Source of the DNA: Streptomyces sp. NBC_01210
GTDB taxonomy: Bacteria > Actinomycetota > Actinomycetes > Streptomycetales > Streptomycetaceae
Length of the DNA stretch: 64,000 bases
Direction of reading: 5' to 3'
Assembly: GCF_036010325.1 (NCBI RefSeq)
Contig: NZ_CP108549.1
Coordinates: 4,712,001-4,776,000, forward strand
The translations under genes were made by a program, and so were the position numbers. The notes beneath the pieces are model-generated. The model was not told the origin of the DNA and did not search any database. It worked only from the letters and a program-made list of their open reading frames with translations. Of this stretch, positions 1 through 64,000 are shown piece by piece. Position 1 is the stretch's first letter; every line of letters begins with the position of its first letter.

Positions 1-404
1 GTGCGCTGATCAGGGTGACGGCGTTCGCGTCGCTCAACCGGCAGCCGGTGGACCTCGGGCTCACCGAGATCGTGCTGAAGGACTTGATCCCTGGTGGGGA
101 GGACTCGGCCCCCGAGATCACCGCGAGTGCGATCATGGCGGCGACCGCCGACTACTTCGGGCTGACGGTGGAGGATCTCTGCGGATCCTCGCGCAGCCGG
201 GTGCTGGTGACCGCCCGCCAGATCGCCATGTATCTCTGCCGTGAGCTCACCGACCTGTCGCTGCCGAAGATCGGCGCGCAGTTCGGCGGCCGCGATCACA
301 CGACCGTGATGCACGCGGACCGCAAGATCCGTGCGCTGATGGCCGAGCGACGCTCGATCTACAACCAGGTCACCGAGCTCACCAACCGCATCAAGAACGG
401 CTGA
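1..404 (+). CDS. dnaA: Chromosomal replication initiator DnaA, C-terminal part
   Basis: Only the last 134 codons are in the window; the reading frame is open to the left edge, so the start lies outside. What is seen is the end of the AAA+ domain ([14 protein letters not shown]) and then domain IV, the helix-turn-helix that reads DnaA boxes, with the family signature [14 protein letters not shown] near the end. DnaA binds these boxes in the adjacent oriC and opens the origin. The stop is followed by a strong hairpin (440-470). Gene order with oriC and dnaN downstream is the classic actinobacterial arrangement. The identification is very secure. Confidence 0.97.
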
Positions 405-1241
405 CAGGCCGGCACAGCAGCAGCCGAAGAGGCCTTCAAGGGCGCTCCGGGACGAAGTCCCGGAGCGCCCTTCGGCGTTCCTCAGCTGTCCCGCAGATGT
501 CCGGTGTTCGAATACGCGGCGACGGGGCGGGTTCTCCACAGATCTGGGGACGATCTTCCGTCCACAGCCTGGGGACTGGGAAGTTGTCCAGATTGCGTCC
601 ACAGGGGCGGTTGCTGAGACTTCATCGCGCGAGGTCAGACGGTTGTGGATTTGTGGCCAACCCTGCTCCACAGACTGTGGACACGGAAACCGTCCACAGG
701 ACGTGATCGATGTTGTCCACTGGCAGCCCACAGGCTGCGCCGCGTTGCCCACAGCTTCTCCACAGCCCTGTCCACTGTTCGGCAACGAAACACCAGGTCT
801 CACCGTGTCGAGTGAAAGGCGTCACACCAACGAGGTCGGTTGGGCTGTGGGGAACGTGGGTAAAGCTGGGGACAGCCCTGGGGAGAAGTCCCCCAAGGCT
901 GTGCATCGAATGTGCAGAACTTTCGGGCGTCCACAGATGGGCCGGGTTGTCCACCGGCTCCACCCACAGGCCCGGTGGACAAAAAAACAGGCCTGACCTG
1001 CGCAGATGGCGTTATCCACGGTTTCCACAGGCCCTACTACTACTCCCACCTAGAGTTACCGGGAAATTCGCTTCGAAGAAGGCCCTGTGCACAACTGACG
1101 CCCGGAGCGTCCGACACCTCTTGCGACGACTTGACCCCGACCCGCACCGACTGTCGGTGCCGTACGTCAGACTGGTCCCCGGCGATACAGCCGACGACGA
1201 AGGCCAGCAGGGCGAGCCAGCAACAGCAGGAGGCGGTTCCG
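405..1241. other. oriC: Chromosomal origin of replication oriC with many DnaA boxes
   Basis: The dnaA-dnaN gap holds no credible gene. It is packed with DnaA boxes of the Streptomyces type (TTGTCCACA and variants) in both orientations. Boxes I can place are at 532-540, 558-566, 584-592, 595-603, 644-652 (reverse), 652-660 (reverse), 664-672, 676-684 (reverse), 690-698, 713-721, 745-753, 756-764, 768-776, 927-935, 947-955, 974-982 (reverse), 1012-1020 and 1021-1029. The pair at 947-982 faces inward around a short spacer and is followed by a run of A. Position, size and box number match the Streptomyces oriC as known from the literature. Confidence 0.95.
440..470 (+). terminator. dnaA transcription terminator
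   Basis: A perfect 14-bp stem (440-453 pairing with 457-470) with a three-base GAA loop lies 36 bp after the dnaA stop. It has no long T run, which is normal for Streptomyces terminators. It separates dnaA transcription from the origin. Confidence 0.8.
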
Positions 1242-2372
1242 GTGAAGATCCGGGTGGAGCGCGATGTACTCGCGGAGGCGGTGGCCTGGGTGGCCCGGAG
1301 CCTCCCGGCCCGTCCGCCGGCACCCGTACTCGCGGGCCTTCTTCTGAAGGCGGAGGACGGTGCCCTCAGCTTCTCGAGCTTCGACTACGAGGTCTCGGCC
1401 CGTGTCTCGGTGGAGGCGGAGGTGGACGAGGACGGCACCGTTCTGGTCTCCGGCCGGCTGCTCGCCGACATCTGCCGCGCTCTCCCCAACCGCCCGGTGG
1501 AGATTTCCACAGACGGTGTACGCGCGACCGTGGTCTGCGGCTCCTCGCGATTCACACTCCACACCCTGCCTGTGGAGGAGTACCCGGCGCTGCCGCAGAT
1601 GCCGACCGCGACGGGCACCGTGCCCGGGGAGATCTTCGCCTCTGCCGCCGCACAGGTCGCCATCGCCGCCGGTCGCGACGACACGCTCCCCGTCCTCACC
1701 GGCGTACGCATCGAGATCGAGGGCGACACGGTCACGCTGGCCTCCACCGACCGCTACCGCTTCGCCGTCCGCGAGTTCCTGTGGAAGCCGGAGAACCCTG
1801 ATGCGTCCGCCGTGGCGCTGGTGCCCGCCAAGACACTGCTGGACACTGCCAAGGCACTGACCAGCGGTGACACGGTCACGCTTGCGCTCTCGGGCTCGGG
1901 TGCGGGCGAGGGGTTGATCGGTTTCGAGGGTGCCGGGCGACGGACCACGACCCGACTGCTCGAAGGCGATCTGCCGAAGTACCGCACGCTCTTCCCCACC
2001 GAGTTCAACTCGATCGCTGTCATCGAGACGGCGCCCTTCGTAGAGGCCGTCAAGCGTGTGGCGCTGGTCGCCGAGCGGAACACCCCGGTGCGGCTGAGCT
2101 TCGAGCAGGGCGTGCTGATCCTCGAGGCCGGTTCCAGCGACGATGCACAGGCTGTGGAGCGTGTCGACGCGAACCTCGACGGCGACGACATCTCGATCGC
2201 CTTCAACCCGACCTTCCTGCTCGACGGCCTGAGCGCCATCGACTCCCCGGTCGCCCAGCTGTCCTTCACCACCTCGACCAAGCCCGCGTTGCTGAGCGGC
2301 AAGCCGGCTGTGGATGCCGAGGCGGACGAGGCGTACAAGTACCTGATCATGCCCGTCCGGCTGTCCGGCTGA
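1242..2372 (+). CDS. dnaN: DNA polymerase III beta subunit (sliding clamp)
   Basis: This 376-residue protein forms the ring-shaped clamp that tethers the replicative polymerase to DNA. It has the usual clamp length and shows the three repeated clamp folds from start (KIRVERDVLAEAVAWVAR) to end (YLIMPVRLSG). The GTG start is chosen because an AGGAGG ribosome binding site sits at 1228-1233 and because conserved clamp sequence starts there; the open frame extends upstream into oriC but that part is origin DNA. A DnaA-box-like motif lies inside the gene near 1505. The gene is followed by a strong terminator. Confidence 0.97.
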   Translation: MKIRVERDVLAEAVAWVARSLPARPPAPVLAGLLLKAEDGALSFSSFDYEVSARVSVEAEVDEDGTVLVSGRLLADICRALPNRPVEISTDGVRATVVCGSSRFTLHTLPVEEYPALPQMPTATGTVPGEIFASAAAQVAIAAGRDDTLPVLTGVRIEIEGDTVTLASTDRYRFAVREFLWKPENPDASAVALVPAKTLLDTAKALTSGDTVTLALSGSGAGEGLIGFEGAGRRTTTRLLEGDLPKYRTLFPTEFNSIAVIETAPFVEAVKRVALVAERNTPVRLSFEQGVLILEAGSSDDAQAVERVDANLDGDDISIAFNPTFLLDGLSAIDSPVAQLSFTTSTKPALLSGKPAVDAEADEAYKYLIMPVRLSG

Positions 2373-2399
2373 GCCTGCCGAGTGAGCTGAAGGTGTGAT

Positions 2400-2437
2400 C
2401 CCGACGGGCCTGCTCCCGCCCGAGCAGGCCCGTCGGG
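2400..2437 (+). terminator. dnaN transcription terminator
   Basis: A perfect 16-bp stem (2400-2415 with 2422-2437) and a six-base loop lie 27 bp after the dnaN stop. The following gene therefore probably has its own promoter. Confidence 0.8.
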
Positions 2438-2508
2438 GCCGTACGTACCGGCCGGGCGTAGGCTCAGAGCCGGGTACGAATCGGCATACAACGCTTAAGG
2501 AATCTGTG

Positions 2509-3387
2509 ATGGAGCTCGGTCTCGTCGGCCTTGGCAAGATGGGCGGCAATATGCGCGAGCGCATCCGCCGCGCAGGCCACACCGTCATTGGCTACGACCG
2601 CAATCCGGACCTCGCCGATGTCCACAGCCTCGAGGAGCTTGTGGGCAAGCTGAAGGGCCCGCGGGTTGTGTGGGTGATGGTCCCGGCCGGAGCCGCGACC
2701 CAGTCCACCGTCGACGAGCTTGCCGAGCTGCTCGAGCCGGGCGACGTGGTGGTGGACGGCGGCAACTCCCGCTGGACGGACGACGAAAAGCACGCGGTCG
2801 AGCTCGGTATCAAGCGCATCGGCTTCGTCGACTGCGGTGTCTCCGGCGGTGTCTGGGGCCTGGAGAACGGCTATGCGCTCATGTACGGCGGCGAGGACGA
2901 GCACGTCGCGAAGGTCCAGCCGATCTTCGACGCGCTCAAGCCCGAGGGCGAGTTCGGCGCGGTCCACGCGGGCAAGGTCGGCGCCGGTCACTTCGCCAAG
3001 ATGGTCCACAACGGCATCGAGTACGCCATGATGCAGGCCTACGCCGAGGGCTGGGAGCTCCTGGAGAAGGTCCACTCGGTCACCGACGTACGCGAGGTCT
3101 TCCGCTCCTGGCAGGCGGGCACGGTCATCCGTTCCTGGCTGCTCGACCTGGCGGTCAACGCGCTGGACGAGGACGAGCACCTGGAGAAGCTGCGCGGTTA
3201 TGCACAGGATTCCGGCGAGGGCCGTTGGACTGTGGAAGCCGCGATCGACAACGCCGTGCCGCTGCCCGCGATCACCGCGTCGCTGTTCGCGCGGTTCGCG
3301 TCCCGTCAGGACGACTCCCCGCAGATGAAGATGGTCGCGGCGCTGCGCAATCAGTTCGGCGGCCATGCGGTGGAGAACAAGAAGTAA
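2509..3387 (+). CDS. gnd: 6-phosphogluconate dehydrogenase, decarboxylating (short form)
   Basis: This 292-residue enzyme oxidatively decarboxylates 6-phosphogluconate to ribulose 5-phosphate in the pentose phosphate pathway. The N-terminus has the Rossmann motif GLGKMGGNM. The substrate-binding stretch GVSGGVWGLENGYALMYGG and the catalytic block KMVHNGIEYAMMQAYAEG are both present. The length matches the short GndA/YqeC-like class rather than the roughly 470-residue class. The ATG at 2509 is preceded by AAGGAA. It always accompanies dnaN and recF in Streptomyces, so its place is expected. NAD versus NADP preference cannot be told from the sequence by eye. Confidence 0.93.
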   Translation: MELGLVGLGKMGGNMRERIRRAGHTVIGYDRNPDLADVHSLEELVGKLKGPRVVWVMVPAGAATQSTVDELAELLEPGDVVVDGGNSRWTDDEKHAVELGIKRIGFVDCGVSGGVWGLENGYALMYGGEDEHVAKVQPIFDALKPEGEFGAVHAGKVGAGHFAKMVHNGIEYAMMQAYAEGWELLEKVHSVTDVREVFRSWQAGTVIRSWLLDLAVNALDEDEHLEKLRGYAQDSGEGRWTVEAAIDNAVPLPAITASLFARFASRQDDSPQMKMVAALRNQFGGHAVENKK

Positions 3388-3417
3388 CCCTGAGCCGGGG
3401 GAGGTCGGCGTACATCC

Positions 3418-4569
3418 ATGCACGTCACGCATTTGTCGCTGGCCGACTTCCGCTCGTACGCCCGGGTCGAGGTCCCGCTCGACCCGGGCGTCTCCGCGTT
3501 CGTGGGGCCGAACGGGCAGGGCAAGACGAACCTCGTCGAGGCGGTCGGCTATCTCGCGACGCTGGCCAGCCACCGGGTCTCGTCGGATGCTCCGCTGGTA
3601 CGGATGGGGGCCGACCGGGCCGTCATCCGGGCCGCCGTCACGCAGGGCGAGCGCTCCCAGCTGATCGAGCTTGAGCTCAATCCGGGGAAGGCGAACCGGG
3701 CCCGTATCAACAGGTCTTCACAGGTCAGACCGCGTGACGTGCTGGGGATAGTCCGGACGGTGCTGTTCGCGCCGGAGGATCTGGCGCTGGTGAAGGGCGA
3801 TCCGGGCGAGCGGCGGCGGTTCCTCGACGAGCTGATAACGGCGCGGTCGCCGCGGATGGCCGGGGTGCGGTCCGATTACGAGCGGGTGCTCAAGCAGCGC
3901 AACACCCTGCTGAAGTCGGCGGCGATGGCGCGGCGGCACGGCGGGCGCGGGATGGATCTGTCCACGCTGGATGTGTGGGACCAGCATCTGGCGCGGGCGG
4001 GAGCGGAGCTGCTGGCACAGCGGATCGATCTGATCGCGGCGATGCAGCCGCTGGCGGACAAGGCGTACGAGGCGCTGGCGCCAGGGGGCGGGCCGGTGGC
4101 GTTGGAGTACCGTTCCTCCTCCTCTGCCGGGGGCGGGGTCGGTAGCGACGGTGGGGCCGGTGTGCACGGTCGCGACGAGCTGTACGCACAGCTGATCGGT
4201 GCGCTTGCGGAGGTGCGCAAGCAGGAGATCGAGCGGGGCGTGACGCTGGTCGGGCCGCACCGGGACGAGTTGGTGCTCAAGCTGGGGCAGCTGCCGGCGA
4301 AGGGGTACGCCAGCCATGGCGAGTCCTGGTCGTACGCGCTGGCGCTGCGGCTGGCCTCGTACGAGCTGCTGCGGGCCGAAGGCAACGAGCCGGTGCTGGT
4401 ACTGGACGACGTGTTCGCGGAGCTGGACGTGCGGCGCCGGGAGCGGCTGGCGGCACTGGTGGCTCCGGGCGAGCAGGTGCTGGTGACGGCGGCGGTCGAC
4501 AACGATGTGCCGGGGGTGTTGGCGGGGGCGCGGTACACGGTGGCCAACGGGGAGGTGGAGCGCGTATGA
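3418..4569 (+). CDS. recF: DNA replication and repair protein RecF
   Basis: RecF (383 residues) is an SMC-like ATPase that helps load RecA at gapped DNA. The Walker A motif GPNGQGKTN is near residue 30, the ABC signature region [13 protein letters not shown] near residue 300, and Walker [14 protein letters not shown] near residue 330. The start ATG is preceded by a GGGGGAGG site. A Gly/Ser-rich insert ([15 protein letters not shown]) near residue 240 makes it slightly longer than most RecF proteins. Its last codons overlap the next gene in an ATGA junction, indicating translational coupling. Confidence 0.95.
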
Positions 4570-5120
4570 GCGACGAGCCGGTGGAGTCCGGGGAGCCGGC
4601 GGAGTCGCCGAAGGCGCCCGAGTCTTCGGGCGTCGACCTGGCGCGGGTCGCGCTGCGCGCGGCGAAGGAGCAGGCGAAGGCCCGCGGTGCGGCGGCTCAG
4701 CAGAAGAAGCAGGCCAGGCGGGGCGGCGGGCTGAGGTCGGGGGCGCGGGCGGATGGGCGCGATCCGCTGCCGCTGGGTGCGGCGATCAACCGGCTGATCA
4801 CCGAGCGGGGCTGGGAGACGCCGGCAGCGGTGGGCGGGGTGATGGGGCGCTGGCCGCAGATCGTGGGCGCGGACCTGGCGAATCACTGCGTGCCGCAGAA
4901 GTATGACGAGGACGAGCGCGTGCTGACGGTGCAGTGCGACTCGACGGCGTGGGCCACGCAGCTGCGGCTGCTGGCGCCGCGGCTGGTGGCGCGGCTGAAC
5001 GAGGACCTGGGGCAGGGGACCGTGAGGCTGATCAAGGTGCTGGGGCCGGGTGGGCCGCAGCGGAGGTATGGGCCGCTGAGGGCGCCGGGGAGTGTGGGGC
5101 CGGGCGACACGTACGGCTGA
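4566..5120 (+). CDS. DUF721 (DciA-like) domain protein
   Basis: A 184-residue protein with a charged, low-complexity N-terminus (residues 1-60) and a conserved C-terminal DUF721 domain ([20 protein letters not shown] and [17 protein letters not shown]). The family includes DciA, the ancestral loader of the replicative helicase, so a role in replication initiation is plausible from family knowledge and from its position between recF and gyrB; it is not shown by this sequence. The start overlaps the recF stop by four bases. Confidence 0.85.
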
Positions 5121-6000
5121 GGGCGGCGTCTGTCTCCCCGTACCCGCCCCTCCCCGTTACCCGCCCGTCCCCGAAACCGGGGGCCGCGCCCCGGGCCCGC
5201 TTTTCGGCAGCTTCGCGCCGAGATGCGGTGAGTGGCAGGTGGGGCGACTGCGCCCTGCTGCTTCTGCTTCGATCCGCGGTAGCGCCCGGTGTCGCGGGTA
5301 GGCCCCCGCACCCCGTCGCGGCAGCTTCGCGCCGCAGCAGCCCTGCCGTCCCCCTCTGCGCCGGGGTCCGTGCGCCGCCCGCGCGTATGGCTCGGCTCCG
5401 TGCCCCGTCCGGTGCCGGGATCCGCCCCGCGCCCTTCGCGTCGGCTTCGTGCGGCGCCTCCGCGCGGCAGCACCCCCCTGCGATGGGTCCTGCTCCGCCC
5501 ACGCCCGGTGTCGGGGGCTGCTCTGCGCCCGTTTCGGCGGCTTCGCGCGGCAGCTTCGCCCCGCGGCTTCCCGCGGCAGCGGACTCTCCTGCCCCTGCGA
5601 TGGGCTCATGGGCCGCTCCCATCCGGTGTCGCGAGTCCGCCCCGGGCCCGGGCCGCCGCGCCGGCAGCCCGCGGCACCGTGCCCCCCTTCCGTCGGGCTC
5701 CCTCGCCCGGTGTGGAGAGTCCCGCCCCAGGCCCCGTGTGCAGCTTCGCGCCGTGGCAGCCCGCCGTACTGCCCTGCGCCGGACTCGTGCCCCACCCCCG
5801 CCCGGTGTCGGGATCCTCCCCGTGCCCCTCGCGGCAGCAGCGCGCGTTGCCTCCATGCGCCAGGCTCCCCCGCCCCGCGGATCGGGCCTCGCACCCGTCG
5901 CGGCAGCTTCCCGCGACAGCGGCCCGCGGTGCCCCCTGCGCGTCGAGCTCGACCTCGCTCCGCCCGCCCGGGCACCCTCGCCGTCAAACGCCGCCGTGTC
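5121..6000. repeat. Degenerate GC-rich repeat array upstream of gyrB
   Basis: The gap of about 1.2 kb before gyrB contains imperfect repeated blocks instead of genes. A CCCGGTGTCG-like core recurs near 5285, 5408, 5502, 5622, 5706 and 5801 (steps of 84-123 bp). A GGCAGCTTCGCGCC-like core recurs near 5208, 5330, 5430, 5545, 5745 and 5905. Six-frame translations are Arg/Pro/Ala-rich and carry no recognisable domain. The right end (5960-6040) has the look of the short palindromic repeats scattered in Streptomyces intergenic DNA. I read this as expanded noncoding repeat DNA. Confidence 0.6.
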
Positions 6001-6184
6001 CCCTGGGCAGGACGAGCCGGGGGAAACCGAGCGAGGCATGTGAGGTGTCCCTCACCGTAGTGGGAGGTTGACAGGCCGAAGCGCTCAATGCCCGTGTGAG
6101 CCTCCTGAAGCCCCTTCCCGGATATGGGGAGTCGGACCGACATGGTTCAGGGCGGCACATGCGGACTCAGCTACCGGCAAACCC

Positions 6185-6215
6185 CCATTCGGGTCGGCGG
6201 TACCGGTAGACTGGT
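6185..6215 (+). promoter_or_regulatory. Possible gyrB promoter -10 element
   Basis: A TAGACT hexamer at 6207-6212, about 100 bp before the gyrB start, fits the Streptomyces vegetative -10 consensus. The matching -35 is poor, so this is tentative. Confidence 0.3.
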
Positions 6216-6308
6216 GGACAATCCCGCCCACTCGCGGAACATGTCGAACGACGCAGCCGCTCCCGCTTGCCCGGAGAACGGCTTGTGCTGTGCCAGAAAG
6301 GGCGCTTC

Positions 6309-8351
6309 GTGGCCGATTCCGGCAACCCCAACGAGAACATTCCGTCCACTCCTGCCGGCGGCAACGGCGAGGTCAAAGCCTCGTACGACGCCAGCGCGAT
6401 CACCGTCCTCGAGGGTCTGGACGCGGTCCGCAAGCGCCCCGGCATGTACATCGGCTCGACCGGTGAGCGTGGACTTCACCACCTTGTGCAAGAGGTCGTC
6501 GACAACTCCGTCGACGAGGCCCTCGCAGGGCACGCGGACACCATCGACGTCACGATCCTTGCCGACGGTGGCGTACGCGTGGTCGACAACGGCCGCGGTA
6601 TCCCGGTGGGCATCGTCCCGTCCGAGGGCAAGCCGGCCGTCGAGGTCGTGCTGACCGTTCTGCACGCCGGCGGTAAGTTCGGTGGCGGCGGCTACGCCGT
6701 CTCCGGCGGTCTGCACGGCGTCGGCGTATCGGTCGTCAACGCCCTGTCGTCCAAGCTCTCCGTCGAGGTCAAGAGCGACGGCTATCGCTGGACGCAGGAC
6801 TACAAGCTCGGCGTCCCCACCGCTCCCCTCCAGAGGAACGAGCCCACCGACGAGACCGGCACCACGGTCACCTTCTGGGCCGACGCGGACGTCTTCGAGA
6901 CGACCGAGTACTCCTTCGAGACGCTCTCCCGCCGTTTCCAGGAGATGGCCTTTCTCAACAAGGGCCTGTCCCTGACGCTGACCGACGAGCGCGAGTCGGC
7001 CAAGGCCACCGCGGGAGCGGACGCCCCTGAGGAGCCGGACGAGGAGCCGCCCGCCAGGACGGTCAGGTACTACTACGAGGGCGGCATCGTCGACTTCGTG
7101 AAGTACCTGAACTCCCGCAAGGGCGAGCTGATCCACCCGACTGTCATCGACATCGAGGCGGAGGACAAGGAGCGGCTGCTCTCTGTCGAGATCGCCATGC
7201 AGTGGAACTCCCAGTACACCGAGGGTGTGTACTCCTTCGCGAACACGATCCACACCCACGAGGGCGGTACGCACGAAGAGGGCTTCCGGGCCGCGCTCAC
7301 GGGTCTGGTCAACCGGTACGCGCGTGACAAGAAGCTGCTGCGCGAGAAGGACGACAACCTCTCCGGCGAGGACATCCGCGAGGGTCTTACCGCGATCATC
7401 TCGGTCAAACTGGGCGAGCCGCAGTTCGAGGGTCAGACCAAGACCAAGCTGGGCAACACCGAGGCGAAGACGTTCGTCCAGAAGATCGTGCACGAGCACC
7501 TCACCGACTGGTTCGACCGCAATCCCAACGAGGCCGCGGACATCATCCGCAAGTCCCTCCAGGCGCAGACGGCGCGTGTCGCGGCCCGTAAGGCGCGCGA
7601 CCTGACCCGTCGCAAGGGCCTGCTGGAGTCGGCTTCGCTGCCGGGCAAGCTGAGTGACTGCCAGTCGAACGACCCGACGAAGTGCGAGATCTTCATCGTC
7701 GAGGGTGACTCCGCCGGTGGTTCGGCGAAGTCCGGCCGTAACCCGATGTACCAGGCGATCCTGCCGATCCGAGGCAAGATCCTGAACGTCGAGAAGGCCC
7801 GGATCGACAAGATCCTTCAGAACACCGAGGTCCAGGCGCTGATCTCGGCCTTCGGTACGGGAGTCCACGAGGACTTCGACATCGAGAAGCTCCGCTATCA
7901 CAAGATCATTCTGATGGCGGACGCCGACGTCGACGGTCAGCACATCAACACCCTGCTGCTGACCTTCCTGTTCCGCTTTATGCGGCCGCTGGTCGAGGCC
8001 GGGCACGTGTATCTCTCGCGCCCGCCGCTCTACAAGATCAAGTGGGGCCGGGACGACTTCGAGTACGCGTACTCGGACCGTGAGCGCGACGCGCTCGTCG
8101 AACTCGGCAAGCAGAACGGCAAGCGGATCAAGGAAGACTCGATCCAGCGCTTCAAGGGTCTCGGCGAGATGAACGCCGAGGAGCTGCGCATCACCACGAT
8201 GGACGTGGACCACCGCGTGCTCGGCCAGGTCACCCTGGACGACGCGGCGCAGGCCGACGACCTGTTCTCCGTGCTGATGGGCGAGGACGTCGAGGCGCGG
8301 CGCTCGTTCATTCAGCGCAATGCCAAGGACGTCCGCTTCCTCGACATCTGA
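6309..8351 (+). CDS. gyrB: DNA gyrase subunit B
   Basis: A 680-residue ATPase subunit of DNA gyrase. Seen are the GHKL ATP-binding residues ([18 protein letters not shown] near residue 92), the TOPRIM start [14 protein letters not shown] near residue 463, [16 protein letters not shown], and the metal-binding ADADVDGQH near residue 536. The C-terminus ends with the typical [17 protein letters not shown] at 6309 is chosen because it begins the conserved [10 protein letters not shown] leader and has AGAAAGGG upstream; an open extension to 6267 has no family support. It is followed 41 bp later by gyrA, so the two are probably co-transcribed. Confidence 0.97.
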
Positions 8352-8392
8352 GTCGGTCTCAGCTGACCGCTTCGAAAGGATCTTGACCAGCA

Positions 8393-11029
8393 ATGGCCGA
8401 CGAGAACACTCCCGCCACCACTGAAGAAGAAGAGCAGGGGCTGCGGATCGAGCCCGTCGGGCTCGAGACGGAGATGCAGCGCTCGTATCTCGACTACGCG
8501 ATGTCCGTCATCGTCTCGCGTGCGCTGCCCGACGTACGGGACGGACTCAAGCCCGTCCACCGTCGTGTGCTCTACGCGATGTACGACGGCGGATACCGGC
8601 CCGAGAAGGGCTTTTACAAGTGCGCCCGCGTCGTCGGCGACGTCATGGGTACGTACCACCCGCACGGCGACTCCTCGATCTACGACGCCCTGGTCCGGCT
8701 GGCCCAGCCGTGGTCGATGCGGATGCCGCTGGTGGACTCCAACGGCAACTTCGGCTCTCCGGGCAACGACCCGGCCGCCGCCATGCGGTACACCGAGTGC
8801 AAGCTGATGCCGCTGTCGATGGAGATGCTCCGGGACATCGACGAGGAGACCGTCGACTTCCAGGACAACTACGACGGCCGCAATCAGGAGCCGACGGTTC
8901 TGCCGGCCCGGTTCCCGAATCTGCTGGTCAACGGGTCGGCCGGTATCGCGGTCGGTATGGCCACCAACATTCCGCCGCACAATCTGCGTGAGGTCGCGGC
9001 GGGCGCCCAGTGGGCGCTGGAGAACCCTGACGCCACCCACGAGGAGCTGCTCGACGCACTCATCGAGCGGATCAAGGGCCCGGACTTCCCGTCCGGCGCG
9101 CTGGTCGTGGGCCGCAAGGGCATCGAGGAGGCGTACCGCACCGGCCGTGGCTCCATCACGATGCGCGCGGTCGTCGAGGTCGAGGAGATCCAGAACCGCC
9201 AGTGCCTGGTGGTCACGGAGCTTCCGTACCAGACCAACCCGGACAATCTCGCGCAGAAGATCGCCGACCTGGTGAAGGACGGCAAGATCGGCGGCATCGC
9301 GGACGTCCGCGACGAGACCTCTTCCCGTACGGGCCAGCGCCTGGTCATCGTGCTGAAGCGGGACGCGGTCGCCAAGGTCGTGCTGAACAACCTCTACAAG
9401 CACACCGATCTGCAGACGAACTTCGGCGCGAACATGCTGGCGCTGGTCGACGGTGTGCCGCGCACGCTGTCGCTGGACGCCTTCATCCGCCACTGGGTGC
9501 ACCACCAGATCGAGGTCATCGTCCGGCGTACGAAGTTCCGCCTGCGCAAGGCGGAGGAGCGGGCGCACATCCTGCGCGGTCTGCTCAAGGCGCTGGACGC
9601 GATCGACGAGGTCATCGCGCTGATCCGGCGCAGTGACACGGTCGAGATCGCGCGCGAGGGCCTGATGGGCCTGCTGCAGATCGACGAGATCCAGGCCAAC
9701 GCCATCCTCGAGATGCAGCTGCGCCGACTGGCAGCCCTGGAGCGGCAGAAGATCGTCGCCGAGCACGACGAGCTGCAGGCCAAGATCAACGAGTACAACG
9801 CGATCCTGGCCTCGCCCGAGAAGCAGCGGCAGATCGTCAGCGAGGAACTGAACGTCCTCGTCGAGAAGTTCGGCGACGACCGGCGCTCCAAGCTCGTGCC
9901 CTTCGACGGTGACATGTCCATCGAGGACCTGATCGCCGAGGAGGACATCGTCGTCACCATCACGCGTGGCGGCTATGTGAAGCGTACGAAGACGGACGAC
10001 TACCGCTCGCAGAAGCGCGGCGGCAAGGGCGTACGCGGTACGAAGCTGAAGGAAGACGACATCGTCGACCACTTCTTCGTCTCGACGACGCACCACTGGC
10101 TGCTGTTCTTCACCAACAAGGGCCGGGTCTACCGTGCCAAGGCGTACGAGCTGCCGGATGCCGGCCGGGACGCGCGCGGCCAGCACGTCGCCAACCTGCT
10201 GGCCTTCCAGCCGGACGAGCAGATCGCCGAGATCCTGGCGATCCGCGACTACGATGCCGCGCCCTATCTGGTGCTCGCCACCAAGGGCGGTCTGGTGAAG
10301 AAGACGTCGCTGAAGGACTACGACTCGCCCCGTTCGGGTGGTGTCATCGCGATCAACCTCCGGGAGACGGAGGACGGCAGCGACGACGAGCTGATCGGCG
10401 CGGAGCTGGTGTCGGCGTCGGATGATCTGCTGCTCATCAGCAAGAAGGCGCAGTCGATCCGGTTCACCGCAACGGACGATGCGCTGCGTCCGATGGGGCG
10501 TGCGACATCGGGTGTGAAGGGGATGAGTTTCCGTGAGGGAGACGAGCTCCTCTCGATGAATGTTGTCCGGCCGGGTACGTTCGTGTTCACTGCCACCGAC
10601 GGCGGGTACGCGAAGCGGACCGCTGTCGACGAATACCGCGTCCAGGGTCGTGGCGGCCTCGGTATCAAGGCCGCCAAGATCGTGGAGGACCGCGGGTCGC
10701 TCGTGGGTGCGCTGGTGGTCGAGGAGACGGATGAGATCCTCGCCATCACGCTCGGCGGCGGTGTGATTCGTACGCGAGTCAATGAAGTCAGGGAGACGGG
10801 CCGTGACACCATGGGCGTCCAACTGATCAACCTGGGCAAGCGCGATGCCGTGGTCGGTATCGCTCGTAACGCCGAGGCCGGTCGCGAGGCCGAAGAGGTC
10901 GAAGCGGCCGCAGAGGTCGAAGGGACCGAAGAGGTCGAAGGGACCGAAGAGGTCGAAGGGGCCGACATCGAGACGGCCGAGGCGGCAGTCGAGGGCGCTC
11001 AGCCCTCGGCCGGGGAGCACGAGGAGTAA
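8393..11029 (+). CDS. gyrA: DNA gyrase subunit A
   Basis: An 878-residue DNA-cleaving subunit of gyrase. The catalytic tyrosine is Tyr133 in AMRYTE. The quinolone-determining region reads [10 protein letters not shown] at residues 89-98, with Ser94 and Asp98 at the positions of E. coli Ser83 and Asp87, the wild-type sensitive pattern. The C-terminal half has the beta-pinwheel repeats, including a GyrA box. The last 45 residues are an acidic low-complexity tail with a repeated EVEGTE unit, encoded by tandem DNA repeats near 10894-10965. An AAGGATC site precedes the ATG. The tail is longer than in many gyrases and may vary between strains. Confidence 0.97.
10894..10965 (+). repeat. Tandem repeat coding the acidic tail of GyrA
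   Basis: An 18-bp unit reading roughly GAAGAGGTCGAAGGGACC is repeated four times with few changes, coding E-E-V-E-G-T-like hexapeptides. Such repeats change length by slippage. Confidence 0.75.
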
Positions 11030-11032
11030 AGC

Positions 11033-11665
11033 GTGAGTGGAGCCACGGGCGCCGGATCGGCCGCTTCCGGAGCGAACGGTGCCCGTGGCCCTGCCGCGGA
11101 CTCCCAGGGAGTTACGGTGACGGACACCCGGGGGCCTCAGCCCCCGTACGAGACGCACGGCGGCGAGCAGCCGGCGCAGCCGTACCACCCGCCTCAGGCG
11201 TATCCCTCGCCGCAGGGCGTGGGGCAGATGCAGGGCGGGCAGCAGGCGGGCACCGCTGTGCGCCGGCCGCGGACCGGGGCGCGTACGACGCCGCGTACCC
11301 GCAAGGCGCGGCTGCGGGTGGCCAAGGCCGACCCGTGGTCGGTGATGAAGGTCAGTTTCCTGCTCTCCATCGCACTGGGCATCTGCACAGTGATCGCGGC
11401 CGCGGTGCTGTGGATGGTCATGGACGCCATGGGCGTCTTCTCCACGGTCGGCGGGACGATCAGCGAGGCCACCGGCTCGAACGAGAGCAATGGCTTCGAT
11501 CTTCAGTCGTTCCTGTCGCTGCCGCGGGTGCTGGTCTTCACCTCGGTCATCGCGGTGATCGATGTGGTGCTGGCCACAGCGCTGGCGACGCTCGGGGCGT
11601 TCATCTACAACCTGTCCGCCGGTTTCGTGGGCGGTGTCGAGCTCACGCTGGCGGAGGACGAGTAA
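11033..11665 (+). CDS. DUF3566 membrane protein
   Basis: A 210-residue protein three bases after gyrA. Residues 1-85 are a Pro/Gln/Gly-rich cytoplasmic region (QPAQPYHPPQAYPSPQGVGQ). The rest is the DUF3566 domain with two membrane helices (SFLLSIALGICTVIAAAVLW and the VLVFTSVIAVIDVVLATALA stretch) ending in an acidic tail. This family follows gyrA across actinobacteria; its function is unknown. The GTG start sits in a stop-start junction with gyrA and is probably translationally coupled. Confidence 0.88.
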   Translation: MSGATGAGSAASGANGARGPAADSQGVTVTDTRGPQPPYETHGGEQPAQPYHPPQAYPSPQGVGQMQGGQQAGTAVRRPRTGARTTPRTRKARLRVAKADPWSVMKVSFLLSIALGICTVIAAAVLWMVMDAMGVFSTVGGTISEATGSNESNGFDLQSFLSLPRVLVFTSVIAVIDVVLATALATLGAFIYNLSAGFVGGVELTLAEDE

Positions 11666-11671
11666 CCGATT

Positions 11672-11700
11672 TTGGCGCTGCCAGGCACGTGCGCTAATCT
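11672..11700 (+). promoter_or_regulatory. Promoter of tRNA-Ile
   Basis: TTGGCG (11672-11677) and TAATCT (11695-11700) are separated by exactly 17 bp, ending 24 bp before the mature tRNA. A very similar GTGCTAATCTTC -10 block precedes tRNA-Leu at 57.76 kb. Confidence 0.65.
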
Positions 11701-11724
11701 TCAGAGGTCAGCGCAGAGCGCGGC

Positions 11725-11798
11725 GGGGCTATAGCTCAGTTGGTTAGAGCGCATCCCTGATAAGGATGAGGCCACAGGTTCAAATCCTGTTAGCCCCA
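11725..11798 (+). tRNA. tRNA-Ile (GAT)
   Basis: A 74-nt cloverleaf with acceptor pair GGGGCTA/TAGCCCC, a normal D arm, anticodon GAT at 11759-11761 and a TTCAAAT T loop. CCA is not fully encoded. The position after the gyrase block is conserved in Streptomyces. Confidence 0.97.
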
Positions 11799-11809
11799 CA
11801 GTTGTGATT

Positions 11810-11840
11810 CGGCCCGGACGGGGATTCTCCGTCCGGGCCG
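11810..11840 (+). terminator. Terminator after tRNA-Ile
   Basis: A perfect 12-bp GC-rich stem (11810-11821 with 11829-11840) and a seven-base loop. Confidence 0.75.
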
Positions 11841-11955
11841 ATCGCTTTGTCCGAGACCGGAGTTGGCGCGTACGCAGGTCACCGATCGGTATCGGTCGGT
11901 GTGTATAGTCGGGCGCCAGAAGTCCTCATACGTCAAGGAAAGACGAGGTCGCGCG

Positions 11956-12090
11956 GTGAAGAAGCTTCTCCTGGTCGCACTGGCCGCCATCGGCGGGCTC
12001 CTCGTGTACCGCCAGATCCAGGCGGATCGCGCCGAGCAGGATCTGTGGACGGAGGCGACCGACTCCGTGCCCGCAGGTTCGGGTGTGTGA
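11956..12090 (+). CDS. DLW-39 family small protein
   Basis: A 44-residue protein, one short N-terminal membrane helix (KKLLLVALAAIGGLLVYRQI) followed by a soluble tail with the family-naming DLW motif (EQDLWTEATD). The family is conserved beside tRNA-Ile and gyrA in Streptomyces and has no known function. The GTG start is chosen because it begins the conserved block and has AAGGAAAG upstream; the frame is open further left without support. A strong hairpin follows. Confidence 0.85.
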   Translation: MKKLLLVALAAIGGLLVYRQIQADRAEQDLWTEATDSVPAGSGV

Positions 12091-12113
12091 GACGCAGCAG
12101 TCTTGAATCATGG

Positions 12114-12141
12114 AGCCCCGGTCGCTGAAGCGGCCGGGGCT
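12114..12141 (+). terminator. Terminator after the DLW-39 gene
   Basis: An 8-bp outer stem AGCCCCGG/CCGGGGCT is continued inward by a second short stem (CGCT/AGCG) and followed by TTCGTGTT. Confidence 0.7.
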
Positions 12142-12263
12142 TCGTGTTGCCCGGGCCCGGGGGCCGGTGCCGTTGCGGGACCGTGACAATGCCCCTCTTG
12201 AGTTCACTTCAGCAAATCACTAGATTGCAAGAGCAAACTTTGGGTTTCGGGGAGGGGACACGA

Positions 12264-14288
12264 GTGAAGGCACGACTGGGTTGCCGGGCGACGGGGGCAA
12301 CGATCGGCGCGGTGCTGCTCGCACTGGCGGCCGGGCCGCTGTCTGCCGCAAGCGCGGCCGGGCAGACGGAGCAGCCCGGGCAGGCGCAGCAGGCGGAGCA
12401 GCCCGGGCAGGCGGAGCGGGCCGAAGCACCGGATGGGAAGAGCGGCCTGGTGATGGTGCTCGACTCCTCCGGCTCCATGGCCGACGACGACGGCACCGGC
12501 CGGACCCGGATGGAATCCGCCCGCACGGCGGTCGGAACCGTCGTGGACGCTCTTCCGGACGGCTTTCCCACCGGCCTGCGGGTCTACGGCGCCGATCGGC
12601 CCAAGGGCTGCACCGACACCCGGCTGGCGCGGCCCGTACGGCCACTGGACCGGGCGGCCATGAAGCAGGCCGTGGGCGCCGTACGGCCCAAGGGCGACAC
12701 GCCCATCGGACTGTCATTGCAGAAGGCCGCCCAGGACCTGCCGAGGCCCGCGGACGGTGCGATCGGGACGCGCACGATCCTGCTGGTCTCCGACGGCGAG
12801 GACAACTGCGGCTCCCCGCAGCCTTGCGAGGTCGCCGAGCAGCTCTCCAAGGACGGTGTCGGCCTGCGCATCGACACCGTCGGCTTCCAGGTGCGGGGCG
12901 CGGCACGGCAGCAGCTGGAGTGCATCGCGAAGGCGGGCAACGGCCGCTACTACGACGCGCCCGACGCCAAGGCCCTCGCCCGCCAGCTGCAGCGCTCCGC
13001 ACAGCTGTCCGCGGACGGTTACCGCTTCCGCGGCAAGCCGGTCGAGGGCGCGCTGAAGCGGGACGCGGCGCCCGCTCTCGTACCGGGGCAGTATCTGGAC
13101 ACCATCGGACCCGGCGAGCAGCGCTATTACGCGGTCGACCTGGATGCCGAATCGACTGTGGACTTCTCGGCGACAGCGGTGCCGCAGCCCGGGGCGGCGG
13201 TCGACACCTTCGACGTCCTGCGTACCAGCATCGCGTACGGCACTGACAGTTCCTGCGGGACCAGCACCGAGCGCTTCTTCCAGAAGGAGGGCGCGACCCC
13301 GCTCACCTCGGCGGTCGCCCGGATCCGGAGCGAGAAGGGCACGGATGGCTGTGACAAGGCGGGGCGGTACTGGCTGGTCGTCGAGCGGGAGAGCAAGAAG
13401 GGCTCGGACGCCGCGCGGTGGCCGCTGGAGCTGACGTACGGGGTGGAGAAGCCGCTGGCCAAGGATGTGACGCCCGCTCAGTCGCAGCCGGAGTACGGAG
13501 AGGGCGACAAGAACGCCCTGCTGCCGACCGGGAACCCGCGGGACGTGACGGGCGGCACCGGCTTCAACGACGCCAAGAAGCTCGGACAAGGCGTGTGGCG
13601 GGACAAGGTCCTGCCGTCGCAGACGCTCTGGTACAAGGTCCCGGTCGGCTGGGGGCAGCAGCTGCGGTACGACGTGGAGTTCGCCAACGAGCCGACCGTG
13701 GAGGGCTCTTCCTCGGTGTGGTCCTACGGAGCCACGCAGGTCTTCACGCCGGACCGGGCGCCGGTCGGCGGCGGCACCGGGGAGTTCAGCCCGCAGAGCA
13801 TCTACAACGGCCGGCCCATGGCGTTGGAGATGGGCACCGTGCCGGTTGCCTGGACCAACCGCCACGAGTCGAGCCCGAACGTCGTCCCGGTGCACACCCG
13901 GGGCGGCTTCTACATCGCCGTCACGCTGGGTGCGAAGGCGGCCGAAATCGCTGAGAACCCGCACATCGGCGTGGTGGTACGGGTGGCGGTACTGGGCGAC
14001 GAACTGGCAGGGCCGCAGCACGACGCTCCCGCCCTGGCGAGGGACACGGACAAGCAGGGTGATTCGGCCGCCCGCGCAGACAGCGAAGGGGCCGCCGGGG
14101 CAGGATGGACCGGCACTGCGGCCGCGGCGGCGGCAGGCGGCGCGGTCATCCTGATCGCGATCCTGGTACTCGTACTGGTACGGCGCAGGTCGGCCACGGG
14201 TACGGCCGCCGATGCGGTCACACACACGGCCACGGCCACGGCCGCACGCACGGACACAGGCACGGACACAACAAGGAGGAGCGCGTGA
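12264..14288 (+). CDS. Secreted, membrane-anchored VWA domain protein
   Basis: A 674-residue protein. Residues 1-35 are a signal peptide ending near SAASAAG, then a Gln/Glu-rich linker of repeated EQPGQA units. A von Willebrand factor A domain follows with a complete MIDAS (DSSGS near residue 66, and the later conserved TPIG and SDGEDNCG). After it come two copies of a small beta-rich module, each with a GPGEQRYYAVDL or PSQTLWYKVPV core. A final membrane helix (near residue 620) is followed by a His/Thr-rich cytoplasmic tail. VWA domains usually bind ligands or other proteins through a metal ion. The GTG start has GGGGAGGGG upstream. It overlaps the next gene and is a paralogue of its C-terminal part. 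No function is known to me. Confidence 0.8.
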   Translation: MKARLGCRATGATIGAVLLALAAGPLSAASAAGQTEQPGQAQQAEQPGQAERAEAPDGKSGLVMVLDSSGSMADDDGTGRTRMESARTAVGTVVDALPDGFPTGLRVYGADRPKGCTDTRLARPVRPLDRAAMKQAVGAVRPKGDTPIGLSLQKAAQDLPRPADGAIGTRTILLVSDGEDNCGSPQPCEVAEQLSKDGVGLRIDTVGFQVRGAARQQLECIAKAGNGRYYDAPDAKALARQLQRSAQLSADGYRFRGKPVEGALKRDAAPALVPGQYLDTIGPGEQRYYAVDLDAESTVDFSATAVPQPGAAVDTFDVLRTSIAYGTDSSCGTSTERFFQKEGATPLTSAVARIRSEKGTDGCDKAGRYWLVVERESKKGSDAARWPLELTYGVEKPLAKDVTPAQSQPEYGEGDKNALLPTGNPRDVTGGTGFNDAKKLGQGVWRDKVLPSQTLWYKVPVGWGQQLRYDVEFANEPTVEGSSSVWSYGATQVFTPDRAPVGGGTGEFSPQSIYNGRPMALEMGTVPVAWTNRHESSPNVVPVHTRGGFYIAVTLGAKAAEIAENPHIGVVVRVAVLGDELAGPQHDAPALARDTDKQGDSAARADSEGAAGAGWTGTAAAAAAGGAVILIAILVLVLVRRRSATGTAADAVTHTATATAARTDTGTDTTRRSA

Positions 14289-15745
14289 AGAGGCAGCGCG
14301 GCAGAGGCCGGGCGACGCTGGCCTGCATGGCGGCGATGTGCGCGGTGGCGGCGCTGCCCGGGCAGTCGTGGGCGGCCGACGAGCCGAATCCGTACACCTT
14401 CGACAGCGCGGCGAAGCCCGTCCAGGGCACGGCGTCCAACACCGCCGGGCCGCCCCTGAAGGCCGGATCGACCTACAAGGACACGATCAAGCCCCGCGAG
14501 AAGCGCTATTACCGCATCGATCTGGACGGCACGACCAACGCGTACATCTCTGCGGCGGCCGTCCCGAAACTGGCCACGAAGGTCGCGTACTCCGACAAGC
14601 TCACGGTGAGCATCGAGGACCGCTCGGGCGCCAAGTGCAGTGACAACTACGCCCAGTTCGGCTCCGCAGAGTACGCCCGGCCGGTCGCCGCGTACGCGGA
14701 CCGGACGATCGACAAGGAGACCAGCAACTGCCGGGAGGCCGGCACGTACTACGTCCTTCTGGAGCGGACCAGCGACGCGACCTCCACGCCCGAGGCATGG
14801 GACGTCGAAATACGTTTCGCCTCCGAACCGGGGCTGAAGAAGGCCGCTCCCACCGCACCGCCCGAGACCTGGCCCTCCGCATCGCCGGCGGCACCCGCAG
14901 GCGGCCCGGAGAAGCGTCCCGGCGGAACGAGTTTCACCGACGCCACCAGCCTGAAGCAGGGCGAGTGGCAGGACGAGATCACCCCGGGCCAGACGCTCTT
15001 CTACCGGGTGCCGGTGAACTGGGGACAGCAGATCTTCGCCAGCGCCGACCTCGGTACGAGCACGACGGCCGACAGTGCGCAGAGCGTCAGCCAGGCCTTT
15101 GTGCTGTCCTTGCACAACCCGGCCCGCGGGTACGTGCAGAACAACGGGAACGTGTACTACGACGGCAAGCAGAAGTCGGTCGCGCTGGAGCCGTTGCCTC
15201 CGGTGGCGTACGAGAACCGGTACGCCACCGACAGCGCCACCAGTGCCATGCGCTTCGCCGGCTGGTACTACCTGTCGGTCACGCTCAATCCGAAGATCGC
15301 CGAGGAGTACGGCAACAAGGCGATTCCGCTGACTCTGCGGGTGAACATCGAGGGCGAGGCAGGGCACGCCCCGGCGTACGCGGAGCGGGCCGGGGACTTC
15401 GAGGTCACCCAGGACGACCAGGAGGCGGCGGACAGCGGGAAGAGCGCTCCCGAGGCGGCGAAGAGCGACACGATGAAGCTGGTCGCTGCTGCGGGGATCG
15501 GCGCGGGGACCGTGCTCGTGCTGGGGCTCGGGGCGTGGACGCTGCTCGCGCGGCGGCGGACGGCTGCGGTGCCGGCGGCATCCGCTCAGTCGTCGGCTCA
15601 GTCGTCGGTTCAGTCGTCGGCGCAGGGGCAGATGCCTGGACAGCTACCCGGGCAGGTGTCGATGTACGGGCAGACGCCGGGGCAGGGTCAGGACCAGGCA
15701 CCCGGCCAGGCGCCGGGGCAGTACGGACCGCCCTCCGCCTGGTAG
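14285..15745 (+). CDS. Membrane-anchored protein paralogous to its VWA neighbour
   Basis: A 486-residue protein with a signal peptide (cleavage near QSWAAD), two copies of the same beta module seen in the upstream gene (KPREKRYYRIDLDG and PGQTLFYRVPVNWGQQ), a membrane helix near residue 400 and a cytoplasmic tail rich in Gln, Pro and Gly (repeated GQ-PGQ units). It lacks the VWA domain. GTG at 14285 overlaps the stop of the preceding gene by four bases, so the pair is translated together and probably forms one surface complex. The repeated tail suggests a scaffold or binding partner for SH3-like or kinase proteins, but this is only inference. Confidence 0.75.
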   Translation: MKRQRGRGRATLACMAAMCAVAALPGQSWAADEPNPYTFDSAAKPVQGTASNTAGPPLKAGSTYKDTIKPREKRYYRIDLDGTTNAYISAAAVPKLATKVAYSDKLTVSIEDRSGAKCSDNYAQFGSAEYARPVAAYADRTIDKETSNCREAGTYYVLLERTSDATSTPEAWDVEIRFASEPGLKKAAPTAPPETWPSASPAAPAGGPEKRPGGTSFTDATSLKQGEWQDEITPGQTLFYRVPVNWGQQIFASADLGTSTTADSAQSVSQAFVLSLHNPARGYVQNNGNVYYDGKQKSVALEPLPPVAYENRYATDSATSAMRFAGWYYLSVTLNPKIAEEYGNKAIPLTLRVNIEGEAGHAPAYAERAGDFEVTQDDQEAADSGKSAPEAAKSDTMKLVAAAGIGAGTVLVLGLGAWTLLARRRTAAVPAASAQSSAQSSVQSSAQGQMPGQLPGQVSMYGQTPGQGQDQAPGQAPGQYGPPSAW

Positions 15746-15760
15746 TTCAGGCCCGATCGT

Positions 15761-17152
<1,392 letters not shown>

Positions 17153-17198
17153 TGCGCTGCGCCCGCTCCCCGTTCCCTCGTGAGGCCTTCCGCCTCGG

Positions 17199-17747
17199 TC
17201 AGCTCTGGTGCGACTCGTAGTGGGCGACCGCGTCGGCGGTGCGACCCGCGCCGTACACTCGGAGGAACTCTGCCAGTTCCGGGTGGCTCGGTGCGAGGGA
17301 GTCCGCCGCATCGATGATGTCGCCCGCGGCCGCCACCGACCGCAGCAGCGACTGGATCTCGCGTACGACACGGCGCACCGTCGGCGCACCCGAGCTGCTG
17401 GTGCTCTGGCTGGTGCCGGTCAGAACGGAGCCGCCCTGCGACTTCTTGACCTCTTCCATCCGGTCGGTGGCCTCGACCGCGCTGACACTGCCGTCGGCGA
17501 CCTGACTCGCCAAGTCCTGCAGCGCCTGGACCCGTTGGACCACCGCGGGATTGCCGATCTTGGCGCGCTGGCCGCTCATCAGCTGGGAGAGCATCGGAGC
17601 CGAAAGACCGAGCACCGCCGCGAGCCGGGCCTGGTTCAGACCCAGATCATCGATGAGCCGGCGGAAGAGCGCCCCCAGAGGCTCTCCGTACCAGCTGCGC
17701 TGCAGCTCTCTGGCTCTTGCGGTCGTTTCCTGCTGAGCTGCGTCCAT
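17199..17747 (-). CDS. Small helix-turn-helix DNA-binding protein
   Basis: A 182-residue protein. An N-terminal Cro/C1-like HTH is evident (LIDDLGLNQARLAAVLGLS and SAPMLSQLMSGQRAKIGN), followed by a helical region and a C-terminal conserved block (LRSVAAAGDIIDAADSL). ATG at 17747 is chosen because a GGGGAG site is correctly spaced upstream; an open extension to 17918 reaches almost to the tRNA-Ala gene and looks noncoding. It is in the same direction as the kinase gene and may be co-transcribed. Target genes are unknown. Confidence 0.8.
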   Translation of the reverse strand: MDAAQQETTARARELQRSWYGEPLGALFRRLIDDLGLNQARLAAVLGLSAPMLSQLMSGQRAKIGNPAVVQRVQALQDLASQVADGSVSAVEATDRMEEVKKSQGGSVLTGTSQSTSSSGAPTVRRVVREIQSLLRSVAAAGDIIDAADSLAPSHPELAEFLRVYGAGRTADAVAHYESHQS

Positions 17748-17924
17748 CGCGTCTCCCCATCGCTTCCCCAAGCGGGCTTCGCTGCTGCGAACCACGTCGA
17801 GCATCCTACGGAGAGTGGTCGCCGACCGGGAGTCCCAATCCTTTTGCAGAATCCCGGGGGTGACCCGGTACTCTGGTCTGCGGCGGTGGCCGAGGACGTT
17901 GTCCTCGGTCGTGCCCACCCATCC

Positions 17925-17997
17925 GGGGCCTTAGCTCAGTTGGTAGAGCGCTGTCTTTGCATGGCAGATGTCAGGGGTTCGACTCCCCTAGGCTCCA
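17925..17997 (+). tRNA. tRNA-Ala (TGC)
   Basis: A 73-nt cloverleaf with acceptor GGGGCCT/AGGCTCC, anticodon TGC at 17958-17960 and T loop TTCGACT. A possible promoter (TTGCAG at 17844, TACTCT at 17869) has a long 19-bp spacer. This gene marks the left edge of the accessory block. Confidence 0.96.
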
Positions 17998-18064
17998 CAT
18001 CTTGAAAACCCCCTCTGACCTGCGGAAACGTAGATCGGTGGGGAGTTTTGCCCGATAGTGCAGA

Positions 18065-18098
18065 CGAAACGGTCCGGATCATGATCCGGACCGTTTCG
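18065..18098 (+). terminator. Terminator after tRNA-Ala
   Basis: A 34-bp perfect palindrome centred on CATG, starting CGAAACGG and ending CCGTTTCG. It can form a 15-bp or longer stem in both directions. The rest of 17998-18378 shows no gene; it is a leader region for the small secreted peptide that follows. Confidence 0.7.
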
Positions 18099-18378
18099 CT
18101 GTGTCCGGTGGCCTTTGGGCGATGTCCGGTGGTGCTGTTGCCCAAGCCGACTTCCGTGCGGTGGCCCCCCGGGCCTGGAACGGGGGCGGCACGGTGATCA
18201 GCGGCCTGCGGGACTGGGGACCGCGCGGCGTTGGCCCGCCCGTTCTGTCCAAGTCCACTTCTGGCCTGTCTCTTTGTGGACATCACATTCCCGCGCCCCG
18301 CCCTGCCCATTGGTGACAGTATTTGGGCCAATTGCAATTCGCCGCTGTCGGCAGGCGGTCAATTGATGGGGGAAACGC

Positions 18379-18582
18379 ATGTCAGGTCGTATTCACCTGG
18401 CCGCGATCGCGGCATTCACGAGTGTGCTGATCACAGGCGGTGGCGCTGCAGCCTCGGCCGCAGGTGGCGGCACCGTATGGGGCAGTGCGCGTCCGGTTTC
18501 CGGGGGTGTTGTCGCTGATACGGGATGGGACGTTCCTGTTCCGCATTCCGGCGGATTCACCGATGACACAGGGTGGGACTGA
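18379..18582 (+). CDS. Small secreted peptide with a duplicated DTGWD motif
   Basis: A 67-residue protein with a clear Sec signal peptide (MSGRIHLAAIAAFTS start, small residues to about Ala28). The mature part of about 40 residues contains two copies of the motif DTGWD, one in the middle (VVADTGWD) and one at the very C-terminus (TDDTGWD), and no cysteine. GGGGGAAA precedes the ATG. It stands first in the accessory block and is followed by a hairpin. I do not recognise the family. It could be a small surface or signalling peptide, or a precursor for the ATP-grasp enzymes further right; the signal peptide argues for plain secretion. Confidence 0.6.
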   Translation: MSGRIHLAAIAAFTSVLITGGGAAASAAGGGTVWGSARPVSGGVVADTGWDVPVPHSGGFTDDTGWD

Positions 18583-18613
18583 AACACCTGAGGTTTCGGC
18601 GTGAGTGATCCAT

Positions 18614-18646
18614 CGGCCCGGGCGGGGGGAATTCCGGCCCGGGCCG
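18614..18646 (+). terminator. Hairpin between the small peptide gene and the desaturase gene
   Basis: A perfect 9-bp stem CGGCCCGGG/CCCGGGCCG with a 15-base loop. It probably ends the peptide transcript. Confidence 0.5.
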
Positions 18647-18673
18647 TGTGACGGAAACTCCGAGAGGGGCAGG

Positions 18674-19873
18674 ATGGCGGCCGAGTCACCACGGTCGGAG
18701 CGAGCCGACGAGAACCACGGGGGAATGGACCCCCGGGAAACGATGCGGGTCCTGCCCGGATTTCTGCAGCACCGGCTGACATTGTTCACTGGAAAACCAA
18801 TTATCGGCCAGAAATCGCCCGGGTGGACTCCCAGCTACCACCTGATCGCCGCCGCGGGGGCGATGGCGGCCGGTGCCGCCCTCTCCGCCGCGGCCTGGAC
18901 GCTGGCGGGCTGGTGGCTGCTCCTGCTGCCGGCCGGCTGGGCCGTCACGCTGCACGGTATGCGCAATCTACGCATGATGATCTTCCATCAGTGTTCGCAC
19001 CGCAATATGTACCGCCGCCGCACCGCCGACCTTGTCATCGGCCGGGCCGTCTCCTCCGTGCTGGTGATCCAGAACTTCGAGCGCTACAGCCGCGAGCATG
19101 TGGCCGACCACCACGCCGCGCACCACATGACGCTCCGCGACCCCACCGTGCAGGCCTTCCTGATCAGCCTGGGCCTGACGCCGGGGATGACGCGGCAGGC
19201 GATGTGGCGGCGGGTGCTGGGCAGGATGTTCTCGCCGCTCTTCCACCTCCAGTTCGCGGTGGCACGGGCGCGGTCCTTCTGGAGCGCCTCGGCGTCGGCC
19301 GAGAAGGCCACGGCGGGAGTGCTGTACGGAGGCCTGACCGTCGCCACCGCCGTCACGGGCACCTGGCCCGCCTTCCTGGTCGTGTGGTGCGTGCCGCTGA
19401 TTCCGCTGTTCCAGATGAGCAACATCCTGCGGCTCTGCGTGAAGCACACCTTCCCCCCGGTCGGCACCGAAGTGCGGCGTGGCCGGGAGTACTTCGCGAG
19501 CCTGACCAACGCCATATTCATCGGCGAGGCCGCACCCGCGCGGCAGGGGGCCGGCGCGTGGTGCCGGTGGACGGTGCGGATGCTCTTCGTGCACGCCCCT
19601 GCCCGCTACCTGGTGCTCACCGGTGACACCGTCGTGCACGACTACCACCACCGGTATCCGGCGAGCAGGGAATGGCACGACTACCTCTTCGCCCGGCAGC
19701 GCGACCTGGAGACGGGGCACCACGGATGGCCCGCGTACGAGCACGTCTGGGGGCTCGTCCCGGCCATCAACAGGGTCTTCGACTCGATCGCCGTGGCGGA
19801 CCCGGAGGAGTACGACGCCGGGCGCATCGCCTCGGTGAGCAAGCGGGAACTTTTCGCCGCGTTCGACGACTGA
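18674..19873 (+). CDS. Membrane fatty-acid desaturase/hydroxylase-like di-iron protein
   Basis: A 399-residue integral membrane protein with the three histidine clusters of membrane desaturases and hydroxylases: HQCSH near residue 105, HVADHHAAHH near residue 140, and HDYHH near residue 320. Hydrophobic segments surround the first cluster (residues 55-100) and the middle (residues 215-260). The ATG at 18674 follows GAGAGGGGCAGG. It is the first enzyme gene of the cluster, 33 bp before the glutamate mutase genes. In this setting it may hydroxylate or desaturate a small acyl or amino-acid intermediate instead of a membrane lipid; substrate cannot be read from the sequence. Confidence 0.78.
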   Translation: MAAESPRSERADENHGGMDPRETMRVLPGFLQHRLTLFTGKPIIGQKSPGWTPSYHLIAAAGAMAAGAALSAAAWTLAGWWLLLLPAGWAVTLHGMRNLRMMIFHQCSHRNMYRRRTADLVIGRAVSSVLVIQNFERYSREHVADHHAAHHMTLRDPTVQAFLISLGLTPGMTRQAMWRRVLGRMFSPLFHLQFAVARARSFWSASASAEKATAGVLYGGLTVATAVTGTWPAFLVVWCVPLIPLFQMSNILRLCVKHTFPPVGTEVRRGREYFASLTNAIFIGEAAPARQGAGAWCRWTVRMLFVHAPARYLVLTGDTVVHDYHHRYPASREWHDYLFARQRDLETGHHGWPAYEHVWGLVPAINRVFDSIAVADPEEYDAGRIASVSKRELFAAFDD

Positions 19874-19906
19874 CGGGCCGGCATCAGCCATCAGGAACGG
19901 ATCACC

Positions 19907-20389
19907 ATGACGGAGCAGCCGGTGCACCAGCACGATCAGAACCAGGAGCGACGGTCGGTCATCCTCGGCGTCGCCGCCAGTGACGCGCACGCCGTGGCCA
20001 ACCATCTCATCGCCCACTCCCTGCGCAGCATCGGCTTCCAGGTGATCAACCTGGGTACCTGCACCCCCGTGAGTGAGTTCGCGGCCGCCTGCGCCGAGCA
20101 CCCGGAGGCCGAGGCGGTGATCATCGGCAGTCTCAACGGTCATGCTCAGGAGGATCTGCGGGACTTGCCGGCGGCCAAGAAGTCCGGCGCCATCGCCTGC
20201 CCGGTCGTGCTCGGCGGGAACCTCTCGGTGGGCAGCCACAAGGAGACCGCCGCGCTGGACAGGCTGTACGCGCTCGGGGTGGACTACATCCTCGATGACC
20301 CCTCCGAACTCCCCGACGTACTCGACCGGTTGCGCGACGAGCGAAGGTCTGCCGCCGACGCAGCCGCCCGGTCGCGCGCCGCGTCATGA
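19907..20389 (+). CDS. glmS: Glutamate (methylaspartate) mutase small, B12-binding subunit
   Basis: A 160-residue cobalamin-binding protein. The B12 motif is visible as D-A-H-A-V-A near residue 27, with the axial histidine kept, followed by G-S-L near residue 75 and GGNL near residue 100. In classical GlmS the first motif is DxHxxG; here the glycine is alanine. With the large subunit next door it would interconvert L-glutamate and threo-3-methylaspartate by a radical carbon-skeleton rearrangement. The stop overlaps the start of the large-subunit gene (ATGA). No methylaspartate ammonia-lyase gene is present, so 3-methylaspartate is more likely a building block than a catabolic intermediate. 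Confidence 0.85.
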   Translation: MTEQPVHQHDQNQERRSVILGVAASDAHAVANHLIAHSLRSIGFQVINLGTCTPVSEFAAACAEHPEAEAVIIGSLNGHAQEDLRDLPAAKKSGAIACPVVLGGNLSVGSHKETAALDRLYALGVDYILDDPSELPDVLDRLRDERRSAADAAARSRAAS

Positions 20390-21855
20390 CCGACGGAGCG
20401 CGGCTGCCGCCCCTCGCGGAGTCGGTCGGCTACATCCGGTCGGTGGGCAAGGAGTCCGCAGCCGACGTACTGTCCCGGGCTCGGGCGTCCGGCCGCCTGG
20501 CGGTGCAGCCCCGCTGCGGGGTCGGCGGGCACGACGCCATGCGCGAGCTGCTGACGGAGCTGGCCGCGGAGGGCGCCCCCGATCTGCTCACCATCACCAT
20601 CGACTCCCACACCCGGCTGGGCAACTTCGAGCGGGCCCGCCGGCTCGCCCATCTCAGCCCGCGCGAACTCAACGGTTATCCGCTGGTGGCACACGGCTGG
20701 CAGCGCGGCCGGGAGCTCAACGAGTCGGTGGCTCCGCCCCTGCAGATCCGGCACGGTTCCCCCGACGCGCGGCTGATGTTCGAGGTGGCGGTGGCCGCCG
20801 GCATCACCTCGTTCGAGGGCGGTGGCATCTCGTACAACCTGCCCTACTCCAAGGACGTCCCGCTCGCCGATTCGCTCGCCGCCTGGGATGTGGTGGACCG
20901 GCGCTGCGGCGATCTCGCGGAGCTCGGGGTCGTCGTCGACCGGGAGCTGTTCGGCACCCTCACCGCGGTGCTGGTGCCGCCCTCCGTCAGTCTCGCCATC
21001 AGCGTGCTCGAGGCAGTGTTCGCCGCGCGGGCCGGGGTGCGGTGCATCTCGATGGCGTACCCCCAGGGCGGACAGCTCGCCCAGGACGTCGCCGCGCTGC
21101 GGGCGATTCCGCTGCTGGCCGAGCGCTATCTGCCCGACGGCGTGGACGTCCACGCCGTACTCCATGAGTTCATGGGAGTTTTCCCCAAGGAGCGGGGCAA
21201 CGCCGAGGACCTGATCCTCTACGGGGCGCTGGTCGCCAGGCTCGGGGGCGCGTCCAAACTGCTCACCAAGACCTACCAGGAGGCGTACGGCATCCCGGAC
21301 GCCGCGGCGAACGCGGCAGGCATCCGGCTGGCCCAGCGCGCCAATTCTCCGCTGCTCGGCTTTGTCGCGCCGAACGAGGAGGAGACTGCCGAGGAACTGG
21401 GCTGGATCCTGGCGGAGGTGGCGGAGATTGTGGAGCCCGTCCTCGAACGGCCCGACACGAAGGCCGCGGTGATCGAAGCCTTCGCCGACGGCCGGCTGGA
21501 CATCCCCTTCAGCGCCAGCAAGCACGCCCGGTCCGAGGTGATTCCCCGACGGGACGCCTCGGGAGCGATCCGCTACCTCTCGGCCGGCCGGCTGCCGCTC
21601 TCCGGACGCAGCCTGCGACGCCATCGCGAGCAACTGCGAGCCGGTCCGGGCACGGCGCCCGCGATCGGCTCGCTGCTGGCCGAACTCACCGGTGACATCA
21701 ACTACTTTCCGCTGTTGTTCGGTGAGACTTCCGGGAATACCGGAGCGAAGCAGCGAGACAAGTCCTTGGGAGGACCCCATGAAAGCCGTCCGAGTACACC
21801 GGCCGGGAGGACCCGAGCAGCTCGTGCCCGAGGAGCCGGCGCCGCCCGTCCCTGA
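20386..21855 (+). CDS. glmE: Glutamate (methylaspartate) mutase large subunit
   Basis: A 489-residue protein of the MutE/GlmE family, which holds the TIM barrel that binds glutamate. Typical stretches are QPRCGVGGHDAMRELL, TITIDSHTRLGNF, GGGISYNLPYSKD and MAYPQGGQLAQD. It starts in a four-base overlap with the small subunit gene. The C-terminal 30 or so residues are Arg/Ala/Gly-rich and run 77 bp into the next gene in another frame, which suggests that the tail is unconstrained. Methylaspartate from this pair is used in antibiotics such as vicenistatin and friulimicin (established knowledge), supporting a biosynthetic role here. Confidence 0.87.
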   Translation: MTDGARLPPLAESVGYIRSVGKESAADVLSRARASGRLAVQPRCGVGGHDAMRELLTELAAEGAPDLLTITIDSHTRLGNFERARRLAHLSPRELNGYPLVAHGWQRGRELNESVAPPLQIRHGSPDARLMFEVAVAAGITSFEGGGISYNLPYSKDVPLADSLAAWDVVDRRCGDLAELGVVVDRELFGTLTAVLVPPSVSLAISVLEAVFAARAGVRCISMAYPQGGQLAQDVAALRAIPLLAERYLPDGVDVHAVLHEFMGVFPKERGNAEDLILYGALVARLGGASKLLTKTYQEAYGIPDAAANAAGIRLAQRANSPLLGFVAPNEEETAEELGWILAEVAEIVEPVLERPDTKAAVIEAFADGRLDIPFSASKHARSEVIPRRDASGAIRYLSAGRLPLSGRSLRRHREQLRAGPGTAPAIGSLLAELTGDINYFPLLFGETSGNTGAKQRDKSLGGPHESRPSTPAGRTRAARARGAGAARP

Positions 21856-22741
21856 GCCCGGCCAGGTCCTGGTGCGCAACGACGCGGTGGGCGTCAACTT
21901 CATCGACGTGTACTACCGCGACGGCAGTTACCCCAGCGAACTCCCTTTCATCCCCGGGCAGGAGGCCGCCGGCACGGTCATGGAGACCGGCGAGGGTGTC
22001 ACCGGCTTCGCGCCGGGCGACACCGTGGCGTACGCGACCCACCGCGGCGCCTACGCCCGGACCGCGGCGGTGCCCGCGGGCAAACTGGTCCCGGTGCCCG
22101 ACGGGGTTGCGGCGCGCGATGCCGCCGCCGTGCTGCTGCAGGGCCTGGCCGCCCACTATCTGACCCATGACACCCACCCGGTCGGCGCGGGCGAGACGGT
22201 CGTGGTGCTGGCCGCCGCGGGCGGCCTCGGCCGACTGCTGGTGCAGCTGGCGGCGCACCGCGGTGCGACGGTGATCGCGGTGGTGTCCGGTGCGGAGAAG
22301 GAGAAAGCGGCCCTGGAGTCGGGAGCCCGGCACGCCCTGCGCTACGAGGGCTTCGGCGAGCGGGTGCGCGAGCTCACCGGTGGCGCGGGCGCGCAGGTCG
22401 TCTACGACTCCGTGGGCGCGGCCACGTTCGAGGACAGTCTGCGTGCGCTGGGGCGGCGCGGGATGCTCGTGCTGTGCGGGGCGTCCAGCGGGCCGGTACC
22501 CCCGCTCGACACGGGGCTGCTGCGCTCCGGCGGATCTCTGTATGTGACGCGGCCGACGCTCGGCGACCATGTGCCGGACAGCGACGCGCTGCGGGCCCGC
22601 GCGGCGCAGGTCTTCGCCCTGCTCGCGACGGGCGCGATCCGGCCGCTGGTCTCGCGGGAGCTGCCGCTGGAGCGGGCGGCGGAGGCACACCGTCTGCTGG
22701 AGGACCGCGCCACCATCGGGAAGCTGCTGTTGCTGCCATGA
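21779..22741 (+). CDS. Quinone oxidoreductase-like zinc-free MDR protein (copy 1)
   Basis: A 320-residue medium-chain reductase. The N-terminal GroES-like part has VGVNFIDVYYRDGSYP; the NADPH-binding region has LAAAGGLGRLLVQLA. No structural or catalytic zinc cysteines are seen, so it belongs to the quinone oxidoreductase (QOR) branch, which reduces activated double bonds or quinones with NADPH. GGGAGG precedes the ATG. The start lies inside the 3' end of glmE. A paralogue lies at 32650-33654. It is followed by a bidirectional terminator. Confidence 0.82.
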   Translation: MKAVRVHRPGGPEQLVPEEPAPPVPEPGQVLVRNDAVGVNFIDVYYRDGSYPSELPFIPGQEAAGTVMETGEGVTGFAPGDTVAYATHRGAYARTAAVPAGKLVPVPDGVAARDAAAVLLQGLAAHYLTHDTHPVGAGETVVVLAAAGGLGRLLVQLAAHRGATVIAVVSGAEKEKAALESGARHALRYEGFGERVRELTGGAGAQVVYDSVGAATFEDSLRALGRRGMLVLCGASSGPVPPLDTGLLRSGGSLYVTRPTLGDHVPDSDALRARAAQVFALLATGAIRPLVSRELPLERAAEAHRLLEDRATIGKLLLLP

Positions 22742-22784
22742 GTGCTGAGCGCCGAGATCTGACCGCCGAGGTCTGAAGACACGT

Positions 22785-22811
22785 GTGGCCGCCGGTTTCG
22801 CCGGCGGCCAC
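22785..22811. terminator. Bidirectional terminator between convergent genes
   Basis: A perfect 11-bp stem (22785-22795 with 22801-22811) and a TTTCG loop sit between the QOR gene and the convergent regulator gene. Confidence 0.75.
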
Positions 22812-22842
22812 CCGCTCGTTTCGGGAGGAAGGCGGGTCCGGA

Positions 22843-23892
22843 TCAGTTGGAGTCGGCGGCCCCGCCGTCCATCTGCGGGCTGGGTTCCGGCTTGACCAGG
22901 CCTTGCGCCGCGGCCCGCACCCCGGCCTGGAAACGGCTGGTGGCGCCGAGTTCATCCATGATGCCGGCCATGTAGCGGCGGCAGGTGCGGGTCGCCATGC
23001 CCAGCTTGCGGGCGATGACGTCGTCCTTGAGCCCGGTCGCCATGAGCCGCAGTATGGACGTCTTGATCTCTTCCGAGGTACTGGTGTATTCGACATCGCG
23101 CGGGTCGTAGGGACTGGCGGAGAGCCACATCTTGTCGTGCATACGCCATAAATGGCCGACGGTGGTCTCATCCGTCACTATCGCGGCCCCCGGCGGGCGA
23201 CCGCCCACCCGCTCCTGGGGAACGAAGGCCGTCGACCGGTCGAAGATGATCAACCGCTCGTAGATCTCCTCGGCCGTGCGCACCTCGGCCCCCAGGTCGG
23301 TGACCTTGCGGGTGTAGGTACGGGTGGCCAGGTTGGCCCGTGCGGTGTGCTGGTAGAGGATCCGCATGGTCACGCCCCGTTCCAGCATCGCCGTGTCACG
23401 GGCGACGGCCTCGTTGAGCGCCTCGGGGCTGCGTCCACCACCGGGCTGAATGGTGAACGCCTCACTGGTGCAGCTGCGGGTGGCGGCGGCCAGTTCGCGT
23501 CGCACTTCCGCCGGGTCCTCGACCAGCCGCACGGTGGGTGCGGTCTGATGCAGCTGCCGGTACTTGACGTAGATCGGGGCGATCGACCGCATCTGCCGGT
23601 GGATCTGGGCGAGTTGCTCGCGGCGCTCGCTGATGCCGGCCTCCAGATGGGCGGAGAGTTCGGCTTCGGCCACCTCCGGGTTCGCGGGGACCGGCGGCTG
23701 GTCCGTGCCGGGGGAGATCAGCAGTCTCATCTGGGTCAGTACGGTACGAATGCGCACGGCCTCGGCTGCATCGCACGAGAGTTGCTCAGCGATGTCGCTG
23801 TCGGTGAAGACGCCCCGCCGTACTGCGTGGTCGTACGCGGCTACACAGGAAGCGTCCAGTTTGGGAGCATTTTGCCGGTTTGATGTCGCCAT
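22843..23892 (-). CDS. LuxR-type HTH regulator with N-terminal winged helix
   Basis: A 349-residue regulator. The C-terminal LuxR HTH is seen at about residues 275-335 (ILRLMATGLKDDVIARKLGM, then RRYMAGIMDELGATSRFQAG). Residues 15-60 resemble a TrmB-like winged helix (DSDIAEQLSCDAAEAVRIRT). The middle resembles the phospholipase-D-like fold found in such regulators. There is no receiver domain, so control is probably not by a two-component kinase. It is the only regulator in the accessory block and is transcribed away from the main operon. A perfect 16-bp palindrome (23909-23924) lies just upstream of its start and is a candidate operator. Confidence 0.8.
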   Translation of the reverse strand: MATSNRQNAPKLDASCVAAYDHAVRRGVFTDSDIAEQLSCDAAEAVRIRTVLTQMRLLISPGTDQPPVPANPEVAEAELSAHLEAGISERREQLAQIHRQMRSIAPIYVKYRQLHQTAPTVRLVEDPAEVRRELAAATRSCTSEAFTIQPGGGRSPEALNEAVARDTAMLERGVTMRILYQHTARANLATRTYTRKVTDLGAEVRTAEEIYERLIIFDRSTAFVPQERVGGRPPGAAIVTDETTVGHLWRMHDKMWLSASPYDPRDVEYTSTSEEIKTSILRLMATGLKDDVIARKLGMATRTCRRYMAGIMDELGATSRFQAGVRAAAQGLVKPEPSPQMDGGAADSN

Positions 23893-23908
23893 ATGCCCGT
23901 TCCGTCCG

Positions 23909-23924
23909 AGTCCACTAGTGGACT
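23909..23924. promoter_or_regulatory. 16-bp perfect palindrome, candidate operator
   Basis: AGTCCACTAGTGGACT is a complete inverted repeat lying 16 bp before the regulator start codon and about 125 bp before the divergent NeuB-type gene. Its position suits autoregulation or joint control of both transcription units. The link to the adjacent regulator is inference. Confidence 0.45.
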
Positions 23925-24050
23925 GGCCATCTTAGGACAGCGCTATACCGCCTGCATTCCTTTTGTCGTGGCCTCGCCGATGGCAGAGTTGTGCTCGGGC
24001 CCGCGGAATGTCGTCGAGTAATCCGGAATTGGAAGGAAGACGGCACAGGT

Positions 24051-25133
24051 ATGCGCGAACTTGAGATATCAGACCGCCGAATAGCCGATGACACCGAGGC
24101 GTACGTCATCGCCGAGATCGGGCACAACCACGAAGGCAGCCTGGAGAAAGCGGAAGAGCTCTTCCGCCTGGCTGCAGCGGCCGGAGCGTCGGCAGCGAAA
24201 CTTCAGAAGCGCGACAACAAGGTGTTGTTCACGCGCGAGATGTACAACCAGCCGTACACCGGCCGGAACAGCTACGGCGCCACTTATGGCGCACACCGTG
24301 AATTTCTGGAGTTCGGGCGCGACGAGTATCTGCACCTCGCCAAGCTGGCCCAGGAGCTGGGCATCGATTTCTTCTCGACCGCATTCGACATGCCGTCTGT
24401 GGATTTCCTGATGGAAATCGATCTCCCGGCGATCAAGATCGCCTCCGCGGACCTCACCAACACCCCCCTTCTCGCCTATGCCGCCAAGACCGGCAAGGCA
24501 CTGGTCGTCTCCACCGGCGGTGGGACGATGGACGAGGTCAGGCGGGCCGTGGACACGATCCTGCCGATCAACGACCGGCTGGCGCTGCTCCAGTGCACCG
24601 CCGTCTACCCGGCCGGCGCCGAGGATCTGCATCTGTCGGTGATCGAGACCTACCGGCGGGAGTTCCCCGACGTGGTGGTCGGCTTCTCCGGCCATGATCT
24701 GGGCAACGAGGCGAGCTGCCTGGCGTACGCCGTCGGCGCCAGGGTGATCGAGAAGCACTTCACCCTCGACCAGACCCGTCCCGGCAGCGACCACCACTTC
24801 TCGCTCGACCCGCCGCTGCTGGCCGATCTGACCGCGTCCCTGGAGCGCACGCGCCGGACGCTCGGTTCGCCGGAGAAGATGTGCAGCGAGCGCGAGGCCC
24901 CGGCCGTGCGCAAAATGGGCAAGAAGCTCGTGGCGGTCCGCGATCTGCCGGCCGGCCACACGGTCACCGCCGAGGACGTCATCGCCAGGTCACCGGGCGA
25001 CGGCATGAAGCCGTACCGGCTCGACGAGGTGCTGGGCCGCACGCTGCGCGAACCGCTGCCGGCCGACGGTGCCTTCGCGCCCGAACTGCTCGACAGAGCC
25101 GACACGGCCGCCGGCGTAGGACGGGCGGGCTGA
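24051..25133 (+). CDS. NeuB-type PEP-condensing synthase with SAF domain
   Basis: A 360-residue enzyme of the sialic acid synthase (NeuB) family, which condenses phosphoenolpyruvate with an aldose or N-acylamino sugar to give a 2-keto-3-deoxy acid. Signature stretches are VIAEIGHNHEGS, AAKLQKRDN, DFFSTAFDMPSVDFL, KIASADLTN and FSGHDLGNEASCLA, and the C-terminal SAF (antifreeze-like) domain is present (SKLV-type region KKLVAVRDLPAGHTVTAEDV). ATG at 24051 follows GGAAGGAAG. It opens a long operon with sugar-type enzymes, but no CMP-sugar synthetase is present, so the product is probably used as a free acid instead of an activated sialic acid. Confidence 0.88.
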   Translation: MRELEISDRRIADDTEAYVIAEIGHNHEGSLEKAEELFRLAAAAGASAAKLQKRDNKVLFTREMYNQPYTGRNSYGATYGAHREFLEFGRDEYLHLAKLAQELGIDFFSTAFDMPSVDFLMEIDLPAIKIASADLTNTPLLAYAAKTGKALVVSTGGGTMDEVRRAVDTILPINDRLALLQCTAVYPAGAEDLHLSVIETYRREFPDVVVGFSGHDLGNEASCLAYAVGARVIEKHFTLDQTRPGSDHHFSLDPPLLADLTASLERTRRTLGSPEKMCSEREAPAVRKMGKKLVAVRDLPAGHTVTAEDVIARSPGDGMKPYRLDEVLGRTLREPLPADGAFAPELLDRADTAAGVGRAG

Positions 25134-25137
25134 GGCC

Positions 25138-25950
25138 GTGCTGTCCGACCTGACCGGCAGAACCGCTGTGGTCGCCGGGGTGGGCGGCAAGCTCGGCAGG
25201 GTGTGGACCAAGGCGTTTCTGCAGGCGGGTTCCGATGTCTTCGGGTTCGACCGGGTCGAACCCGAAGAAGAGGTGCTCAAGGAGTTCACCGAGCACAGCC
25301 AGGAGGAGGGAGCCGGCCGGTTCGCCTTCCATTACGGGGACGTCACCGACCGGAGCAGCGTCCAGCGTGCCCTCGACGAATGCCTTGCCCGGCACGGCCC
25401 GCCCAGCATCCTCGTCAACAACGCGGGCATCGACCAGCCGCCGTCCGCCGCATCGGGCAGCTGGCTCTTCGAGGACATTCCGGAGGAGCTCTCCAGCGCT
25501 GTTCTGGACGTCAACGCGGCGGGGGTGCTGCGCACCTGCCAGGTGTTCGGCACGGAAATGGCCCGGCGCGGGCGCGGCTCGGTGATCAACATCGGTTCGC
25601 TGTACGGAAGCGTGGCGCCGGACCCACGCTTCTACGACCACATCGAGCTGGATCCGCCGTTCCTCAAGCCGCCCGCCTACGGCATGTCCAAGGCCGGAGT
25701 CGCCGCTCTGACCCGCTATCTGGCCACCTTCTGGGGGCCGTCCGGGGTCCGGGTCAACACGTTGTCGCCCGGCGGCGTACTGGGCGGGCAGGACCCGCAG
25801 TTCCGCGAGAAGTTCACCGCCCGCGTCCCGCTGCGACGGATGGCCACCGAGGAGGACCTCGTCGGGCCACTGCTGTTCCTCGCCTCCGACATGAGCCGGT
25901 ACGTCACCGGGACCGAACTCGTCGTCGACGGCGGGTTCGTGTGCTGGTGA
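25138..25950 (+). CDS. Short-chain dehydrogenase/reductase
   Basis: A 270-residue classical SDR. Seen are LVNNAG near residue 97, the YGMSK catalytic Tyr-Lys pair near residue 180, and PGGVLGGQ after it. The dinucleotide motif is AGVGGKLG in place of the usual TGxxxGxG, a variant found in SDRs linked to NeuB genes. It lies four bases after the synthase with a GTG start, so it is co-translated. It probably oxidises or reduces a hydroxyl of the sugar-like intermediate; direction and cofactor are not evident. Confidence 0.83.
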   Translation: MLSDLTGRTAVVAGVGGKLGRVWTKAFLQAGSDVFGFDRVEPEEEVLKEFTEHSQEEGAGRFAFHYGDVTDRSSVQRALDECLARHGPPSILVNNAGIDQPPSAASGSWLFEDIPEELSSAVLDVNAAGVLRTCQVFGTEMARRGRGSVINIGSLYGSVAPDPRFYDHIELDPPFLKPPAYGMSKAGVAALTRYLATFWGPSGVRVNTLSPGGVLGGQDPQFREKFTARVPLRRMATEEDLVGPLLFLASDMSRYVTGTELVVDGGFVCW

Positions 25951-25975
25951 CCACCCACGACCAACGGAGTCAGCC

Positions 25976-27886
25976 ATGACCACCACCCTGCACTGGGTGC
26001 CGGCGGCCGAGTTCGCCCGCGTACGGGAGGGGATCTCCGATCCGTACGACGGCTCGCGTGCTGTGAGCGCACTCAGCCGGATCAACACCCTCTACATGAT
26101 CATGCGGGCCGGGTCCGGGCACCTGGGCTCCAGTTTCAGTGCCGCCGACATCGTCACGCACCTCCATCTCCACGAGATGCGGCGGCCGTTCGAGGACGAC
26201 GGCGACGTCTACTTCTCCTCCAAGGGCCATGACGCACCCGGTCTGTACGCGGCGCTCATCGGCCTCGGCGCACTCGACGAGAATCTGGTGCACGGGCTGC
26301 GCCGGATCGACGGGCTGCCCGGACACCCCGATGTGCACACCCCGCACATGCCCTTCAACACCGGCTCCCTCGGTATGGGCATCTCCAAGGCCAAGGGCCT
26401 GATCCTCGCCGACCGGCTGCACGGCCGGGACCGCCGCATCTACGTGCTGACCGGCGACGGCGAGCTCCAGGAGGGCCAGAACTGGGAGGCGCTCGCCGGA
26501 GCCGTACGACACGGGATGCGCGAACTCACCGTCGTCGTCGACCACAACAAGATCCAGTCCGACACCTGGGTGGCCGACGTCAGTGATCTCGGCGACCTGG
26601 AGGCGAAGTTCCGCTCCTTCGGCTGGGGGACGCTGCGCTGCGACGGCAATGACCCGCTCGAGCTGGAGGCCGTCTTCCGCAAGCGTGCGGAGAGCTTCCC
26701 CGACGGGCCGGCGGTGATCATCGCCGATACGGTCAAGGGCGCCGGCTGCGAGACGTTTGCCGCCACCACGTCCCTGCGGGACGGCGAGTGGATGTACCGC
26801 TTCCACAGCGGTGCGCCCTCCGCCGAGGACCATCGTTCCGCGTACGCCCAACTGAGCGCCACAGCAACCGAGCTGCTGGACCGCCACGGCCTCGGGCCGC
26901 TGCGGGTCGAGGCCGCGGTCCCCGGTCCCGTACCTGCCGTCGAAGTGGCCGCGAAGCGGCTGCCGCGGGTGTACGGCGAGGCGTTGGTGGAGCTGGCACG
27001 CCGGGACGCGCGGGTCGTCGCGCTCGACGCCGACCTGGTCCTGGACACCGGACTCATCCCCTTCTCCGAGGAATTCCCGGACCGCTTCTTCGAATTCGGG
27101 ATCGCCGAGCAGGACATGGTGTCGGCGGCGGGCGGCCTCGCCGCGGGCGGGCAGCTGCCCTTCGTCCACTCCTTCTCCTGCTTCCTGCACTCGCGGCCCA
27201 ACGAACAGATCTACAACAACGCGACCGAGGGCCGCAGGGTCGTCTACACCGGCTCCCTCGCCGGTCTGCTCCCGGCCGCACCCGGCCACTCCCACCAGGC
27301 GGTACGGGACATCAGCGCCCTCGGCGCCGTACCGGACCTGCTGGTCCTGGAGCCGGCCAACGCGGCCGGGGTCCGGGCCGCCGTCGAGTTCTGCGCCACC
27401 GCCGAGGAGAGCGTCTACCTCCGGCTGGTCAGCGCGCCCGTACGCAGCGAGGTCGACGCACTGCCCGCGGCGCCGCTTCGGGCCGGCCACGGCCGGGTGG
27501 TACGGGAGGGCGGGCGCACCGTCGCCGTCGGCTCGGGGCCTGTCGTCCTCGCGCAGCTGCTGTACGCGGCCGAACTGCTGACCGCCGACGGCATCGAGCT
27601 CACGGTGGTCGAGCTCCCCTGGCTCAACCGGGTCGCCCCCGAGTGGCTCGCCGAACTGGCCTCCGGGGCCGACACATTGACCGTCGTCGAGAACCACTAC
27701 ACGCAGGGCGGGCAGGCAGACACTCTCGCCCGCGCCCTGCTGGAGCTGGGCCTCGCCGCGACTCCCCGCTTCCACGGGATCGGCCTCACCGAGGTTCCCC
27801 GCTGCGGCACCGAGTCGGAGGCGCTCGCCGCGCACGGCCTGGACGCCGCGGCGCTCGCCGCCGCACTCCGTGACGACACCCGCTGA
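25976..27886 (+). CDS. Transketolase
   Basis: A 636-residue thiamine-diphosphate enzyme with both halves of transketolase in one chain. N-terminal part: AGSGHLGSSFSAADI, FNTGSLGMG, and the TPP-binding GDGELQEGQNWEA near residue 160. C-terminal part: ARDARVVALDADL-like region, FEFGIAEQDMVSAAGG, and the second-half HSFSCFLHSR. It moves two-carbon units between sugar phosphates. It is slightly shorter than housekeeping transketolases (about 660-700) and looks specialised. Located in the NeuB operon, it may supply or extend the aldehyde acceptor. Its stop codon lies in a 10-bp tandem repeat. Confidence 0.87.
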   Translation: MTTTLHWVPAAEFARVREGISDPYDGSRAVSALSRINTLYMIMRAGSGHLGSSFSAADIVTHLHLHEMRRPFEDDGDVYFSSKGHDAPGLYAALIGLGALDENLVHGLRRIDGLPGHPDVHTPHMPFNTGSLGMGISKAKGLILADRLHGRDRRIYVLTGDGELQEGQNWEALAGAVRHGMRELTVVVDHNKIQSDTWVADVSDLGDLEAKFRSFGWGTLRCDGNDPLELEAVFRKRAESFPDGPAVIIADTVKGAGCETFAATTSLRDGEWMYRFHSGAPSAEDHRSAYAQLSATATELLDRHGLGPLRVEAAVPGPVPAVEVAAKRLPRVYGEALVELARRDARVVALDADLVLDTGLIPFSEEFPDRFFEFGIAEQDMVSAAGGLAAGGQLPFVHSFSCFLHSRPNEQIYNNATEGRRVVYTGSLAGLLPAAPGHSHQAVRDISALGAVPDLLVLEPANAAGVRAAVEFCATAEESVYLRLVSAPVRSEVDALPAAPLRAGHGRVVREGGRTVAVGSGPVVLAQLLYAAELLTADGIELTVVELPWLNRVAPEWLAELASGADTLTVVENHYTQGGQADTLARALLELGLAATPRFHGIGLTEVPRCGTESEALAAHGLDAAALAAALRDDTR

Positions 27887-27920
27887 CACCGGCTGACACC
27901 GGCTGACACCCGCTGAGACG
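27881..27920 (+). repeat. 10-bp tandem repeat at the transketolase stop
   Basis: The unit GGCTGACACC is present in three near-perfect copies plus a fourth degenerate one. The first copy contains the transketolase TGA. Repeat slippage has lengthened the gap to the next gene. Confidence 0.75.
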
Positions 27921-27964
27921 CGCCGATCCGCGGCGAAATCCGCGCTGAACAGGAGTACGTACTG

Positions 27965-28639
27965 ATGGAAACCGTCTACAACGACCTCGTACGGCCGCCC
28001 AAGGAGATCGTGGACGCCTTCCGCGCGGTCCTGGACGAGTACAGCCCCAGCTGCCTCGTGACCGACGCCCGCCGCCGCGTCGGCGCGATCGGCGGCTTCC
28101 AAACCGTGCGCCACGAGCACAAGGTCGTCGGCCCCGCCCTCACCGTGAACCTCTCCATCGACGACCTCGTCGACTGCATGCCGGTGCTTGCCCGCGCCCA
28201 GCCCGGCGACATCGTCGTCGTCGCCTGCCACGGCACCCCGCTGACCGCCATGTGGGGCGGGCTGATGTCCACGCTCTCCCTGAAGGCCGGGATCGGCGCG
28301 GGCATCGTCGACGGCGCCGTGCGTGACGTCGACGAGATCCGCGACCTGGACTTCCCGCTCTGGTACCGCTCCACCGTTCCGCGGCCCTCGCCGACGGCCG
28401 TGCACGACCGCACCGAGCCGGTCCAGGTCAACGTCCCCGTCGTGGTCGGCGGCCAGGTCATCAACCCCGGCGACATCCTCGTCGCGGACGAGAACGGCAT
28501 CGCAGTCGTCCCGCCCGCGCTCGCCGAGGACGTACTGGAGGGCACCCGCCTCAACATCGGCAAGGAGCGCACCATCCGGGAGAAGATCTCCTCCGGCGCG
28601 ACCGTGCTGGAGCTGCTCGAAGAGTTCGGTCACCTGTGA
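27965..28639 (+). CDS. RraA / HMG-CHA aldolase-like protein
   Basis: A 224-residue protein of the RraA-like superfamily, which includes 4-hydroxy-4-methyl-2-oxoglutarate aldolases. Visible are GDIVVVACHGTP, the metal-site region WGGLMSTLSLKAG with GIVDGAVRDVDEI, and the late GDILVADENGIAVVP. The Arg and Asp of DGAVRD are the expected substrate and metal residues of the aldolase branch, so a true lyase acting on a 2-oxo-4-hydroxy acid is likelier than an RNase E regulator. It lies in the NeuB operon and could trim or remodel the ulosonate-like product. An AACAGGAG site precedes the ATG. Confidence 0.8.
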   Translation: METVYNDLVRPPKEIVDAFRAVLDEYSPSCLVTDARRRVGAIGGFQTVRHEHKVVGPALTVNLSIDDLVDCMPVLARAQPGDIVVVACHGTPLTAMWGGLMSTLSLKAGIGAGIVDGAVRDVDEIRDLDFPLWYRSTVPRPSPTAVHDRTEPVQVNVPVVVGGQVINPGDILVADENGIAVVPPALAEDVLEGTRLNIGKERTIREKISSGATVLELLEEFGHL

Positions 28640-29517
28640 TGGGTGCTCCCACGCGGCTGTATCTGACCGGGGCGGACGGCATGCTGGGCACCGCCCTGGC
28701 CGCCGCCCTGGCCGCCGACCCGGTGACCGGCGGCTGGGACGTGCACGGCGTCTCGGTCAAGGACTTCGACATCGCGGACGCGGCCGCGGTCGGCCGCTCC
28801 ATCGGGGAGTTCCGTCCCGATGTCGTCGTCCACACCGCCGCGCACGCCGTGGTCGACGACTGCGAGCGGGACCCCACGCTGGCGCTGCGCGTCAACATCG
28901 CGGGCGTGCGCAACGTGGCCGACGCCTGCCGGCGCACCGGCAGCCGGCTGGTCCACATCTCCAGCGACTACGTCTTCGACGGGGCCGCCCCGCCGGACGG
29001 CGGCTACCGGGAGACCGACCTGCCCAGCCCGCTGAGTGTGTACGGGCTGACCAAGCTGGCCGGCGAGCGCATCTGCGGCCTGCTGGGCGACCGGGCGCTG
29101 TCCGTACGCACCTCCTGGCTGTTCGGCGGGGCGGACGAGCGGGTGGACGTGGTGCTGGCCGCACTGAGGCTGGCCGCCGCCGGTGAGCCGGCCGCGCTGG
29201 TCGCGGACCAGTACAGCCTGCCGACGTACACCGGGGACCTGGCCCGGGCGCTGGTGTTCCTGCTCACCCGTCCCGAGCCGGTGGCCGGCACCGTCCATGT
29301 CGCCAACGCGGGTACGGCCAGCTGGTACGACGTCGGGCTGGCAATGCGCGAACTGCGCCCGGACATGCCCGAGCCGAAGCCGCTGACCATGGCGGAATGC
29401 GGTTTCGTCGGCGGCCGGCCGCGCGACTCGTCGCTGTCCACCGAACGGCTGGCCGCCCTGGGGCTGACCCTGCCGCACTGGCGGGACGCCCTGGAACGGT
29501 TCTGCGCACGGCACTGA
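28639..29517 (+). CDS. RmlD-like NAD(P)-dependent sugar reductase
   Basis: A 292-residue extended SDR of the dTDP-4-dehydrorhamnose reductase family. Seen are YLTGADGMLGTALAAAL (nucleotide-binding), HTAAHAVVDDCERD, SSDYVFDG, and the YGLTKLAGE catalytic Tyr-Lys. The ATG overlaps the previous stop by one base (TGATG); a GTG three bases earlier is an alternative. No dTDP-glucose synthase or dehydratase genes are nearby, so it probably acts on something other than dTDP-rhamnose, such as the keto group of the cluster intermediate. Confidence 0.83.
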   Translation: MGAPTRLYLTGADGMLGTALAAALAADPVTGGWDVHGVSVKDFDIADAAAVGRSIGEFRPDVVVHTAAHAVVDDCERDPTLALRVNIAGVRNVADACRRTGSRLVHISSDYVFDGAAPPDGGYRETDLPSPLSVYGLTKLAGERICGLLGDRALSVRTSWLFGGADERVDVVLAALRLAAAGEPAALVADQYSLPTYTGDLARALVFLLTRPEPVAGTVHVANAGTASWYDVGLAMRELRPDMPEPKPLTMAECGFVGGRPRDSSLSTERLAALGLTLPHWRDALERFCARH

Positions 29518-29530
29518 CCCGGAGTTCGAG

Positions 29531-29562
29531 CAGACCAGAGTCCGAGCAGACCAGAGTCCGAG
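29531..29562 (+). repeat. 16-bp tandem duplication
   Basis: The unit CAGACCAGAGTCCGAG occurs twice, head to tail, in the short gap before the flavoprotein gene. Confidence 0.8.
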
Positions 29563-29574
29563 GAGAGGAATACG

Positions 29575-30918
29575 GTGCAGCGATCCACCTGGCGCACCTG
29601 GTCCGGCACGGTCGGCTGCGCTCCCGCGCAGCTCGTCCGCCCCACCGGCGAGGACGAGATCGTCCAGGCGGTACGGGCCGCCGCAGGCAGCGGACTGACC
29701 GTGCGGGCGGCCGGTACCGGCCATTCGTTCAACCGCCTGGCGACCACGCCCGGCGTGCTGCTCGACCTCACCTCGTACTCCGGGGTCGTCGCCGTGGACC
29801 GCGCGGCCGGGGAGGCCACGGTCCGCGCCGGCACCCCGATCGGCGTCCTCTGTAGGGAACTCGACCGCCAGGGACTGGCGCTGGAGAACATCGGCACGCT
29901 CGCCGAGCAGACCGTCGCGGGCGCCCTGTCCACCGGCAACCACGGCACCGGACTGGCCCATCCGCCGCTGTCCGGCCAGGTCACCCGGGTCCGGCTGGTC
30001 ACCGCGGACGGCGTCGCCCGGGACGTCGGCCCGGGTGACGACCCCGACCTGTGGGGGAGCGTACGGACCGCGCTGGGCACCCTCGGCGTACTCACCACCG
30101 TCACACTGCGCTGTGTGCCCGCGTTCAACCTCCGGCTGCGGCTGCACTCCGAGCCGCTGGACGCGCTGCTCGAGCGCTTCACACACTGGGCGGGGCAGAG
30201 CGAGCACCCCAGCCTCAACTGGCTGCCCTGGACCGACCGGGTGAGCGTGCGCTCCATCGACCGCACCGACGAACCGGCCACCCCGCGGGCCCCGTTGCGC
30301 CGCTATGCGTCCACCCTCGACGAGGTGCGCTGCGGAATCACCGGGCAGGCCGGCCGGGTCGGCGGCGCGGGCACGGTGCCCTGGCTCACCAGCCGCGTCG
30401 GCGGCCTGTGGCCCGACTCCCCGTACATCGACACGAGCCACCGGGTCTTCACCTTCCCGCAGCCGGTGCGGTTCCTCGCCATGGAGCACGCACTGCCGCT
30501 GGAGCGCACCGCCGACGCGCTGCGCGCCCTGCGGCCCGTGCTGCGCAGGCTGGGCGCGTACTCCCCGTACTCGGTACTGGTACGGGTCAGTGCGGGCGAC
30601 GACCTGCCGCTGAGCCTCGCGCACGGCCGCGACACCGGCTATATCAACGTCACCGTGCCGCGGACCGCGGGCCAGATCGAGATTCTGCGCGCCGCCGAGC
30701 ATGTGCTGCGCGAGTACGAGGCCCGCCCGCACTGGGGCAAGGCGCACACGGCGACCGCCGAGGTGCTCGCGCCGCGCTATCCGCGCTGGAAGGACTTCCA
30801 GCGGATACGGACGCTGCTCGACCCGGCCGGGGTGTTCTCCAACGAGTACGCGGACAAGGTCCTCGGCCCGGTGCCGGCCACCGCACGCGACAGGGCACCC
30901 GCAGGGGCGGCCCAGTGA
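29575..30918 (+). CDS. FAD-linked aldonolactone/alditol oxidase-like flavoprotein
   Basis: A 447-residue VAO-family oxidase. The N-terminal FAD domain contains RAAGTGHSFN (His is the usual covalent flavin site) and GNHGTG. The C-terminal ALO domain ends with RPHWGKAHT, the typical HWxKxH active-site motif. Relatives are D-arabinono-1,4-lactone oxidase, L-gulonolactone oxidase and the Streptomyces alditol oxidase AldO. It would oxidise a polyol or sugar lactone with O2, giving H2O2. GTG start with GGAGAGGAA upstream. It overlaps the next gene by four bases. Confidence 0.85.
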   Translation: MQRSTWRTWSGTVGCAPAQLVRPTGEDEIVQAVRAAAGSGLTVRAAGTGHSFNRLATTPGVLLDLTSYSGVVAVDRAAGEATVRAGTPIGVLCRELDRQGLALENIGTLAEQTVAGALSTGNHGTGLAHPPLSGQVTRVRLVTADGVARDVGPGDDPDLWGSVRTALGTLGVLTTVTLRCVPAFNLRLRLHSEPLDALLERFTHWAGQSEHPSLNWLPWTDRVSVRSIDRTDEPATPRAPLRRYASTLDEVRCGITGQAGRVGGAGTVPWLTSRVGGLWPDSPYIDTSHRVFTFPQPVRFLAMEHALPLERTADALRALRPVLRRLGAYSPYSVLVRVSAGDDLPLSLAHGRDTGYINVTVPRTAGQIEILRAAEHVLREYEARPHWGKAHTATAEVLAPRYPRWKDFQRIRTLLDPAGVFSNEYADKVLGPVPATARDRAPAGAAQ

Positions 30919-31688
30919 CGGCGGCCGCGGCACCCGGCGCCGTACTCCTCGACTTCGACGGCCTGATCTGCGACACCGAGAGCGCGGGACACCGCGCCTG
31001 GCGGGAGATCTACGCCGAGTGCGGCCTGGAGTTCCCGGACGGGCTGTGGCGCTCCATGGTGGGCCGCGCCGACGGCGAACGGCTCGCCGCCGGCCATCTC
31101 GCGGACCTGATCGGCGGCGGGGACACGCCCGCCCTGGTGGCCCGCAGGAAGCAGCGCAAGCTGGACCTGTGCCGGAACGAGCCGCTGCGGCCGGGGGTAC
31201 GCGAGCTGCTCGACGCCGCCCGGGACGGCGGGGTGCCGGCCGTCGTGGTCTCCAGCGCGCCGCACGCCTGGGTGGCTCCGCATCTGGACCGGCTCGGGGT
31301 GCGGGACCGCTTCGCGTTCCTGGTGACGGGCGATCTGACGGACCGCCACAAGCCGCACCCGGACCTGTACGAACTGGCGTTGAGCCGCCTCGGCTGCCCG
31401 CCCGCCCGGGCCGAGGCATTCGAGGACTCGGCGATCGGGGTACGGGCCGCCCGCGCCGCCGGAGTGCGCTGTGTCGCCGTGCCCAACGCGGTCGGCGATC
31501 CGGCGGAACTCGTCCATGCCGACGCCGTACTGCCCTCGCTGAGCGACTACGACCTGAACGACTACGACCCGAGCCACGACGACCTGAACGACTACGGCCC
31601 GAGCCACTACGACGTGACCGGCCCCGACCCGACCCGTTACGACCCGCAGGCGGACGGCGTCCGCACCGAAGGGACACCCGCCGTATGA
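30915..31688 (+). CDS. HAD-family sugar phosphatase with a repetitive C-terminus
   Basis: A 257-residue HAD hydrolase of the beta-phosphoglucomutase-like subgroup. Motif I is DFDGLICDTE, motif II VSSAPH, motif III lysine in HKPHPDLY and motif IV EDSAIG. It probably removes a phosphate, as KDO-8-phosphate and sialic-acid-9-phosphate phosphatases do after NeuB-type condensation. The last 45 residues are not HAD: they are three copies of a ten-residue unit like DLNDYDPSHD, encoded by 30-bp tandem repeats. The GTG start overlaps the previous stop. Confidence 0.85.
   Translation: MTAAAAPGAVLLDFDGLICDTESAGHRAWREIYAECGLEFPDGLWRSMVGRADGERLAAGHLADLIGGGDTPALVARRKQRKLDLCRNEPLRPGVRELLDAARDGGVPAVVVSSAPHAWVAPHLDRLGVRDRFAFLVTGDLTDRHKPHPDLYELALSRLGCPPARAEAFEDSAIGVRAARAAGVRCVAVPNAVGDPAELVHADAVLPSLSDYDLNDYDPSHDDLNDYGPSHYDVTGPDPTRYDPQADGVRTEGTPAV
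31551..31640 (+). repeat. 30-bp tandem repeat at the end of the HAD gene
   Basis: Three consecutive 30-bp units begin at 31551, 31581 and 31611; the first two are nearly identical and the third is degenerate. They code acidic, Tyr/Asn/Pro-containing decapeptides in frame. Confidence 0.8.
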
Positions 31689-32653
31689 CCACCGCAGCCG
31701 CACTGGAGGCCCTGGCCAGCCCGGACGCCTCGAACCCCGAGTGGATCTGGCGCTCCGGCGAGCTCGTGCCCTGGGAGCAGGCCGCAGTTCATGTCAACGC
31801 GGTCGGCCATGCCTCGGTCGCCGCCGTCTTCGAAGGCATCAAGGCCTACCTCGCCGCCGACGGGCAGCGGCTGCTGGTCTTCCGGCTCGACGACCATCTG
31901 CGCCGGCTCGCCGACTCCGCCCGGCTCTGCCGCCTCTCCCTGCCCTACTCCGCGGCGGAACTGCACCGGGCCGTCGTGGAACTGCTCACCGTCAACGGCT
32001 ACCGGCAGGACGCCTATCTGCGGCCCTGGGCCTTCCCCGGCGGCATCATCAGGGAGCAGATGGTCCCGGCCGACGCGGTCTGCGAAGTGATCGTCGACTC
32101 CTGGCCGTTCCGCAGCGCCCTGGACACCGAGCGCGGCTGCCGCGCCGCCGTCAGCTCCTGGCTGCGGGTCGGCGAGTCCTCGATGCCACCGCGCGCCAAG
32201 GCGTTCTCGAACTACCACAACGGCCGGCTCGCGATGATGGAGGCCAGGGAGAACGGCCACGACTGGCCGGTCATGCTCAACGAGCGGCACAAAGTCAGCG
32301 AAGGAGCGGGCGCCTGCCTCGCCCTCGTACGCGACGGAGTCGTCGCCACCCCCTCACTCAGCAGCGGCGTCCTGCCGGGCATCACCCGGGACACCGCGCT
32401 CGTCCTGCTGCGCGGTCTCGGCCTGCAGGTCGAGGAGCGCGAGGTGGACCGCAGCGAGCTGTATCTCGCCGACGAGATCTTCTTCATGGGGACGGCGTGG
32501 GAGATCCTGCCCGTCACCACCATCGACGGGCTGACGGTCTCCGACGGCACGCCCGGCCCGGTGACCCGCAGGCTCTCCCAGGCGTACGGCCGGCTGATGC
32601 GCGGCGAGGACGACCGTTTCGCCGAGTGGATCACGGAGGTGCCGCTGTCGTGA
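31685..32653 (+). CDS. Class IV (branched-chain type) aminotransferase
   Basis: A 322-residue PLP enzyme of the IlvE/D-amino-acid aminotransferase fold. The PLP lysine is in RAKAFSNYHNG near residue 180; EGAGACLALVRDG and the SGVLPGITRDTAL stretch are the conserved cofactor phosphate region. Class IV enzymes aminate 2-oxo acids, often with hydrophobic or unusual side chains. Here it is well placed to convert a NeuB-derived 2-oxo acid into an amino acid. The ATG overlaps the HAD stop. It is not a housekeeping IlvE by context. Confidence 0.85.
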   Translation: MTTAAALEALASPDASNPEWIWRSGELVPWEQAAVHVNAVGHASVAAVFEGIKAYLAADGQRLLVFRLDDHLRRLADSARLCRLSLPYSAAELHRAVVELLTVNGYRQDAYLRPWAFPGGIIREQMVPADAVCEVIVDSWPFRSALDTERGCRAAVSSWLRVGESSMPPRAKAFSNYHNGRLAMMEARENGHDWPVMLNERHKVSEGAGACLALVRDGVVATPSLSSGVLPGITRDTALVLLRGLGLQVEEREVDRSELYLADEIFFMGTAWEILPVTTIDGLTVSDGTPGPVTRRLSQAYGRLMRGEDDRFAEWITEVPLS

Positions 32654-33654
32654 AGGCCGTGCTGGTACGGGAGTTCGGCGCGCCCGAGGTGTTGCGCGCC
32701 GAGGAGGTGGCAGACCCGCGTCCGGCCGCCGGGGAGCTGCTGGTCGCGGTCGAGGCGGCCGGCGTCAACTTCATCGACGTCTACCGGCGGTCGGGCGCCT
32801 ACCCCGGTCCACTGCCGTTCATCCCGGGCGCCGAAGCGGCAGGCGTCGTCATCGCACTCGGACCGGAGACGGACGAAGCTGCCTGCCGCCACCGGGTCGG
32901 CGATCGGGTCGCGTGGGCCAACCAGCCCGGCGGCTACGCCGAACTCGCAGTGATCCCCGCCCACCGGGCCGTGCCCGTCCCGGACGGCCTCACCTGCCGC
33001 TCCGCGGCCGCGGTGCTGCTGCAGGGCATGACCGCCCACTACCTGACCCACGACACCTACCCCGTGCGCCCCGGAGACACCGTGCTCGTGCACGCGGCCG
33101 CAGGCGGGATGGGGCTGCTGCTCACCCAGCTGGCGCGGCTGCGCGGCGGCCGGGTGATCGGCACCGTCTCCACCGCCGAGAAGGAGAAGGCCGCCCGCGC
33201 GGCCGGCGCCTGGCAGGTCCTGCGGCACGGCCAGGACGACATCGCCACGGCCGTACGGGAGCTGACGGACGGAGAGGGGGTCGCCGCGGTGTACGACGGG
33301 GTGGGCGCCCCCACCTTCGACGCGAGTCTGGACTCACTGCGGCCCCGCGGCACCCTGGCGGTCTTCGGCCAGGCCGGCGGCCGGGTGCCGCCGGTGGACC
33401 TGCAGCGGCTCAACGCCGCGGGCTCGGTGTTCGTCACACGGCCGAATCTCGACCACCACATTGCCACTGCTGGTGAACTGGCTCACCGGGCCGCCGACGT
33501 CTTCGGACTCGTCGCCGGCGGCCGGATCGACCTACACATCGGCGGCAGTTTCCCGCTGGAGCGGGCCGGGGAGGCCCACAGGGCCCTGGAGAGCCGCGCC
33601 TCCACCGGGAAGCTGCTCCTCACCACCAGCACCACGAACGGAGACACACCATGA
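32650..33654 (+). CDS. Quinone oxidoreductase-like MDR protein (copy 2)
   Basis: A 334-residue paralogue of the protein at 21779-22741; shared blocks include AGVNFIDVYRRSGAYP, AAVLLQGMTAHYLTHDTYP and the NADPH loop AAAGGMGLLLTQLA. It has no zinc ligands. The GTG overlaps the aminotransferase stop by four bases and its own stop overlaps the next ATG, so it is inside a translationally coupled run. Both copies in one cluster suggest two similar reduction steps or redundancy. Confidence 0.83.
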   Translation: MKAVLVREFGAPEVLRAEEVADPRPAAGELLVAVEAAGVNFIDVYRRSGAYPGPLPFIPGAEAAGVVIALGPETDEAACRHRVGDRVAWANQPGGYAELAVIPAHRAVPVPDGLTCRSAAAVLLQGMTAHYLTHDTYPVRPGDTVLVHAAAGGMGLLLTQLARLRGGRVIGTVSTAEKEKAARAAGAWQVLRHGQDDIATAVRELTDGEGVAAVYDGVGAPTFDASLDSLRPRGTLAVFGQAGGRVPPVDLQRLNAAGSVFVTRPNLDHHIATAGELAHRAADVFGLVAGGRIDLHIGGSFPLERAGEAHRALESRASTGKLLLTTSTTNGDTP

Positions 33655-34499
33655 GTGACCAGTCGGCCACCTTCGCCCTCGGCGGCGACCTCCCTGTCCA
33701 CCGTCTCGGCTTCGGAGCCATGCGGCTCACCGGCGACGGCAACTGGGGCCTGCCCGACGATCCCGAGGGCGCGCTCAAGGTCGCCCGCCGGGCGGTCGAA
33801 CTGGGTGTCGAGTTCATCGACACCGCCGACGCCTACGGCCCGGCAACCAACGAGATGCAGCTCGCCGAGGCTCTCCACCCCTACCAGGACGGCCTGGTCA
33901 TCGCCACCAAGGCGGGCCAGAGCCGGCCGTCCCGGCGCGAGTGGAAGCCGCTCGGCCGTCCCGAATACCTGCGCCAGCAGTGCGAGTTGAGCCTGCGGTG
34001 GCTGCGCGTGGAGCGCATCGACCTCTTCCAGCTGCACCGGATCGACCCACAGGTGCCGGCCGCCGACCAGTTCGCCGCCCTCGCCCAGCTCCAGAAGGAG
34101 GGCAAGGTCCGCCACCTCGGCCTCTCCGAGGTCACCGTCGAGCAGATCGAGGAGGCAAAGGCCTACTTCGACGTGGTCAGCGTGCAGAACATGTTCAACC
34201 TGACCGACCGTTCGCACGAGGCCGTACTCGACTACTGCACCCGGGAGAACATCGCCTTCATCCCGTGGCTGCCCATCGCACGCGGCGAGCACGCCGCCCC
34301 CGGCAGCCCGGTCGCCGGTATCGCCCGGGAGCTCGGCGCCACCCCCGCCCAGGTGGCGCTCGCCTGGCTGCTGCGCCGCTCGCCCGTGGTGATCCCGATC
34401 CCGGGCACCTCCTCCATCGCCCACCTGGAGGAGAACATGCGCGCCGCCGAGATCGAGCTCACCGACGACCAGTTCGCGCGCCTGTCCCAGCTGACCTGA
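33651..34499 (+). CDS. Aldo/keto reductase
   Basis: A 282-residue AKR with the full catalytic tetrad visible: Asp and Tyr in FIDTADAYGP, Lys in IATKAGQ and His in FQLHRID. The late NADPH-binding block is VIPIPGTSSIAHLEEN. Such enzymes reduce aldehydes or ketones to alcohols. The ATG overlaps the preceding stop by four bases. Together with the SDR, the RmlD-like reductase and the two QOR proteins it makes five candidate redox enzymes acting on carbonyls in this cluster. Confidence 0.86.
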   Translation: MSDQSATFALGGDLPVHRLGFGAMRLTGDGNWGLPDDPEGALKVARRAVELGVEFIDTADAYGPATNEMQLAEALHPYQDGLVIATKAGQSRPSRREWKPLGRPEYLRQQCELSLRWLRVERIDLFQLHRIDPQVPAADQFAALAQLQKEGKVRHLGLSEVTVEQIEEAKAYFDVVSVQNMFNLTDRSHEAVLDYCTRENIAFIPWLPIARGEHAAPGSPVAGIARELGATPAQVALAWLLRRSPVVIPIPGTSSIAHLEENMRAAEIELTDDQFARLSQLT

Positions 34500-34522
34500 C
34501 CGGAAGGCAGAAGACCACCGCC

Positions 34523-35782
34523 ATGAGCATCCTCGTACTCCACAAGAAGAACCTCAGCCGCCGCCGCCATCTCGCCAGGGCCCAGCAGTATGCCCACGAG
34601 CACGGTGAGCGTCTGCTGCTGGTGATGAAGGACCCCGAGTGGGAGGCGGAGTACGTCGACCGGGTCGTCATCGCCGACACCAGCAGCATCGACGAGACGC
34701 TGGCGGCGGTGAAGGCCCTCGCGGCCGAGGAGAGCGAGGCGTTCTCCGCGGTGGTCACCTTCGCCGAGGCGCCCGTGCCCTCGGCCGCCCTGGTGGCGGC
34801 CGAGTTCGGGCTGGTCTCGGTGAGCGAGCAGACCGCGCGGCTGGCCCGCGACAAATGGGTCATGCGCGAGGCGTTCGCGGCCGGCGGCGTACCGCAGCCC
34901 CGCTACGGCATCGCGCACTCCCTCGACGAGGCCCGCGAGATCGCCCGCCACACCGGCTTCCCCCTGGTGATGAAGCCGGTGCTGGGCACCGGCAGCATGT
35001 TCGTACGCAGCGTCGACAACCAGGACGAGCTCGACGAGCACTTCGAGTTCTTCCTCAAGGGCGCCTGGGACGGCTTCACCTACGACCCGCTGCACAGCGC
35101 CGCGCACCAGGAGTACGAAGGCGGCCTGCTGCTGGAGGAGTTCGTACCCGGCGCCGAGATATGCGTCGAGTCGCTCGTCCACGACGGCACCACCCGCACC
35201 CTCGCCATCCACGACAAGCCGCTGCCCACCGGGCCCACCTTCGAAGAGGTGTACGCCTGCACCCCGACCCGGCTCCCGGAAGCGACAGTGCGGGCCGTCG
35301 AGGAGGCCACCGTGGCCGTACACCACGCGCTGGGCATCACCACCGGCGCCACCCATGTGGAGTTCCGGCTGCGCGGTGACGCCGAACCGGTGGTGCTGGA
35401 GGCCGCGGCCCGGATGGGCGGCGGCCCCATCTACCGATCCGTCCTGCTCTCCACCGGCGTCGACATGGTCGAGGCGGTGCTGGACCTCGCGCGGGGGCGG
35501 GCGCCGCGTATCGAGCCCAAGGAGCGGGCCACCCCGGTCGGCTTCTGGAACATCTTCCCCGACAGGGCGGGCACGTTCACCGGCGCCGTCGGCCTCGATG
35601 AGGTGAGTGCCGACCCGCGCGTCGACGAGGTGCAGATCTACAAGACGCCGGGCGACCAGCTGCTCGTACCGCCGCAGACCTTCCAGGGCCACGGCCACCT
35701 CATCTTCACCGTGGACACCGAGGACGAACTCGACCCGGCCTTCCGGGAGATGACCGCCACCCTTCGACTGGAGACCGAATGA
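34523..35782 (+). CDS. ATP-grasp carboxylate-amine ligase (1)
   Basis: A 419-residue ATP-grasp enzyme like the L-amino acid ligases (BacD type) and biotin-carboxylase-fold proteins. ATP-binding lysine in PLVMKPVLGTGS near residue 155, LLLEEFVPGAEICVES near residue 205, and the metal/phosphate block HVEFRL...VLEAAARMGGG near residue 290. These enzymes activate a carboxylate as acyl phosphate and attack it with an amine, giving peptide bonds without an NRPS. The next gene is another ATP-grasp enzyme overlapping by four bases. Substrates cannot be read, but methylaspartate is a candidate. Confidence 0.83.
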   Translation: MSILVLHKKNLSRRRHLARAQQYAHEHGERLLLVMKDPEWEAEYVDRVVIADTSSIDETLAAVKALAAEESEAFSAVVTFAEAPVPSAALVAAEFGLVSVSEQTARLARDKWVMREAFAAGGVPQPRYGIAHSLDEAREIARHTGFPLVMKPVLGTGSMFVRSVDNQDELDEHFEFFLKGAWDGFTYDPLHSAAHQEYEGGLLLEEFVPGAEICVESLVHDGTTRTLAIHDKPLPTGPTFEEVYACTPTRLPEATVRAVEEATVAVHHALGITTGATHVEFRLRGDAEPVVLEAAARMGGGPIYRSVLLSTGVDMVEAVLDLARGRAPRIEPKERATPVGFWNIFPDRAGTFTGAVGLDEVSADPRVDEVQIYKTPGDQLLVPPQTFQGHGHLIFTVDTEDELDPAFREMTATLRLETE

Positions 35783-37080
35783 CCAGCCCCACCAGCACCA
35801 GGCGCCGAATCGCCGTCGTCGGCGGGCACTCCCACTCGGTGATGTCGGCGAAGGATCTCGACCTCGACGTGGTGCTGGTCCATATGCCCGGCATGTACGA
35901 GGAGATGCTGCAGGACCACTGCGAGCGCATCGTCCACGCCGACCTGTCCGACGCCGACGCGCTGCTGGACGTACTGCGCCCCCTGCACGAGGAGCGCCCC
36001 TTCGAGCGGGTGCTCACCACCAGCGAGGCCGGGGCCGTCCCCACCGCCGTCGTCGTCGAGGAACTCGGTCTGCCCGGCAACAGCGTGGCCGCCGTACGCG
36101 CCCTGTACGACAAGGTGCTCACCCGCGAGGCGCTCGCCCGGGCCGGCGTCAGCCCGGTCCGGTACCAGGTAGTCGAGAGCGCGGAGTCCCTCACCGCGTT
36201 CCTGGACACCATCGGCGGCCGGATCGTCGTCAAGCCCGTCGACGGCACCGCCAGCGCCGATGTACACATCCTGGACGACAAGGAGGCGGCGACGGCTGCC
36301 TGGGACGCGCTCAGCGCCGCCGGCTACCCCAGGGCGCTCGCCGAGGAGTTCCTGGACGGCCCGGTCATCAGCGTCGAGGCGTTCTCCTTCGGCGGCCGCC
36401 ATCTGCCGGTCGCCCTGATGACCTCGGTGCTGGACGAATACCTGGTGGAAATGGAGCACTCCATCCCCGGGGCGTACGGCGCCGAGTGGACCGGCGAGCT
36501 GCACGCGCAGACCGTCGCCCTGCTCAACGAGGTCGGTCTCCAGGAAGGCCCCACCCACACCGAGTTCATCCTCACCCCGGACGGCCCGCGCATGCTGGAG
36601 TCCCACAGCCGCATGGGCGGCGGCGGCACCCCCTCCATCCTGCGGCGCGCCTACGGACTGGACTTCTCCCGGATGTTCCTGTCCGTCCCGCTCTCCATCG
36701 AGGAACTGCCCGAGCACGCGCCCCAGGCGGTGGGCGCCGGCCACATCCGCTTCTTCGCGCCCGAGCCCGGCGTGATCACCGGCTTCGACGGGATCGAGCG
36801 GCTGACGGAGTCCGGCATCGAGGTGCGGCAGGCGCCGGTCGGTACGAAGCTGCCCGGAGTGCCGGGGCTGGTGGAGCTCTCCGGCGCCGACACAGGGGTG
36901 CTGCTGCAGATGAACGTGGGCGACACCGTGCCCGCGATCCGGGCCGGCTGGGACCGGGCCATGGGATACGTCATCGCCACCGGCCAGGACACGCCGGACG
37001 CCGCGCGCCGCTGCGCCGAGGTCGACGAGATCCTCCGCTTCCACACCGCCCCGGCCGCGGACGGAGCGCGGGACGCCTGA
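35779..37080 (+). CDS. ATP-grasp carboxylate-amine ligase (2)
   Basis: A 433-residue ATP-grasp enzyme distinct in sequence from its neighbour but with the same landmarks: RIVVKPVDGTAS near residue 155, LAEEFLDGPVISVEAF, and HTEFILTPDGPRMLESHSR followed by MGGGGTP. The N-terminal Rossmann-like part reads RIAVVGGHSHSV. Two adjacent, non-identical ligases suggest two different amide bonds, such as a dipeptide and then a tripeptide. It overlaps genes on both sides. Confidence 0.83.
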   Translation: MTSPTSTRRRIAVVGGHSHSVMSAKDLDLDVVLVHMPGMYEEMLQDHCERIVHADLSDADALLDVLRPLHEERPFERVLTTSEAGAVPTAVVVEELGLPGNSVAAVRALYDKVLTREALARAGVSPVRYQVVESAESLTAFLDTIGGRIVVKPVDGTASADVHILDDKEAATAAWDALSAAGYPRALAEEFLDGPVISVEAFSFGGRHLPVALMTSVLDEYLVEMEHSIPGAYGAEWTGELHAQTVALLNEVGLQEGPTHTEFILTPDGPRMLESHSRMGGGGTPSILRRAYGLDFSRMFLSVPLSIEELPEHAPQAVGAGHIRFFAPEPGVITGFDGIERLTESGIEVRQAPVGTKLPGVPGLVELSGADTGVLLQMNVGDTVPAIRAGWDRAMGYVIATGQDTPDAARRCAEVDEILRFHTAPAADGARDA

Positions 37081-38408
37081 TGACCACACCGAGGAAGACC
37101 GGCAGCGACGACGCGGAGACAGCCGACAGCAAGGACACGGCTGCCGCCGACAGCGCGGACGCGGAAGCCCCCGACAGCACGGAGACCGTGCCGCTCCTGC
37201 GCGACCACGACTTCCGGATGCTGTTCGCGGCGGCCGTGGTCAGCAAGGTCGGCACGCACATCGGCTACATCGCCCTGCCCCTGGTGGCCATCGAGGCACT
37301 CGACGCGTCACCGGGCCAGGTCGGCCTGCTCGGCATGCTGTCCACCGTCGCCTTCCTCCTCATCGGGCTGCCGGCCGGGGCCTGGGTGGACCGGATGCGC
37401 TACCGCCGGGTCATGATCGTCACCGACCTGGTGCGTACCGCGCTGCTCGCCTCCGTGCCCGCCGCCGCCTGGCTGGACCTGCTCACCATCGAGCAGCTCT
37501 ACGCGGTGGTGCTGCTGTCCGGCTGCGCCACCGTCTTCTTCGACGTCGGGGCCCAGAGCTATCTACCCCACCTCGTCGGCCGGGACCGGCTGGTCCGGGC
37601 GAACGCGCAGCTGGGCGCCTGGGACGCGGCACTCCAGGTGGGCGGCAGGGGCGGCGGCGGCTTCCTCGTGGGGGCGCTCACCGCCCCGGTCGCGGTGCTC
37701 GCCAACGCGTTCGGCTTCCTGTGGTCCGCGCTCTGCCTGACCCGGATCCGCAAGCGACGGGACAAGCCGTCCCACATACGGAAAAACCTCGCCTCAGAGA
37801 TCGGGGAAGGCGTCCGGTTCGTCTTCGGCCATGTCGTACTGCGGCCCGTCGCACTGGCCGGGGCCTGCACCAATCTCTCCGTCTTCGCCATCACCACAAT
37901 GATCCCGGTGCTGTTCCGCGACGAACTGGACCTCTCGGTGTGGACCGTCGGCCTCTTTCTCTCCGTCGGCGGCGTCGGCGTCTTCCTGGGCGCGCTCGCG
38001 GCCCGCCGGGTGGGAGAGCGCCTCGGCGCCGGCCGGGCGCCCTGGATCCTCGGTCTGTCCACCGCCCCCTTCGCGCTGGCCGTACCGCTGGTGGTGGACC
38101 GTGGCGCGTGGCTCTGGCTCACGGCCGGCTGCTGGCTGCTGGTCACCATCCGCATGGGCGTCGACAACGTGCTGATGGTCAGCTTCCGCCAGCGCGTCAC
38201 CCCGGACGCGCTGCTGGGCCGGATGAACGCCACCATGCGCTTCCTGTTCACCGGGGCGCTGGCGATCGGCGCGGCGCTCGCCGCGCTCATTGGCGAGTAC
38301 GTCTCCGTACGTGCGGCCCTGGGGACCGGGGCCGTGGGCCTGGCCGTCGCCTGGCTGCCGGTGTTCCTCTCCCCGCTGCGCACAATGCGCGAACTGCCCT
38401 CCGAATAG
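37080..38408 (+). CDS. MFS transporter, probable product exporter
   Basis: A 442-residue major facilitator protein with about 12 membrane helices. A 45-residue acidic Asp/Ala/Thr-rich N-terminus precedes LLRDHDFRMLFAAAVVSK, the usual beginning of the actinobacterial 'enterobactin exporter-like' MFS branch. The loop between helices 2 and 3 reads GAWVDRMRYRR, the standard MFS motif A region. The ATG overlaps the ligase stop by one base. Position at the end of the biosynthetic operon points to export or self-resistance. Confidence 0.85.
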   Translation: MTTPRKTGSDDAETADSKDTAAADSADAEAPDSTETVPLLRDHDFRMLFAAAVVSKVGTHIGYIALPLVAIEALDASPGQVGLLGMLSTVAFLLIGLPAGAWVDRMRYRRVMIVTDLVRTALLASVPAAAWLDLLTIEQLYAVVLLSGCATVFFDVGAQSYLPHLVGRDRLVRANAQLGAWDAALQVGGRGGGGFLVGALTAPVAVLANAFGFLWSALCLTRIRKRRDKPSHIRKNLASEIGEGVRFVFGHVVLRPVALAGACTNLSVFAITTMIPVLFRDELDLSVWTVGLFLSVGGVGVFLGALAARRVGERLGAGRAPWILGLSTAPFALAVPLVVDRGAWLWLTAGCWLLVTIRMGVDNVLMVSFRQRVTPDALLGRMNATMRFLFTGALAIGAALAALIGEYVSVRAALGTGAVGLAVAWLPVFLSPLRTMRELPSE

Positions 38409-38474
38409 ACCGCACCGCACCGCATCAGCACCGCACTCCACCCAGACCGCCCAAGCCCGAAGGGGGGACGTGTC

Positions 38475-39797
38475 ATGTCCGAGCGCGTCACCGAGACCTA
38501 CAACCAGCAGTGCCTGAACGGGAAGACCGGACTGCTCCACGCGATGGCCCGCGCCGAGTTCCCGCCGCTGTTCCACGAGTCCTGCGGCCACCGGCTGCTG
38601 CCCCGGCCGTTCTTCATCGACGAGCCGCAGATGCGCGGCTTCGCCGCCGACATACGGTCGGTCTTCGACCTTCTCACCCAGCTCCCGGACCGCCTCTTCG
38701 GCGGCGACCTCGACGCGTACTGCAAGGCCCTGGGAATACCGGAGCGGCAGGCCGCCCTGATGTGCCGCTTCTCGGGCGGCGAGCCCGTCCCGTACGGCCG
38801 CGCCGACATCTACCACGACGGCACCTCCTTCAAGCTGCTGGAGTTCAACGTCGGCAGCGAGCTCGGCGGAGCCGACCGGGCAGAGATCCAGCGGGCACTC
38901 CTCGACGTCCCGGACTTCCGGGACTTCGCCGAGGAACAGCGGCTGACCTACGTACACACCGGCGAGCGGATCGCCGCCGCCCTGCGCACCGCCGCAGCCC
39001 CGCTGACCGGCGGAGCGGACCCCGTGGTCGCGCTCGTCGAAGGGGACGGCGGCCTCGCCCCGTACCTGCATCTGGTCCGCTCCTTCCAGGAAATGATGCA
39101 GCGCCTGGGGATCGACCTGCGGGTCGGCGAGGTCAGCCAGATCCGTGAGCAGGACGGCCGACTGCTCCTCGACGGCACACCCGTCGATGTGGTGCTGCGC
39201 TACTTCTCCGCAGCCCAGACCGTCCGGACCCCCGGCGGCGAGGAGGCGATCGAGCCGATCCTGCGCGCCCACGAGGAGGGCCGGGTGGTGCTGTTCACCA
39301 CCTTCCAGAGCTCTCTGTACGCCAACAAGGGCTGCCTCGCGCTGCTGTCAGACGAACGCGGCCGGGAGGCATTCACCGCCGCGGAGCAGGACCTGGTCGA
39401 CCGGGTGCTGCCCTGGACCCGGGAGCTGACCCCCGCGCTGGTCGAGCACTGCCGCGAGCACCGGGAGCAGCTGATCGTCAAACCCCGTGCGGACTTCGCC
39501 GGCTCCGGCATTCACGTCGGCTGGGAGCTCACCGACCCCGAATGGCGTCAGGTACTCGACGAGACCGCGGGCCGCGGTTTCATCGCCCAGGAGCGAGTGG
39601 TGCCGCGGCGCGAGCCCGTGGTCTCCCCCGAGACCGGCCGCACCGAGGACTGGATGGCCGCCTGGGACGTGTTTCTGACTCCCGACGGATACGCGGGCTC
39701 ACACATCCGCGCCCTGCCGTACGGAGAGGGAGCCGTGGTGGGGATGGGAGCGAACCCCGCCTGCCGGACCAGCGGCCCGTTCCTCGTGCCGGCGTGA
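38475..39797 (+). CDS. Circularly permuted ATP-grasp-like ligase
   Basis: A 440-residue protein that looks like the glutathionylspermidine-synthase / circularly permuted ATP-grasp group. Supporting stretches are the RADIYHDGTSFKLLEFNVGSELGG block (E-x-N metal site) near residue 115 and LIVKPRADFAGSGIHVGWEL near residue 335, where the ATP lysine is expected. GAAGGGGGGA precedes the ATG. It lies 66 bp after the transporter and closes the accessory block. A third amide-forming step is likely, but the assignment is by motif only. Confidence 0.65.
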   Translation: MSERVTETYNQQCLNGKTGLLHAMARAEFPPLFHESCGHRLLPRPFFIDEPQMRGFAADIRSVFDLLTQLPDRLFGGDLDAYCKALGIPERQAALMCRFSGGEPVPYGRADIYHDGTSFKLLEFNVGSELGGADRAEIQRALLDVPDFRDFAEEQRLTYVHTGERIAAALRTAAAPLTGGADPVVALVEGDGGLAPYLHLVRSFQEMMQRLGIDLRVGEVSQIREQDGRLLLDGTPVDVVLRYFSAAQTVRTPGGEEAIEPILRAHEEGRVVLFTTFQSSLYANKGCLALLSDERGREAFTAAEQDLVDRVLPWTRELTPALVEHCREHREQLIVKPRADFAGSGIHVGWELTDPEWRQVLDETAGRGFIAQERVVPRREPVVSPETGRTEDWMAAWDVFLTPDGYAGSHIRALPYGEGAVVGMGANPACRTSGPFLVPA

Positions 39798-40074
39798 TCC
39801 CGTTCGTCCCCGGCCGCCCGCGCGTCCCGCGAGCCCTTGTGCACCGCCGGGCGCATACATCACCCATGCCGCCACGCAACTCCGGACGCGGCCGGCTCCG
39901 GTCACTGCCGGGCTCGGCTCAACCGCGCCTTGCCATTTCATAAGGCGTCATTGGACCGTCCGGGTGGTGTTCATCCGAAGAACTGCACAGCGGCGGCGTC
40001 GCTCCCCCACTTCTCGAGATGCGTACACATCATGAGAAAGGTATGTAGATCGCTCAACCCGAAAGCGAGGGGTC

Positions 40075-40542
40075 ATGGCCGCCTTCAAGGTCAGGAATCT
40101 GTGGACCGCATTCATTGCCGCGTTCTTTGCGCTGCTTGCCTCGATGGGGCTGACCACCGCGGCCACCGCCGCGCAGCGGGCCGCCCTGCAGACGCCGGAC
40201 CAGCCGGCCCTGCCGAGTCTGCCGAAGCAGGTGCCCGCACGAGCCCTCCGGGCGACATTGCCGGCGCCGAACACGCGATGGAGCCCCACGGCACGCGACA
40301 GGTCGCTGCCGCCCACGATCAAGCAGCGCATTCGCGCCGAAGCCCATGGCTCCTCGCCCGTCACACGGCATCTGCAAGCGATCGACGCCGACAGTGCCTA
40401 CGGCTCACTGAGCTTCGCCCCCGCACCACGGTCCGCATCAGGGTCTGCATCCGCACCCGCCTCCAGGTCCGTCCCCGCCCCCGTCGCAGAACCGAGGTCC
40501 GTCCCCGCCCCCGTCGCGGAACCGGCGCTCGCCGCGGCATGA
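40075..40542 (+). CDS. Small secreted or membrane-anchored protein with a repeat tail
   Basis: A 155-residue protein with an N-terminal membrane/signal segment (LWTAFIAAFFALLASMGLTTA), a short conserved middle (RSLPPTIKQRIRAEAHGSSP) and a low-complexity Pro/Ala/Ser C-terminus. The tail includes the decapeptide RSVPAPVAEP twice, from a perfect-looking 30-bp duplication. I recognise the middle as a Streptomyces-specific family without known function (DUF6344-like, uncertain). GAGGGG lies just before the ATG. It marks the return to core gene order. Confidence 0.65.
   Translation: MAAFKVRNLWTAFIAAFFALLASMGLTTAATAAQRAALQTPDQPALPSLPKQVPARALRATLPAPNTRWSPTARDRSLPPTIKQRIRAEAHGSSPVTRHLQAIDADSAYGSLSFAPAPRSASGSASAPASRSVPAPVAEPRSVPAPVAEPALAAA
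40465..40524 (+). repeat. 30-bp tandem duplication in the small secreted protein gene
   Basis: Two 30-bp copies (40465-40494 and 40495-40524) differ by one base and keep frame. Confidence 0.8.
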
Positions 40543-40573
40543 GGCGCCGGGAGCACGCACGTCTCCCGGCGCC
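40543..40573. terminator. Bidirectional terminator
   Basis: A perfect 11-bp stem (40543-40553 with 40563-40573) lies between the small secreted protein gene and the convergent DUF5324 gene. Confidence 0.75.
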
Positions 40574-40597
40574 ACAGGCCACAAGGGCGGTACCCGG

Positions 40598-41278
40598 TCA
40601 GGGGCGATCGTCGCGATCCGAACCCTCCGCCTCATCCTGCTTCGCCTGCACCTCAGGGTCGAGATCATCCTGTCCACTGCCGTCGACGGACGCCAGCGGG
40701 GCACGGTCGGAGACCTCCGTGGCAGCGGGCGGTTCCACCAGCCAATCGGGATTGGCCTGCTTGTCCCACCACTTCCAGGCAGCGAAAACTCCGCCGACCA
40801 CCGCGCCGATGATGGCGACACCCTTGGCGAGGCGTCCGGCCTTGGACCGCCGTTCGTGCTTCCTCACCAGTTTCTGAATCTCCTTCGGCGTCACCTGCCC
40901 GCGCAGTGCGGCCAGCGCGGCAGCCGAGCGGGCCGCAGCCTCTTCCCGTACGGGCTGAGCGACCGCCACCGCGTGCTCGACACGCGGAACGGTGTAGTCC
41001 GCCGCCTGACGAGCGGCCTTCCGGGCCTTGGTCGCGGCTCGGTGCGCGGCCTTGTCCACTTTCGGTGGCACATGCGGCGCGACACGTACGTAGTACTGAA
41101 CACGGGCCTGATCAGCGGCCTTCGAGACTTTGGGCGCGAGCCGCGCGCCGGCCTCCTGCGCATAATGCGCGGCGTGCTCCTTGGCCGTCCCGGCGTAGGG
41201 CGCCACCACTTCCGCGGCGTGCTGCACGCTCTCCTTCGCCGTACCGGTCGCGGCGCGCACGCTGTCCATGCGGGTCAC
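40598..41278 (-). CDS. DUF5324 family protein
   Basis: A 226-residue Ala/Lys/His-rich helical protein (repeated AATKARKAARQAA-like segments, probably coiled coil) with one membrane helix near residue 160 (GVAIIGAVVGGVFAAWKWW) and an acidic C-terminus. The GTG at 41278 is preferred: GGAGGA lies directly upstream and the conserved VTRMDSVRAATGTAKES begins there; an extension to 41389 is not conserved. It is divergent from the cyclophilin gene. No function is known. Confidence 0.8.
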   Translation of the reverse strand: MTRMDSVRAATGTAKESVQHAAEVVAPYAGTAKEHAAHYAQEAGARLAPKVSKAADQARVQYYVRVAPHVPPKVDKAAHRAATKARKAARQAADYTVPRVEHAVAVAQPVREEAAARSAAALAALRGQVTPKEIQKLVRKHERRSKAGRLAKGVAIIGAVVGGVFAAWKWWDKQANPDWLVEPPAATEVSDRAPLASVDGSGQDDLDPEVQAKQDEAEGSDRDDRP

Positions 41279-41550
41279 GGGATCCTCCTCATCGGTGGCG
41301 TTCTGGGGTCTGGGGTTTATCCCCAGTTCGGCACAGTTTCGCCTTTCCACCCGTTTGAAAATCATGCCTGTTGAGTGCCGCCCCGGCATGTGGGGCGGGC
41401 ATCCGGGTCATGTCGGGAGCTTGTGGACGACAATGCCACGGTTCGCCTCACAACGCGCCGCTCCGGCGGCGACTCGGCGGCTTTTATCCGTAGGCGTCTC
41501 TCGCGTGCGAGGATCGTTGGACGTCAGAGAAGACTTACGGAAGGCAGATC

Positions 41551-42084
41551 GTGGCCGAGCAGCTCTACGCCACCTTGAAGACCAACCAAGGCGACATCGA
41601 GATCCGGCTTCTGCCGAACCACGCGCCCAAGACGGTCAAGAACTTTGTCGAACTCGCCCAGGGCGAGCGTGAGTGGACCCACCCGGCGACCGGCAAGAAG
41701 TCCACGGCCAAGCTGTACGACGGTACGGTCTTCCACCGTGTGATCAGCGGCTTCATGATCCAGGCCGGTGACCCGCTGGGCAACGGCACCGGCGGCCCGG
41801 GCTACGAGTTCCAGGACGAGTTCCACCCCGACCTCGCCTTCGACAAGCCGTACCTGCTCGCCATGGCCAACGCCGGCCCTGCCACCAACGGCTCGCAGTT
41901 CTTCATCACCGTGTCGCCCACCGCCTGGCTGACCCGCAAGCACACCATCTTCGGTGAGGTCAGCAACGACGCGGGCAAGAAAGTCGTGGACGCCATCGCC
42001 GGCGCCCAGACCAACCCGCGCACCGACCGCCCGCTCAACGACGTCGTGATCGAGTCGGTCGTCGTCGAGACCCGCCAGGGCTGA
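41551..42084 (+). CDS. Peptidyl-prolyl cis-trans isomerase, cyclophilin type
   Basis: A 177-residue cytoplasmic cyclophilin without signal peptide. Active-site stretches are FHRVISGFMIQAGDP (catalytic Arg), MANAGPATNGSQFFIT and the tryptophan in TAWLTRKHTIFGEV. It speeds folding at proline bonds. GTG start with GGAAGGCAG upstream. A terminator follows at 42190-42221. Confidence 0.93.
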   Translation: MAEQLYATLKTNQGDIEIRLLPNHAPKTVKNFVELAQGEREWTHPATGKKSTAKLYDGTVFHRVISGFMIQAGDPLGNGTGGPGYEFQDEFHPDLAFDKPYLLAMANAGPATNGSQFFITVSPTAWLTRKHTIFGEVSNDAGKKVVDAIAGAQTNPRTDRPLNDVVIESVVVETRQG

Positions 42085-42189
42085 TCACCGGGGCTTGGTC
42101 CCCGGGTGCGATCCCAGGCGGTGTCCCGGGCTCGGTTCTGCGCTGATCCTGTGTGTGAACCCGTGCCCGGCCCCCGGGGGGAACCAATT

Positions 42190-42221
42190 CGCCCCGTCCG
42201 TCCGTAAGGATGGACGGGGCG
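42190..42221 (+). terminator. Terminator after the cyclophilin gene
   Basis: A 10-bp GC-rich stem CGCCCCGTCC/GGACGGGGCG with a 12-base loop. Confidence 0.7.
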
Positions 42222-42253
42222 GTGTGTTGAGCTAGGGAGATTGAGGGGACCTC

Positions 42254-43156
42254 ATGGACCAGGCGCCAGGCAGTCCACAGGAGCCGCAGGAGCCACAGGC
42301 CGAACACGGCCTGCCGAGCTGCTACCGCCATCCGGGCCGCGAGACCGGTATCCGCTGCACCCGCTGCGAGCGGCCGATCTGCACGGACTGCATGGTCAGC
42401 GCCTCGGTCGGATTCCAGTGTCCCGAATGCATCCGTACCGGATCCGGTACGGGACACGGCCCGACGGCCAACCAGCCGCGCACGCTCGCCGGCGGTGCGG
42501 TGGCGGCCCACCCCCACCTCGTCACCAAGATCCTGCTGGTCATCAATATCGCCGTGTTCATCGCCGCGGCGGCCAGCGACCGCGTGGTCAACGAGCTGGC
42601 TCTGATCGCACAGTGGCCGCCGGCGCCGTTCGTCCCGGTGGACGGTGTCGCCGAGGGCCAGTGGTACCGGCTCTTCACCTCGATGTTCCTGCACCAGCAG
42701 GTGTGGCACATCGCCTTCAACATGCTGGGCCTGTGGTGGCTCGGCGGCCCTCTGGAGCAGGCGCTGGGCCGGGTCCGCTATCTCGCGCTCTACCTGCTCT
42801 CCGGACTGGCCGGCAGCGCCTTCACCTATCTGATCGCGTCCCCGAACCAGGCCTCGCTGGGCGCCTCCGGCGCCATCTTCGGGCTTCTGGGCGCCACAGC
42901 CGTACTGATGCGCCGCCTCAACTACGACATGCGGCCGGTCATCGCGCTGCTCGCGCTGAACCTGCTCTTCACCTTCACCTGGTCGGGCATCGCCTGGGAG
43001 GCGCACGTCGGCGGCCTGATCGCGGGCATCGCCATCGCTTTCGGCCTGGTGCACGCCCCCCGTGAGCACCGGAACCTGGTGCAGTTCGGTAGCTGTGCCG
43101 CGGTCTTCCTGGCCATCGCCGTGACCGTACTGCTGAGGACCGCTTCGCTCACCTGA
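42254..43156 (+). CDS. Rhomboid family intramembrane serine protease with zinc-binding N-terminus
   Basis: A 300-residue protein. The N-terminus has a B-box-like zinc finger (CYRHPGRETGIRCTRC then CTDC and CPEC). The membrane domain has six helices; the catalytic serine is in LGASGAIFGLLG near residue 205 and the histidine in WEAHVGGLIAG near residue 255. Rhomboids cut single-pass membrane proteins. Streptomyces rhomboids with this finger lie beside crgA and the cyclophilin gene. GGGAGATTGAGGGG precedes the ATG. A complex hairpin follows. Confidence 0.9.
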   Translation: MDQAPGSPQEPQEPQAEHGLPSCYRHPGRETGIRCTRCERPICTDCMVSASVGFQCPECIRTGSGTGHGPTANQPRTLAGGAVAAHPHLVTKILLVINIAVFIAAAASDRVVNELALIAQWPPAPFVPVDGVAEGQWYRLFTSMFLHQQVWHIAFNMLGLWWLGGPLEQALGRVRYLALYLLSGLAGSAFTYLIASPNQASLGASGAIFGLLGATAVLMRRLNYDMRPVIALLALNLLFTFTWSGIAWEAHVGGLIAGIAIAFGLVHAPREHRNLVQFGSCAAVFLAIAVTVLLRTASLT

Positions 43157-43175
43157 GCGAGACCTTTCCCCAAGG

Positions 43176-43378
43176 TTGTCCACAGCGTGTGTCGGATCTT
43201 GTGCATGCTGTGGGGAACAAGCGTGCCCCTTGTCGCTGAGCTGGGCTTTTCCCAGTACGGACAAGGGGCGGGTCGCTTCACCAACATGGCCGATGCAGTC
43301 ACACCGGCGTCAATGCTGTGAGAGTTATCCACAGATCGTCTGACCTTTTCCCCCGCTTGTGGATAACGCTGGGGATAA
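43176..43378. other. DnaA box cluster outside oriC
   Basis: Between the rhomboid gene and crgA are TTGTCCACA (43176-43184), a reverse TTCCCCACA (43209-43217), a perfect TTATCCACA (43325-43333), a reverse TTATCCACA (43358-43366) and a near match (43370-43378). The three best match strong DnaA boxes. Three DnaA-box clusters near oriC (H69, H24, D78) were reported in S. coelicolor, from memory; this may be the equivalent of one of them. Confidence 0.7.
43225..43269 (+). terminator. Two-part hairpin after the rhomboid gene
   Basis: An outer 10-bp stem GCCCCTTGTC/GACAAGGGGC encloses an inner stem CTGGG/CCCAG (43241-43255) with a CTTTT loop. It sits within the DnaA box cluster. Confidence 0.65.
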
Positions 43379-43415
43379 CCTCAGGGCAGGGCTTGACGGG
43401 CGGGCTGCGAAACAG

Positions 43416-43673
43416 CTACTTCCACTGGGTCGAGACGCCGAAGCCGGCGGCGATGAAACCGAAGCCGGCGACGATGTTCCAGTTGCCGAAGCTCTTGATC
43501 GGCAGATCGCCCTCGGTCACATAGAAGAGAACGATCCATGCGAGCCCGATGAGGAACATCGCGAGCATCACTGGTGCGACCCAGCTGCGACTCGTCAACT
43601 TGATGTTTGTCGCCTGCTTCGATGCCGGCGGCGGCGTGAAGTCGGCCTTCTTGCGGATACGTGACTTCGGCAC
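43416..43673 (-). CDS. crgA: Cell division protein CrgA
   Basis: An 85-residue protein with two membrane helices ([20 protein letters not shown] and [17 protein letters not shown]) after a basic N-terminus. CrgA slows FtsZ ring assembly in aerial hyphae in Streptomyces and recruits septal proteins in mycobacteria (established knowledge). GTG start. It faces the rhomboid gene and is divergent from the DUF881/sortase block. Confidence 0.95.
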
Positions 43674-43812
43674 GAGGGACTCTCCTGTCGATGCGCTGCG
43701 TGACCGCGCAGGGAACTGTGGCTGGCGCCGGGGCTGGAGCGAGGGGGACCACTGCCGCCCCCGGGCGTCCGTTAGCGTAGTGCTTCCGCGGGGCCTGAGG
43801 AGATAAGGGTAC

Positions 43813-43887
43813 GTTGAGCAATTCTGCCGACTCCCCCAAGGGCCGGTTCACCGCTTCGACGGAGAGGGAGAGGGGCGAAGTCCGATG
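43813..43887 (+). CDS. Possible short leader peptide before the DUF881 gene
   Basis: A TTG-started frame of 24 codons (begins [11 protein letters not shown], ends GEVR) stops in a TGA that overlaps the ATG of the DUF881 gene. It could be a leader, or the original N-terminus of the DUF881 protein displaced by one base. Evidence is weak. Confidence 0.3.
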
Positions 43888-44628
43888 AGGGGTGGTGGCT
43901 GGGTGACGGGCGGGACGGTCCGGCTGTTGACGGCTGCCGTGTTCGCTCTTGCCGGACTGATCTTCGTCACGAGCTTCAACACCGCCAAGGGCACCAATAT
44001 CCGTACGGACGCCTCGCTGCTGAAGCTCTCCGACCTGATCCAGCAGCGCAGCACCAAGAACGGTGCCCTCGACGAGTCCACGGCGGCGGTACGCGCCGAC
44101 GTCGACGCCCTGGCCCGGCGCGACGACGGCTCCACCAAGGCCGAGGACGTGAAGCTGAACGCCCTGGAGCAGGCCGCGGGCACCAGGAAGCTCAGCGGTC
44201 CGGCCGTCACCGTCACCCTCAACGACGCCCCGCCGAACGCACAGGCCGCCCCCGGCTACCCCGAGCCGCAGGCCAATGACCTGGTCATCCACCAGCAGGA
44301 CCTGCAGGCCGTCGTCAACGCCCTGTGGAAGGGCGGCGCCGAGGGTATCCAGGTCATGGACCAGCGGCTGATCTCCACCAGCGCCGTGCGGTGCGTGGGA
44401 AACACGTTGATCCTCCAGGGCCGCGTCTACTCCCCGCCGTACAAGATCACCGCTGTCGGTGACCAGAGCGCCCTCAAGAAGGCGCTCACCGCCTCCCCGG
44501 CGATCCAGAACTACCAGCTGTATGTGAAGGCGTACGGCCTCGGCTGGAAAGTCGGCGAGCATGAGGCGGTGACTCTCCCCGGCTACTCGGGCACAGTGGA
44601 TCTCCACTACGCGAAGCCCGTTGGGTAG
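43885..44628 (+). CDS. DUF881 family membrane-anchored protein
   Basis: A 247-residue protein with one N-terminal membrane helix (VRLLTAAVFALAGLIFVTSF), a coiled-coil-like stretch to about residue 95, and the DUF881 fold (GPAVTVTLNDAPP, NDLVIHQQDLQAVVNALW, GAEGIQVMDQRL). The family is found with divisome and sortase genes in actinobacteria; function unknown. GAGAGGGGCGAAG precedes the ATG. The sortase genes follow on the same strand. Confidence 0.85.
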   Translation: MRGGGWVTGGTVRLLTAAVFALAGLIFVTSFNTAKGTNIRTDASLLKLSDLIQQRSTKNGALDESTAAVRADVDALARRDDGSTKAEDVKLNALEQAAGTRKLSGPAVTVTLNDAPPNAQAAPGYPEPQANDLVIHQQDLQAVVNALWKGGAEGIQVMDQRLISTSAVRCVGNTLILQGRVYSPPYKITAVGDQSALKKALTASPAIQNYQLYVKAYGLGWKVGEHEAVTLPGYSGTVDLHYAKPVG

Positions 44629-44685
44629 TGCTGGGTAGAGCGGGGCAGGGGCTGGGCCGGGCAGCGCTTGGGGGAGCCGGTGTCG

Positions 44686-45366
44686 ATGCGTCTGATCGTC
44701 AGGACCGTCAGCGAACTCTGCATCACCGTCGGCACCTTGATCGTGCTCTTTGTGGTGTACGTGCTGTTCTGGACCGGTATCAAGGCCGGTAGCGCCACGG
44801 ACGGCCAGATCGATCAGCTCCAGGACACGTGGTCGCAGGGCCCGGTCGCGGCCCCCGCGCCCGGTCGCACCGCGACTCCCGCCCCGAAGGCGTACGAGGA
44901 CGGAAAACCCTTCGCGGTCATGTACATCCCGCGCTTCGGCAGGAGCTGGGACTGGCCGGTTCTGGAGGGCACCGAGGCGCGCACCCTCCACAAGGGCCTC
45001 GGCCACTACATCTCCACCGCCGCGCTCGGCGGCAGCGGCAACTTCTCGGTCGCCGGCCACCGCCGCACGTACGGCGATCCGTTCAAGGACTTCCCGAAGC
45101 TGGGTCCCGGGGACGCGGTCGTGCTGACGGACGGTACGACCTGGTTCACGTACCGCATCGACAGGAAGCCGTACCGGACCGTGCCGAGCGATGTCGGCGT
45201 CATCGACCCCGTCCCGGGCAAGTCCGGATTCGACGGCCCGGGCCGCTATCTGACGCTGACCACCTGCGATCCGGAATGGGGCAGCAGCCACCGGCTGATC
45301 GCCTGGGCGCATCTGGACGCCACCCAGCCTGTGACCGACGGCAAACCGGAAGCTTTGCACAGCTGA
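44686..45366 (+). CDS. Class E sortase (1)
   Basis: A 226-residue sortase with an N-terminal membrane helix (ELCITVGTLIVLFVVYVLFW). The catalytic histidine is in FSVAGHRRTYG and the cysteine in YLTLTTCDPEWGSSHR, where the following arginine completes the triad. Class E sortases join LAxTG proteins such as chaplins to peptidoglycan in Streptomyces. ATG at 44686 is chosen for its spacing from GGGGGAG; GTG at 44680 is possible. Confidence 0.85.
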   Translation: MRLIVRTVSELCITVGTLIVLFVVYVLFWTGIKAGSATDGQIDQLQDTWSQGPVAAPAPGRTATPAPKAYEDGKPFAVMYIPRFGRSWDWPVLEGTEARTLHKGLGHYISTAALGGSGNFSVAGHRRTYGDPFKDFPKLGPGDAVVLTDGTTWFTYRIDRKPYRTVPSDVGVIDPVPGKSGFDGPGRYLTLTTCDPEWGSSHRLIAWAHLDATQPVTDGKPEALHS

Positions 45367-45422
45367 CCCATGTGCCCCTGCCGCCCTTTAGTCTGGTGCG
45401 GTACCGAACGGAAAGGGACAGC

Positions 45423-45596
45423 ATGTACGGCTGGATCTGGCGGCATCTGCCGGGCAACGCATGGGTGCGGGCTTTCATCTCGCTCGTGCTCGCTCTGGCG
45501 GTCGTCTACGTGCTGTTCCAGTACGTCTTCCCGTGGGCGGAGCCGCTGCTTCCGTTCAATGATGTGACGGTCGACGGAGCGGGGGCGCCCCGATGA
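45423..45596 (+). CDS. Small single-pass membrane protein
   Basis: A 57-residue protein with one central helix (AFISLVLALAVVYVLFQYVF) and the N-terminal motif MYGWIWRHLPG. It is conserved in the sortase-pabA gap of streptomycetes as far as I recall; function unknown. Its stop overlaps the pabA start, and AAAGGGA precedes its ATG. Confidence 0.75.
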   Translation: MYGWIWRHLPGNAWVRAFISLVLALAVVYVLFQYVFPWAEPLLPFNDVTVDGAGAPR

Positions 45597-46231
45597 GTGC
45601 ACGCATCCTCGTCGTCGACAACTACGACAGCTTCGTCTTCAACCTCGTCCAGTACCTGTACCAGCTCGGCGCCGAGTGCGAGGTCCGCCGCAACGACGAG
45701 GTCGAACTCGCGCACGCGCAGGACGGTTTCGACGGCGTACTGCTGTCCCCCGGTCCCGGAGCGCCCGAGCAGGCCGGTGTGTGCATCGACATGGTGCGGC
45801 ACTGCGCGGACACCGGCGTTCCGGTCTTCGGCGTCTGTCTGGGGATGCAGTCGATGGCGGTGGCCTACGGCGGTGTGGTGGACCGCGCGCCCGAGCTGCT
45901 GCACGGCAAGACCTCGCTGGTCACGCACGAGGGCAAGGGCGTTTTCGCCGGGCTGCCTTCGCCCTTCACCGCGACCCGCTACCACTCGCTGGCGGCCGAG
46001 CCGGCGGATCTGCCGGACGAGCTGGAGGTCACGGCGCGGACGGCGGACGGCATCATCATGGGGCTGCGCCACCGTGAACTGGCCGTCGAGGGCGTGCAGT
46101 TCCACCCCGAGTCGGTGCTCACGGAGCACGGCCATCTGATGCTCGCCAACTGGCTGGAGCAGTGCGGCGACACCGGGGCGGTCGGCCGTTCGGCGGGGCT
46201 CGCACCGGTGGTGGGCAAGGCCTTGGCGTGA
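45593..46231 (+). CDS. pabA: Glutamine amidotransferase of aminodeoxychorismate/anthranilate synthase
   Basis: A 212-residue class I glutamine amidotransferase. Start ILVVDNYDSFVFNL, oxyanion region LLSPGPGAPEQAG, nucleophile cysteine in FGVCLGMQ near residue 82, and the His-Glu pair in VQFHPESVLTEHG near residue 170. It passes ammonia to a chorismate-binding partner in folate or tryptophan synthesis. No partner gene is adjacent, so PabA and TrpG roles cannot be separated. It overlaps genes on both sides. Confidence 0.9.
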   Translation: MSARILVVDNYDSFVFNLVQYLYQLGAECEVRRNDEVELAHAQDGFDGVLLSPGPGAPEQAGVCIDMVRHCADTGVPVFGVCLGMQSMAVAYGGVVDRAPELLHGKTSLVTHEGKGVFAGLPSPFTATRYHSLAAEPADLPDELEVTARTADGIIMGLRHRELAVEGVQFHPESVLTEHGHLMLANWLEQCGDTGAVGRSAGLAPVVGKALA

Positions 46232-47382
46232 GTGCCGTAGGCCCTGAGGATGAGTACGACCCGCTGACGGGCCCGCTGCCGCCCAGGGGGCACGGCTCGC
46301 CGTGGTTCCAGGCACCGAGCGTTCCGGAGGCGGAGGAGCCGCAGCCGCAGCCTCAGGAGTGGTCCGGGTACGGCCAGTACACCGTGGACGATCCTGAGGG
46401 CTATCAGCGGGACTGGTACGGACAGCCGGAGCCGGTTTCCGAGCAGCAACCGATGTCCGCGCCCGCGCCGATACCGGTGTCCGAGCCGATATCCGTGCCG
46501 GACGACGAGACCGTCGCGCTGCGTACGTCGGACACGCGTCGCGCCGCGGAGACCCCTGCAGGTCCGGGGCGGGCCGAGCGCCGTAAGGCGGCCAAGGGCG
46601 GGCGGGGCCGTAGGCGTGCTCAGCCCGCCGCCGCCGCCTCGGCCGGGGCCGACGCCGTGCCCGCCAAGCCTCTTTCGCGCGTCGAGGCCCGCCGTGCGGC
46701 GCGTGCGCTCAAGGACAGCCCCGCCGTCATCGCCAGCCGCGCCATCGGCGAGCTCTTCATCTCCTTCGGCGTGCTGATGCTGCTGTTTGTCACGTACCAG
46801 CTCTGGTGGACGAACATACGCGCGGGTCAGCAGGCCGGCCAGGAGACGAACAAGATCCAGGACGACTGGGCGAAGGGCCGCAAGCCCGGTGCGTTCGAGC
46901 CCGGGCAGGGCTTCGCCATCATGTATATCCCCAAGCTGGACGTGGTCGTCCCGATCGCAGAAGGCATCAGCAAGCACAACGTGCTCGACCGCGGGATGGT
47001 CGGCCACTACGGCGAGGGCAAGCTCAAGACCGCGATGCCCGGGGACAAGTCGGGCAACTTCGCGGTCGCGGGCCACCGCAACACCCATGGCGAACCGTTC
47101 CGTTACATCAATCGTCTCAACCCGGGGGACCTGGTCGTCGTTGAGACCCAGGCCGCGTACTACACGTACAAGACGGTGCGTACCCTCCCTCAGACCTCGC
47201 CGTCGAACGTGGGAGTGATCGGTCCGGTGCCGCCCGGCTCCGGATTCACCGAGCCGGGCCGGTACATCACGCTGACGACGTGTACGCCGGAATTTACGAG
47301 TACGTATCGAATGATCGTGTGGGGCAAGATGGTCGAGGAACGGCCGCGCAGCAAGGGCAAACCCGACGCGCTCGTCGGCTGA
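46228..47382 (+). CDS. Class E sortase (2), with a long cytoplasmic N-terminus
   Basis: A 384-residue sortase. Residues 1-165 are a Pro/Glu/Arg-rich cytoplasmic extension, then a membrane helix (IGELFISFGVLMLLFVTYQLW), then the sortase fold with His in FAVAGHRNTHGEPF, Cys in ITLTTCTPEF and Arg in STYRMIVWG. It is one of the two adjacent sortases that correspond to SrtE1/SrtE2 of S. coelicolor (from memory). The GTG overlaps the pabA stop. Confidence 0.9.
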   Translation: MSAVGPEDEYDPLTGPLPPRGHGSPWFQAPSVPEAEEPQPQPQEWSGYGQYTVDDPEGYQRDWYGQPEPVSEQQPMSAPAPIPVSEPISVPDDETVALRTSDTRRAAETPAGPGRAERRKAAKGGRGRRRAQPAAAASAGADAVPAKPLSRVEARRAARALKDSPAVIASRAIGELFISFGVLMLLFVTYQLWWTNIRAGQQAGQETNKIQDDWAKGRKPGAFEPGQGFAIMYIPKLDVVVPIAEGISKHNVLDRGMVGHYGEGKLKTAMPGDKSGNFAVAGHRNTHGEPFRYINRLNPGDLVVVETQAAYYTYKTVRTLPQTSPSNVGVIGPVPPGSGFTEPGRYITLTTCTPEFTSTYRMIVWGKMVEERPRSKGKPDALVG

Positions 47383-47415
47383 ACGCTGTGGGACTTCAAG
47401 ACGGGAACAGGTGCA

Positions 47416-48090
47416 GTGGCACGTGCGCGTAGCCGGATCGCCGGCGTCATCAGTGTCTTCGGCGAACTGCTGATCACCGCGGGCGTGGTGCTGGCGCTCT
47501 TCGTCGTCTACTCACTGTGGTGGACGAACGTTCTTGCCGACCGTGCGGCCTCCAAGCAGGGCGACCAGATGCGCGAAGGCTGGAACGGCGTTCCTGGCGC
47601 GCTCGACACCAAGGACGGCATCGGCTTCCTCCACGTACCTGCCATGAGCAACGGCGAGGTGCTGGTGAAGAAGGGCACCGACACCAAGAGCCTCAACGAC
47701 GGCATCGCGGGCTACTACGCGGACCCGATCAAGTCGGCGCTCCCCTGGGACAGCAAGGGCAACTTCACGCTGGCCGCGCACCGGGACGGGCACGGAGCGA
47801 AGTTCCACAACATCCACAAGCTGAAGAACGGCGATCCGATCGTCTTCGAGACCCGGGACACCTGGTACGTCTACAAGGTCTACAACGAGCTCAAAGAGAC
47901 CTCGAAGTACAACGTGGACGTGCTGCAGCCGGTCCCGAAGGAGTCGGGGAAGTCGAAGCCGGGCCGCTACATCACGCTGACGACGTGCACGCCCGTCTAC
48001 ACCTCTGACTACCGCTACGTCGTGTGGGGCGAGCTGGAGCGCATGGAGAAGGTCGACAAGGACCGTACGCCGCCGGCGGAGCTGCGCTGA
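47416..48090 (+). CDS. Class E sortase (3)
   Basis: A 224-residue sortase with a membrane helix at residues 10-35 (GVISVFGELLITAGVVLALF), catalytic His in FTLAAHRDGHG, Cys in ITLTTCTPVY and Arg in DYRYVVWG. It ends the operon, which is followed by a long terminator. It and its upstream neighbour are close in sequence and form the second of two adjacent sortases. Confidence 0.9.
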   Translation: MARARSRIAGVISVFGELLITAGVVLALFVVYSLWWTNVLADRAASKQGDQMREGWNGVPGALDTKDGIGFLHVPAMSNGEVLVKKGTDTKSLNDGIAGYYADPIKSALPWDSKGNFTLAAHRDGHGAKFHNIHKLKNGDPIVFETRDTWYVYKVYNELKETSKYNVDVLQPVPKESGKSKPGRYITLTTCTPVYTSDYRYVVWGELERMEKVDKDRTPPAELR

Positions 48091-48130
48091 GGGACCTCCT
48101 TGAAGGGGGCCAGTCGGTCTAGGATGACTG

Positions 48131-48169
48131 GGGCCCGAAGTCGCAACTTACCTTTGCGACTTCGGGCCC
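48131..48169. terminator. Strong bidirectional terminator
   Basis: A perfect 15-bp stem (48131-48145 with 48155-48169) and a nine-base loop, followed by TTTCCC, lies between the sortase operon and the convergent nuclease gene. Confidence 0.85.
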
Positions 48170-48194
48170 TTTCCCTGCTTCGATGCCGCGTCGG

Positions 48195-49250
48195 CTACCT
48201 GAGTGCGTTCAGCGGCGTGCCCGCGCTCCAGGCCTCGAGCAGCCCTCGGTGTACGGCGGTGATACCGCCCTCGGCCGAGATGTTGAGGGCGTCCCTGGTA
48301 AACGGGCACGTCGCTACGTAGAGCGCGACGTCGGCCTTGTGCAGCACCTTGGCGGCCCCGAGGAACTTCTGGATGTCGGGGCTCGTCACAGAGTTGTGGG
48401 GCGCGAACCTCTTGCATTGGACGACGAGTGGGCGTCCGTCAGGGGTACGCCCTGTGATATCCACGCCTCGGTCACCATGGCCGCCGCGTACGACGACGTC
48501 GGTGCAGCCGTCGCGGCGCAGGAGGTCGGCGACGTGATCTTCGAACTCGTTACCGTTCATGGCGTCGATGGCGCCCATGACTCCGGCGAGTACCCGGTCT
48601 TTCCGTGGGCCTTCGAGCCGCCGTAGCTGAGAGTGGTGGTGGCAGAGTCTGCGCTCGACGCGCTGGATGTCCTGGCGTAGGTCGATGAGTTCCCTTCGGT
48701 GTTCGCTCGAGGTCTCGATGAGGGCGTTGAACATGGGGACGACGGCTGTGCCGAGGATGTGGGTGATGCGCCGGTCGATGCAGTCGTCGAGGGAGTCGGA
48801 GGGGGAGTCGGAGGGGGAGTCGGCGGGGTTGTGGACGGAGTTGTCCACAGGGGCGGTGCGTGCCGTGTACTCCATGTCGAGGAGGTATGTACGGACCTGA
48901 CGTGCGACTTCGCTGTCGCGGAGCAGCATCGCGACGTTGAGGACGGCCCTGCGTGTGAACAGGGCCAGGGAGCGCGTGCGCGAGTGGATTCCACTGACTC
49001 GCTTAAAGCGAGTCAGTTCCTCACCGGCCAGCACACGGTAACCGTTGGCCTCCAGCTCGGAGCGGTGATCGGACACCAGGTTGTAGATGACCGTCTCTGC
49101 CACTGCGAAGTACGTCGCGACCATTGCCGTCGTCACATGCATGCCGTCCGGCAGCAGCGACAGCGTCTTGACTCTGTCAAGCACCTCTGTTCGCGCGACA
49201 ACACCCTTGCGTAGCGACCTCGACTCCAGCAGTACGGCTTCGTTGATCAC
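48195..49250 (-). CDS. Mrr-type restriction endonuclease with antirepressor-like N-terminus
   Basis: A 351-residue protein. The C-terminal PD-(D/E)xK domain of the Mrr type is clear: GNEFEDHVADLLRRDGC, GDRGVDITG and VVQCKRF (D, then Q-x-K). The N-terminal half (TTAMVATYFAVAETVIYNL, LFTRRAVLNVAMLLRDSEVARQVRTYLLD) resembles phage antirepressor domains of the KilA-N/Bro kind. The linker has a Ser/Pro/Asp repeat coded by 12-bp units. GTG at 49250 is chosen because the frame further upstream runs over the pknB terminator hairpin. It probably cuts modified or foreign DNA. It is not part of the neighbouring conserved operons. Confidence 0.75.
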   Translation of the reverse strand: MINEAVLLESRSLRKGVVARTEVLDRVKTLSLLPDGMHVTTAMVATYFAVAETVIYNLVSDHRSELEANGYRVLAGEELTRFKRVSGIHSRTRSLALFTRRAVLNVAMLLRDSEVARQVRTYLLDMEYTARTAPVDNSVHNPADSPSDSPSDSLDDCIDRRITHILGTAVVPMFNALIETSSEHRRELIDLRQDIQRVERRLCHHHSQLRRLEGPRKDRVLAGVMGAIDAMNGNEFEDHVADLLRRDGCTDVVVRGGHGDRGVDITGRTPDGRPLVVQCKRFAPHNSVTSPDIQKFLGAAKVLHKADVALYVATCPFTRDALNISAEGGITAVHRGLLEAWSAGTPLNALR

Positions 49251-49395
49251 GTGCCCGTCCCTGTCTACTCGTGTAATTGGCGGTGCGGCCAGGGCGGAGC
49301 CCGAGTCCCCGCCCCATCCGGCCCAACGAGTCGGGACATATGAAGACACGACCGATGGTCGAGACTGTGCGCGAGGCGGTCGACGGCATAAGGAG

Positions 49396-49427
49396 AGCCC
49401 CGGCACCTTTGGTTGGGTGCCGGGGCT
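49396..49427 (-). terminator. Terminator after pknB
   Basis: A perfect 12-bp stem (49396-49407 with 49416-49427) and an 8-base loop lie 33 bp beyond the pknB stop. Confidence 0.8.
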
Positions 49428-49459
49428 TCTGCCTTACGGAGTGCGGGTACGGAGGGCTG

Positions 49460-51439
49460 CTAGCCGCCGCCGAAGGTTCCGCCGTTAACGCCGCCGCCGT
49501 TGTTCCCGTTGCCCCCGCCGTCACCGGCGAAGGTCCTCACATTGACCTGCTGATTCGGCGTCGCCGGCTGACCGGCCTGCGGGTCCTGGGCAAAGACCCG
49601 GGCGTTGTCGTCGTTCGGACCGTCGACGGTGCCGAGCTGCAGTCCCGCCTGGGCGAGGAGCTGCTTGGCCTGGCCGAGTGTCTGCGCGATCAGCTGGGGC
49701 ACCTGGGCGGTCTGCTGCGGTGGTCCCTTGGAGACCTTCAGCGTGACCGTGGTGTTCTTGGCGGCCTTCGAGTTGCCCGCCGGGTCCTGCTCGATGACCT
49801 CACCCAACGGCTTCTCCGAGTCGACGTCGTTCCGGACAACCTGGAACCCGAGGGTCTCGAGCTGGCTCTTGGCGGCGTCGAACTGCTGGCCCACCACCAG
49901 AGGCACGTTGATCTTGGTCTGCTTGGCCACGGTGAGGGTGACCGTCGAGTTCTTTTCGGCCTGAGAGCCGCCCTGTGGGTCCTGCTTGAGGACTGTGCCC
50001 GGCTCCCGGTCGGACTCGATCTCCTTGGTCTCGACCTTGAAGACCTTGCTCACCAGGATGTCCGTCGCCTTGTCGACCGGCTTGTCGGTGACGTCGGGGA
50101 CCTCGATCTTGGGGGCGCCCTCGGAGACGACGACCTCGACCGTCTCCCCCTGCTTCATCTTGCCGTCCTTGGGAGTCTGGCTGCAGATGCTGCCCTTCGG
50201 CTGGTCGCACCGCTGAGTGCCGGACTTCTGGATCTTGACGCCCGCGTTGATCACCAGCTGCTCGGCTTCCTGGTACGGCTTGCCCACGAGCAGCGGCACC
50301 GGAACGGTGCTGTTGTTGCCGTCGCCGCCGCCGAAGACCGACTTGCCGATCAGTACGGCTCCGACCAGCACGAGGATGCCCGCGAGTACCAGCAGGATCG
50401 TCGAGGTGTTCGACTTCTTCTGGCGGCGGCGGTCCGGGCGGTCGTCGAAACCGCCGTAGCCGCCGTCGTCCGGGTTCACCGGCGGGAGCATCGAGGTCTG
50501 GCCGGCCGGGTCGGCCTGGCGCAGTGCCGTGGTCGGCTGGTCGTCCGGGGCGTAGCCGCCGTAGCCGACCGCGCCCATCGCCGCCGTTGCCGCGACCGGC
50601 TGGCCGTCGAGGCAGGCCTCGATGTCGGCGCGCATCTCGTCGGCCGACTGGTAGCGGTAGTCGGGGTCCTTGACCAGCGCCTTCAGTACGATCGCGTCCA
50701 TCTCGGGCGTGATCTCGGGGTCGAAGTTGCTGGGCGGCTGGGGCTCTTCCCGTACGTGCTGATAGGCGACCGCGACCGGGGAGTCCCCGACGAACGGCGG
50801 TCTGACCGTCAGCAGCTCGTAGAGCAGACAGCCGGTGGAGTAGAGGTCGGAGCGGGCGTCGACCTGCTCGCCCTTGGCCTGCTCCGGGGAGAGGTACTGG
50901 GCGGTGCCGATGACTGCCGCGGTCTGCGTCATGGTCATTCCGGAGTCGCCCATCGCGCGGGCGATGCCGAAGTCCATGACCTTGACCTGGCCGGTGCGCG
51001 TCAGCATGACGTTCGCCGGCTTGATGTCGCGGTGGACGATGCCGGCGCGGTGCGAGTACTCCAGCGCCTGGAGGATGCCGATGGTCATCTCGAGCGTGCG
51101 CTCGGGCAGGAGTCTGCGCCCGGAGTGCAGCAGCTCTCTGAGCGTGGACCCGTCGACGTACTCCATGACGATGTACGGGATCGAGACCCCGTCGACGTAG
51201 TCCTCGCCCGTGTCGTAGACCGCGACGATCGCCGGGTGGTTGAGCGAGGCGGCCGACTGGGCCTCACGGCGGAACCGGGCCTGGAAGGACGGGTCGCGGG
51301 CAAGATCGGCCCGCAGCGTCTTCACGGCGACGGTGCGGCCGAGCCGGGTGTCGTGGGCGAGGTAGACCTCCGCCATGCCACCACGGCCGAGCACCGAGCC
51401 CAGTTCGTACCGGCCGCCGAGGCGACGCGGCTCTTCCAT
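49460..51439 (-). CDS. pknB: Ser/Thr protein kinase PknB with PASTA repeats
   Basis: A 659-residue transmembrane kinase. Glycine loop GRGGMAEV at residues 18-25, ATP lysine Lys40, catalytic HRDIKPANVM near residue 137, activation loop VMDFGIARAMGD. One membrane helix near residue 370 (TILLVLAGILVLVGAVLIG) is followed by four PASTA domains, each with a V-P-x-(L/V) start such as VPDVTDKPVDKATD and VPLVVGQQFDAAK. PASTA repeats sense muropeptides and lipid II; the kinase phosphorylates cell-wall and division proteins. The ATG is chosen as the start of the conserved kinase. pknA, present in mycobacteria, is absent. Confidence 0.95.
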   Translation of the reverse strand: MEEPRRLGGRYELGSVLGRGGMAEVYLAHDTRLGRTVAVKTLRADLARDPSFQARFRREAQSAASLNHPAIVAVYDTGEDYVDGVSIPYIVMEYVDGSTLRELLHSGRRLLPERTLEMTIGILQALEYSHRAGIVHRDIKPANVMLTRTGQVKVMDFGIARAMGDSGMTMTQTAAVIGTAQYLSPEQAKGEQVDARSDLYSTGCLLYELLTVRPPFVGDSPVAVAYQHVREEPQPPSNFDPEITPEMDAIVLKALVKDPDYRYQSADEMRADIEACLDGQPVAATAAMGAVGYGGYAPDDQPTTALRQADPAGQTSMLPPVNPDDGGYGGFDDRPDRRRQKKSNTSTILLVLAGILVLVGAVLIGKSVFGGGDGNNSTVPVPLLVGKPYQEAEQLVINAGVKIQKSGTQRCDQPKGSICSQTPKDGKMKQGETVEVVVSEGAPKIEVPDVTDKPVDKATDILVSKVFKVETKEIESDREPGTVLKQDPQGGSQAEKNSTVTLTVAKQTKINVPLVVGQQFDAAKSQLETLGFQVVRNDVDSEKPLGEVIEQDPAGNSKAAKNTTVTLKVSKGPPQQTAQVPQLIAQTLGQAKQLLAQAGLQLGTVDGPNDDNARVFAQDPQAGQPATPNQQVNVRTFAGDGGGNGNNGGGVNGGTFGGG

Positions 51440-51607
51440 AGCTGTTCCAGCCCTCTCCGTCAGTCCTGACCGCACCCGTGTGTGGTCCGGCGGTGTGCTG
51501 TTCGCGCATACGCTACCGGGCACGCCGTGCCTGGTCCGCCCGCGACGGTCACCTGATACCCGACCGGTATCGCAATGTGCAGGTATGGACAGTGGACGTG
51601 ATTCGCG

Positions 51608-53077
51608 TCACTTCTTGCTCTCCAGTACCGCCTGCATTACATCGCGGGCGATGGGACCGGCGAGACCGCCGCCGGTGATGTCGTCGCGAGAGGTGCCGCT
51701 GGAGTCCTCGACGACGACCGCTACGGCGACCGGCGATCCGCTGTCGGTCTTGGCGTACGAGATGAACCAGGCGTACGGCCGCTTGCTGTTGTTCTCGCCG
51801 TGCTGGGCGGTGCCGGTCTTGCCGCCGACCGTGGCGCCGTTGATCTTGGCCTTGCCGCCGGTGCCGGTGGGGCTCTCGACGACGTTCTCCATCATTTGCT
51901 GGAGGAGCTGCGCGTTCTTCTGGGAGAGCGGGCGGCTCATCTCCTCCGGCTCGTTCTTCTTGATGACGTCGAGGTTGGGCGCTTCCAGCTGGTCGATCAT
52001 GTACGGCTTCATCAGCTTGCCGTCGTTGGCGATCGCCGCGGCGACCATGGCCATCTGGAGGGGGGTGGTGGCGGTGTCGAACTGGCCGATGGAGGACAGC
52101 GCGTTGCTGGAGCGGTCCATTGTCTTGTTGTAGACGGAGGCGGCCGCACGGACCGGGGTGTCGATCTCGGGGTTGTTGAAGCCGAACTTCTGCGCCGTCT
52201 CCAGCATCTTGTCCCGGCCGACCTGGTCACCGAGCTTGGCGAAGACGGAGTTGCAGGAGACCTCGAGTGCCTTCATCAGGCTGGCGTTCTTGCAGCCGTT
52301 GGCGTGGTTGACCATCGGCGTGCGGGTGTTGGGCAGGATGTACGGCTCCGGGGTGTCCGTCGCCGCGTTGATGTCGTCGACCTCGCCGTGCTCCAGCGCG
52401 GCGGCGGCGGTGACCACCTTGAAGGTGGAGCCGGGCGGGTAGACCTCGCGCAGTGCGCGGTTGAGCTTCGGCTTTTCCTTGTCCTTCTCGAGCGCGTTCC
52501 ACGCCTTCTCGTCCTTGCCCGCGTATCCGGCGAAGGAGCTCGGGTCGTACGAGGGGGTGGACGCCAGCGCGAGGATCTTGCCGGTCTTGGGGTCGATCGC
52601 GGCGACGGCACCCTTCTTGGAGCCGAGGCCCTTGTAGGCGGCCTTCTGGGCGGCGCCGCTGAGGGTGGTGACGACGTTGCCGCCGCGCTTCTGGTCGCCG
52701 GTGAACATCGCCATGGTGCGGTCGAAGAAGAGCTGATCGGAGTTGCCGGTGAGGACGCCGTCCTCGAGCTTCTCGATCTGGTTGGCGTCGAAGGCCTGCG
52801 AGGCATACCCGGTCACCGGCGCCCACATGGGGCCGTCGACGTAGGTGCGCTTGTATTTGAAGTCCGTGTCGTTCGTTTCGGCGGAGCCGGTGATGGGCTT
52901 GCCGTCGACGATGATGTTGCCGCGCTCGTAGGCGTACCGCTCGATCTGGACGCGACGGTTGTACTTGTGCGAGTTCAGCTCGTCGGCTCGGACGTACTGG
53001 AGCCAGTTGTCCCGGATCAGGAGGGCGAGGACGAGAAGCCCGCAGAAGATCGCGATTCGGCGCAGGGGCTTGTTCAC
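51608..53077 (-). CDS. pbpA: Penicillin-binding protein 2-like transpeptidase PbpA
   Basis: A 489-residue class B PBP. An N-terminal membrane helix (RIAIFCGLLVLALLIRDNW), then the dimerisation region, then the transpeptidase domain with S-x-x-K in PPGSTFKVV near residue 220, S-C-N near residue 275 and KTGTAQ near residue 420. It cross-links peptidoglycan. The GTG overlaps the rodA stop by four bases. Confidence 0.95.
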   Translation of the reverse strand: MNKPLRRIAIFCGLLVLALLIRDNWLQYVRADELNSHKYNRRVQIERYAYERGNIIVDGKPITGSAETNDTDFKYKRTYVDGPMWAPVTGYASQAFDANQIEKLEDGVLTGNSDQLFFDRTMAMFTGDQKRGGNVVTTLSGAAQKAAYKGLGSKKGAVAAIDPKTGKILALASTPSYDPSSFAGYAGKDEKAWNALEKDKEKPKLNRALREVYPPGSTFKVVTAAAALEHGEVDDINAATDTPEPYILPNTRTPMVNHANGCKNASLMKALEVSCNSVFAKLGDQVGRDKMLETAQKFGFNNPEIDTPVRAAASVYNKTMDRSSNALSSIGQFDTATTPLQMAMVAAAIANDGKLMKPYMIDQLEAPNLDVIKKNEPEEMSRPLSQKNAQLLQQMMENVVESPTGTGGKAKINGATVGGKTGTAQHGENNSKRPYAWFISYAKTDSGSPVAVAVVVEDSSGTSRDDITGGGLAGPIARDVMQAVLESKK

Positions 53078-54474
53078 GGTCGGACCACCTGGGTCATCTC
53101 GGCGTCGGGGGACGGGGCGGGTGCCGGCGCGGGACGGCGCGCGGTGTCGCTGATACGGATCAGGATGCCGACAAGGGCCCAGTTGGCGATCACGGATGAA
53201 CCGCCCTGCGCGATGAACGGCATGGTCATACCGGTCAGCGGGATGAGGCCCATGACACCGCCGGCGACGACGAAGACCTGGATGGCGAAGGCGCCGGAGA
53301 GGCCGATCGCCAGGAGCTTGCCGAAGGGGTCGCGGGCGGCGAGGGCGGTGCGCACCCCGCGCTCGACGATCAGGCCGTAGATGAGCAGGACGGCCATCAT
53401 GCCGGCGAGACCGAGTTCTTCGCCGACCGTGGCGAGGATGAAGTCGGAGTTGGCGGCGAAGCCGATGAGGTCGGAGTGACCCTGACCGAGGCCGGTGCCG
53501 AGGGTGCCGCCGGAGCCGAAGGCCATGAGGGACTTGGCGATCTGCTCGCTGGCAGCCTCCTTGCCCCAGCCGGCGAAGGGGTCGAGCCAGGCAGTCACGC
53601 GTTGCTGGACGTGTGGTTCGAAGGTGGCGACGCCGACGGCGCCGGCCGCTGACATCAGCAGACCGAAGACGATCCAGCTGGTCCGCTCGGTGGCGACGTA
53701 CAGCATCACGACGAACATGCCGAAGAACAGCAGCGAGGTACCGAGGTCGGTCTCGAAGACCAGGATGAGGATGGAGATCGCCCAGACGACGAGGATGGGT
53801 CCGAGGTCGCGGCCGCGGGGCAGGTAGAGGCCCATGAAGCGGCGGCTGGCGAGGGCCAGGGCGTCGCGCTTCACCATCAGATAGCCGGAGAAGAAGATCG
53901 CAATGATGATCTTGGCGAATTCGCCGGGCTGGAGCGTGCCGACGCCGGGGATGTTGATCCAGATCTTGGCGCCGTTCACGGCGGGGAAGAAGACCGGCAG
54001 AACCAGCAGGAACAGCGAGACCACCATGGAGATGTAGGTGTAGCGCTGCAGGATGCGATGGTCCTTGAGCAGGATCAGTACGCCGACGAAGAGGGCGACG
54101 CCCACTGCGGAGAACATCAGCTGCTTGGTTGCGGCGGGGGCGAAGGTCTTGAGTGCCTGGAAGCGCTCGGACTGGTCGAGACGCCAGATGATCGCCAGGC
54201 CGAAGCCGTTGAGGAGCGTCGCCAGTGGGAGCAGCAGGGGGTCCGCGTACGGGGCGAATTTACGGACCACGAGGTGGCTGACGGCCGCCAGCAGGCTGAG
54301 CCCGATTCCGTATCCGAGCATGCCGGCCGGGAGTGCGCCGTTGATGGCGAGGCCCACGTTGGCGTACGCGAACACGGAGATCGCTACGGCGAAGACGAGC
54401 AGCATCAGCTCGGTGTTGCGGCGGCTCGGTGCTTCGATCGCGCCGATCGTGGTGGTGTTGGTGACAACGCTCAT
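53074..54474 (-). CDS. rodA: SEDS family glycosyltransferase RodA/FtsW
   Basis: A 466-residue membrane protein with about ten helices. SEDS landmarks are IWINIPGVGTLQPGEFAKI, LVFETDLGTSLLFFG, GQGHSDLIGFAANSDFI and the late GLIPLTGMTMPFIAQGGSS. It polymerises lipid II into glycan strands and pairs with the adjacent PbpA. The C-terminal tail is Pro/Ala-rich. It lies 25 bp after pstP. Confidence 0.94.
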   Translation of the reverse strand: MSVVTNTTTIGAIEAPSRRNTELMLLVFAVAISVFAYANVGLAINGALPAGMLGYGIGLSLLAAVSHLVVRKFAPYADPLLLPLATLLNGFGLAIIWRLDQSERFQALKTFAPAATKQLMFSAVGVALFVGVLILLKDHRILQRYTYISMVVSLFLLVLPVFFPAVNGAKIWINIPGVGTLQPGEFAKIIIAIFFSGYLMVKRDALALASRRFMGLYLPRGRDLGPILVVWAISILILVFETDLGTSLLFFGMFVVMLYVATERTSWIVFGLLMSAAGAVGVATFEPHVQQRVTAWLDPFAGWGKEAASEQIAKSLMAFGSGGTLGTGLGQGHSDLIGFAANSDFILATVGEELGLAGMMAVLLIYGLIVERGVRTALAARDPFGKLLAIGLSGAFAIQVFVVAGGVMGLIPLTGMTMPFIAQGGSSVIANWALVGILIRISDTARRPAPAPAPSPDAEMTQVVRP

Positions 54475-54499
54475 GGTGGAGAAGGCCCCCTACGGCCGA

Positions 54500-55996
54500 T
54501 TACTGCTTTCCGCAGTTCGAGGCCAGCTTCTGCTCCTCCTCCGAGAGGGTGGGACCCGGAGACGGAGTGGCTGCGGTCGGCTTGGTCTTGGCGTTCTGGG
54601 TGGTGGGCTTGCCGGTGGTGCCACCGGCCTCGCCCTCACCGGGCGGTGGAGTGCTCGCGCGGTCGGCGGCGTCGCGGCGCTGCTCGTCCTTCTTGCAGGC
54701 AGCGGCCTGGTCGGCGAGCTCCTGGACCTTGGTTCGCGCCTTGTCGAGGCTGTCTTCGGTGATCGTCGCCTCGACCTGCTTGCGCTGGTAGGGCGGGAGG
54801 TACTTGAGTTCGATCTCGGGGTGGTCCTTCTGGACCTTCGAGAGCGAGACCCAGGCGAGGTCCTGGCTGATGCCCTGGTAGAGGGCGACGTGCTCGTCCT
54901 TGGAGCCGACGAAGTACTGGGTCTGGGTCCAGCTGTAGCCGCCGTACAGACCGCCGCCGACGACCGCCAGCGCGAGCACGCCGTAGAGAGATCTCTTCAG
55001 CCACTTGCGGCCGCCGCGGGGCTTGATGAAGTCCTCGTCGCTGTACGCGCCGAAGCTGCCCTCGGGCGGCATTCCGCCGTACCCCATGCCGTCGCCGCTG
55101 CCGGGCGGGCCGAAGCCGCCGGAGGTCTGCGGCGGGACGGGGCGGCCGAGGCCGGCCGCGCGGCCCGCCGGGGTCTGCATGGCGCCGCCGTCGTTCAGCT
55201 GGAGCTGGTTCTCGGCGACCGCGCCGACGACGACCGGGGTGTCGCTGAGCTGCCCGGCCAGGGAGTCGTTGGAGTCGGTGTCGAGGACGTCCGCGACGAT
55301 GCAGGTGATGTTGTCGGGGCCGCCGCCGCGCAGTGCGAGCTGGATCAGCGCCTGCACGGTCTCCTGCGGGCCCTGGTAGTCGGCGAGGGTGTCCTCCATC
55401 GTCTGGTGGGAGACGACGCCGGACAGTCCGTCGGAGCAGATCAGGTACCGGTCGCCGGCGCGGACCTCGCGGATGGAGAGATCGGGCTCGACATGGTCGC
55501 CGCTGCCCAGCGCGCGCATCAGCAGGGAGCGCTGCGGGTGGGTGGTGGCTTCCTCTTCGGTGATCCGGCCCTCGTCGACCAGCCGCTGCACCCAGGTGTG
55601 GTCCTGGGTGATCTGGGTCAGTACGCCGTCGCGGAGCAGATAGGCGCGGGAGTCGCCGACGTGCACGAGGCCGAGCCGCTGGCCGGTCCAGAGCAGGGCG
55701 GTGAGCGTGGTGCCCATGCCTTCGAGCTGGGGATCTTCCTCGACCATCAGCCGCAGCTGGTCGTTGGCGCCCTGTACGGCCGTACCGAGCGAGGTGAGGA
55801 TGTCCGAGCCGGGCACGTCGTCGTCGAGCGTGACGAGTGTGGAGATGACCTCCGAGGAGGCGACCTCGCCGGCGGCCTGGCCGCCCATGCCGTCGGCGAT
55901 GGCCAGGAGGCGGGGTCCGGCGTAGCCGGAGTCCTCGTTGCCCTCCCGGATCATGCCCTTGTGCGACCCGGCGGCGAAGCGCAGAGACAGACTCAT
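54500..55996 (-). CDS. pstP: PP2C-type Ser/Thr phosphatase PstP
   Basis: A 498-residue membrane phosphatase that reverses PknB phosphorylation. PP2C motifs are REGNEDSGY, IADGMGGQAAGEVAS, VHVGDSRAYLLRDG and GGGPDNITCIVAD in residues 1-240. A membrane helix follows near residue 325 (LYGVLALAVVGGGLYGGY), then an extracellular Thr/Pro/Ala-rich part with many Lys and Glu. ATG at 55996 starts the conserved block; the open frame to 56050 has no support. Confidence 0.94.
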   Translation of the reverse strand: MSLSLRFAAGSHKGMIREGNEDSGYAGPRLLAIADGMGGQAAGEVASSEVISTLVTLDDDVPGSDILTSLGTAVQGANDQLRLMVEEDPQLEGMGTTLTALLWTGQRLGLVHVGDSRAYLLRDGVLTQITQDHTWVQRLVDEGRITEEEATTHPQRSLLMRALGSGDHVEPDLSIREVRAGDRYLICSDGLSGVVSHQTMEDTLADYQGPQETVQALIQLALRGGGPDNITCIVADVLDTDSNDSLAGQLSDTPVVVGAVAENQLQLNDGGAMQTPAGRAAGLGRPVPPQTSGGFGPPGSGDGMGYGGMPPEGSFGAYSDEDFIKPRGGRKWLKRSLYGVLALAVVGGGLYGGYSWTQTQYFVGSKDEHVALYQGISQDLAWVSLSKVQKDHPEIELKYLPPYQRKQVEATITEDSLDKARTKVQELADQAAACKKDEQRRDAADRASTPPPGEGEAGGTTGKPTTQNAKTKPTAATPSPGPTLSEEEQKLASNCGKQ

Positions 55997-56125
55997 GCGC
56001 ACCTCGCCCGTCGGCTCGGGGTACAGCCGGTCTCGAGCCACACTGCCCACCCTCCGGTCGGGAGCCCGTGCCGGTCCGCTGTCGGGACCGTTGCGGCTCG
56101 CTCGCTCCGCTCGCTCATTGTCGTA

Positions 56126-56641
56126 CTACTTCCGCAGCTCGATGACGGTCTTGCCGATGCGGATCGGCGCGCCCAGCGGAATCGGTGTCGGGGTGGTGAG
56201 TCGGGTCCGGTCGAGATATGTGCCGTTGGTGGACCCGAGATCCTCGACGATCCACTGGCCGTCACGGTCCGGGTAGATCCTGGCATGCCGGCTGGACGCA
56301 TAGTCGTCGTCCAGCACGATCGTGGAGTCGTGTGCCCGGCCCAGGGTGATGGTCTGGCCCTGCAGCGCCACCGTGGTGCCCGTGAGGGTGCCCTCGGAGA
56401 CGACGAGTTTGCTGGGCGCACCGCGGCGTTGGCGGCCGCCGGTGGCCTGTTGGCGCTGCTGCGGTGGCGCAGCGGCCTGGCGCGTCTGCTGCGGACGCGC
56501 GTCGGCATTGCGGCGTGAGCCGCGCTGCGTGACGCGCGTACCGAACAGGTCGCTTCGGATGACCTGAACGGCCACGATCACGAACAGCCACAGAACGGCC
56601 AGGAAACCTAGCCGCATGACCGTCAGGGTCAGCTCTGACAT
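56126..56641 (-). CDS. fhaB: FHA domain membrane protein FhaB
   Basis: A 171-residue protein. An N-terminal membrane helix (LGFLAVLWLFVIVAVQVI), a Gln/Arg/Ala-rich linker and a C-terminal forkhead-associated domain with GRAHDSTIVLDDDYASSRHA and EDLGSTNGTYLD. FHA domains bind phosphothreonine, here probably on PknB and its substrates. Only 10 bp separates it from fhaA. Confidence 0.94.
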   Translation of the reverse strand: MSELTLTVMRLGFLAVLWLFVIVAVQVIRSDLFGTRVTQRGSRRNADARPQQTRQAAAPPQQRQQATGGRQRRGAPSKLVVSEGTLTGTTVALQGQTITLGRAHDSTIVLDDDYASSRHARIYPDRDGQWIVEDLGSTNGTYLDRTRLTTPTPIPLGAPIRIGKTVIELRK

Positions 56642-56651
56642 TGCCCCCGCT

Positions 56652-57506
56652 TCACCCTTCGGCTTGCCGGTAAACGATGGTGGTGCTGCCCACGACGATC
56701 CGCGAGCCGTCGCGGAGCGTAGCGCGGGTGGTGTGCTGCCCGTCTACCACGATGCCGTTGGTAGACCCGAGATCCTGGATCGTCGAGGGCGTTCCGGTCC
56801 GGATCTCACAGTGCCGGCGCGAGACGCCGGGGTCGTCGATCCGCACATCGGCGTCGGTGCTGCGACCCAGCACCAGCGTCGGGCGGGAGATCTGATGGCG
56901 GGTGCCGTTGATCTCGATCCAACGTCGTACTTGGGTGCTCGGCAGCGGTCCGGGACCGGGTGCCGGGCGTCGGTCCGCGACGGGCGCGGGGCCGGGGCGG
57001 CCGACGCCCGGAGGGGGCGCGGCCGGCATGGGAGGTGCGGCGGTGGGCGGGTAGCCGTAGCCGCCGCGGGCGCCGCCCTGGGGGGCGGCGGGGCCGGGGC
57101 CTGCCGGAGCCCGTTCCGGGGACTGTGACGTACTCGACGCGAGAGTGCGGCTGCGCACCCGGTACAGGCCGGTGTCGAGGTCGTCCGCCTTCTCCAGGTG
57201 GACCTTGATGGGTCCCATGAAGGTGTAGCGCTGCTGCTTGGCGTAGTCGCGGACCAGTCCGGAGAGTTCGTCGCCGAGCTGGCCGGAGTACGGGCTCAGA
57301 CGCTCGAAGTCGGGCGCGCTGAGCTCGACGATGAAATCGTTGGGTACGACGGTTCGCTCGCGGTTCCAGATCGTCGCGTTGTTGTCGCACTCGCGCTGGA
57401 GGGCGCCGGCGATCTCGACGGGCTGGACCTCGGACTTGAACACCTTGGCGAAGGTGCCGTTGACCAGACCTTCGAGTCGCTGCTCGAACTTCTTCAGGAC
57501 TCCCAT
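56652..57506 (-). CDS. fhaA: FhaA, DUF3662 and FHA domain protein
   Basis: A 284-residue cytoplasmic protein. Residues 1-115 are the DUF3662 (FhaA N-terminal) domain (MGVLKKFEQRLEGLVNGTFA, FKSEVQPVEIAGALQREC). A Pro/Gly/Ala-rich linker leads to a C-terminal FHA domain (LGRSTDADVRIDDPGVSRRH, DLGSTNGIVVDG). Its relatives in mycobacteria bind phosphorylated MurJ and limit wall synthesis. A strong GGAGGAGG site precedes the ATG. It is the first gene of this block. Confidence 0.94.
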   Translation of the reverse strand: MGVLKKFEQRLEGLVNGTFAKVFKSEVQPVEIAGALQRECDNNATIWNRERTVVPNDFIVELSAPDFERLSPYSGQLGDELSGLVRDYAKQQRYTFMGPIKVHLEKADDLDTGLYRVRSRTLASSTSQSPERAPAGPGPAAPQGGARGGYGYPPTAAPPMPAAPPPGVGRPGPAPVADRRPAPGPGPLPSTQVRRWIEINGTRHQISRPTLVLGRSTDADVRIDDPGVSRRHCEIRTGTPSTIQDLGSTNGIVVDGQHTTRATLRDGSRIVVGSTTIVYRQAEG

Positions 57507-57760
57507 GGGGCACCTCCTCCGTCGTTGCCGTCCTGGTACTGCTTACTGATCGTATCCACGCGTCGGGAAATCGGCTGGTTCCCCTTGTCTGCCCCGTCGA
57601 TGAGTGTCACCTCTCACACGGATCGTAGAGGCGGCCTCATGACAGTGTCCCGCACCCAGGGTGCACCCAGAAGGAGTGGGGGGCTGCCGCCCTCCGTTCC
57701 CTCTGTTCGCCGGCCGGGTCCGCCAAACAATCTGATGTGAATCCACCCTGGGCCGCGTGC

Positions 57761-57766
57761 TAATCT
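57761..57766 (+). promoter_or_regulatory. -10 element of tRNA-Leu
   Basis: TAATCT lies 58 bp before the tRNA, inside the block GTGCTAATCTTC that matches the tRNA-Ile promoter. No good -35 is seen. The region 57507-57760 otherwise holds the fhaA leader and no gene. Confidence 0.45.
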
Positions 57767-57824
57767 TCTGGAAGTCGCCAGGCGCTCGCACCGAACAGGT
57801 GGGGGACGGGCGGCAACACCCAAT

Positions 57825-57908
57825 GCGCGGGTGGCGGAATAGGCAGACGCGCTGGATTCAGGTTCCAGTGCCCGAAAGGGCGTGGGGGTTCAACTCCCCC
57901 CTCGCGCA
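57825..57908 (+). tRNA. tRNA-Leu (CAG)
   Basis: An 84-nt class II tRNA with acceptor GCGCGGG/CTCGCGC, anticodon CAG at 57859-57861, a variable arm TGCCCGAAAGGGCGT and T loop TTCAACT. CCA is not encoded. Confidence 0.96.
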
Positions 57909-57922
57909 CAAAGAGAAACCGA

Positions 57923-57974
57923 CGAAACGGGTTCTCACCAGAGACGAAAGTCCTGGTGAGGGCCCGTTTCTCGT
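57923..57974 (+). terminator. Terminator after tRNA-Leu
   Basis: An imperfect hairpin: GAAACGGGTTCTCACCAG pairs with CTGGTGAGGGCCCGTTTC with one mismatch region. Confidence 0.65.
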
Positions 57975-58109
57975 TGCTCGGGGAGCGTGGCCGACCGAGT
58001 CGGTACGTACAGGGCGGTTTATACGTGAATGAGCCCACACCATGACATGCCTCACGGTGCGGGCCCTGCTTGTTTGATGATCTTCAGTTGGTGGGGCTGG
58101 AGCTGATCA

Positions 58110-58370
58110 TTAGCCGGTGGGTGCCAGGTGCCCGGTCTGCGGGGGCGCTCTCCGTTGAGGCGAGCGTCTCGACCCAGTTTTTGATCTTCCGGGATCGCGG
58201 TCGTCCCCGTCCCGGACGTACCAGTCGGCGTCGGGGTCGGTGGAGGGCTCGAGGCCCCCGATGAGGCGTTGGGCTTCTTCGCGGGAGAGGTGCTTGTTGG
58301 CCAGGAAGGGGAGGGGGCCATGGCGTCGCGCATCGGGCGAAACATCCGTGTCGCCCGTCATCGACCCCAT
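58110..58370 (-). CDS. Hypothetical small protein, possibly a remnant
   Basis: An 86-residue frame beginning MGSMTGDTDVSPDARRHG, with a plausible helical stretch (LSREEAQRLIGGLEP) and Asp/Arg-rich C-terminus. The overlapping frame at 58052-58345 continues with equally protein-like sequence, which suggests a frameshifted relic. No family is recognised. Apart from this the 57975-58491 gap shows nothing. Confidence 0.3.
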   Translation of the reverse strand: MGSMTGDTDVSPDARRHGPLPFLANKHLSREEAQRLIGGLEPSTDPDADWYVRDGDDRDPGRSKTGSRRSPQRRAPPQTGHLAPTG

Positions 58371-58491
58371 GGCCGTCCGTTAAGCTCGCGCCGCCACACA
58401 GGTTCCGATCTTCACGGAGGGCAGGACGGCGAGGATCAATCGCGAGCGTCTCGTCAGAACGCTGACGTTCTGGCTGCGTCCCGCCTTTGCA

Positions 58492-59364
58492 TTGCGAGTC
58501 TTCAACCGGTTTCAGAAGATCGTTGGCTTCGACCGCTCGATGGCCCTGGCGTCCAGCGCTCTCACCGCACTGGTTCCGCTCGTAATCCTCTACAGCGCCG
58601 TCCTGAGCGACTTCGTCCGCTACGACTCCGCGGAGCGGATCATCAAGCGCTACAGCCTCACCGGAGCGGGCGCCGAGGCAGTCGCCTCTCTCTTCTCCCC
58701 TGTCGAGAGCACCAACGTGAGCGTGGGCATCTTCGGGGTGGTGTTCCTGACGATCTCGGTGCTGAGCTTCGCGCGAGCCTCGCAGCGGCTCTTCGAACAG
58801 ACATGGGAACTCAAGCCCCTCAGCATGCGCAACACACGAAACGGCCTGTGGTGGATCCTCACTCTTGGTGGCTACGCAGTGGTCATCGGGTGGCTCTCCG
58901 CAGTCGTTGGCGGGAGCGGGCGAGGTCTGGTGACCGCGGCCACTGAGGCACCGGTTACCGCCGTGTTCCTTGTCTGGAGCGGCTGGATCCTGTCAGCGAA
59001 GCGGATCACCTGGCCCGACCTGATCCCTTTCGGCGTCACCGCAGCCGTTCTGACAGCGGTCTACTCCGTGGGCGCAACCCTCTACATGCCGCGTCTCTTC
59101 AACGCCTCCGTCTCACGCTACGGGGTGGTCGGTGCCGTCTTCGCGATGATCTCGGCTCTCTTCGCAGCCATGCTTGTCCTCGTCGCATCGGCTGCACTGG
59201 GACGAGAAGTACGAGACGAGCTCAGTCGGATCCGTCAGGGCCAGCGTCCTTCCGACCATGAGGTCCGCCTGCAGTGGGACAGCGTGGTCGAGCAGACACG
59301 GTCACGTTGGCGCACGGCACGGGAACAGGTCTCTCATCGTCGGATCAAGGGCGCGGACCACTGA
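58492..59364 (+). CDS. YihY/BrkB-type membrane protein
   Basis: A protein of at least 290 residues with five or six membrane helices (LASSALTALVPLVILYSAVL, VGIFGVVFLTISVLSFARAS, VFAMISALFAAMLVLVASAA), matching the YihY/BrkB superfamily of unclear function. The only standard start is TTG at 58492, yet the frame continues upstream to 58384 with family-like residues (ERLVRTLTFWLRPAFA) and no ATG or GTG. Its true start may be a rare codon near 58435, which follows GGCGAGG. The C-terminus is cytoplasmic and charged. Confidence 0.7.
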   Translation: MRVFNRFQKIVGFDRSMALASSALTALVPLVILYSAVLSDFVRYDSAERIIKRYSLTGAGAEAVASLFSPVESTNVSVGIFGVVFLTISVLSFARASQRLFEQTWELKPLSMRNTRNGLWWILTLGGYAVVIGWLSAVVGGSGRGLVTAATEAPVTAVFLVWSGWILSAKRITWPDLIPFGVTAAVLTAVYSVGATLYMPRLFNASVSRYGVVGAVFAMISALFAAMLVLVASAALGREVRDELSRIRQGQRPSDHEVRLQWDSVVEQTRSRWRTAREQVSHRRIKGADH

Positions 59365-59620
59365 TGTGCGGGGCCGGCCACCACCGGCATCCACGTGCCG
59401 AAGATCCCGCACCCCTGGCCGGGCGATGCGAAAGCCGTCCGGCGCTTCAACGACCCTGGCTGCCAAGGATCGGTACCGCTCAGCGGCTCGCCGACGGGAG
59501 GCCCGGCCATCCCGGTGACCGCGTGGTGCGCCTACCGCACGGCGACCAGGGCGCCGGGAAGGGTGAAACCACGAGCCGGCGACAGCGCGGTCACGGCATC
59601 GGGTACATCGGGACGGAACC
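59365..59620. other. Gap without recognisable gene
   Basis: Frames here are short and have no family resemblance; no repeat or hairpin stands out. Confidence 0.4.
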
Positions 59621-60181
59621 GTGGGCAGGACTTCGGGTAGGGGCCGCCGAGAGGCGTTGCGCGCTGTCGTGCGTTCGCTGCTGACCGCGGGGATCCTCGT
59701 CATCGCCTACTACCTGCTACCGCTCGGTTCGGCCTTCACCGCCCGCACGGTCATCGCGCTCGTCGGCGGTATCGCAGCGGTGGCAGTGCTCCTGTCCTGG
59801 CAGATCCGAAAGATCACACTGTCCCCGCGGCCCGAGCTACGGGCCATGGAAGCCCTGGCGACGACCCTCCCGCTTTACGTGCTTCTGTTCGCCACGGCCT
59901 ACTTCCTGATGGAGCGCAGCGTTTCGAACAACTTCAGCGAGTCGCTGTCGCGGACTGACGCGCTGTACTTCACCATGACCGTCGTCAGCACGGTCGGCTT
60001 CGGAGATGTCAGCCCGCGCAGCGAATCGGCCCGGCTGCTGGCCACAGGGCAGATGGCGGTGAATCTCGTGCTGATCGGCGTGGCTGCCCGGCTCCTGGTG
60101 TCGGCGGTCGAGCAGGGCAGACTGCAACCGGACCGCACAGCAGCCGCAGGCCGGGACACCGGGACACCGGATGCACGGTGA
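59621..60181 (+). CDS. Two-helix potassium channel
   Basis: A 186-residue ion channel of the Ion_trans_2 type. Two N-terminal hydrophobic segments are followed by an outer helix (LPLYVLLFATAYFLMERS), the pore loop with selectivity filter TVGFGD near residue 125, and an inner helix (GQMAVNLVLIGVAARLLVSA). The filter carries Phe where TVGYGD has Tyr, as in several bacterial K+ channels. GTG start; the ribosome site is weak. Neighbouring genes also encode membrane transport. Confidence 0.82.
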   Translation: MGRTSGRGRREALRAVVRSLLTAGILVIAYYLLPLGSAFTARTVIALVGGIAAVAVLLSWQIRKITLSPRPELRAMEALATTLPLYVLLFATAYFLMERSVSNNFSESLSRTDALYFTMTVVSTVGFGDVSPRSESARLLATGQMAVNLVLIGVAARLLVSAVEQGRLQPDRTAAAGRDTGTPDAR

Positions 60182-60341
60182 CTGCTGACCCGTATCCGAA
60201 GTTGTTCAGCGACTTACATCAGTGGCTGACTGTGAGGATGCCGGTGGTGCCGCCCTGGGGCCGGCGGGCTGCCGGCGTCACGTGTGGAGCCCTCCTCGTG
60301 ACGGCGCTTGAGCCGCCGGAAGGACCTCTTGGGCACCGGTC

Positions 60342-60430
60342 GGGAATCTCGCAAGACTCGCCGATCTCGGGAGGCAGAGGGACATTGAGTGAGGAGGAGT
60401 ACCAGCAGGCGAAGGCCAAGGTGCTCGTGA
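60342..60430 (+). pseudogene. SHOCT domain relic with a frameshift
   Basis: LARLADL in one frame (from 60348) is followed by GTLSEEEYQQAKAKVL in another (from about 60379). Joined, they make a normal short C-terminal SHOCT helix-turn-helix. One extra base between them explains the break. The region before it (60182-60341) has no recognisable gene. Confidence 0.5.
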
Positions 60431-60502
60431 CCTGGACAGCCGGCCCAGGGGGCGCCGGGCCGCCATGTGGGTCGGCGGCTGACACGCCGAATCGAGGCGG
60501 TC

Positions 60503-60953
60503 ATGCGTGCGGTGACGGTGGTACCCGGAAGAGCGGCTCGCTGGAGCTGAGTGAGGTCGCGGAGCCGGAGGTCGAGTCCGGGTCCATGGTCGTGGAGTCT
60601 CTCGCCGTCGGGGTCTCCAGCACAGACGCGGAGATCGCCGACGGCCAGTCAGCCGGGGTGGTCGCCGCGGGCGGGCTTGTCCGCCTCACCGGCGTCGGCT
60701 CGCTGACGGGAGCCGGTCCGCGGGCGGCATCGAGGACGGGCTCGCCACGTGGGCCGTTCTGCGGAACCTCGCGGCCTTCGGCTCCGTCGATGCCGACCGC
60801 CGACACCACTACCTGGCCGCCAGGGAGTTCGCCCGAGCCGACCGGGGCCGGCTGGAAGGACTTGTGACACGTCGAGTCGCCCAGCGCGACATCGATCAGG
60901 CACTCGACCGGGACCAGACCGGCATCAAGGTGATTGTGGACTTCACGTCCTGA
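60503..60953 (+). pseudogene. Zinc-type glucose 1-dehydrogenase pseudogene with internal deletion
   Basis: Three frames together spell pieces of one enzyme. ATG at 60503 gives MRAVTVVPGR; a one-base shift near 60530 leads to ELSEVAEPEVESGSMVVESL then AVGVSSTDAEIADGQ; then GVVAAGGLVRLTGVGS; a further shift near 60722 leads to GIEDGLATWAVLRNLAAFGS and DQTGIKVIVDFTS with the stop. This matches the two ends of the zinc-dependent glucose dehydrogenases that often precede GH15 genes in Streptomyces. Roughly 200 central residues are missing and the zinc cysteine of GVCGTD is serine. It cannot be functional. Confidence 0.75.
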
Positions 60954-60967
60954 GGGAGTTGAACGAC

Positions 60968-62854
60968 ATGGCCAGGACCGATTACCCGCCGATCTCCGAC
61001 TACGCCTTCCTCAGCGACTGCCACTCCGTGGCGCTGGTGAGCCGCGACGCGTCGGTGGAATGGGCATGCTTCCACCGCTTCGACGGGAGATCGGTCTTCG
61101 CCCGCATGCTGGACCGGGACCGTGGCGGCTACTTCCGCATCGCCCCGGTGGGACAGTTCACCACCACCCGTCGCTACCTGCCGGACACGAACGTGCTGGA
61201 GACCCGCTTCGACACGGCCACCGGAGCCGTCACGGTGACGGACTGCCTGCCGGTGCGCGAGGACCTCACCCACCCCGGCCGGGTCGAACGGCGGCCCCCG
61301 GACGGACTGCTGCTGCGCACCGTGCGCAGCGAGTCGGGCACAGTCGAGATGGAGCTGGAGTTCGCCCCCAGGTTCGAGTACGGGATGACCGTCCCGTACA
61401 TGGAACTCACCGACGAGGATCTGGCCGTGGTCACCGGCGGCCCGGACTCCCTGCTTCTGCAGAGCGGGCTGGCACCGCTCAAGGTCGACGACCTCGGCAA
61501 CTGCACCGCGCGGACTGCCCTGACTGAGGGTCAGGTCGCCCACGTGGCTCTCACCTACGCGCAGGCCGGGGCACTGACCATCGAGCGTCACTCCCTCGTC
61601 GACCTGAACGGCAGGCTGGCGGAGACCGTGGCGTTCTGGACCAACTGGGCCGCGCGGTGCACCTACCAGGGCCCCCACCGCGACGCCGTGGTGCGTAGCG
61701 CGCTCGTGCTCAAGGGACTCATCTACGACGACACCGGCGCCCTGGCCGCGGCCCCCACCACCTCGCTCCCCGAGGAGATCGGTGGAGAACGCAACTGGGA
61801 CTACCGCTTCACCTGGCTGCGCGACTCCGCGGCGATGCTGGGCGCTCTGGGCGCCATCGGGTATCTGGAGGAAGCGGGGCGGTTCGGTGACTGGCTGCTG
61901 CGCACGACCGCGGGCCGGGCCGAGGACCTGCAGATCATGTACGGCATCGGCGGTGAACGGCTGCTGCACGAGGTCGAACTGGACCGTCTGGAGGGCTACC
62001 GCTCCTCTCGCCCGGTCCGGGTGGGAAACGGCGCGTGGGACCAGTTCCAGCTGGACACGTACGGCGAACTGCTGGAAGCGACGATGCTCCTCCTGAAGCT
62101 GCGCGGCCAGCAGATCATCGCCCCGCACGGTGCGCGGTTCCTGCGCGACGTGGTGGACCTCAACATCAAGCGCTGGCAGGAGCCCGACGAGGGTATCTGG
62201 GAGGTCCGTGGCGGGCGCCGGCATTTCGTCTTCTCCAAACTGATGGCATGGGCCGCCGTCGACTGCGGCATCCGCCTCCTCGGCATGGCCCCCGAGCTGG
62301 CTCAGGAGCCGGGGTTGCGCGAGCGTTGGGAGCAGGCCCGCCAGGAGATTCGGACGGCCTTGGAGACCAAGGGAGTTGACGCCAAGACCGGTGCGTTCCT
62401 CCAGGCGTTCGACCACGACGAACTCGACGCATCCTCGCTGCAGGTGAGCCTGCGGGGCTTCCTGCCGTCGAACGACCCCAGGATTCTCGCCACGATCGAC
62501 CGGACGGAAGCCGAGTTGACCCGCAACGGCCATGTCTACCGTTACCTTGGGGCGGACGGCCTGTCGGGCGAGGAGGGCTCGTTCGTCTTCTGCACCCTGT
62601 GGCTGTCGGCCGCCCTGGCACGTGCCGGCCGCACCGAAAGAGCAGAGAAGTACCTCGCCGGCGTCCTGGACCGCGCCAACGACCTCGGCCTGCTGGCGGA
62701 GGAGATCGACCCCGACACCGGGGAGCAACTCGGCAACTTCCCCCAGGGGTTCAGCCATCTCGGCGTCATCTCGGCCGCACTGCACCTGGCCTACGCCCAA
62801 TCCGGAGCCGACGTGCCCTGGCCTCCCCGGCGGTGGGGCACAGACGAGGACTGA
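60968..62854 (+). CDS. Glycoside hydrolase family 15 protein (glucoamylase/trehalase-like)
   Basis: A 628-residue cytoplasmic protein, no signal peptide. An N-terminal beta-sandwich (ISDYAFLSDCHSVALVSRDAS) leads to an (alpha/alpha)6 barrel with GGERNWDYRFTWLRDSA, EPDEGIWEVRGGRRHF (catalytic acid) and AEEIDPDTGEQLGNFPQGFSH (catalytic base region). Members cleave alpha-glucans or trehalose from non-reducing ends. GGGAGTTG precedes the ATG. The gene directly follows the decayed glucose dehydrogenase, its usual partner. Function here is probably storage glucan or trehalose turnover. Confidence 0.87.
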   Translation: MARTDYPPISDYAFLSDCHSVALVSRDASVEWACFHRFDGRSVFARMLDRDRGGYFRIAPVGQFTTTRRYLPDTNVLETRFDTATGAVTVTDCLPVREDLTHPGRVERRPPDGLLLRTVRSESGTVEMELEFAPRFEYGMTVPYMELTDEDLAVVTGGPDSLLLQSGLAPLKVDDLGNCTARTALTEGQVAHVALTYAQAGALTIERHSLVDLNGRLAETVAFWTNWAARCTYQGPHRDAVVRSALVLKGLIYDDTGALAAAPTTSLPEEIGGERNWDYRFTWLRDSAAMLGALGAIGYLEEAGRFGDWLLRTTAGRAEDLQIMYGIGGERLLHEVELDRLEGYRSSRPVRVGNGAWDQFQLDTYGELLEATMLLLKLRGQQIIAPHGARFLRDVVDLNIKRWQEPDEGIWEVRGGRRHFVFSKLMAWAAVDCGIRLLGMAPELAQEPGLRERWEQARQEIRTALETKGVDAKTGAFLQAFDHDELDASSLQVSLRGFLPSNDPRILATIDRTEAELTRNGHVYRYLGADGLSGEEGSFVFCTLWLSAALARAGRTERAEKYLAGVLDRANDLGLLAEEIDPDTGEQLGNFPQGFSHLGVISAALHLAYAQSGADVPWPPRRWGTDED

Positions 62855-62862
62855 GCCGCCCG

Positions 62863-62910
62863 GCGTGCTCCAGGCCTTTGCGGGTCGGAAGGGCAGGCCA
62901 AGGAGCACGC
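62863..62910 (+). terminator. Imperfect terminator after the GH15 gene
   Basis: Outer stem GCGTGCTCC/GGAGCACGC encloses a second stem GGCCT/AGGCC. The remaining sequence to 63112 shows no gene. Confidence 0.45.
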
Positions 62911-63112
62911 GCGCCGCGGACAACGCCGCAACCGGCAGTCATCCTCCTGGTACTCGGGGTCTCCGGATCGGGGCAGGACCACCGTGGGGTCGATCCGGCT
63001 GATTCCTCGGAGCGGACCGATGCCGGAGCGCTGCGTCTCCTCTCTCACCCAGGCCGGCAGGAACACCTTGAGGGACCCGCGAAACCGCAGACCAGAGCTC
63101 GGCGGCCGGCCC

Positions 63113-64000
63113 TCACGGCGCGGGCGTTCGCAGGGTTCGACGACCGCGCAGGAGCTCCGCGCACACGAAGGACACCACCGAGGCAACGACGAGGACGGGC
63201 ATCTGCGCCAATGCATCAGGCCCCAGGAGCAGTGTCGCCAGAACCATCCCGGCGATCGGGAGGCGCAGTACCGCCGCGCCGGCTGCAGCCAGTCCCACAG
63301 CCAGCCCGGATGCCAAGCCGAAGCCGGGCAATGGAGAGCAGAGCACGGCCGCCGCCGCACCGATCAACAGTGCCGGAAAGACGGGTCCTCCGCGCAGGGC
63401 CGCCAACGAGAACGTCCAAGCGAGCCCCTTGAACACCAGCAGGAGAATCAGCGCTGAAACGGGCCAGGCATGTGGTGCAGCAGCCATGTCGGCCAGCGTC
63501 GTCTGGCCCGACAACGCCGCCTCCTCCGGTGAACGGCCCGTACTCAGCCCGTACCCGGCGGCGAACACCCCGACCGCGACGGCGCAGGCCACCGTCCGCG
63601 ACGCCGGCCGCTTCGCCGTCCACTCGGCAATCTTCGTGGCGAGTGTCATCGCCACCACCGAGCCGACCGCAATGGCTGCGGCAAGTGGGATCCCCCACAG
63701 GAAGTCACCCGGGCTCAGAGCCTCACTGGGAGGCAGTACCGGAAGCGAGAGTGCGCCGGTGCCCAGGCCGGTCCATCGCCCGAAACCCGTGAACACCAGG
63801 GCGCCGACCCCACTCGCGAGCATGCACGGCAGGATCAAGGCAATCAGTTGGGAGCCGCCGATCCCCACCGCCTCGATGATGAGCACGAAGGCCACCAGCG
63901 GGTTTCCGAAGACTGCCGAGATCGCGGCGGTCGCCCCGGCCGTCCCCAGGACTGCCGTCAGCTGTGGGGCCTGCGCGCGGTGGCTTGCCCGAACGGCCAG
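63113..64000 (-). CDS. CLC-type chloride channel/transporter, N-terminus outside window
   Basis: At least 295 residues of a multi-helix protein open to the right edge. Family features are the segment AISAVFGNPLVAFVLIIEA near the edge, GGSQLIALILPCMLASG, and late helices with GGPVFPALLIGAAAAVL and LPIAGMVLATLLLGPDAL. It belongs to the voltage-gated ClC superfamily (channel or Cl-/H+ exchanger). There is no C-terminal CBS domain. It converges with the GH15 gene. Confidence 0.85.
   Translation of the reverse strand: MAVRASHRAQAPQLTAVLGTAGATAAISAVFGNPLVAFVLIIEAVGIGGSQLIALILPCMLASGVGALVFTGFGRWTGLGTGALSLPVLPPSEALSPGDFLWGIPLAAAIAVGSVVAMTLATKIAEWTAKRPASRTVACAVAVGVFAAGYGLSTGRSPEEAALSGQTTLADMAAAPHAWPVSALILLLVFKGLAWTFSLAALRGGPVFPALLIGAAAAVLCSPLPGFGLASGLAVGLAAAGAAVLRLPIAGMVLATLLLGPDALAQMPVLVVASVVSFVCAELLRGRRTLRTPAP

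What the first reader, a model, noticed from the sequence alone, without database searches (positions are those of the whole stretch)
18379..39797. Unrecognised biosynthetic cluster inserted after tRNA-Ala near oriC
About 18 genes, most overlapping by one to four bases, combine glutamate mutase, a NeuB-type synthase, transketolase, RraA-like aldolase, several reductases, a flavoprotein oxidase, a phosphatase, a class IV aminotransferase, three ATP-grasp-like ligases and an exporter. There is no PKS, NRPS, terpene or RiPP core enzyme, so common cluster detection rules may miss it. I know no described pathway with this set. The product is inferred to be a small peptide of unusual polyhydroxy and methylated amino acids.
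Basis: partly seen in the sequence, partly recalled or inferred. Interest (0 to 1): 0.85.

Follow-up and report, generated by a model that had tools for sequence, protein, structure and literature searches.

The report
Orphan Streptomyces sugar-amino-acid peptide cluster
A block of about twenty bacterial genes, rare but shared by distant soil bacteria, looks set to turn a sugar into an unusual amino acid and link it into a small peptide by a gene combination we did not find described.

Summary
In a Streptomyces chromosome, 18 enzyme/exporter genes, a LuxR-type regulator and a small-peptide gene fill a 22.6 kb gap between tRNA-Ala and the DUF5324 gene. That gap is at most 1.4 kb in 8 of 12 relatives examined.

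A cassette, neuB-sdr-tkt-rraA-rmlD, recurs in 15 of 16 loci compared (window included). Ten loci add an FAD oxidase and a BCAT-type aminotransferase; nine of these show an L-amino-acid ligase. Five carry the cassette beside NRPS genes instead. NeuB keeps its catalytic residues but has Ser where sialic acid synthase has Arg314 (16/16). Two of three recalled phosphate-contact residues of the transketolase are replaced (15/15).

Best reading: an NRPS-independent peptide cluster. NeuB adds PEP to an unphosphorylated sugar aldehyde, BCAT aminates the keto acid, and three ATP-grasp ligases assemble the peptide. Glutamate mutase is intact but belongs to an optional module (3 of 16 loci).

Corrections: only 8 of 17 junctions overlap by 1-4 bases; a regulator was missed; two relatives carry PKS/NRPS beside the cluster; the first ORF is a conserved peptide ending DTGWD that tracks the regulator. 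The product is unknown; our full-text searches found no matching pathway.

The parts
17925..17998 (+). tRNA-Ala(TGC), left border of the insertion site
   Evidence: ARAGORN; gap to DUF5324 at most 1.4 kb in 8 of 12 relatives
18379..18582 (+). small peptide (67 aa), Sec-signal-like start, two DTGWD motifs, C-terminus DDTGWD; putative signal peptide of the LuxR-type regulator
   Evidence: conserved in TRM70350, G218, G088, G740; variant GDAGWD in G668
18605..19873 (+). desaturase/hydroxylase-like membrane protein (start may be 18725), optional module
   Evidence: weak NCBIfam GntB/DesA hits, no Pfam; present in 3 of 16 loci
19907..20389 (+). glutamate mutase S subunit (B12-binding), optional module
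20386..21855 (+). glutamate mutase E subunit, optional module
   Evidence: Met_asp_mut_E 1.8e-118; 8 of 8 recalled catalytic residues kept
21779..22741 (+). Qor-type reductase 1, optional module
22843..23892 (-). LuxR-type (GerE HTH) regulator
   Evidence: conserved in 6 of 16 loci
24051..25133 (+). NeuB-type PEP-condensing synthase, core
25138..25950 (+). SDR oxidoreductase, core
25976..27886 (+). full-length transketolase, core; phosphate-contact residues replaced
27965..28639 (+). RraA/HMG-aldolase family protein, core
28636..29517 (+). RmlD-like reductase, core
   Evidence: TIGR01214 above cutoff
29575..30918 (+). ALO-type FAD oxidase (ligase-type loci only)
   Evidence: TIGR01679 above cutoff
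30915..31688 (+). HAD phosphatase
31685..32653 (+). BCAT-type class IV aminotransferase
   Evidence: TIGR01122 above cutoff; PDB 6gkr 1.9e-77; catalytic Lys motif kept
32650..33654 (+). Qor-type reductase 2
33651..34499 (+). aldo/keto reductase
34523..35782 (+). ATP-grasp ligase 1 (L-amino-acid ligase)
   Evidence: LAL_C2; PDB 3vot 2.5e-29, BacD; in 9 of 10 ligase-type loci
35779..37080 (+). ATP-grasp ligase 2 (L-amino-acid ligase)
   Evidence: PDB 3vot 1.3e-18, BacD
37080..38408 (+). MFS exporter
38475..39797 (+). ATP-grasp ligase 3, glutathione/glutathionylspermidine synthetase fold
   Evidence: AF2 pLDDT 93.2; Foldseek human glutathione synthetase E 8.9e-19
40598..41389 (-). DUF5324 gene, right border of the insertion site
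   Evidence: Pfam PF17258

Best explanation
A mobile-looking, NRPS-independent cluster for a small ATP-grasp-assembled peptide. Core chemistry, inferred from families, residues and conserved gene sets: the transketolase-like enzyme and the SDR/RmlD reductases make or reshape an unphosphorylated sugar aldehyde; NeuB condenses it with PEP to a 2-keto-3-deoxy acid; RraA, the FAD oxidase and HAD tailor it; the BCAT-type enzyme aminates the keto acid to a polyhydroxylated alpha-amino acid. Ligase 1 couples that amino acid to a partner, ligases 2 and 3 add further units, and the MFS protein exports the product. In the window lineage an optional module (hydroxylase-like protein, glutamate mutase, qor1) supplies 3-methylaspartate or a derivative. 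A LuxR-type regulator, probably with a cognate DTGWD peptide, controls the operon. Shown: genes, conservation, residue states, insertion site. Inferred: all substrates, reaction order, product, regulation.
For: neuB-sdr-tkt-rraA-rmlD present together in 15 of 16 loci. fadox and bcat in 10 of 10 ligase-type loci; among 5 NRPS-type loci no fadox, and only a 37% bcat-like gene in one. lig1 in 9 of 10 ligase-type loci, the tenth (G740) being cut by its contig end. Lig1 and lig2 match solved L-amino-acid ligases including BacD; lig3 has the glutathione synthetase fold. NeuB: 9 catalytic positions kept in 16/16, Arg314 position Ser in 16/16. Tkt: 5 catalytic positions kept in 15/15, Ser345 position Asp in 15/15, Arg474 position A/V/T/Q in 15/15. 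MutE keeps 8 of 8 recalled residues. Insertion: 22.6 kb here against at most 1.4 kb in 8 of 12 relatives; in G088 the core lies inverted at the same site.
Against: No product, expression data or assay. BCAT homology equally allows ordinary branched-chain keto acids. RraA-family enzymes normally cleave 2-keto-4-hydroxy acids, awkward beside NeuB. A phosphatase is present although NeuB and Tkt look adapted to unphosphorylated substrates; R318 (human Tkt) is kept in the window copy. In NRPS-type loci the class III aminotransferase scores as L-lysine 6-transaminase (2 of 2 tested), so it does not support amination of the cassette product there. Residue roles are recalled from literature, not from a call.
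Confidence: 0.6

Rival explanations
1. The cassette makes a sugar acid or ulosonic-acid-like unit that is never aminated; BCAT and the ligases handle ordinary or branched-chain amino acids, and the sugar acid is joined by one ligase as an acyl cap.
For: BCAT passes the curated branched-chain transaminase cutoffs. Five loci have the cassette without fadox and close bcat, and their class III aminotransferase is lysine-6-transaminase-like.
Against: fadox and bcat travel with the cassette in 10 of 10 ligase-type loci.
Confidence: 0.2
2. The window cluster is an incomplete form of a larger PKS/NRPS-ATP-grasp hybrid, as in G218 and G088, and makes only part of that product.
For: A KS-AT-ACP protein, TubC-C, A-PCP and TE proteins lie directly beyond lig3 in G218, and a KS/ACP protein in G088. 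The best KS match in the window's own genome is only 45%.
Against: TRM70350 and G668, from separate lineages, also lack it next to the cluster. A similar KS and NRPS module sits beside a different cluster in G024, so it may be a separate unit.
Confidence: 0.12
3. The DTGWD peptide is a ribosomal precursor or scaffold to which the ATP-grasp ligases attach the unusual amino acid (pheganomycin-like logic, recalled), making this a RiPP hybrid.
For: Invariant C-terminal DTGWD in 6 aligned peptides, internal repeats in some; three peptide-bond-forming ligases in the cluster; G024 also has ATP-grasp genes.
Against: The peptide tracks the LuxR-type regulator: G064 has regulator plus NDTGWG peptide beside an NRPS cluster where no ATP-grasp gene was seen in about 39 kb read by eye. 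Ligase-type loci without the regulator have no such peptide.
Confidence: 0.05
4. A surface-glycan or teichulosonic-acid locus.
For: NeuB family; one distant NeuB relative (G440, 60%) sits beside an acetyltransferase-like ORF by my reading.
Against: No nucleotidyltransferase, glycosyltransferase or polymer exporter among the proteins scanned; rare (8 of 392); Arg314 replaced; ligases and MFS exporter present.
Confidence: 0.03

Closest known systems
Bacilysin (BacD) and dapdiamide (DdaF) type L-amino-acid-ligase clusters
   Same: ATP-grasp dipeptide ligases of the same family with a dedicated amino acid pathway and an exporter.
   Different: The amino acid pathway here is a NeuB/transketolase/RraA cassette, and three ligases are present, one of the glutathione synthetase fold.
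Sialic, pseudaminic and spore-coat sugar synthases (NeuB, PseI, SpsE)
   Same: Family and catalytic residues.
   Different: Arg314 is Ser in 16/16; scores fall below both curated equivalog cutoffs; no CMP-sugar or glycosyltransferase genes.
AHBA pathway logic (transketolase, DAHP-type synthase, phosphatase, oxidoreductase); recalled
   Same: A transketolase feeding an aldose to a PEP-condensing enzyme of the same superfamily, with an HAD phosphatase nearby.
   Different: NeuB instead of DAHP synthase, no AHBA synthase, and BCAT and ligases downstream.
Scleric acid (scl) cluster, PMC6335953 (passages read)
   Same: Streptomyces cluster joining transketolase-type domains, an ATP-grasp condensing enzyme and an MFS exporter.
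   Different: Split TPP subunits loading a C2 unit on an ACP, one NRPS module; no NeuB, RraA or BCAT in the passages read.
Glutamate mutase modules of friulimicin/vicenistatin-type clusters (recalled)
   Same: MutS/MutE pair with intact active site.
   Different: No PKS or NRPS takes up the 3-methylaspartate in the window.

Membership tests
L-amino-acid-ligase peptide cluster (bacilysin type) | ATP-grasp ligase with L-amino-acid ligase C-terminal domain | tested here: met
   lig1, lig2: LAL_C2 above cutoff; PDB BL00235 and BacD
L-amino-acid-ligase peptide cluster (bacilysin type) | ATP-dependent joining of two unprotected amino acids | not testable with these tools
   needs an enzyme assay
Glutathione/glutathionylspermidine synthetase-like ATP-grasp (lig3) | Shared fold | tested here: met
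   pLDDT 93.2; best match human glutathione synthetase, E 8.9e-19, TM 0.63; no PDB match by sequence except chance-level ones; Pfam CP_ATPgrasp_2 below cutoff
N-acetylneuraminate synthase | Catalytic residues of NeuB | tested here: met
   9 positions kept in 16/16
N-acetylneuraminate synthase | Arg contacting the N-acetyl group (R314 of the meningococcal enzyme, recalled) | tested here: not met
   Ser in 16/16
N-acetylneuraminate synthase | Curated equivalog score TIGR03569 | tested here: not met
   270.8 bits against 399.65
Transketolase acting on sugar phosphates | TPP/catalytic His and Glu | tested here: met
   5 positions kept in 15/15
Transketolase acting on sugar phosphates | Phosphate contacts R318, S345, R474 (human, recalled) | tested here: not met
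   S345 Asp and R474 A/V/T/Q in 15/15; R318 kept in the window copy only
Glutamate (methylaspartate) mutase | Active-site residues of the E subunit | tested here: met
   8 of 8 recalled residues; score 355.5 against TIGR01503 cutoff 390.1
Surface-glycan biosynthesis locus | Nucleotidyltransferase or glycosyltransferase in the locus | tested here: not met
   none among the cluster proteins scanned
RiPP with precursor peptide modified by cluster ligases | Precursor gene restricted to clusters holding the modifying ligase | tested here: inconclusive
   peptide tracks the LuxR-type gene, incl. one cluster where no ATP-grasp was seen

The most novel reading that the evidence does not exclude
The neuB-sdr-tkt-rraA-rmlD cassette is an undescribed building-block pathway: a transketolase and a NeuB, both shifted to unphosphorylated, non-acetylated substrates, make a sugar-derived unit that actinobacteria feed both to ATP-grasp ligase lines (as an amino acid, after BCAT) and to NRPS lines. 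In the ATP-grasp form, expression is governed by a LuxR-type regulator with its own secreted DTGWD peptide pheromone, a peptide-signalling pair also seen beside other clusters.
Probability: 0.25. Interest if true: 0.75.

Novelty: new variant of a known kind. Interest (0 to 1): 0.55.

Why it matters
ATP-grasp peptide clusters have no PKS, NRPS or RiPP hallmark, so rule-based miners can pass them by (inference; no miner was run here). This cluster family gives a ready search handle (neuB-tkt-rraA together) for a building block used with two different assembly machineries in several actinobacterial genera. If the NeuB/transketolase pair works on free sugars, it is a route from sugar to amino acid that could be used in enzyme engineering. 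The paired small peptide and LuxR-type regulator offer a testable idea for switching such silent clusters on.

Tried and rejected
RiPP-precursor reading of the DTGWD peptide: first looked attractive (the DTGWD stop motif occurs once in the own genome and in 6 of 392 Streptomyces; of these 4 are free-standing peptides and 2, G247 and G188, lie out of frame inside other genes). Demoted because G024 carries two regulator-peptide pairs around another cluster and G064 one beside an NRPS cluster. Control: 8 of 8 accepted peptides lie within about 5 kb of a relative of the window LuxR protein; 0 of 11 rejected DTGWx matches do, first with 3 kb loci (too short to be fair) and then with about 14 kb each, one 8 kb. 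The 24-aa G064 peptide was accepted partly because of its neighbour, so 7 of 7 is the stricter count.

Att-site search: no 13-mer or longer copy of the tRNA-Ala region between 18120 and 42000, and no integrase noticed; the mechanism of insertion is open.

Lig3 as a tag for the cluster: 72 of 392 Streptomyces have a lig3 relative at E<=1e-20, but the four 42-53% ones whose surroundings were fetched (G270, G318, G291, G297) have no cassette, so lig3 alone is not diagnostic.

Class III aminotransferase of NRPS-type loci as a functional replacement of BCAT: dropped after (L-lysine 6-transaminase family, 2 of 2 tested). This lowered the probability of the novel case from 0.30 to 0.25.

Literature: full-text searches of the open-licence PMC library (for the peptide) returned no paper that I recognised from title and abstract start as this gene set; most papers of subscription journals are not held. 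One genome-contig scan found only TRM70350. Plasmid records gave only NBC_01237 at high identity.
Full report
1. What is there. The window is part of a 9.2 Mb Streptomyces genome, G000:C1:4712001-4776000 (genus from kinship and named relatives). Between tRNA-Ala (17925-17998) and a DUF5324 gene (40598-41389) lie 18 enzyme/exporter genes on the plus strand, a LuxR-type regulator on the minus strand (22843-23892) and a small-peptide gene (18379-18582). Order: peptide, desaturase-like, mutS, mutE, qor1, [luxR minus], neuB, sdr, tkt, rraA, rmlD, fadox, had, bcat, qor2, akr, lig1, lig2, mfs, lig3. Of the 17 junctions, 8 overlap by 1-4 bases, 1 by 77 bases, 8 are gaps.

2. Is it inserted? A relative of DUF5324 was found in all 18 other Streptomyces of a 31-genome relatives sample. 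For 12 of these 18 I fetched about 20 kb on the tRNA side. The tRNA-Ala to DUF5324 distance is 0.1-1.4 kb in 8 (G004, G005, G007, G009, G011, G013, G015, G016), 2.8 kb in G003, 12.8 kb in G018, and no tRNA-Ala was found within about 19 kb in G006 and G012 (distances computed by hand). In G018 the gap holds what I read as a LanB/LanC-like peptide cluster, in G006 sugar-catabolism-like genes (by eye). In the window the gap is 22.6 kb. In G088 it is about 34 kb and holds the core of this same cluster in the opposite orientation, next to the same DUF5324-ppiA pair. In G218 I saw no tRNA gene in the stretches scanned, so the cluster lies elsewhere there. No att-like repeat was found. The site is therefore a variable spot, and the cluster has moved or inverted.

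3. Relatives. The NeuB clade is present at E<=1e-100 in 8 of 392 Streptomyces, at E<=1e-90 in 6 of 394 genomes of the class sample and at E<=1e-120 in 5 of 297 genomes of another family. I compared 16 loci: window, TRM70350 (record NZ_JAHUXH010000007), G218, G088, G740, G668, two in G1007, G1013, G040, G833, G310, G386, G149, G019 and G861; a seventeenth, G440, is a 3.4 kb contig with a 60% NeuB and was not counted. neuB, sdr, tkt, rraA and rmlD occur together in 15 of 16; the exception G1007a has neuB with an MFS gene and two lig3 copies. Ligase-type loci (10): all have fadox and bcat, 9 have had, 9 have lig1 (G740 ends at a contig edge). The module desaturase-mutS-mutE-qor1 is only in the window, TRM70350 and G218. 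Lig2 is in 5 of 16, lig3 in 7 of 16 (lig3 at two places in G1007a), luxR in 6 of 16. NRPS-type loci (5; G310, G386, G149, G019, G861): cassette plus had, no fadox. Condensation and/or adenylation domains were confirmed by Pfam in G310, G149, G861 and G386 and read by eye in G019. An HPPD/HmaS-family gene is present in all five (above the 4HPPD cutoff); with the FMN oxidase and aminotransferase beside it this suggests hydroxyphenylglycine supply, which is my inference.

4. Enzyme state. NeuB (E 8.6e-43 to SpsE and about 1e-39 to meningococcal SiaC) keeps the nine catalytic positions examined in 16/16, but the position of meningococcal Arg314, which I recall as the contact to the N-acetyl group of ManNAc, is Ser in 16/16. 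Transketolase is closest in the PDB to human transketolase. The catalytic His and Glu positions are kept in 15/15; of the three residues I recall as phosphate contacts, Ser345 is Asp and Arg474 is Ala/Val/Thr/Gln in 15/15, and Arg318 is kept only in the window copy. RraA carries the GxxxRD-type motif in the window and most relatives; my regular expression missed it in G040 and G833. BCAT keeps the SNY-Lys motif in all 10 ligase-type loci. MutE keeps R66, R100, R149, E171, Y177, Y181, E214 and K326 of the Clostridium enzyme (roles recalled). MutS keeps D-x-H of the B12 motif, with Ala for the following Gly (sequence; motif recalled). Lig1 and lig2 match BL00235 and BacD. Lig3 has no convincing sequence match in the PDB, but its model (30 sequences, pLDDT 93.2, pTM 0.91) matches glutathione synthetases and glutathionylspermidine synthetases; some relatives carry Pfam PF03738 or PF14403.

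5. How it probably works. NeuB would make a 2-keto-3-deoxy acid from PEP and a non-acetylated, unphosphorylated aldehyde that the transketolase and reductases supply; the BCAT-type enzyme would turn the keto acid into a polyhydroxy amino acid; lig1, the most constant ligase, would couple it; lig2 and lig3 vary between loci and would add lineage-specific units; MFS exports. The glutamate-mutase module would add 3-methylaspartate in the window lineage. Points that do not fit neatly: RraA aldolases break the kind of bond NeuB makes, a phosphatase is present, and the NRPS-type loci carry a lysine-6-transaminase-like enzyme rather than BCAT. A 2-oxopentenoate-hydratase-family gene lies near the G019 cassette, which may hint at 2-keto-4-hydroxy acid chemistry there.

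6. PKS/NRPS neighbours. In G218 and G088 a KS/ACP protein lies directly beyond lig3, with TubC-C, A-PCP and TE proteins confirmed in G218 (the G088 acyltransferase match was partial and under the Pfam cutoff). A KS match above 45% identity is absent from the window's own genome, and TRM70350 and G668 lack the module beside the cluster. A similar KS plus NRPS plus MFS block occurs beside a different cluster in G024 (by eye).

7. The peptide. Six peptides align with an invariant C-terminal DTGWD, and G668 has a 32-residue ORF ending GDAGWD just upstream of neuB. All six luxR-bearing loci of the neuB family have one; the other ten have no match to [DNEGS]D.GW[DGNEQ]-stop in the stretches held. 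A profile search of 5.8 billion proteins found 5 relatives at E<=10, two of them (54 and 60 aa) with other DTGW repeats. Because other clusters (G024, G064) carry the same regulator-peptide pair, a signalling role is more likely than a precursor role; the resemblance to PapR-PlcR logic is recalled, not tested.

8. Known or new. The kind (ATP-grasp peptide cluster with a private amino acid pathway) is known. The building-block cassette and its use in two assembly contexts were not found described in the searches listed, which cover only open-licence full texts; cluster databases could not be searched. I therefore rate it a new variant of a known kind, interest 0.55.

Noticed in passing
window 18379-18582; L133/L136, L144/L152 (G024); L142/L150 (G064): Family of small peptides ending (N/D)DTGW(D/G), each near a relative of one LuxR-type regulator, beside at least three kinds of biosynthetic cluster; possible peptide-pheromone system.
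   Followed up: partly
L041, L058 (G218); L043 (G088); G024:C30:110346-123191: A KS-AT-ACP plus NRPS plus TE (plus MFS) block recurs next to different ATP-grasp clusters in three Streptomyces genomes.
   Followed up: partly
L047, L049, L050, L073, L085 (G310, G386, G149, G019, G861): The neuB-sdr-tkt-rraA-rmlD-had cassette inside NRPS clusters with an HPPD/HmaS-family gene and, in four of five, a class III aminotransferase (lysine-6-transaminase-like in the two tested). Product not identified.
   Followed up: partly
L073:37869-40674 (NZ_CP108509, G019): 2-oxopent-4-enoate hydratase-family gene followed by acetaldehyde-dehydrogenase-like and ketovalerate-aldolase-like ORFs (last two by eye) near the cassette; may relate to 2-keto-4-hydroxy acid chemistry.
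   Followed up: no
L125 (G018), between tRNA-Ala and DUF5324: A LanB/LanC-like peptide cluster (by eye) occupies the same chromosomal site in another Streptomyces, so this near-gyrA tRNA-Ala site may be a hotspot for biosynthetic clusters.
   Followed up: no
L083/L084 (G1013), 18730-22568 of the joined stretch: Ligase-type relative with a TauD-family oxygenase and a short tryptophan-synthase-beta-like ORF (99 aa) beside the cluster; the latter might be a remnant or a resistance-type duplicate.
   Followed up: no
L079 (G1007a), 3543-8534: A minimal variant: neuB, MFS and two lig3 copies without the rest of the cassette, in a genome that also has a full cluster.
   Followed up: no
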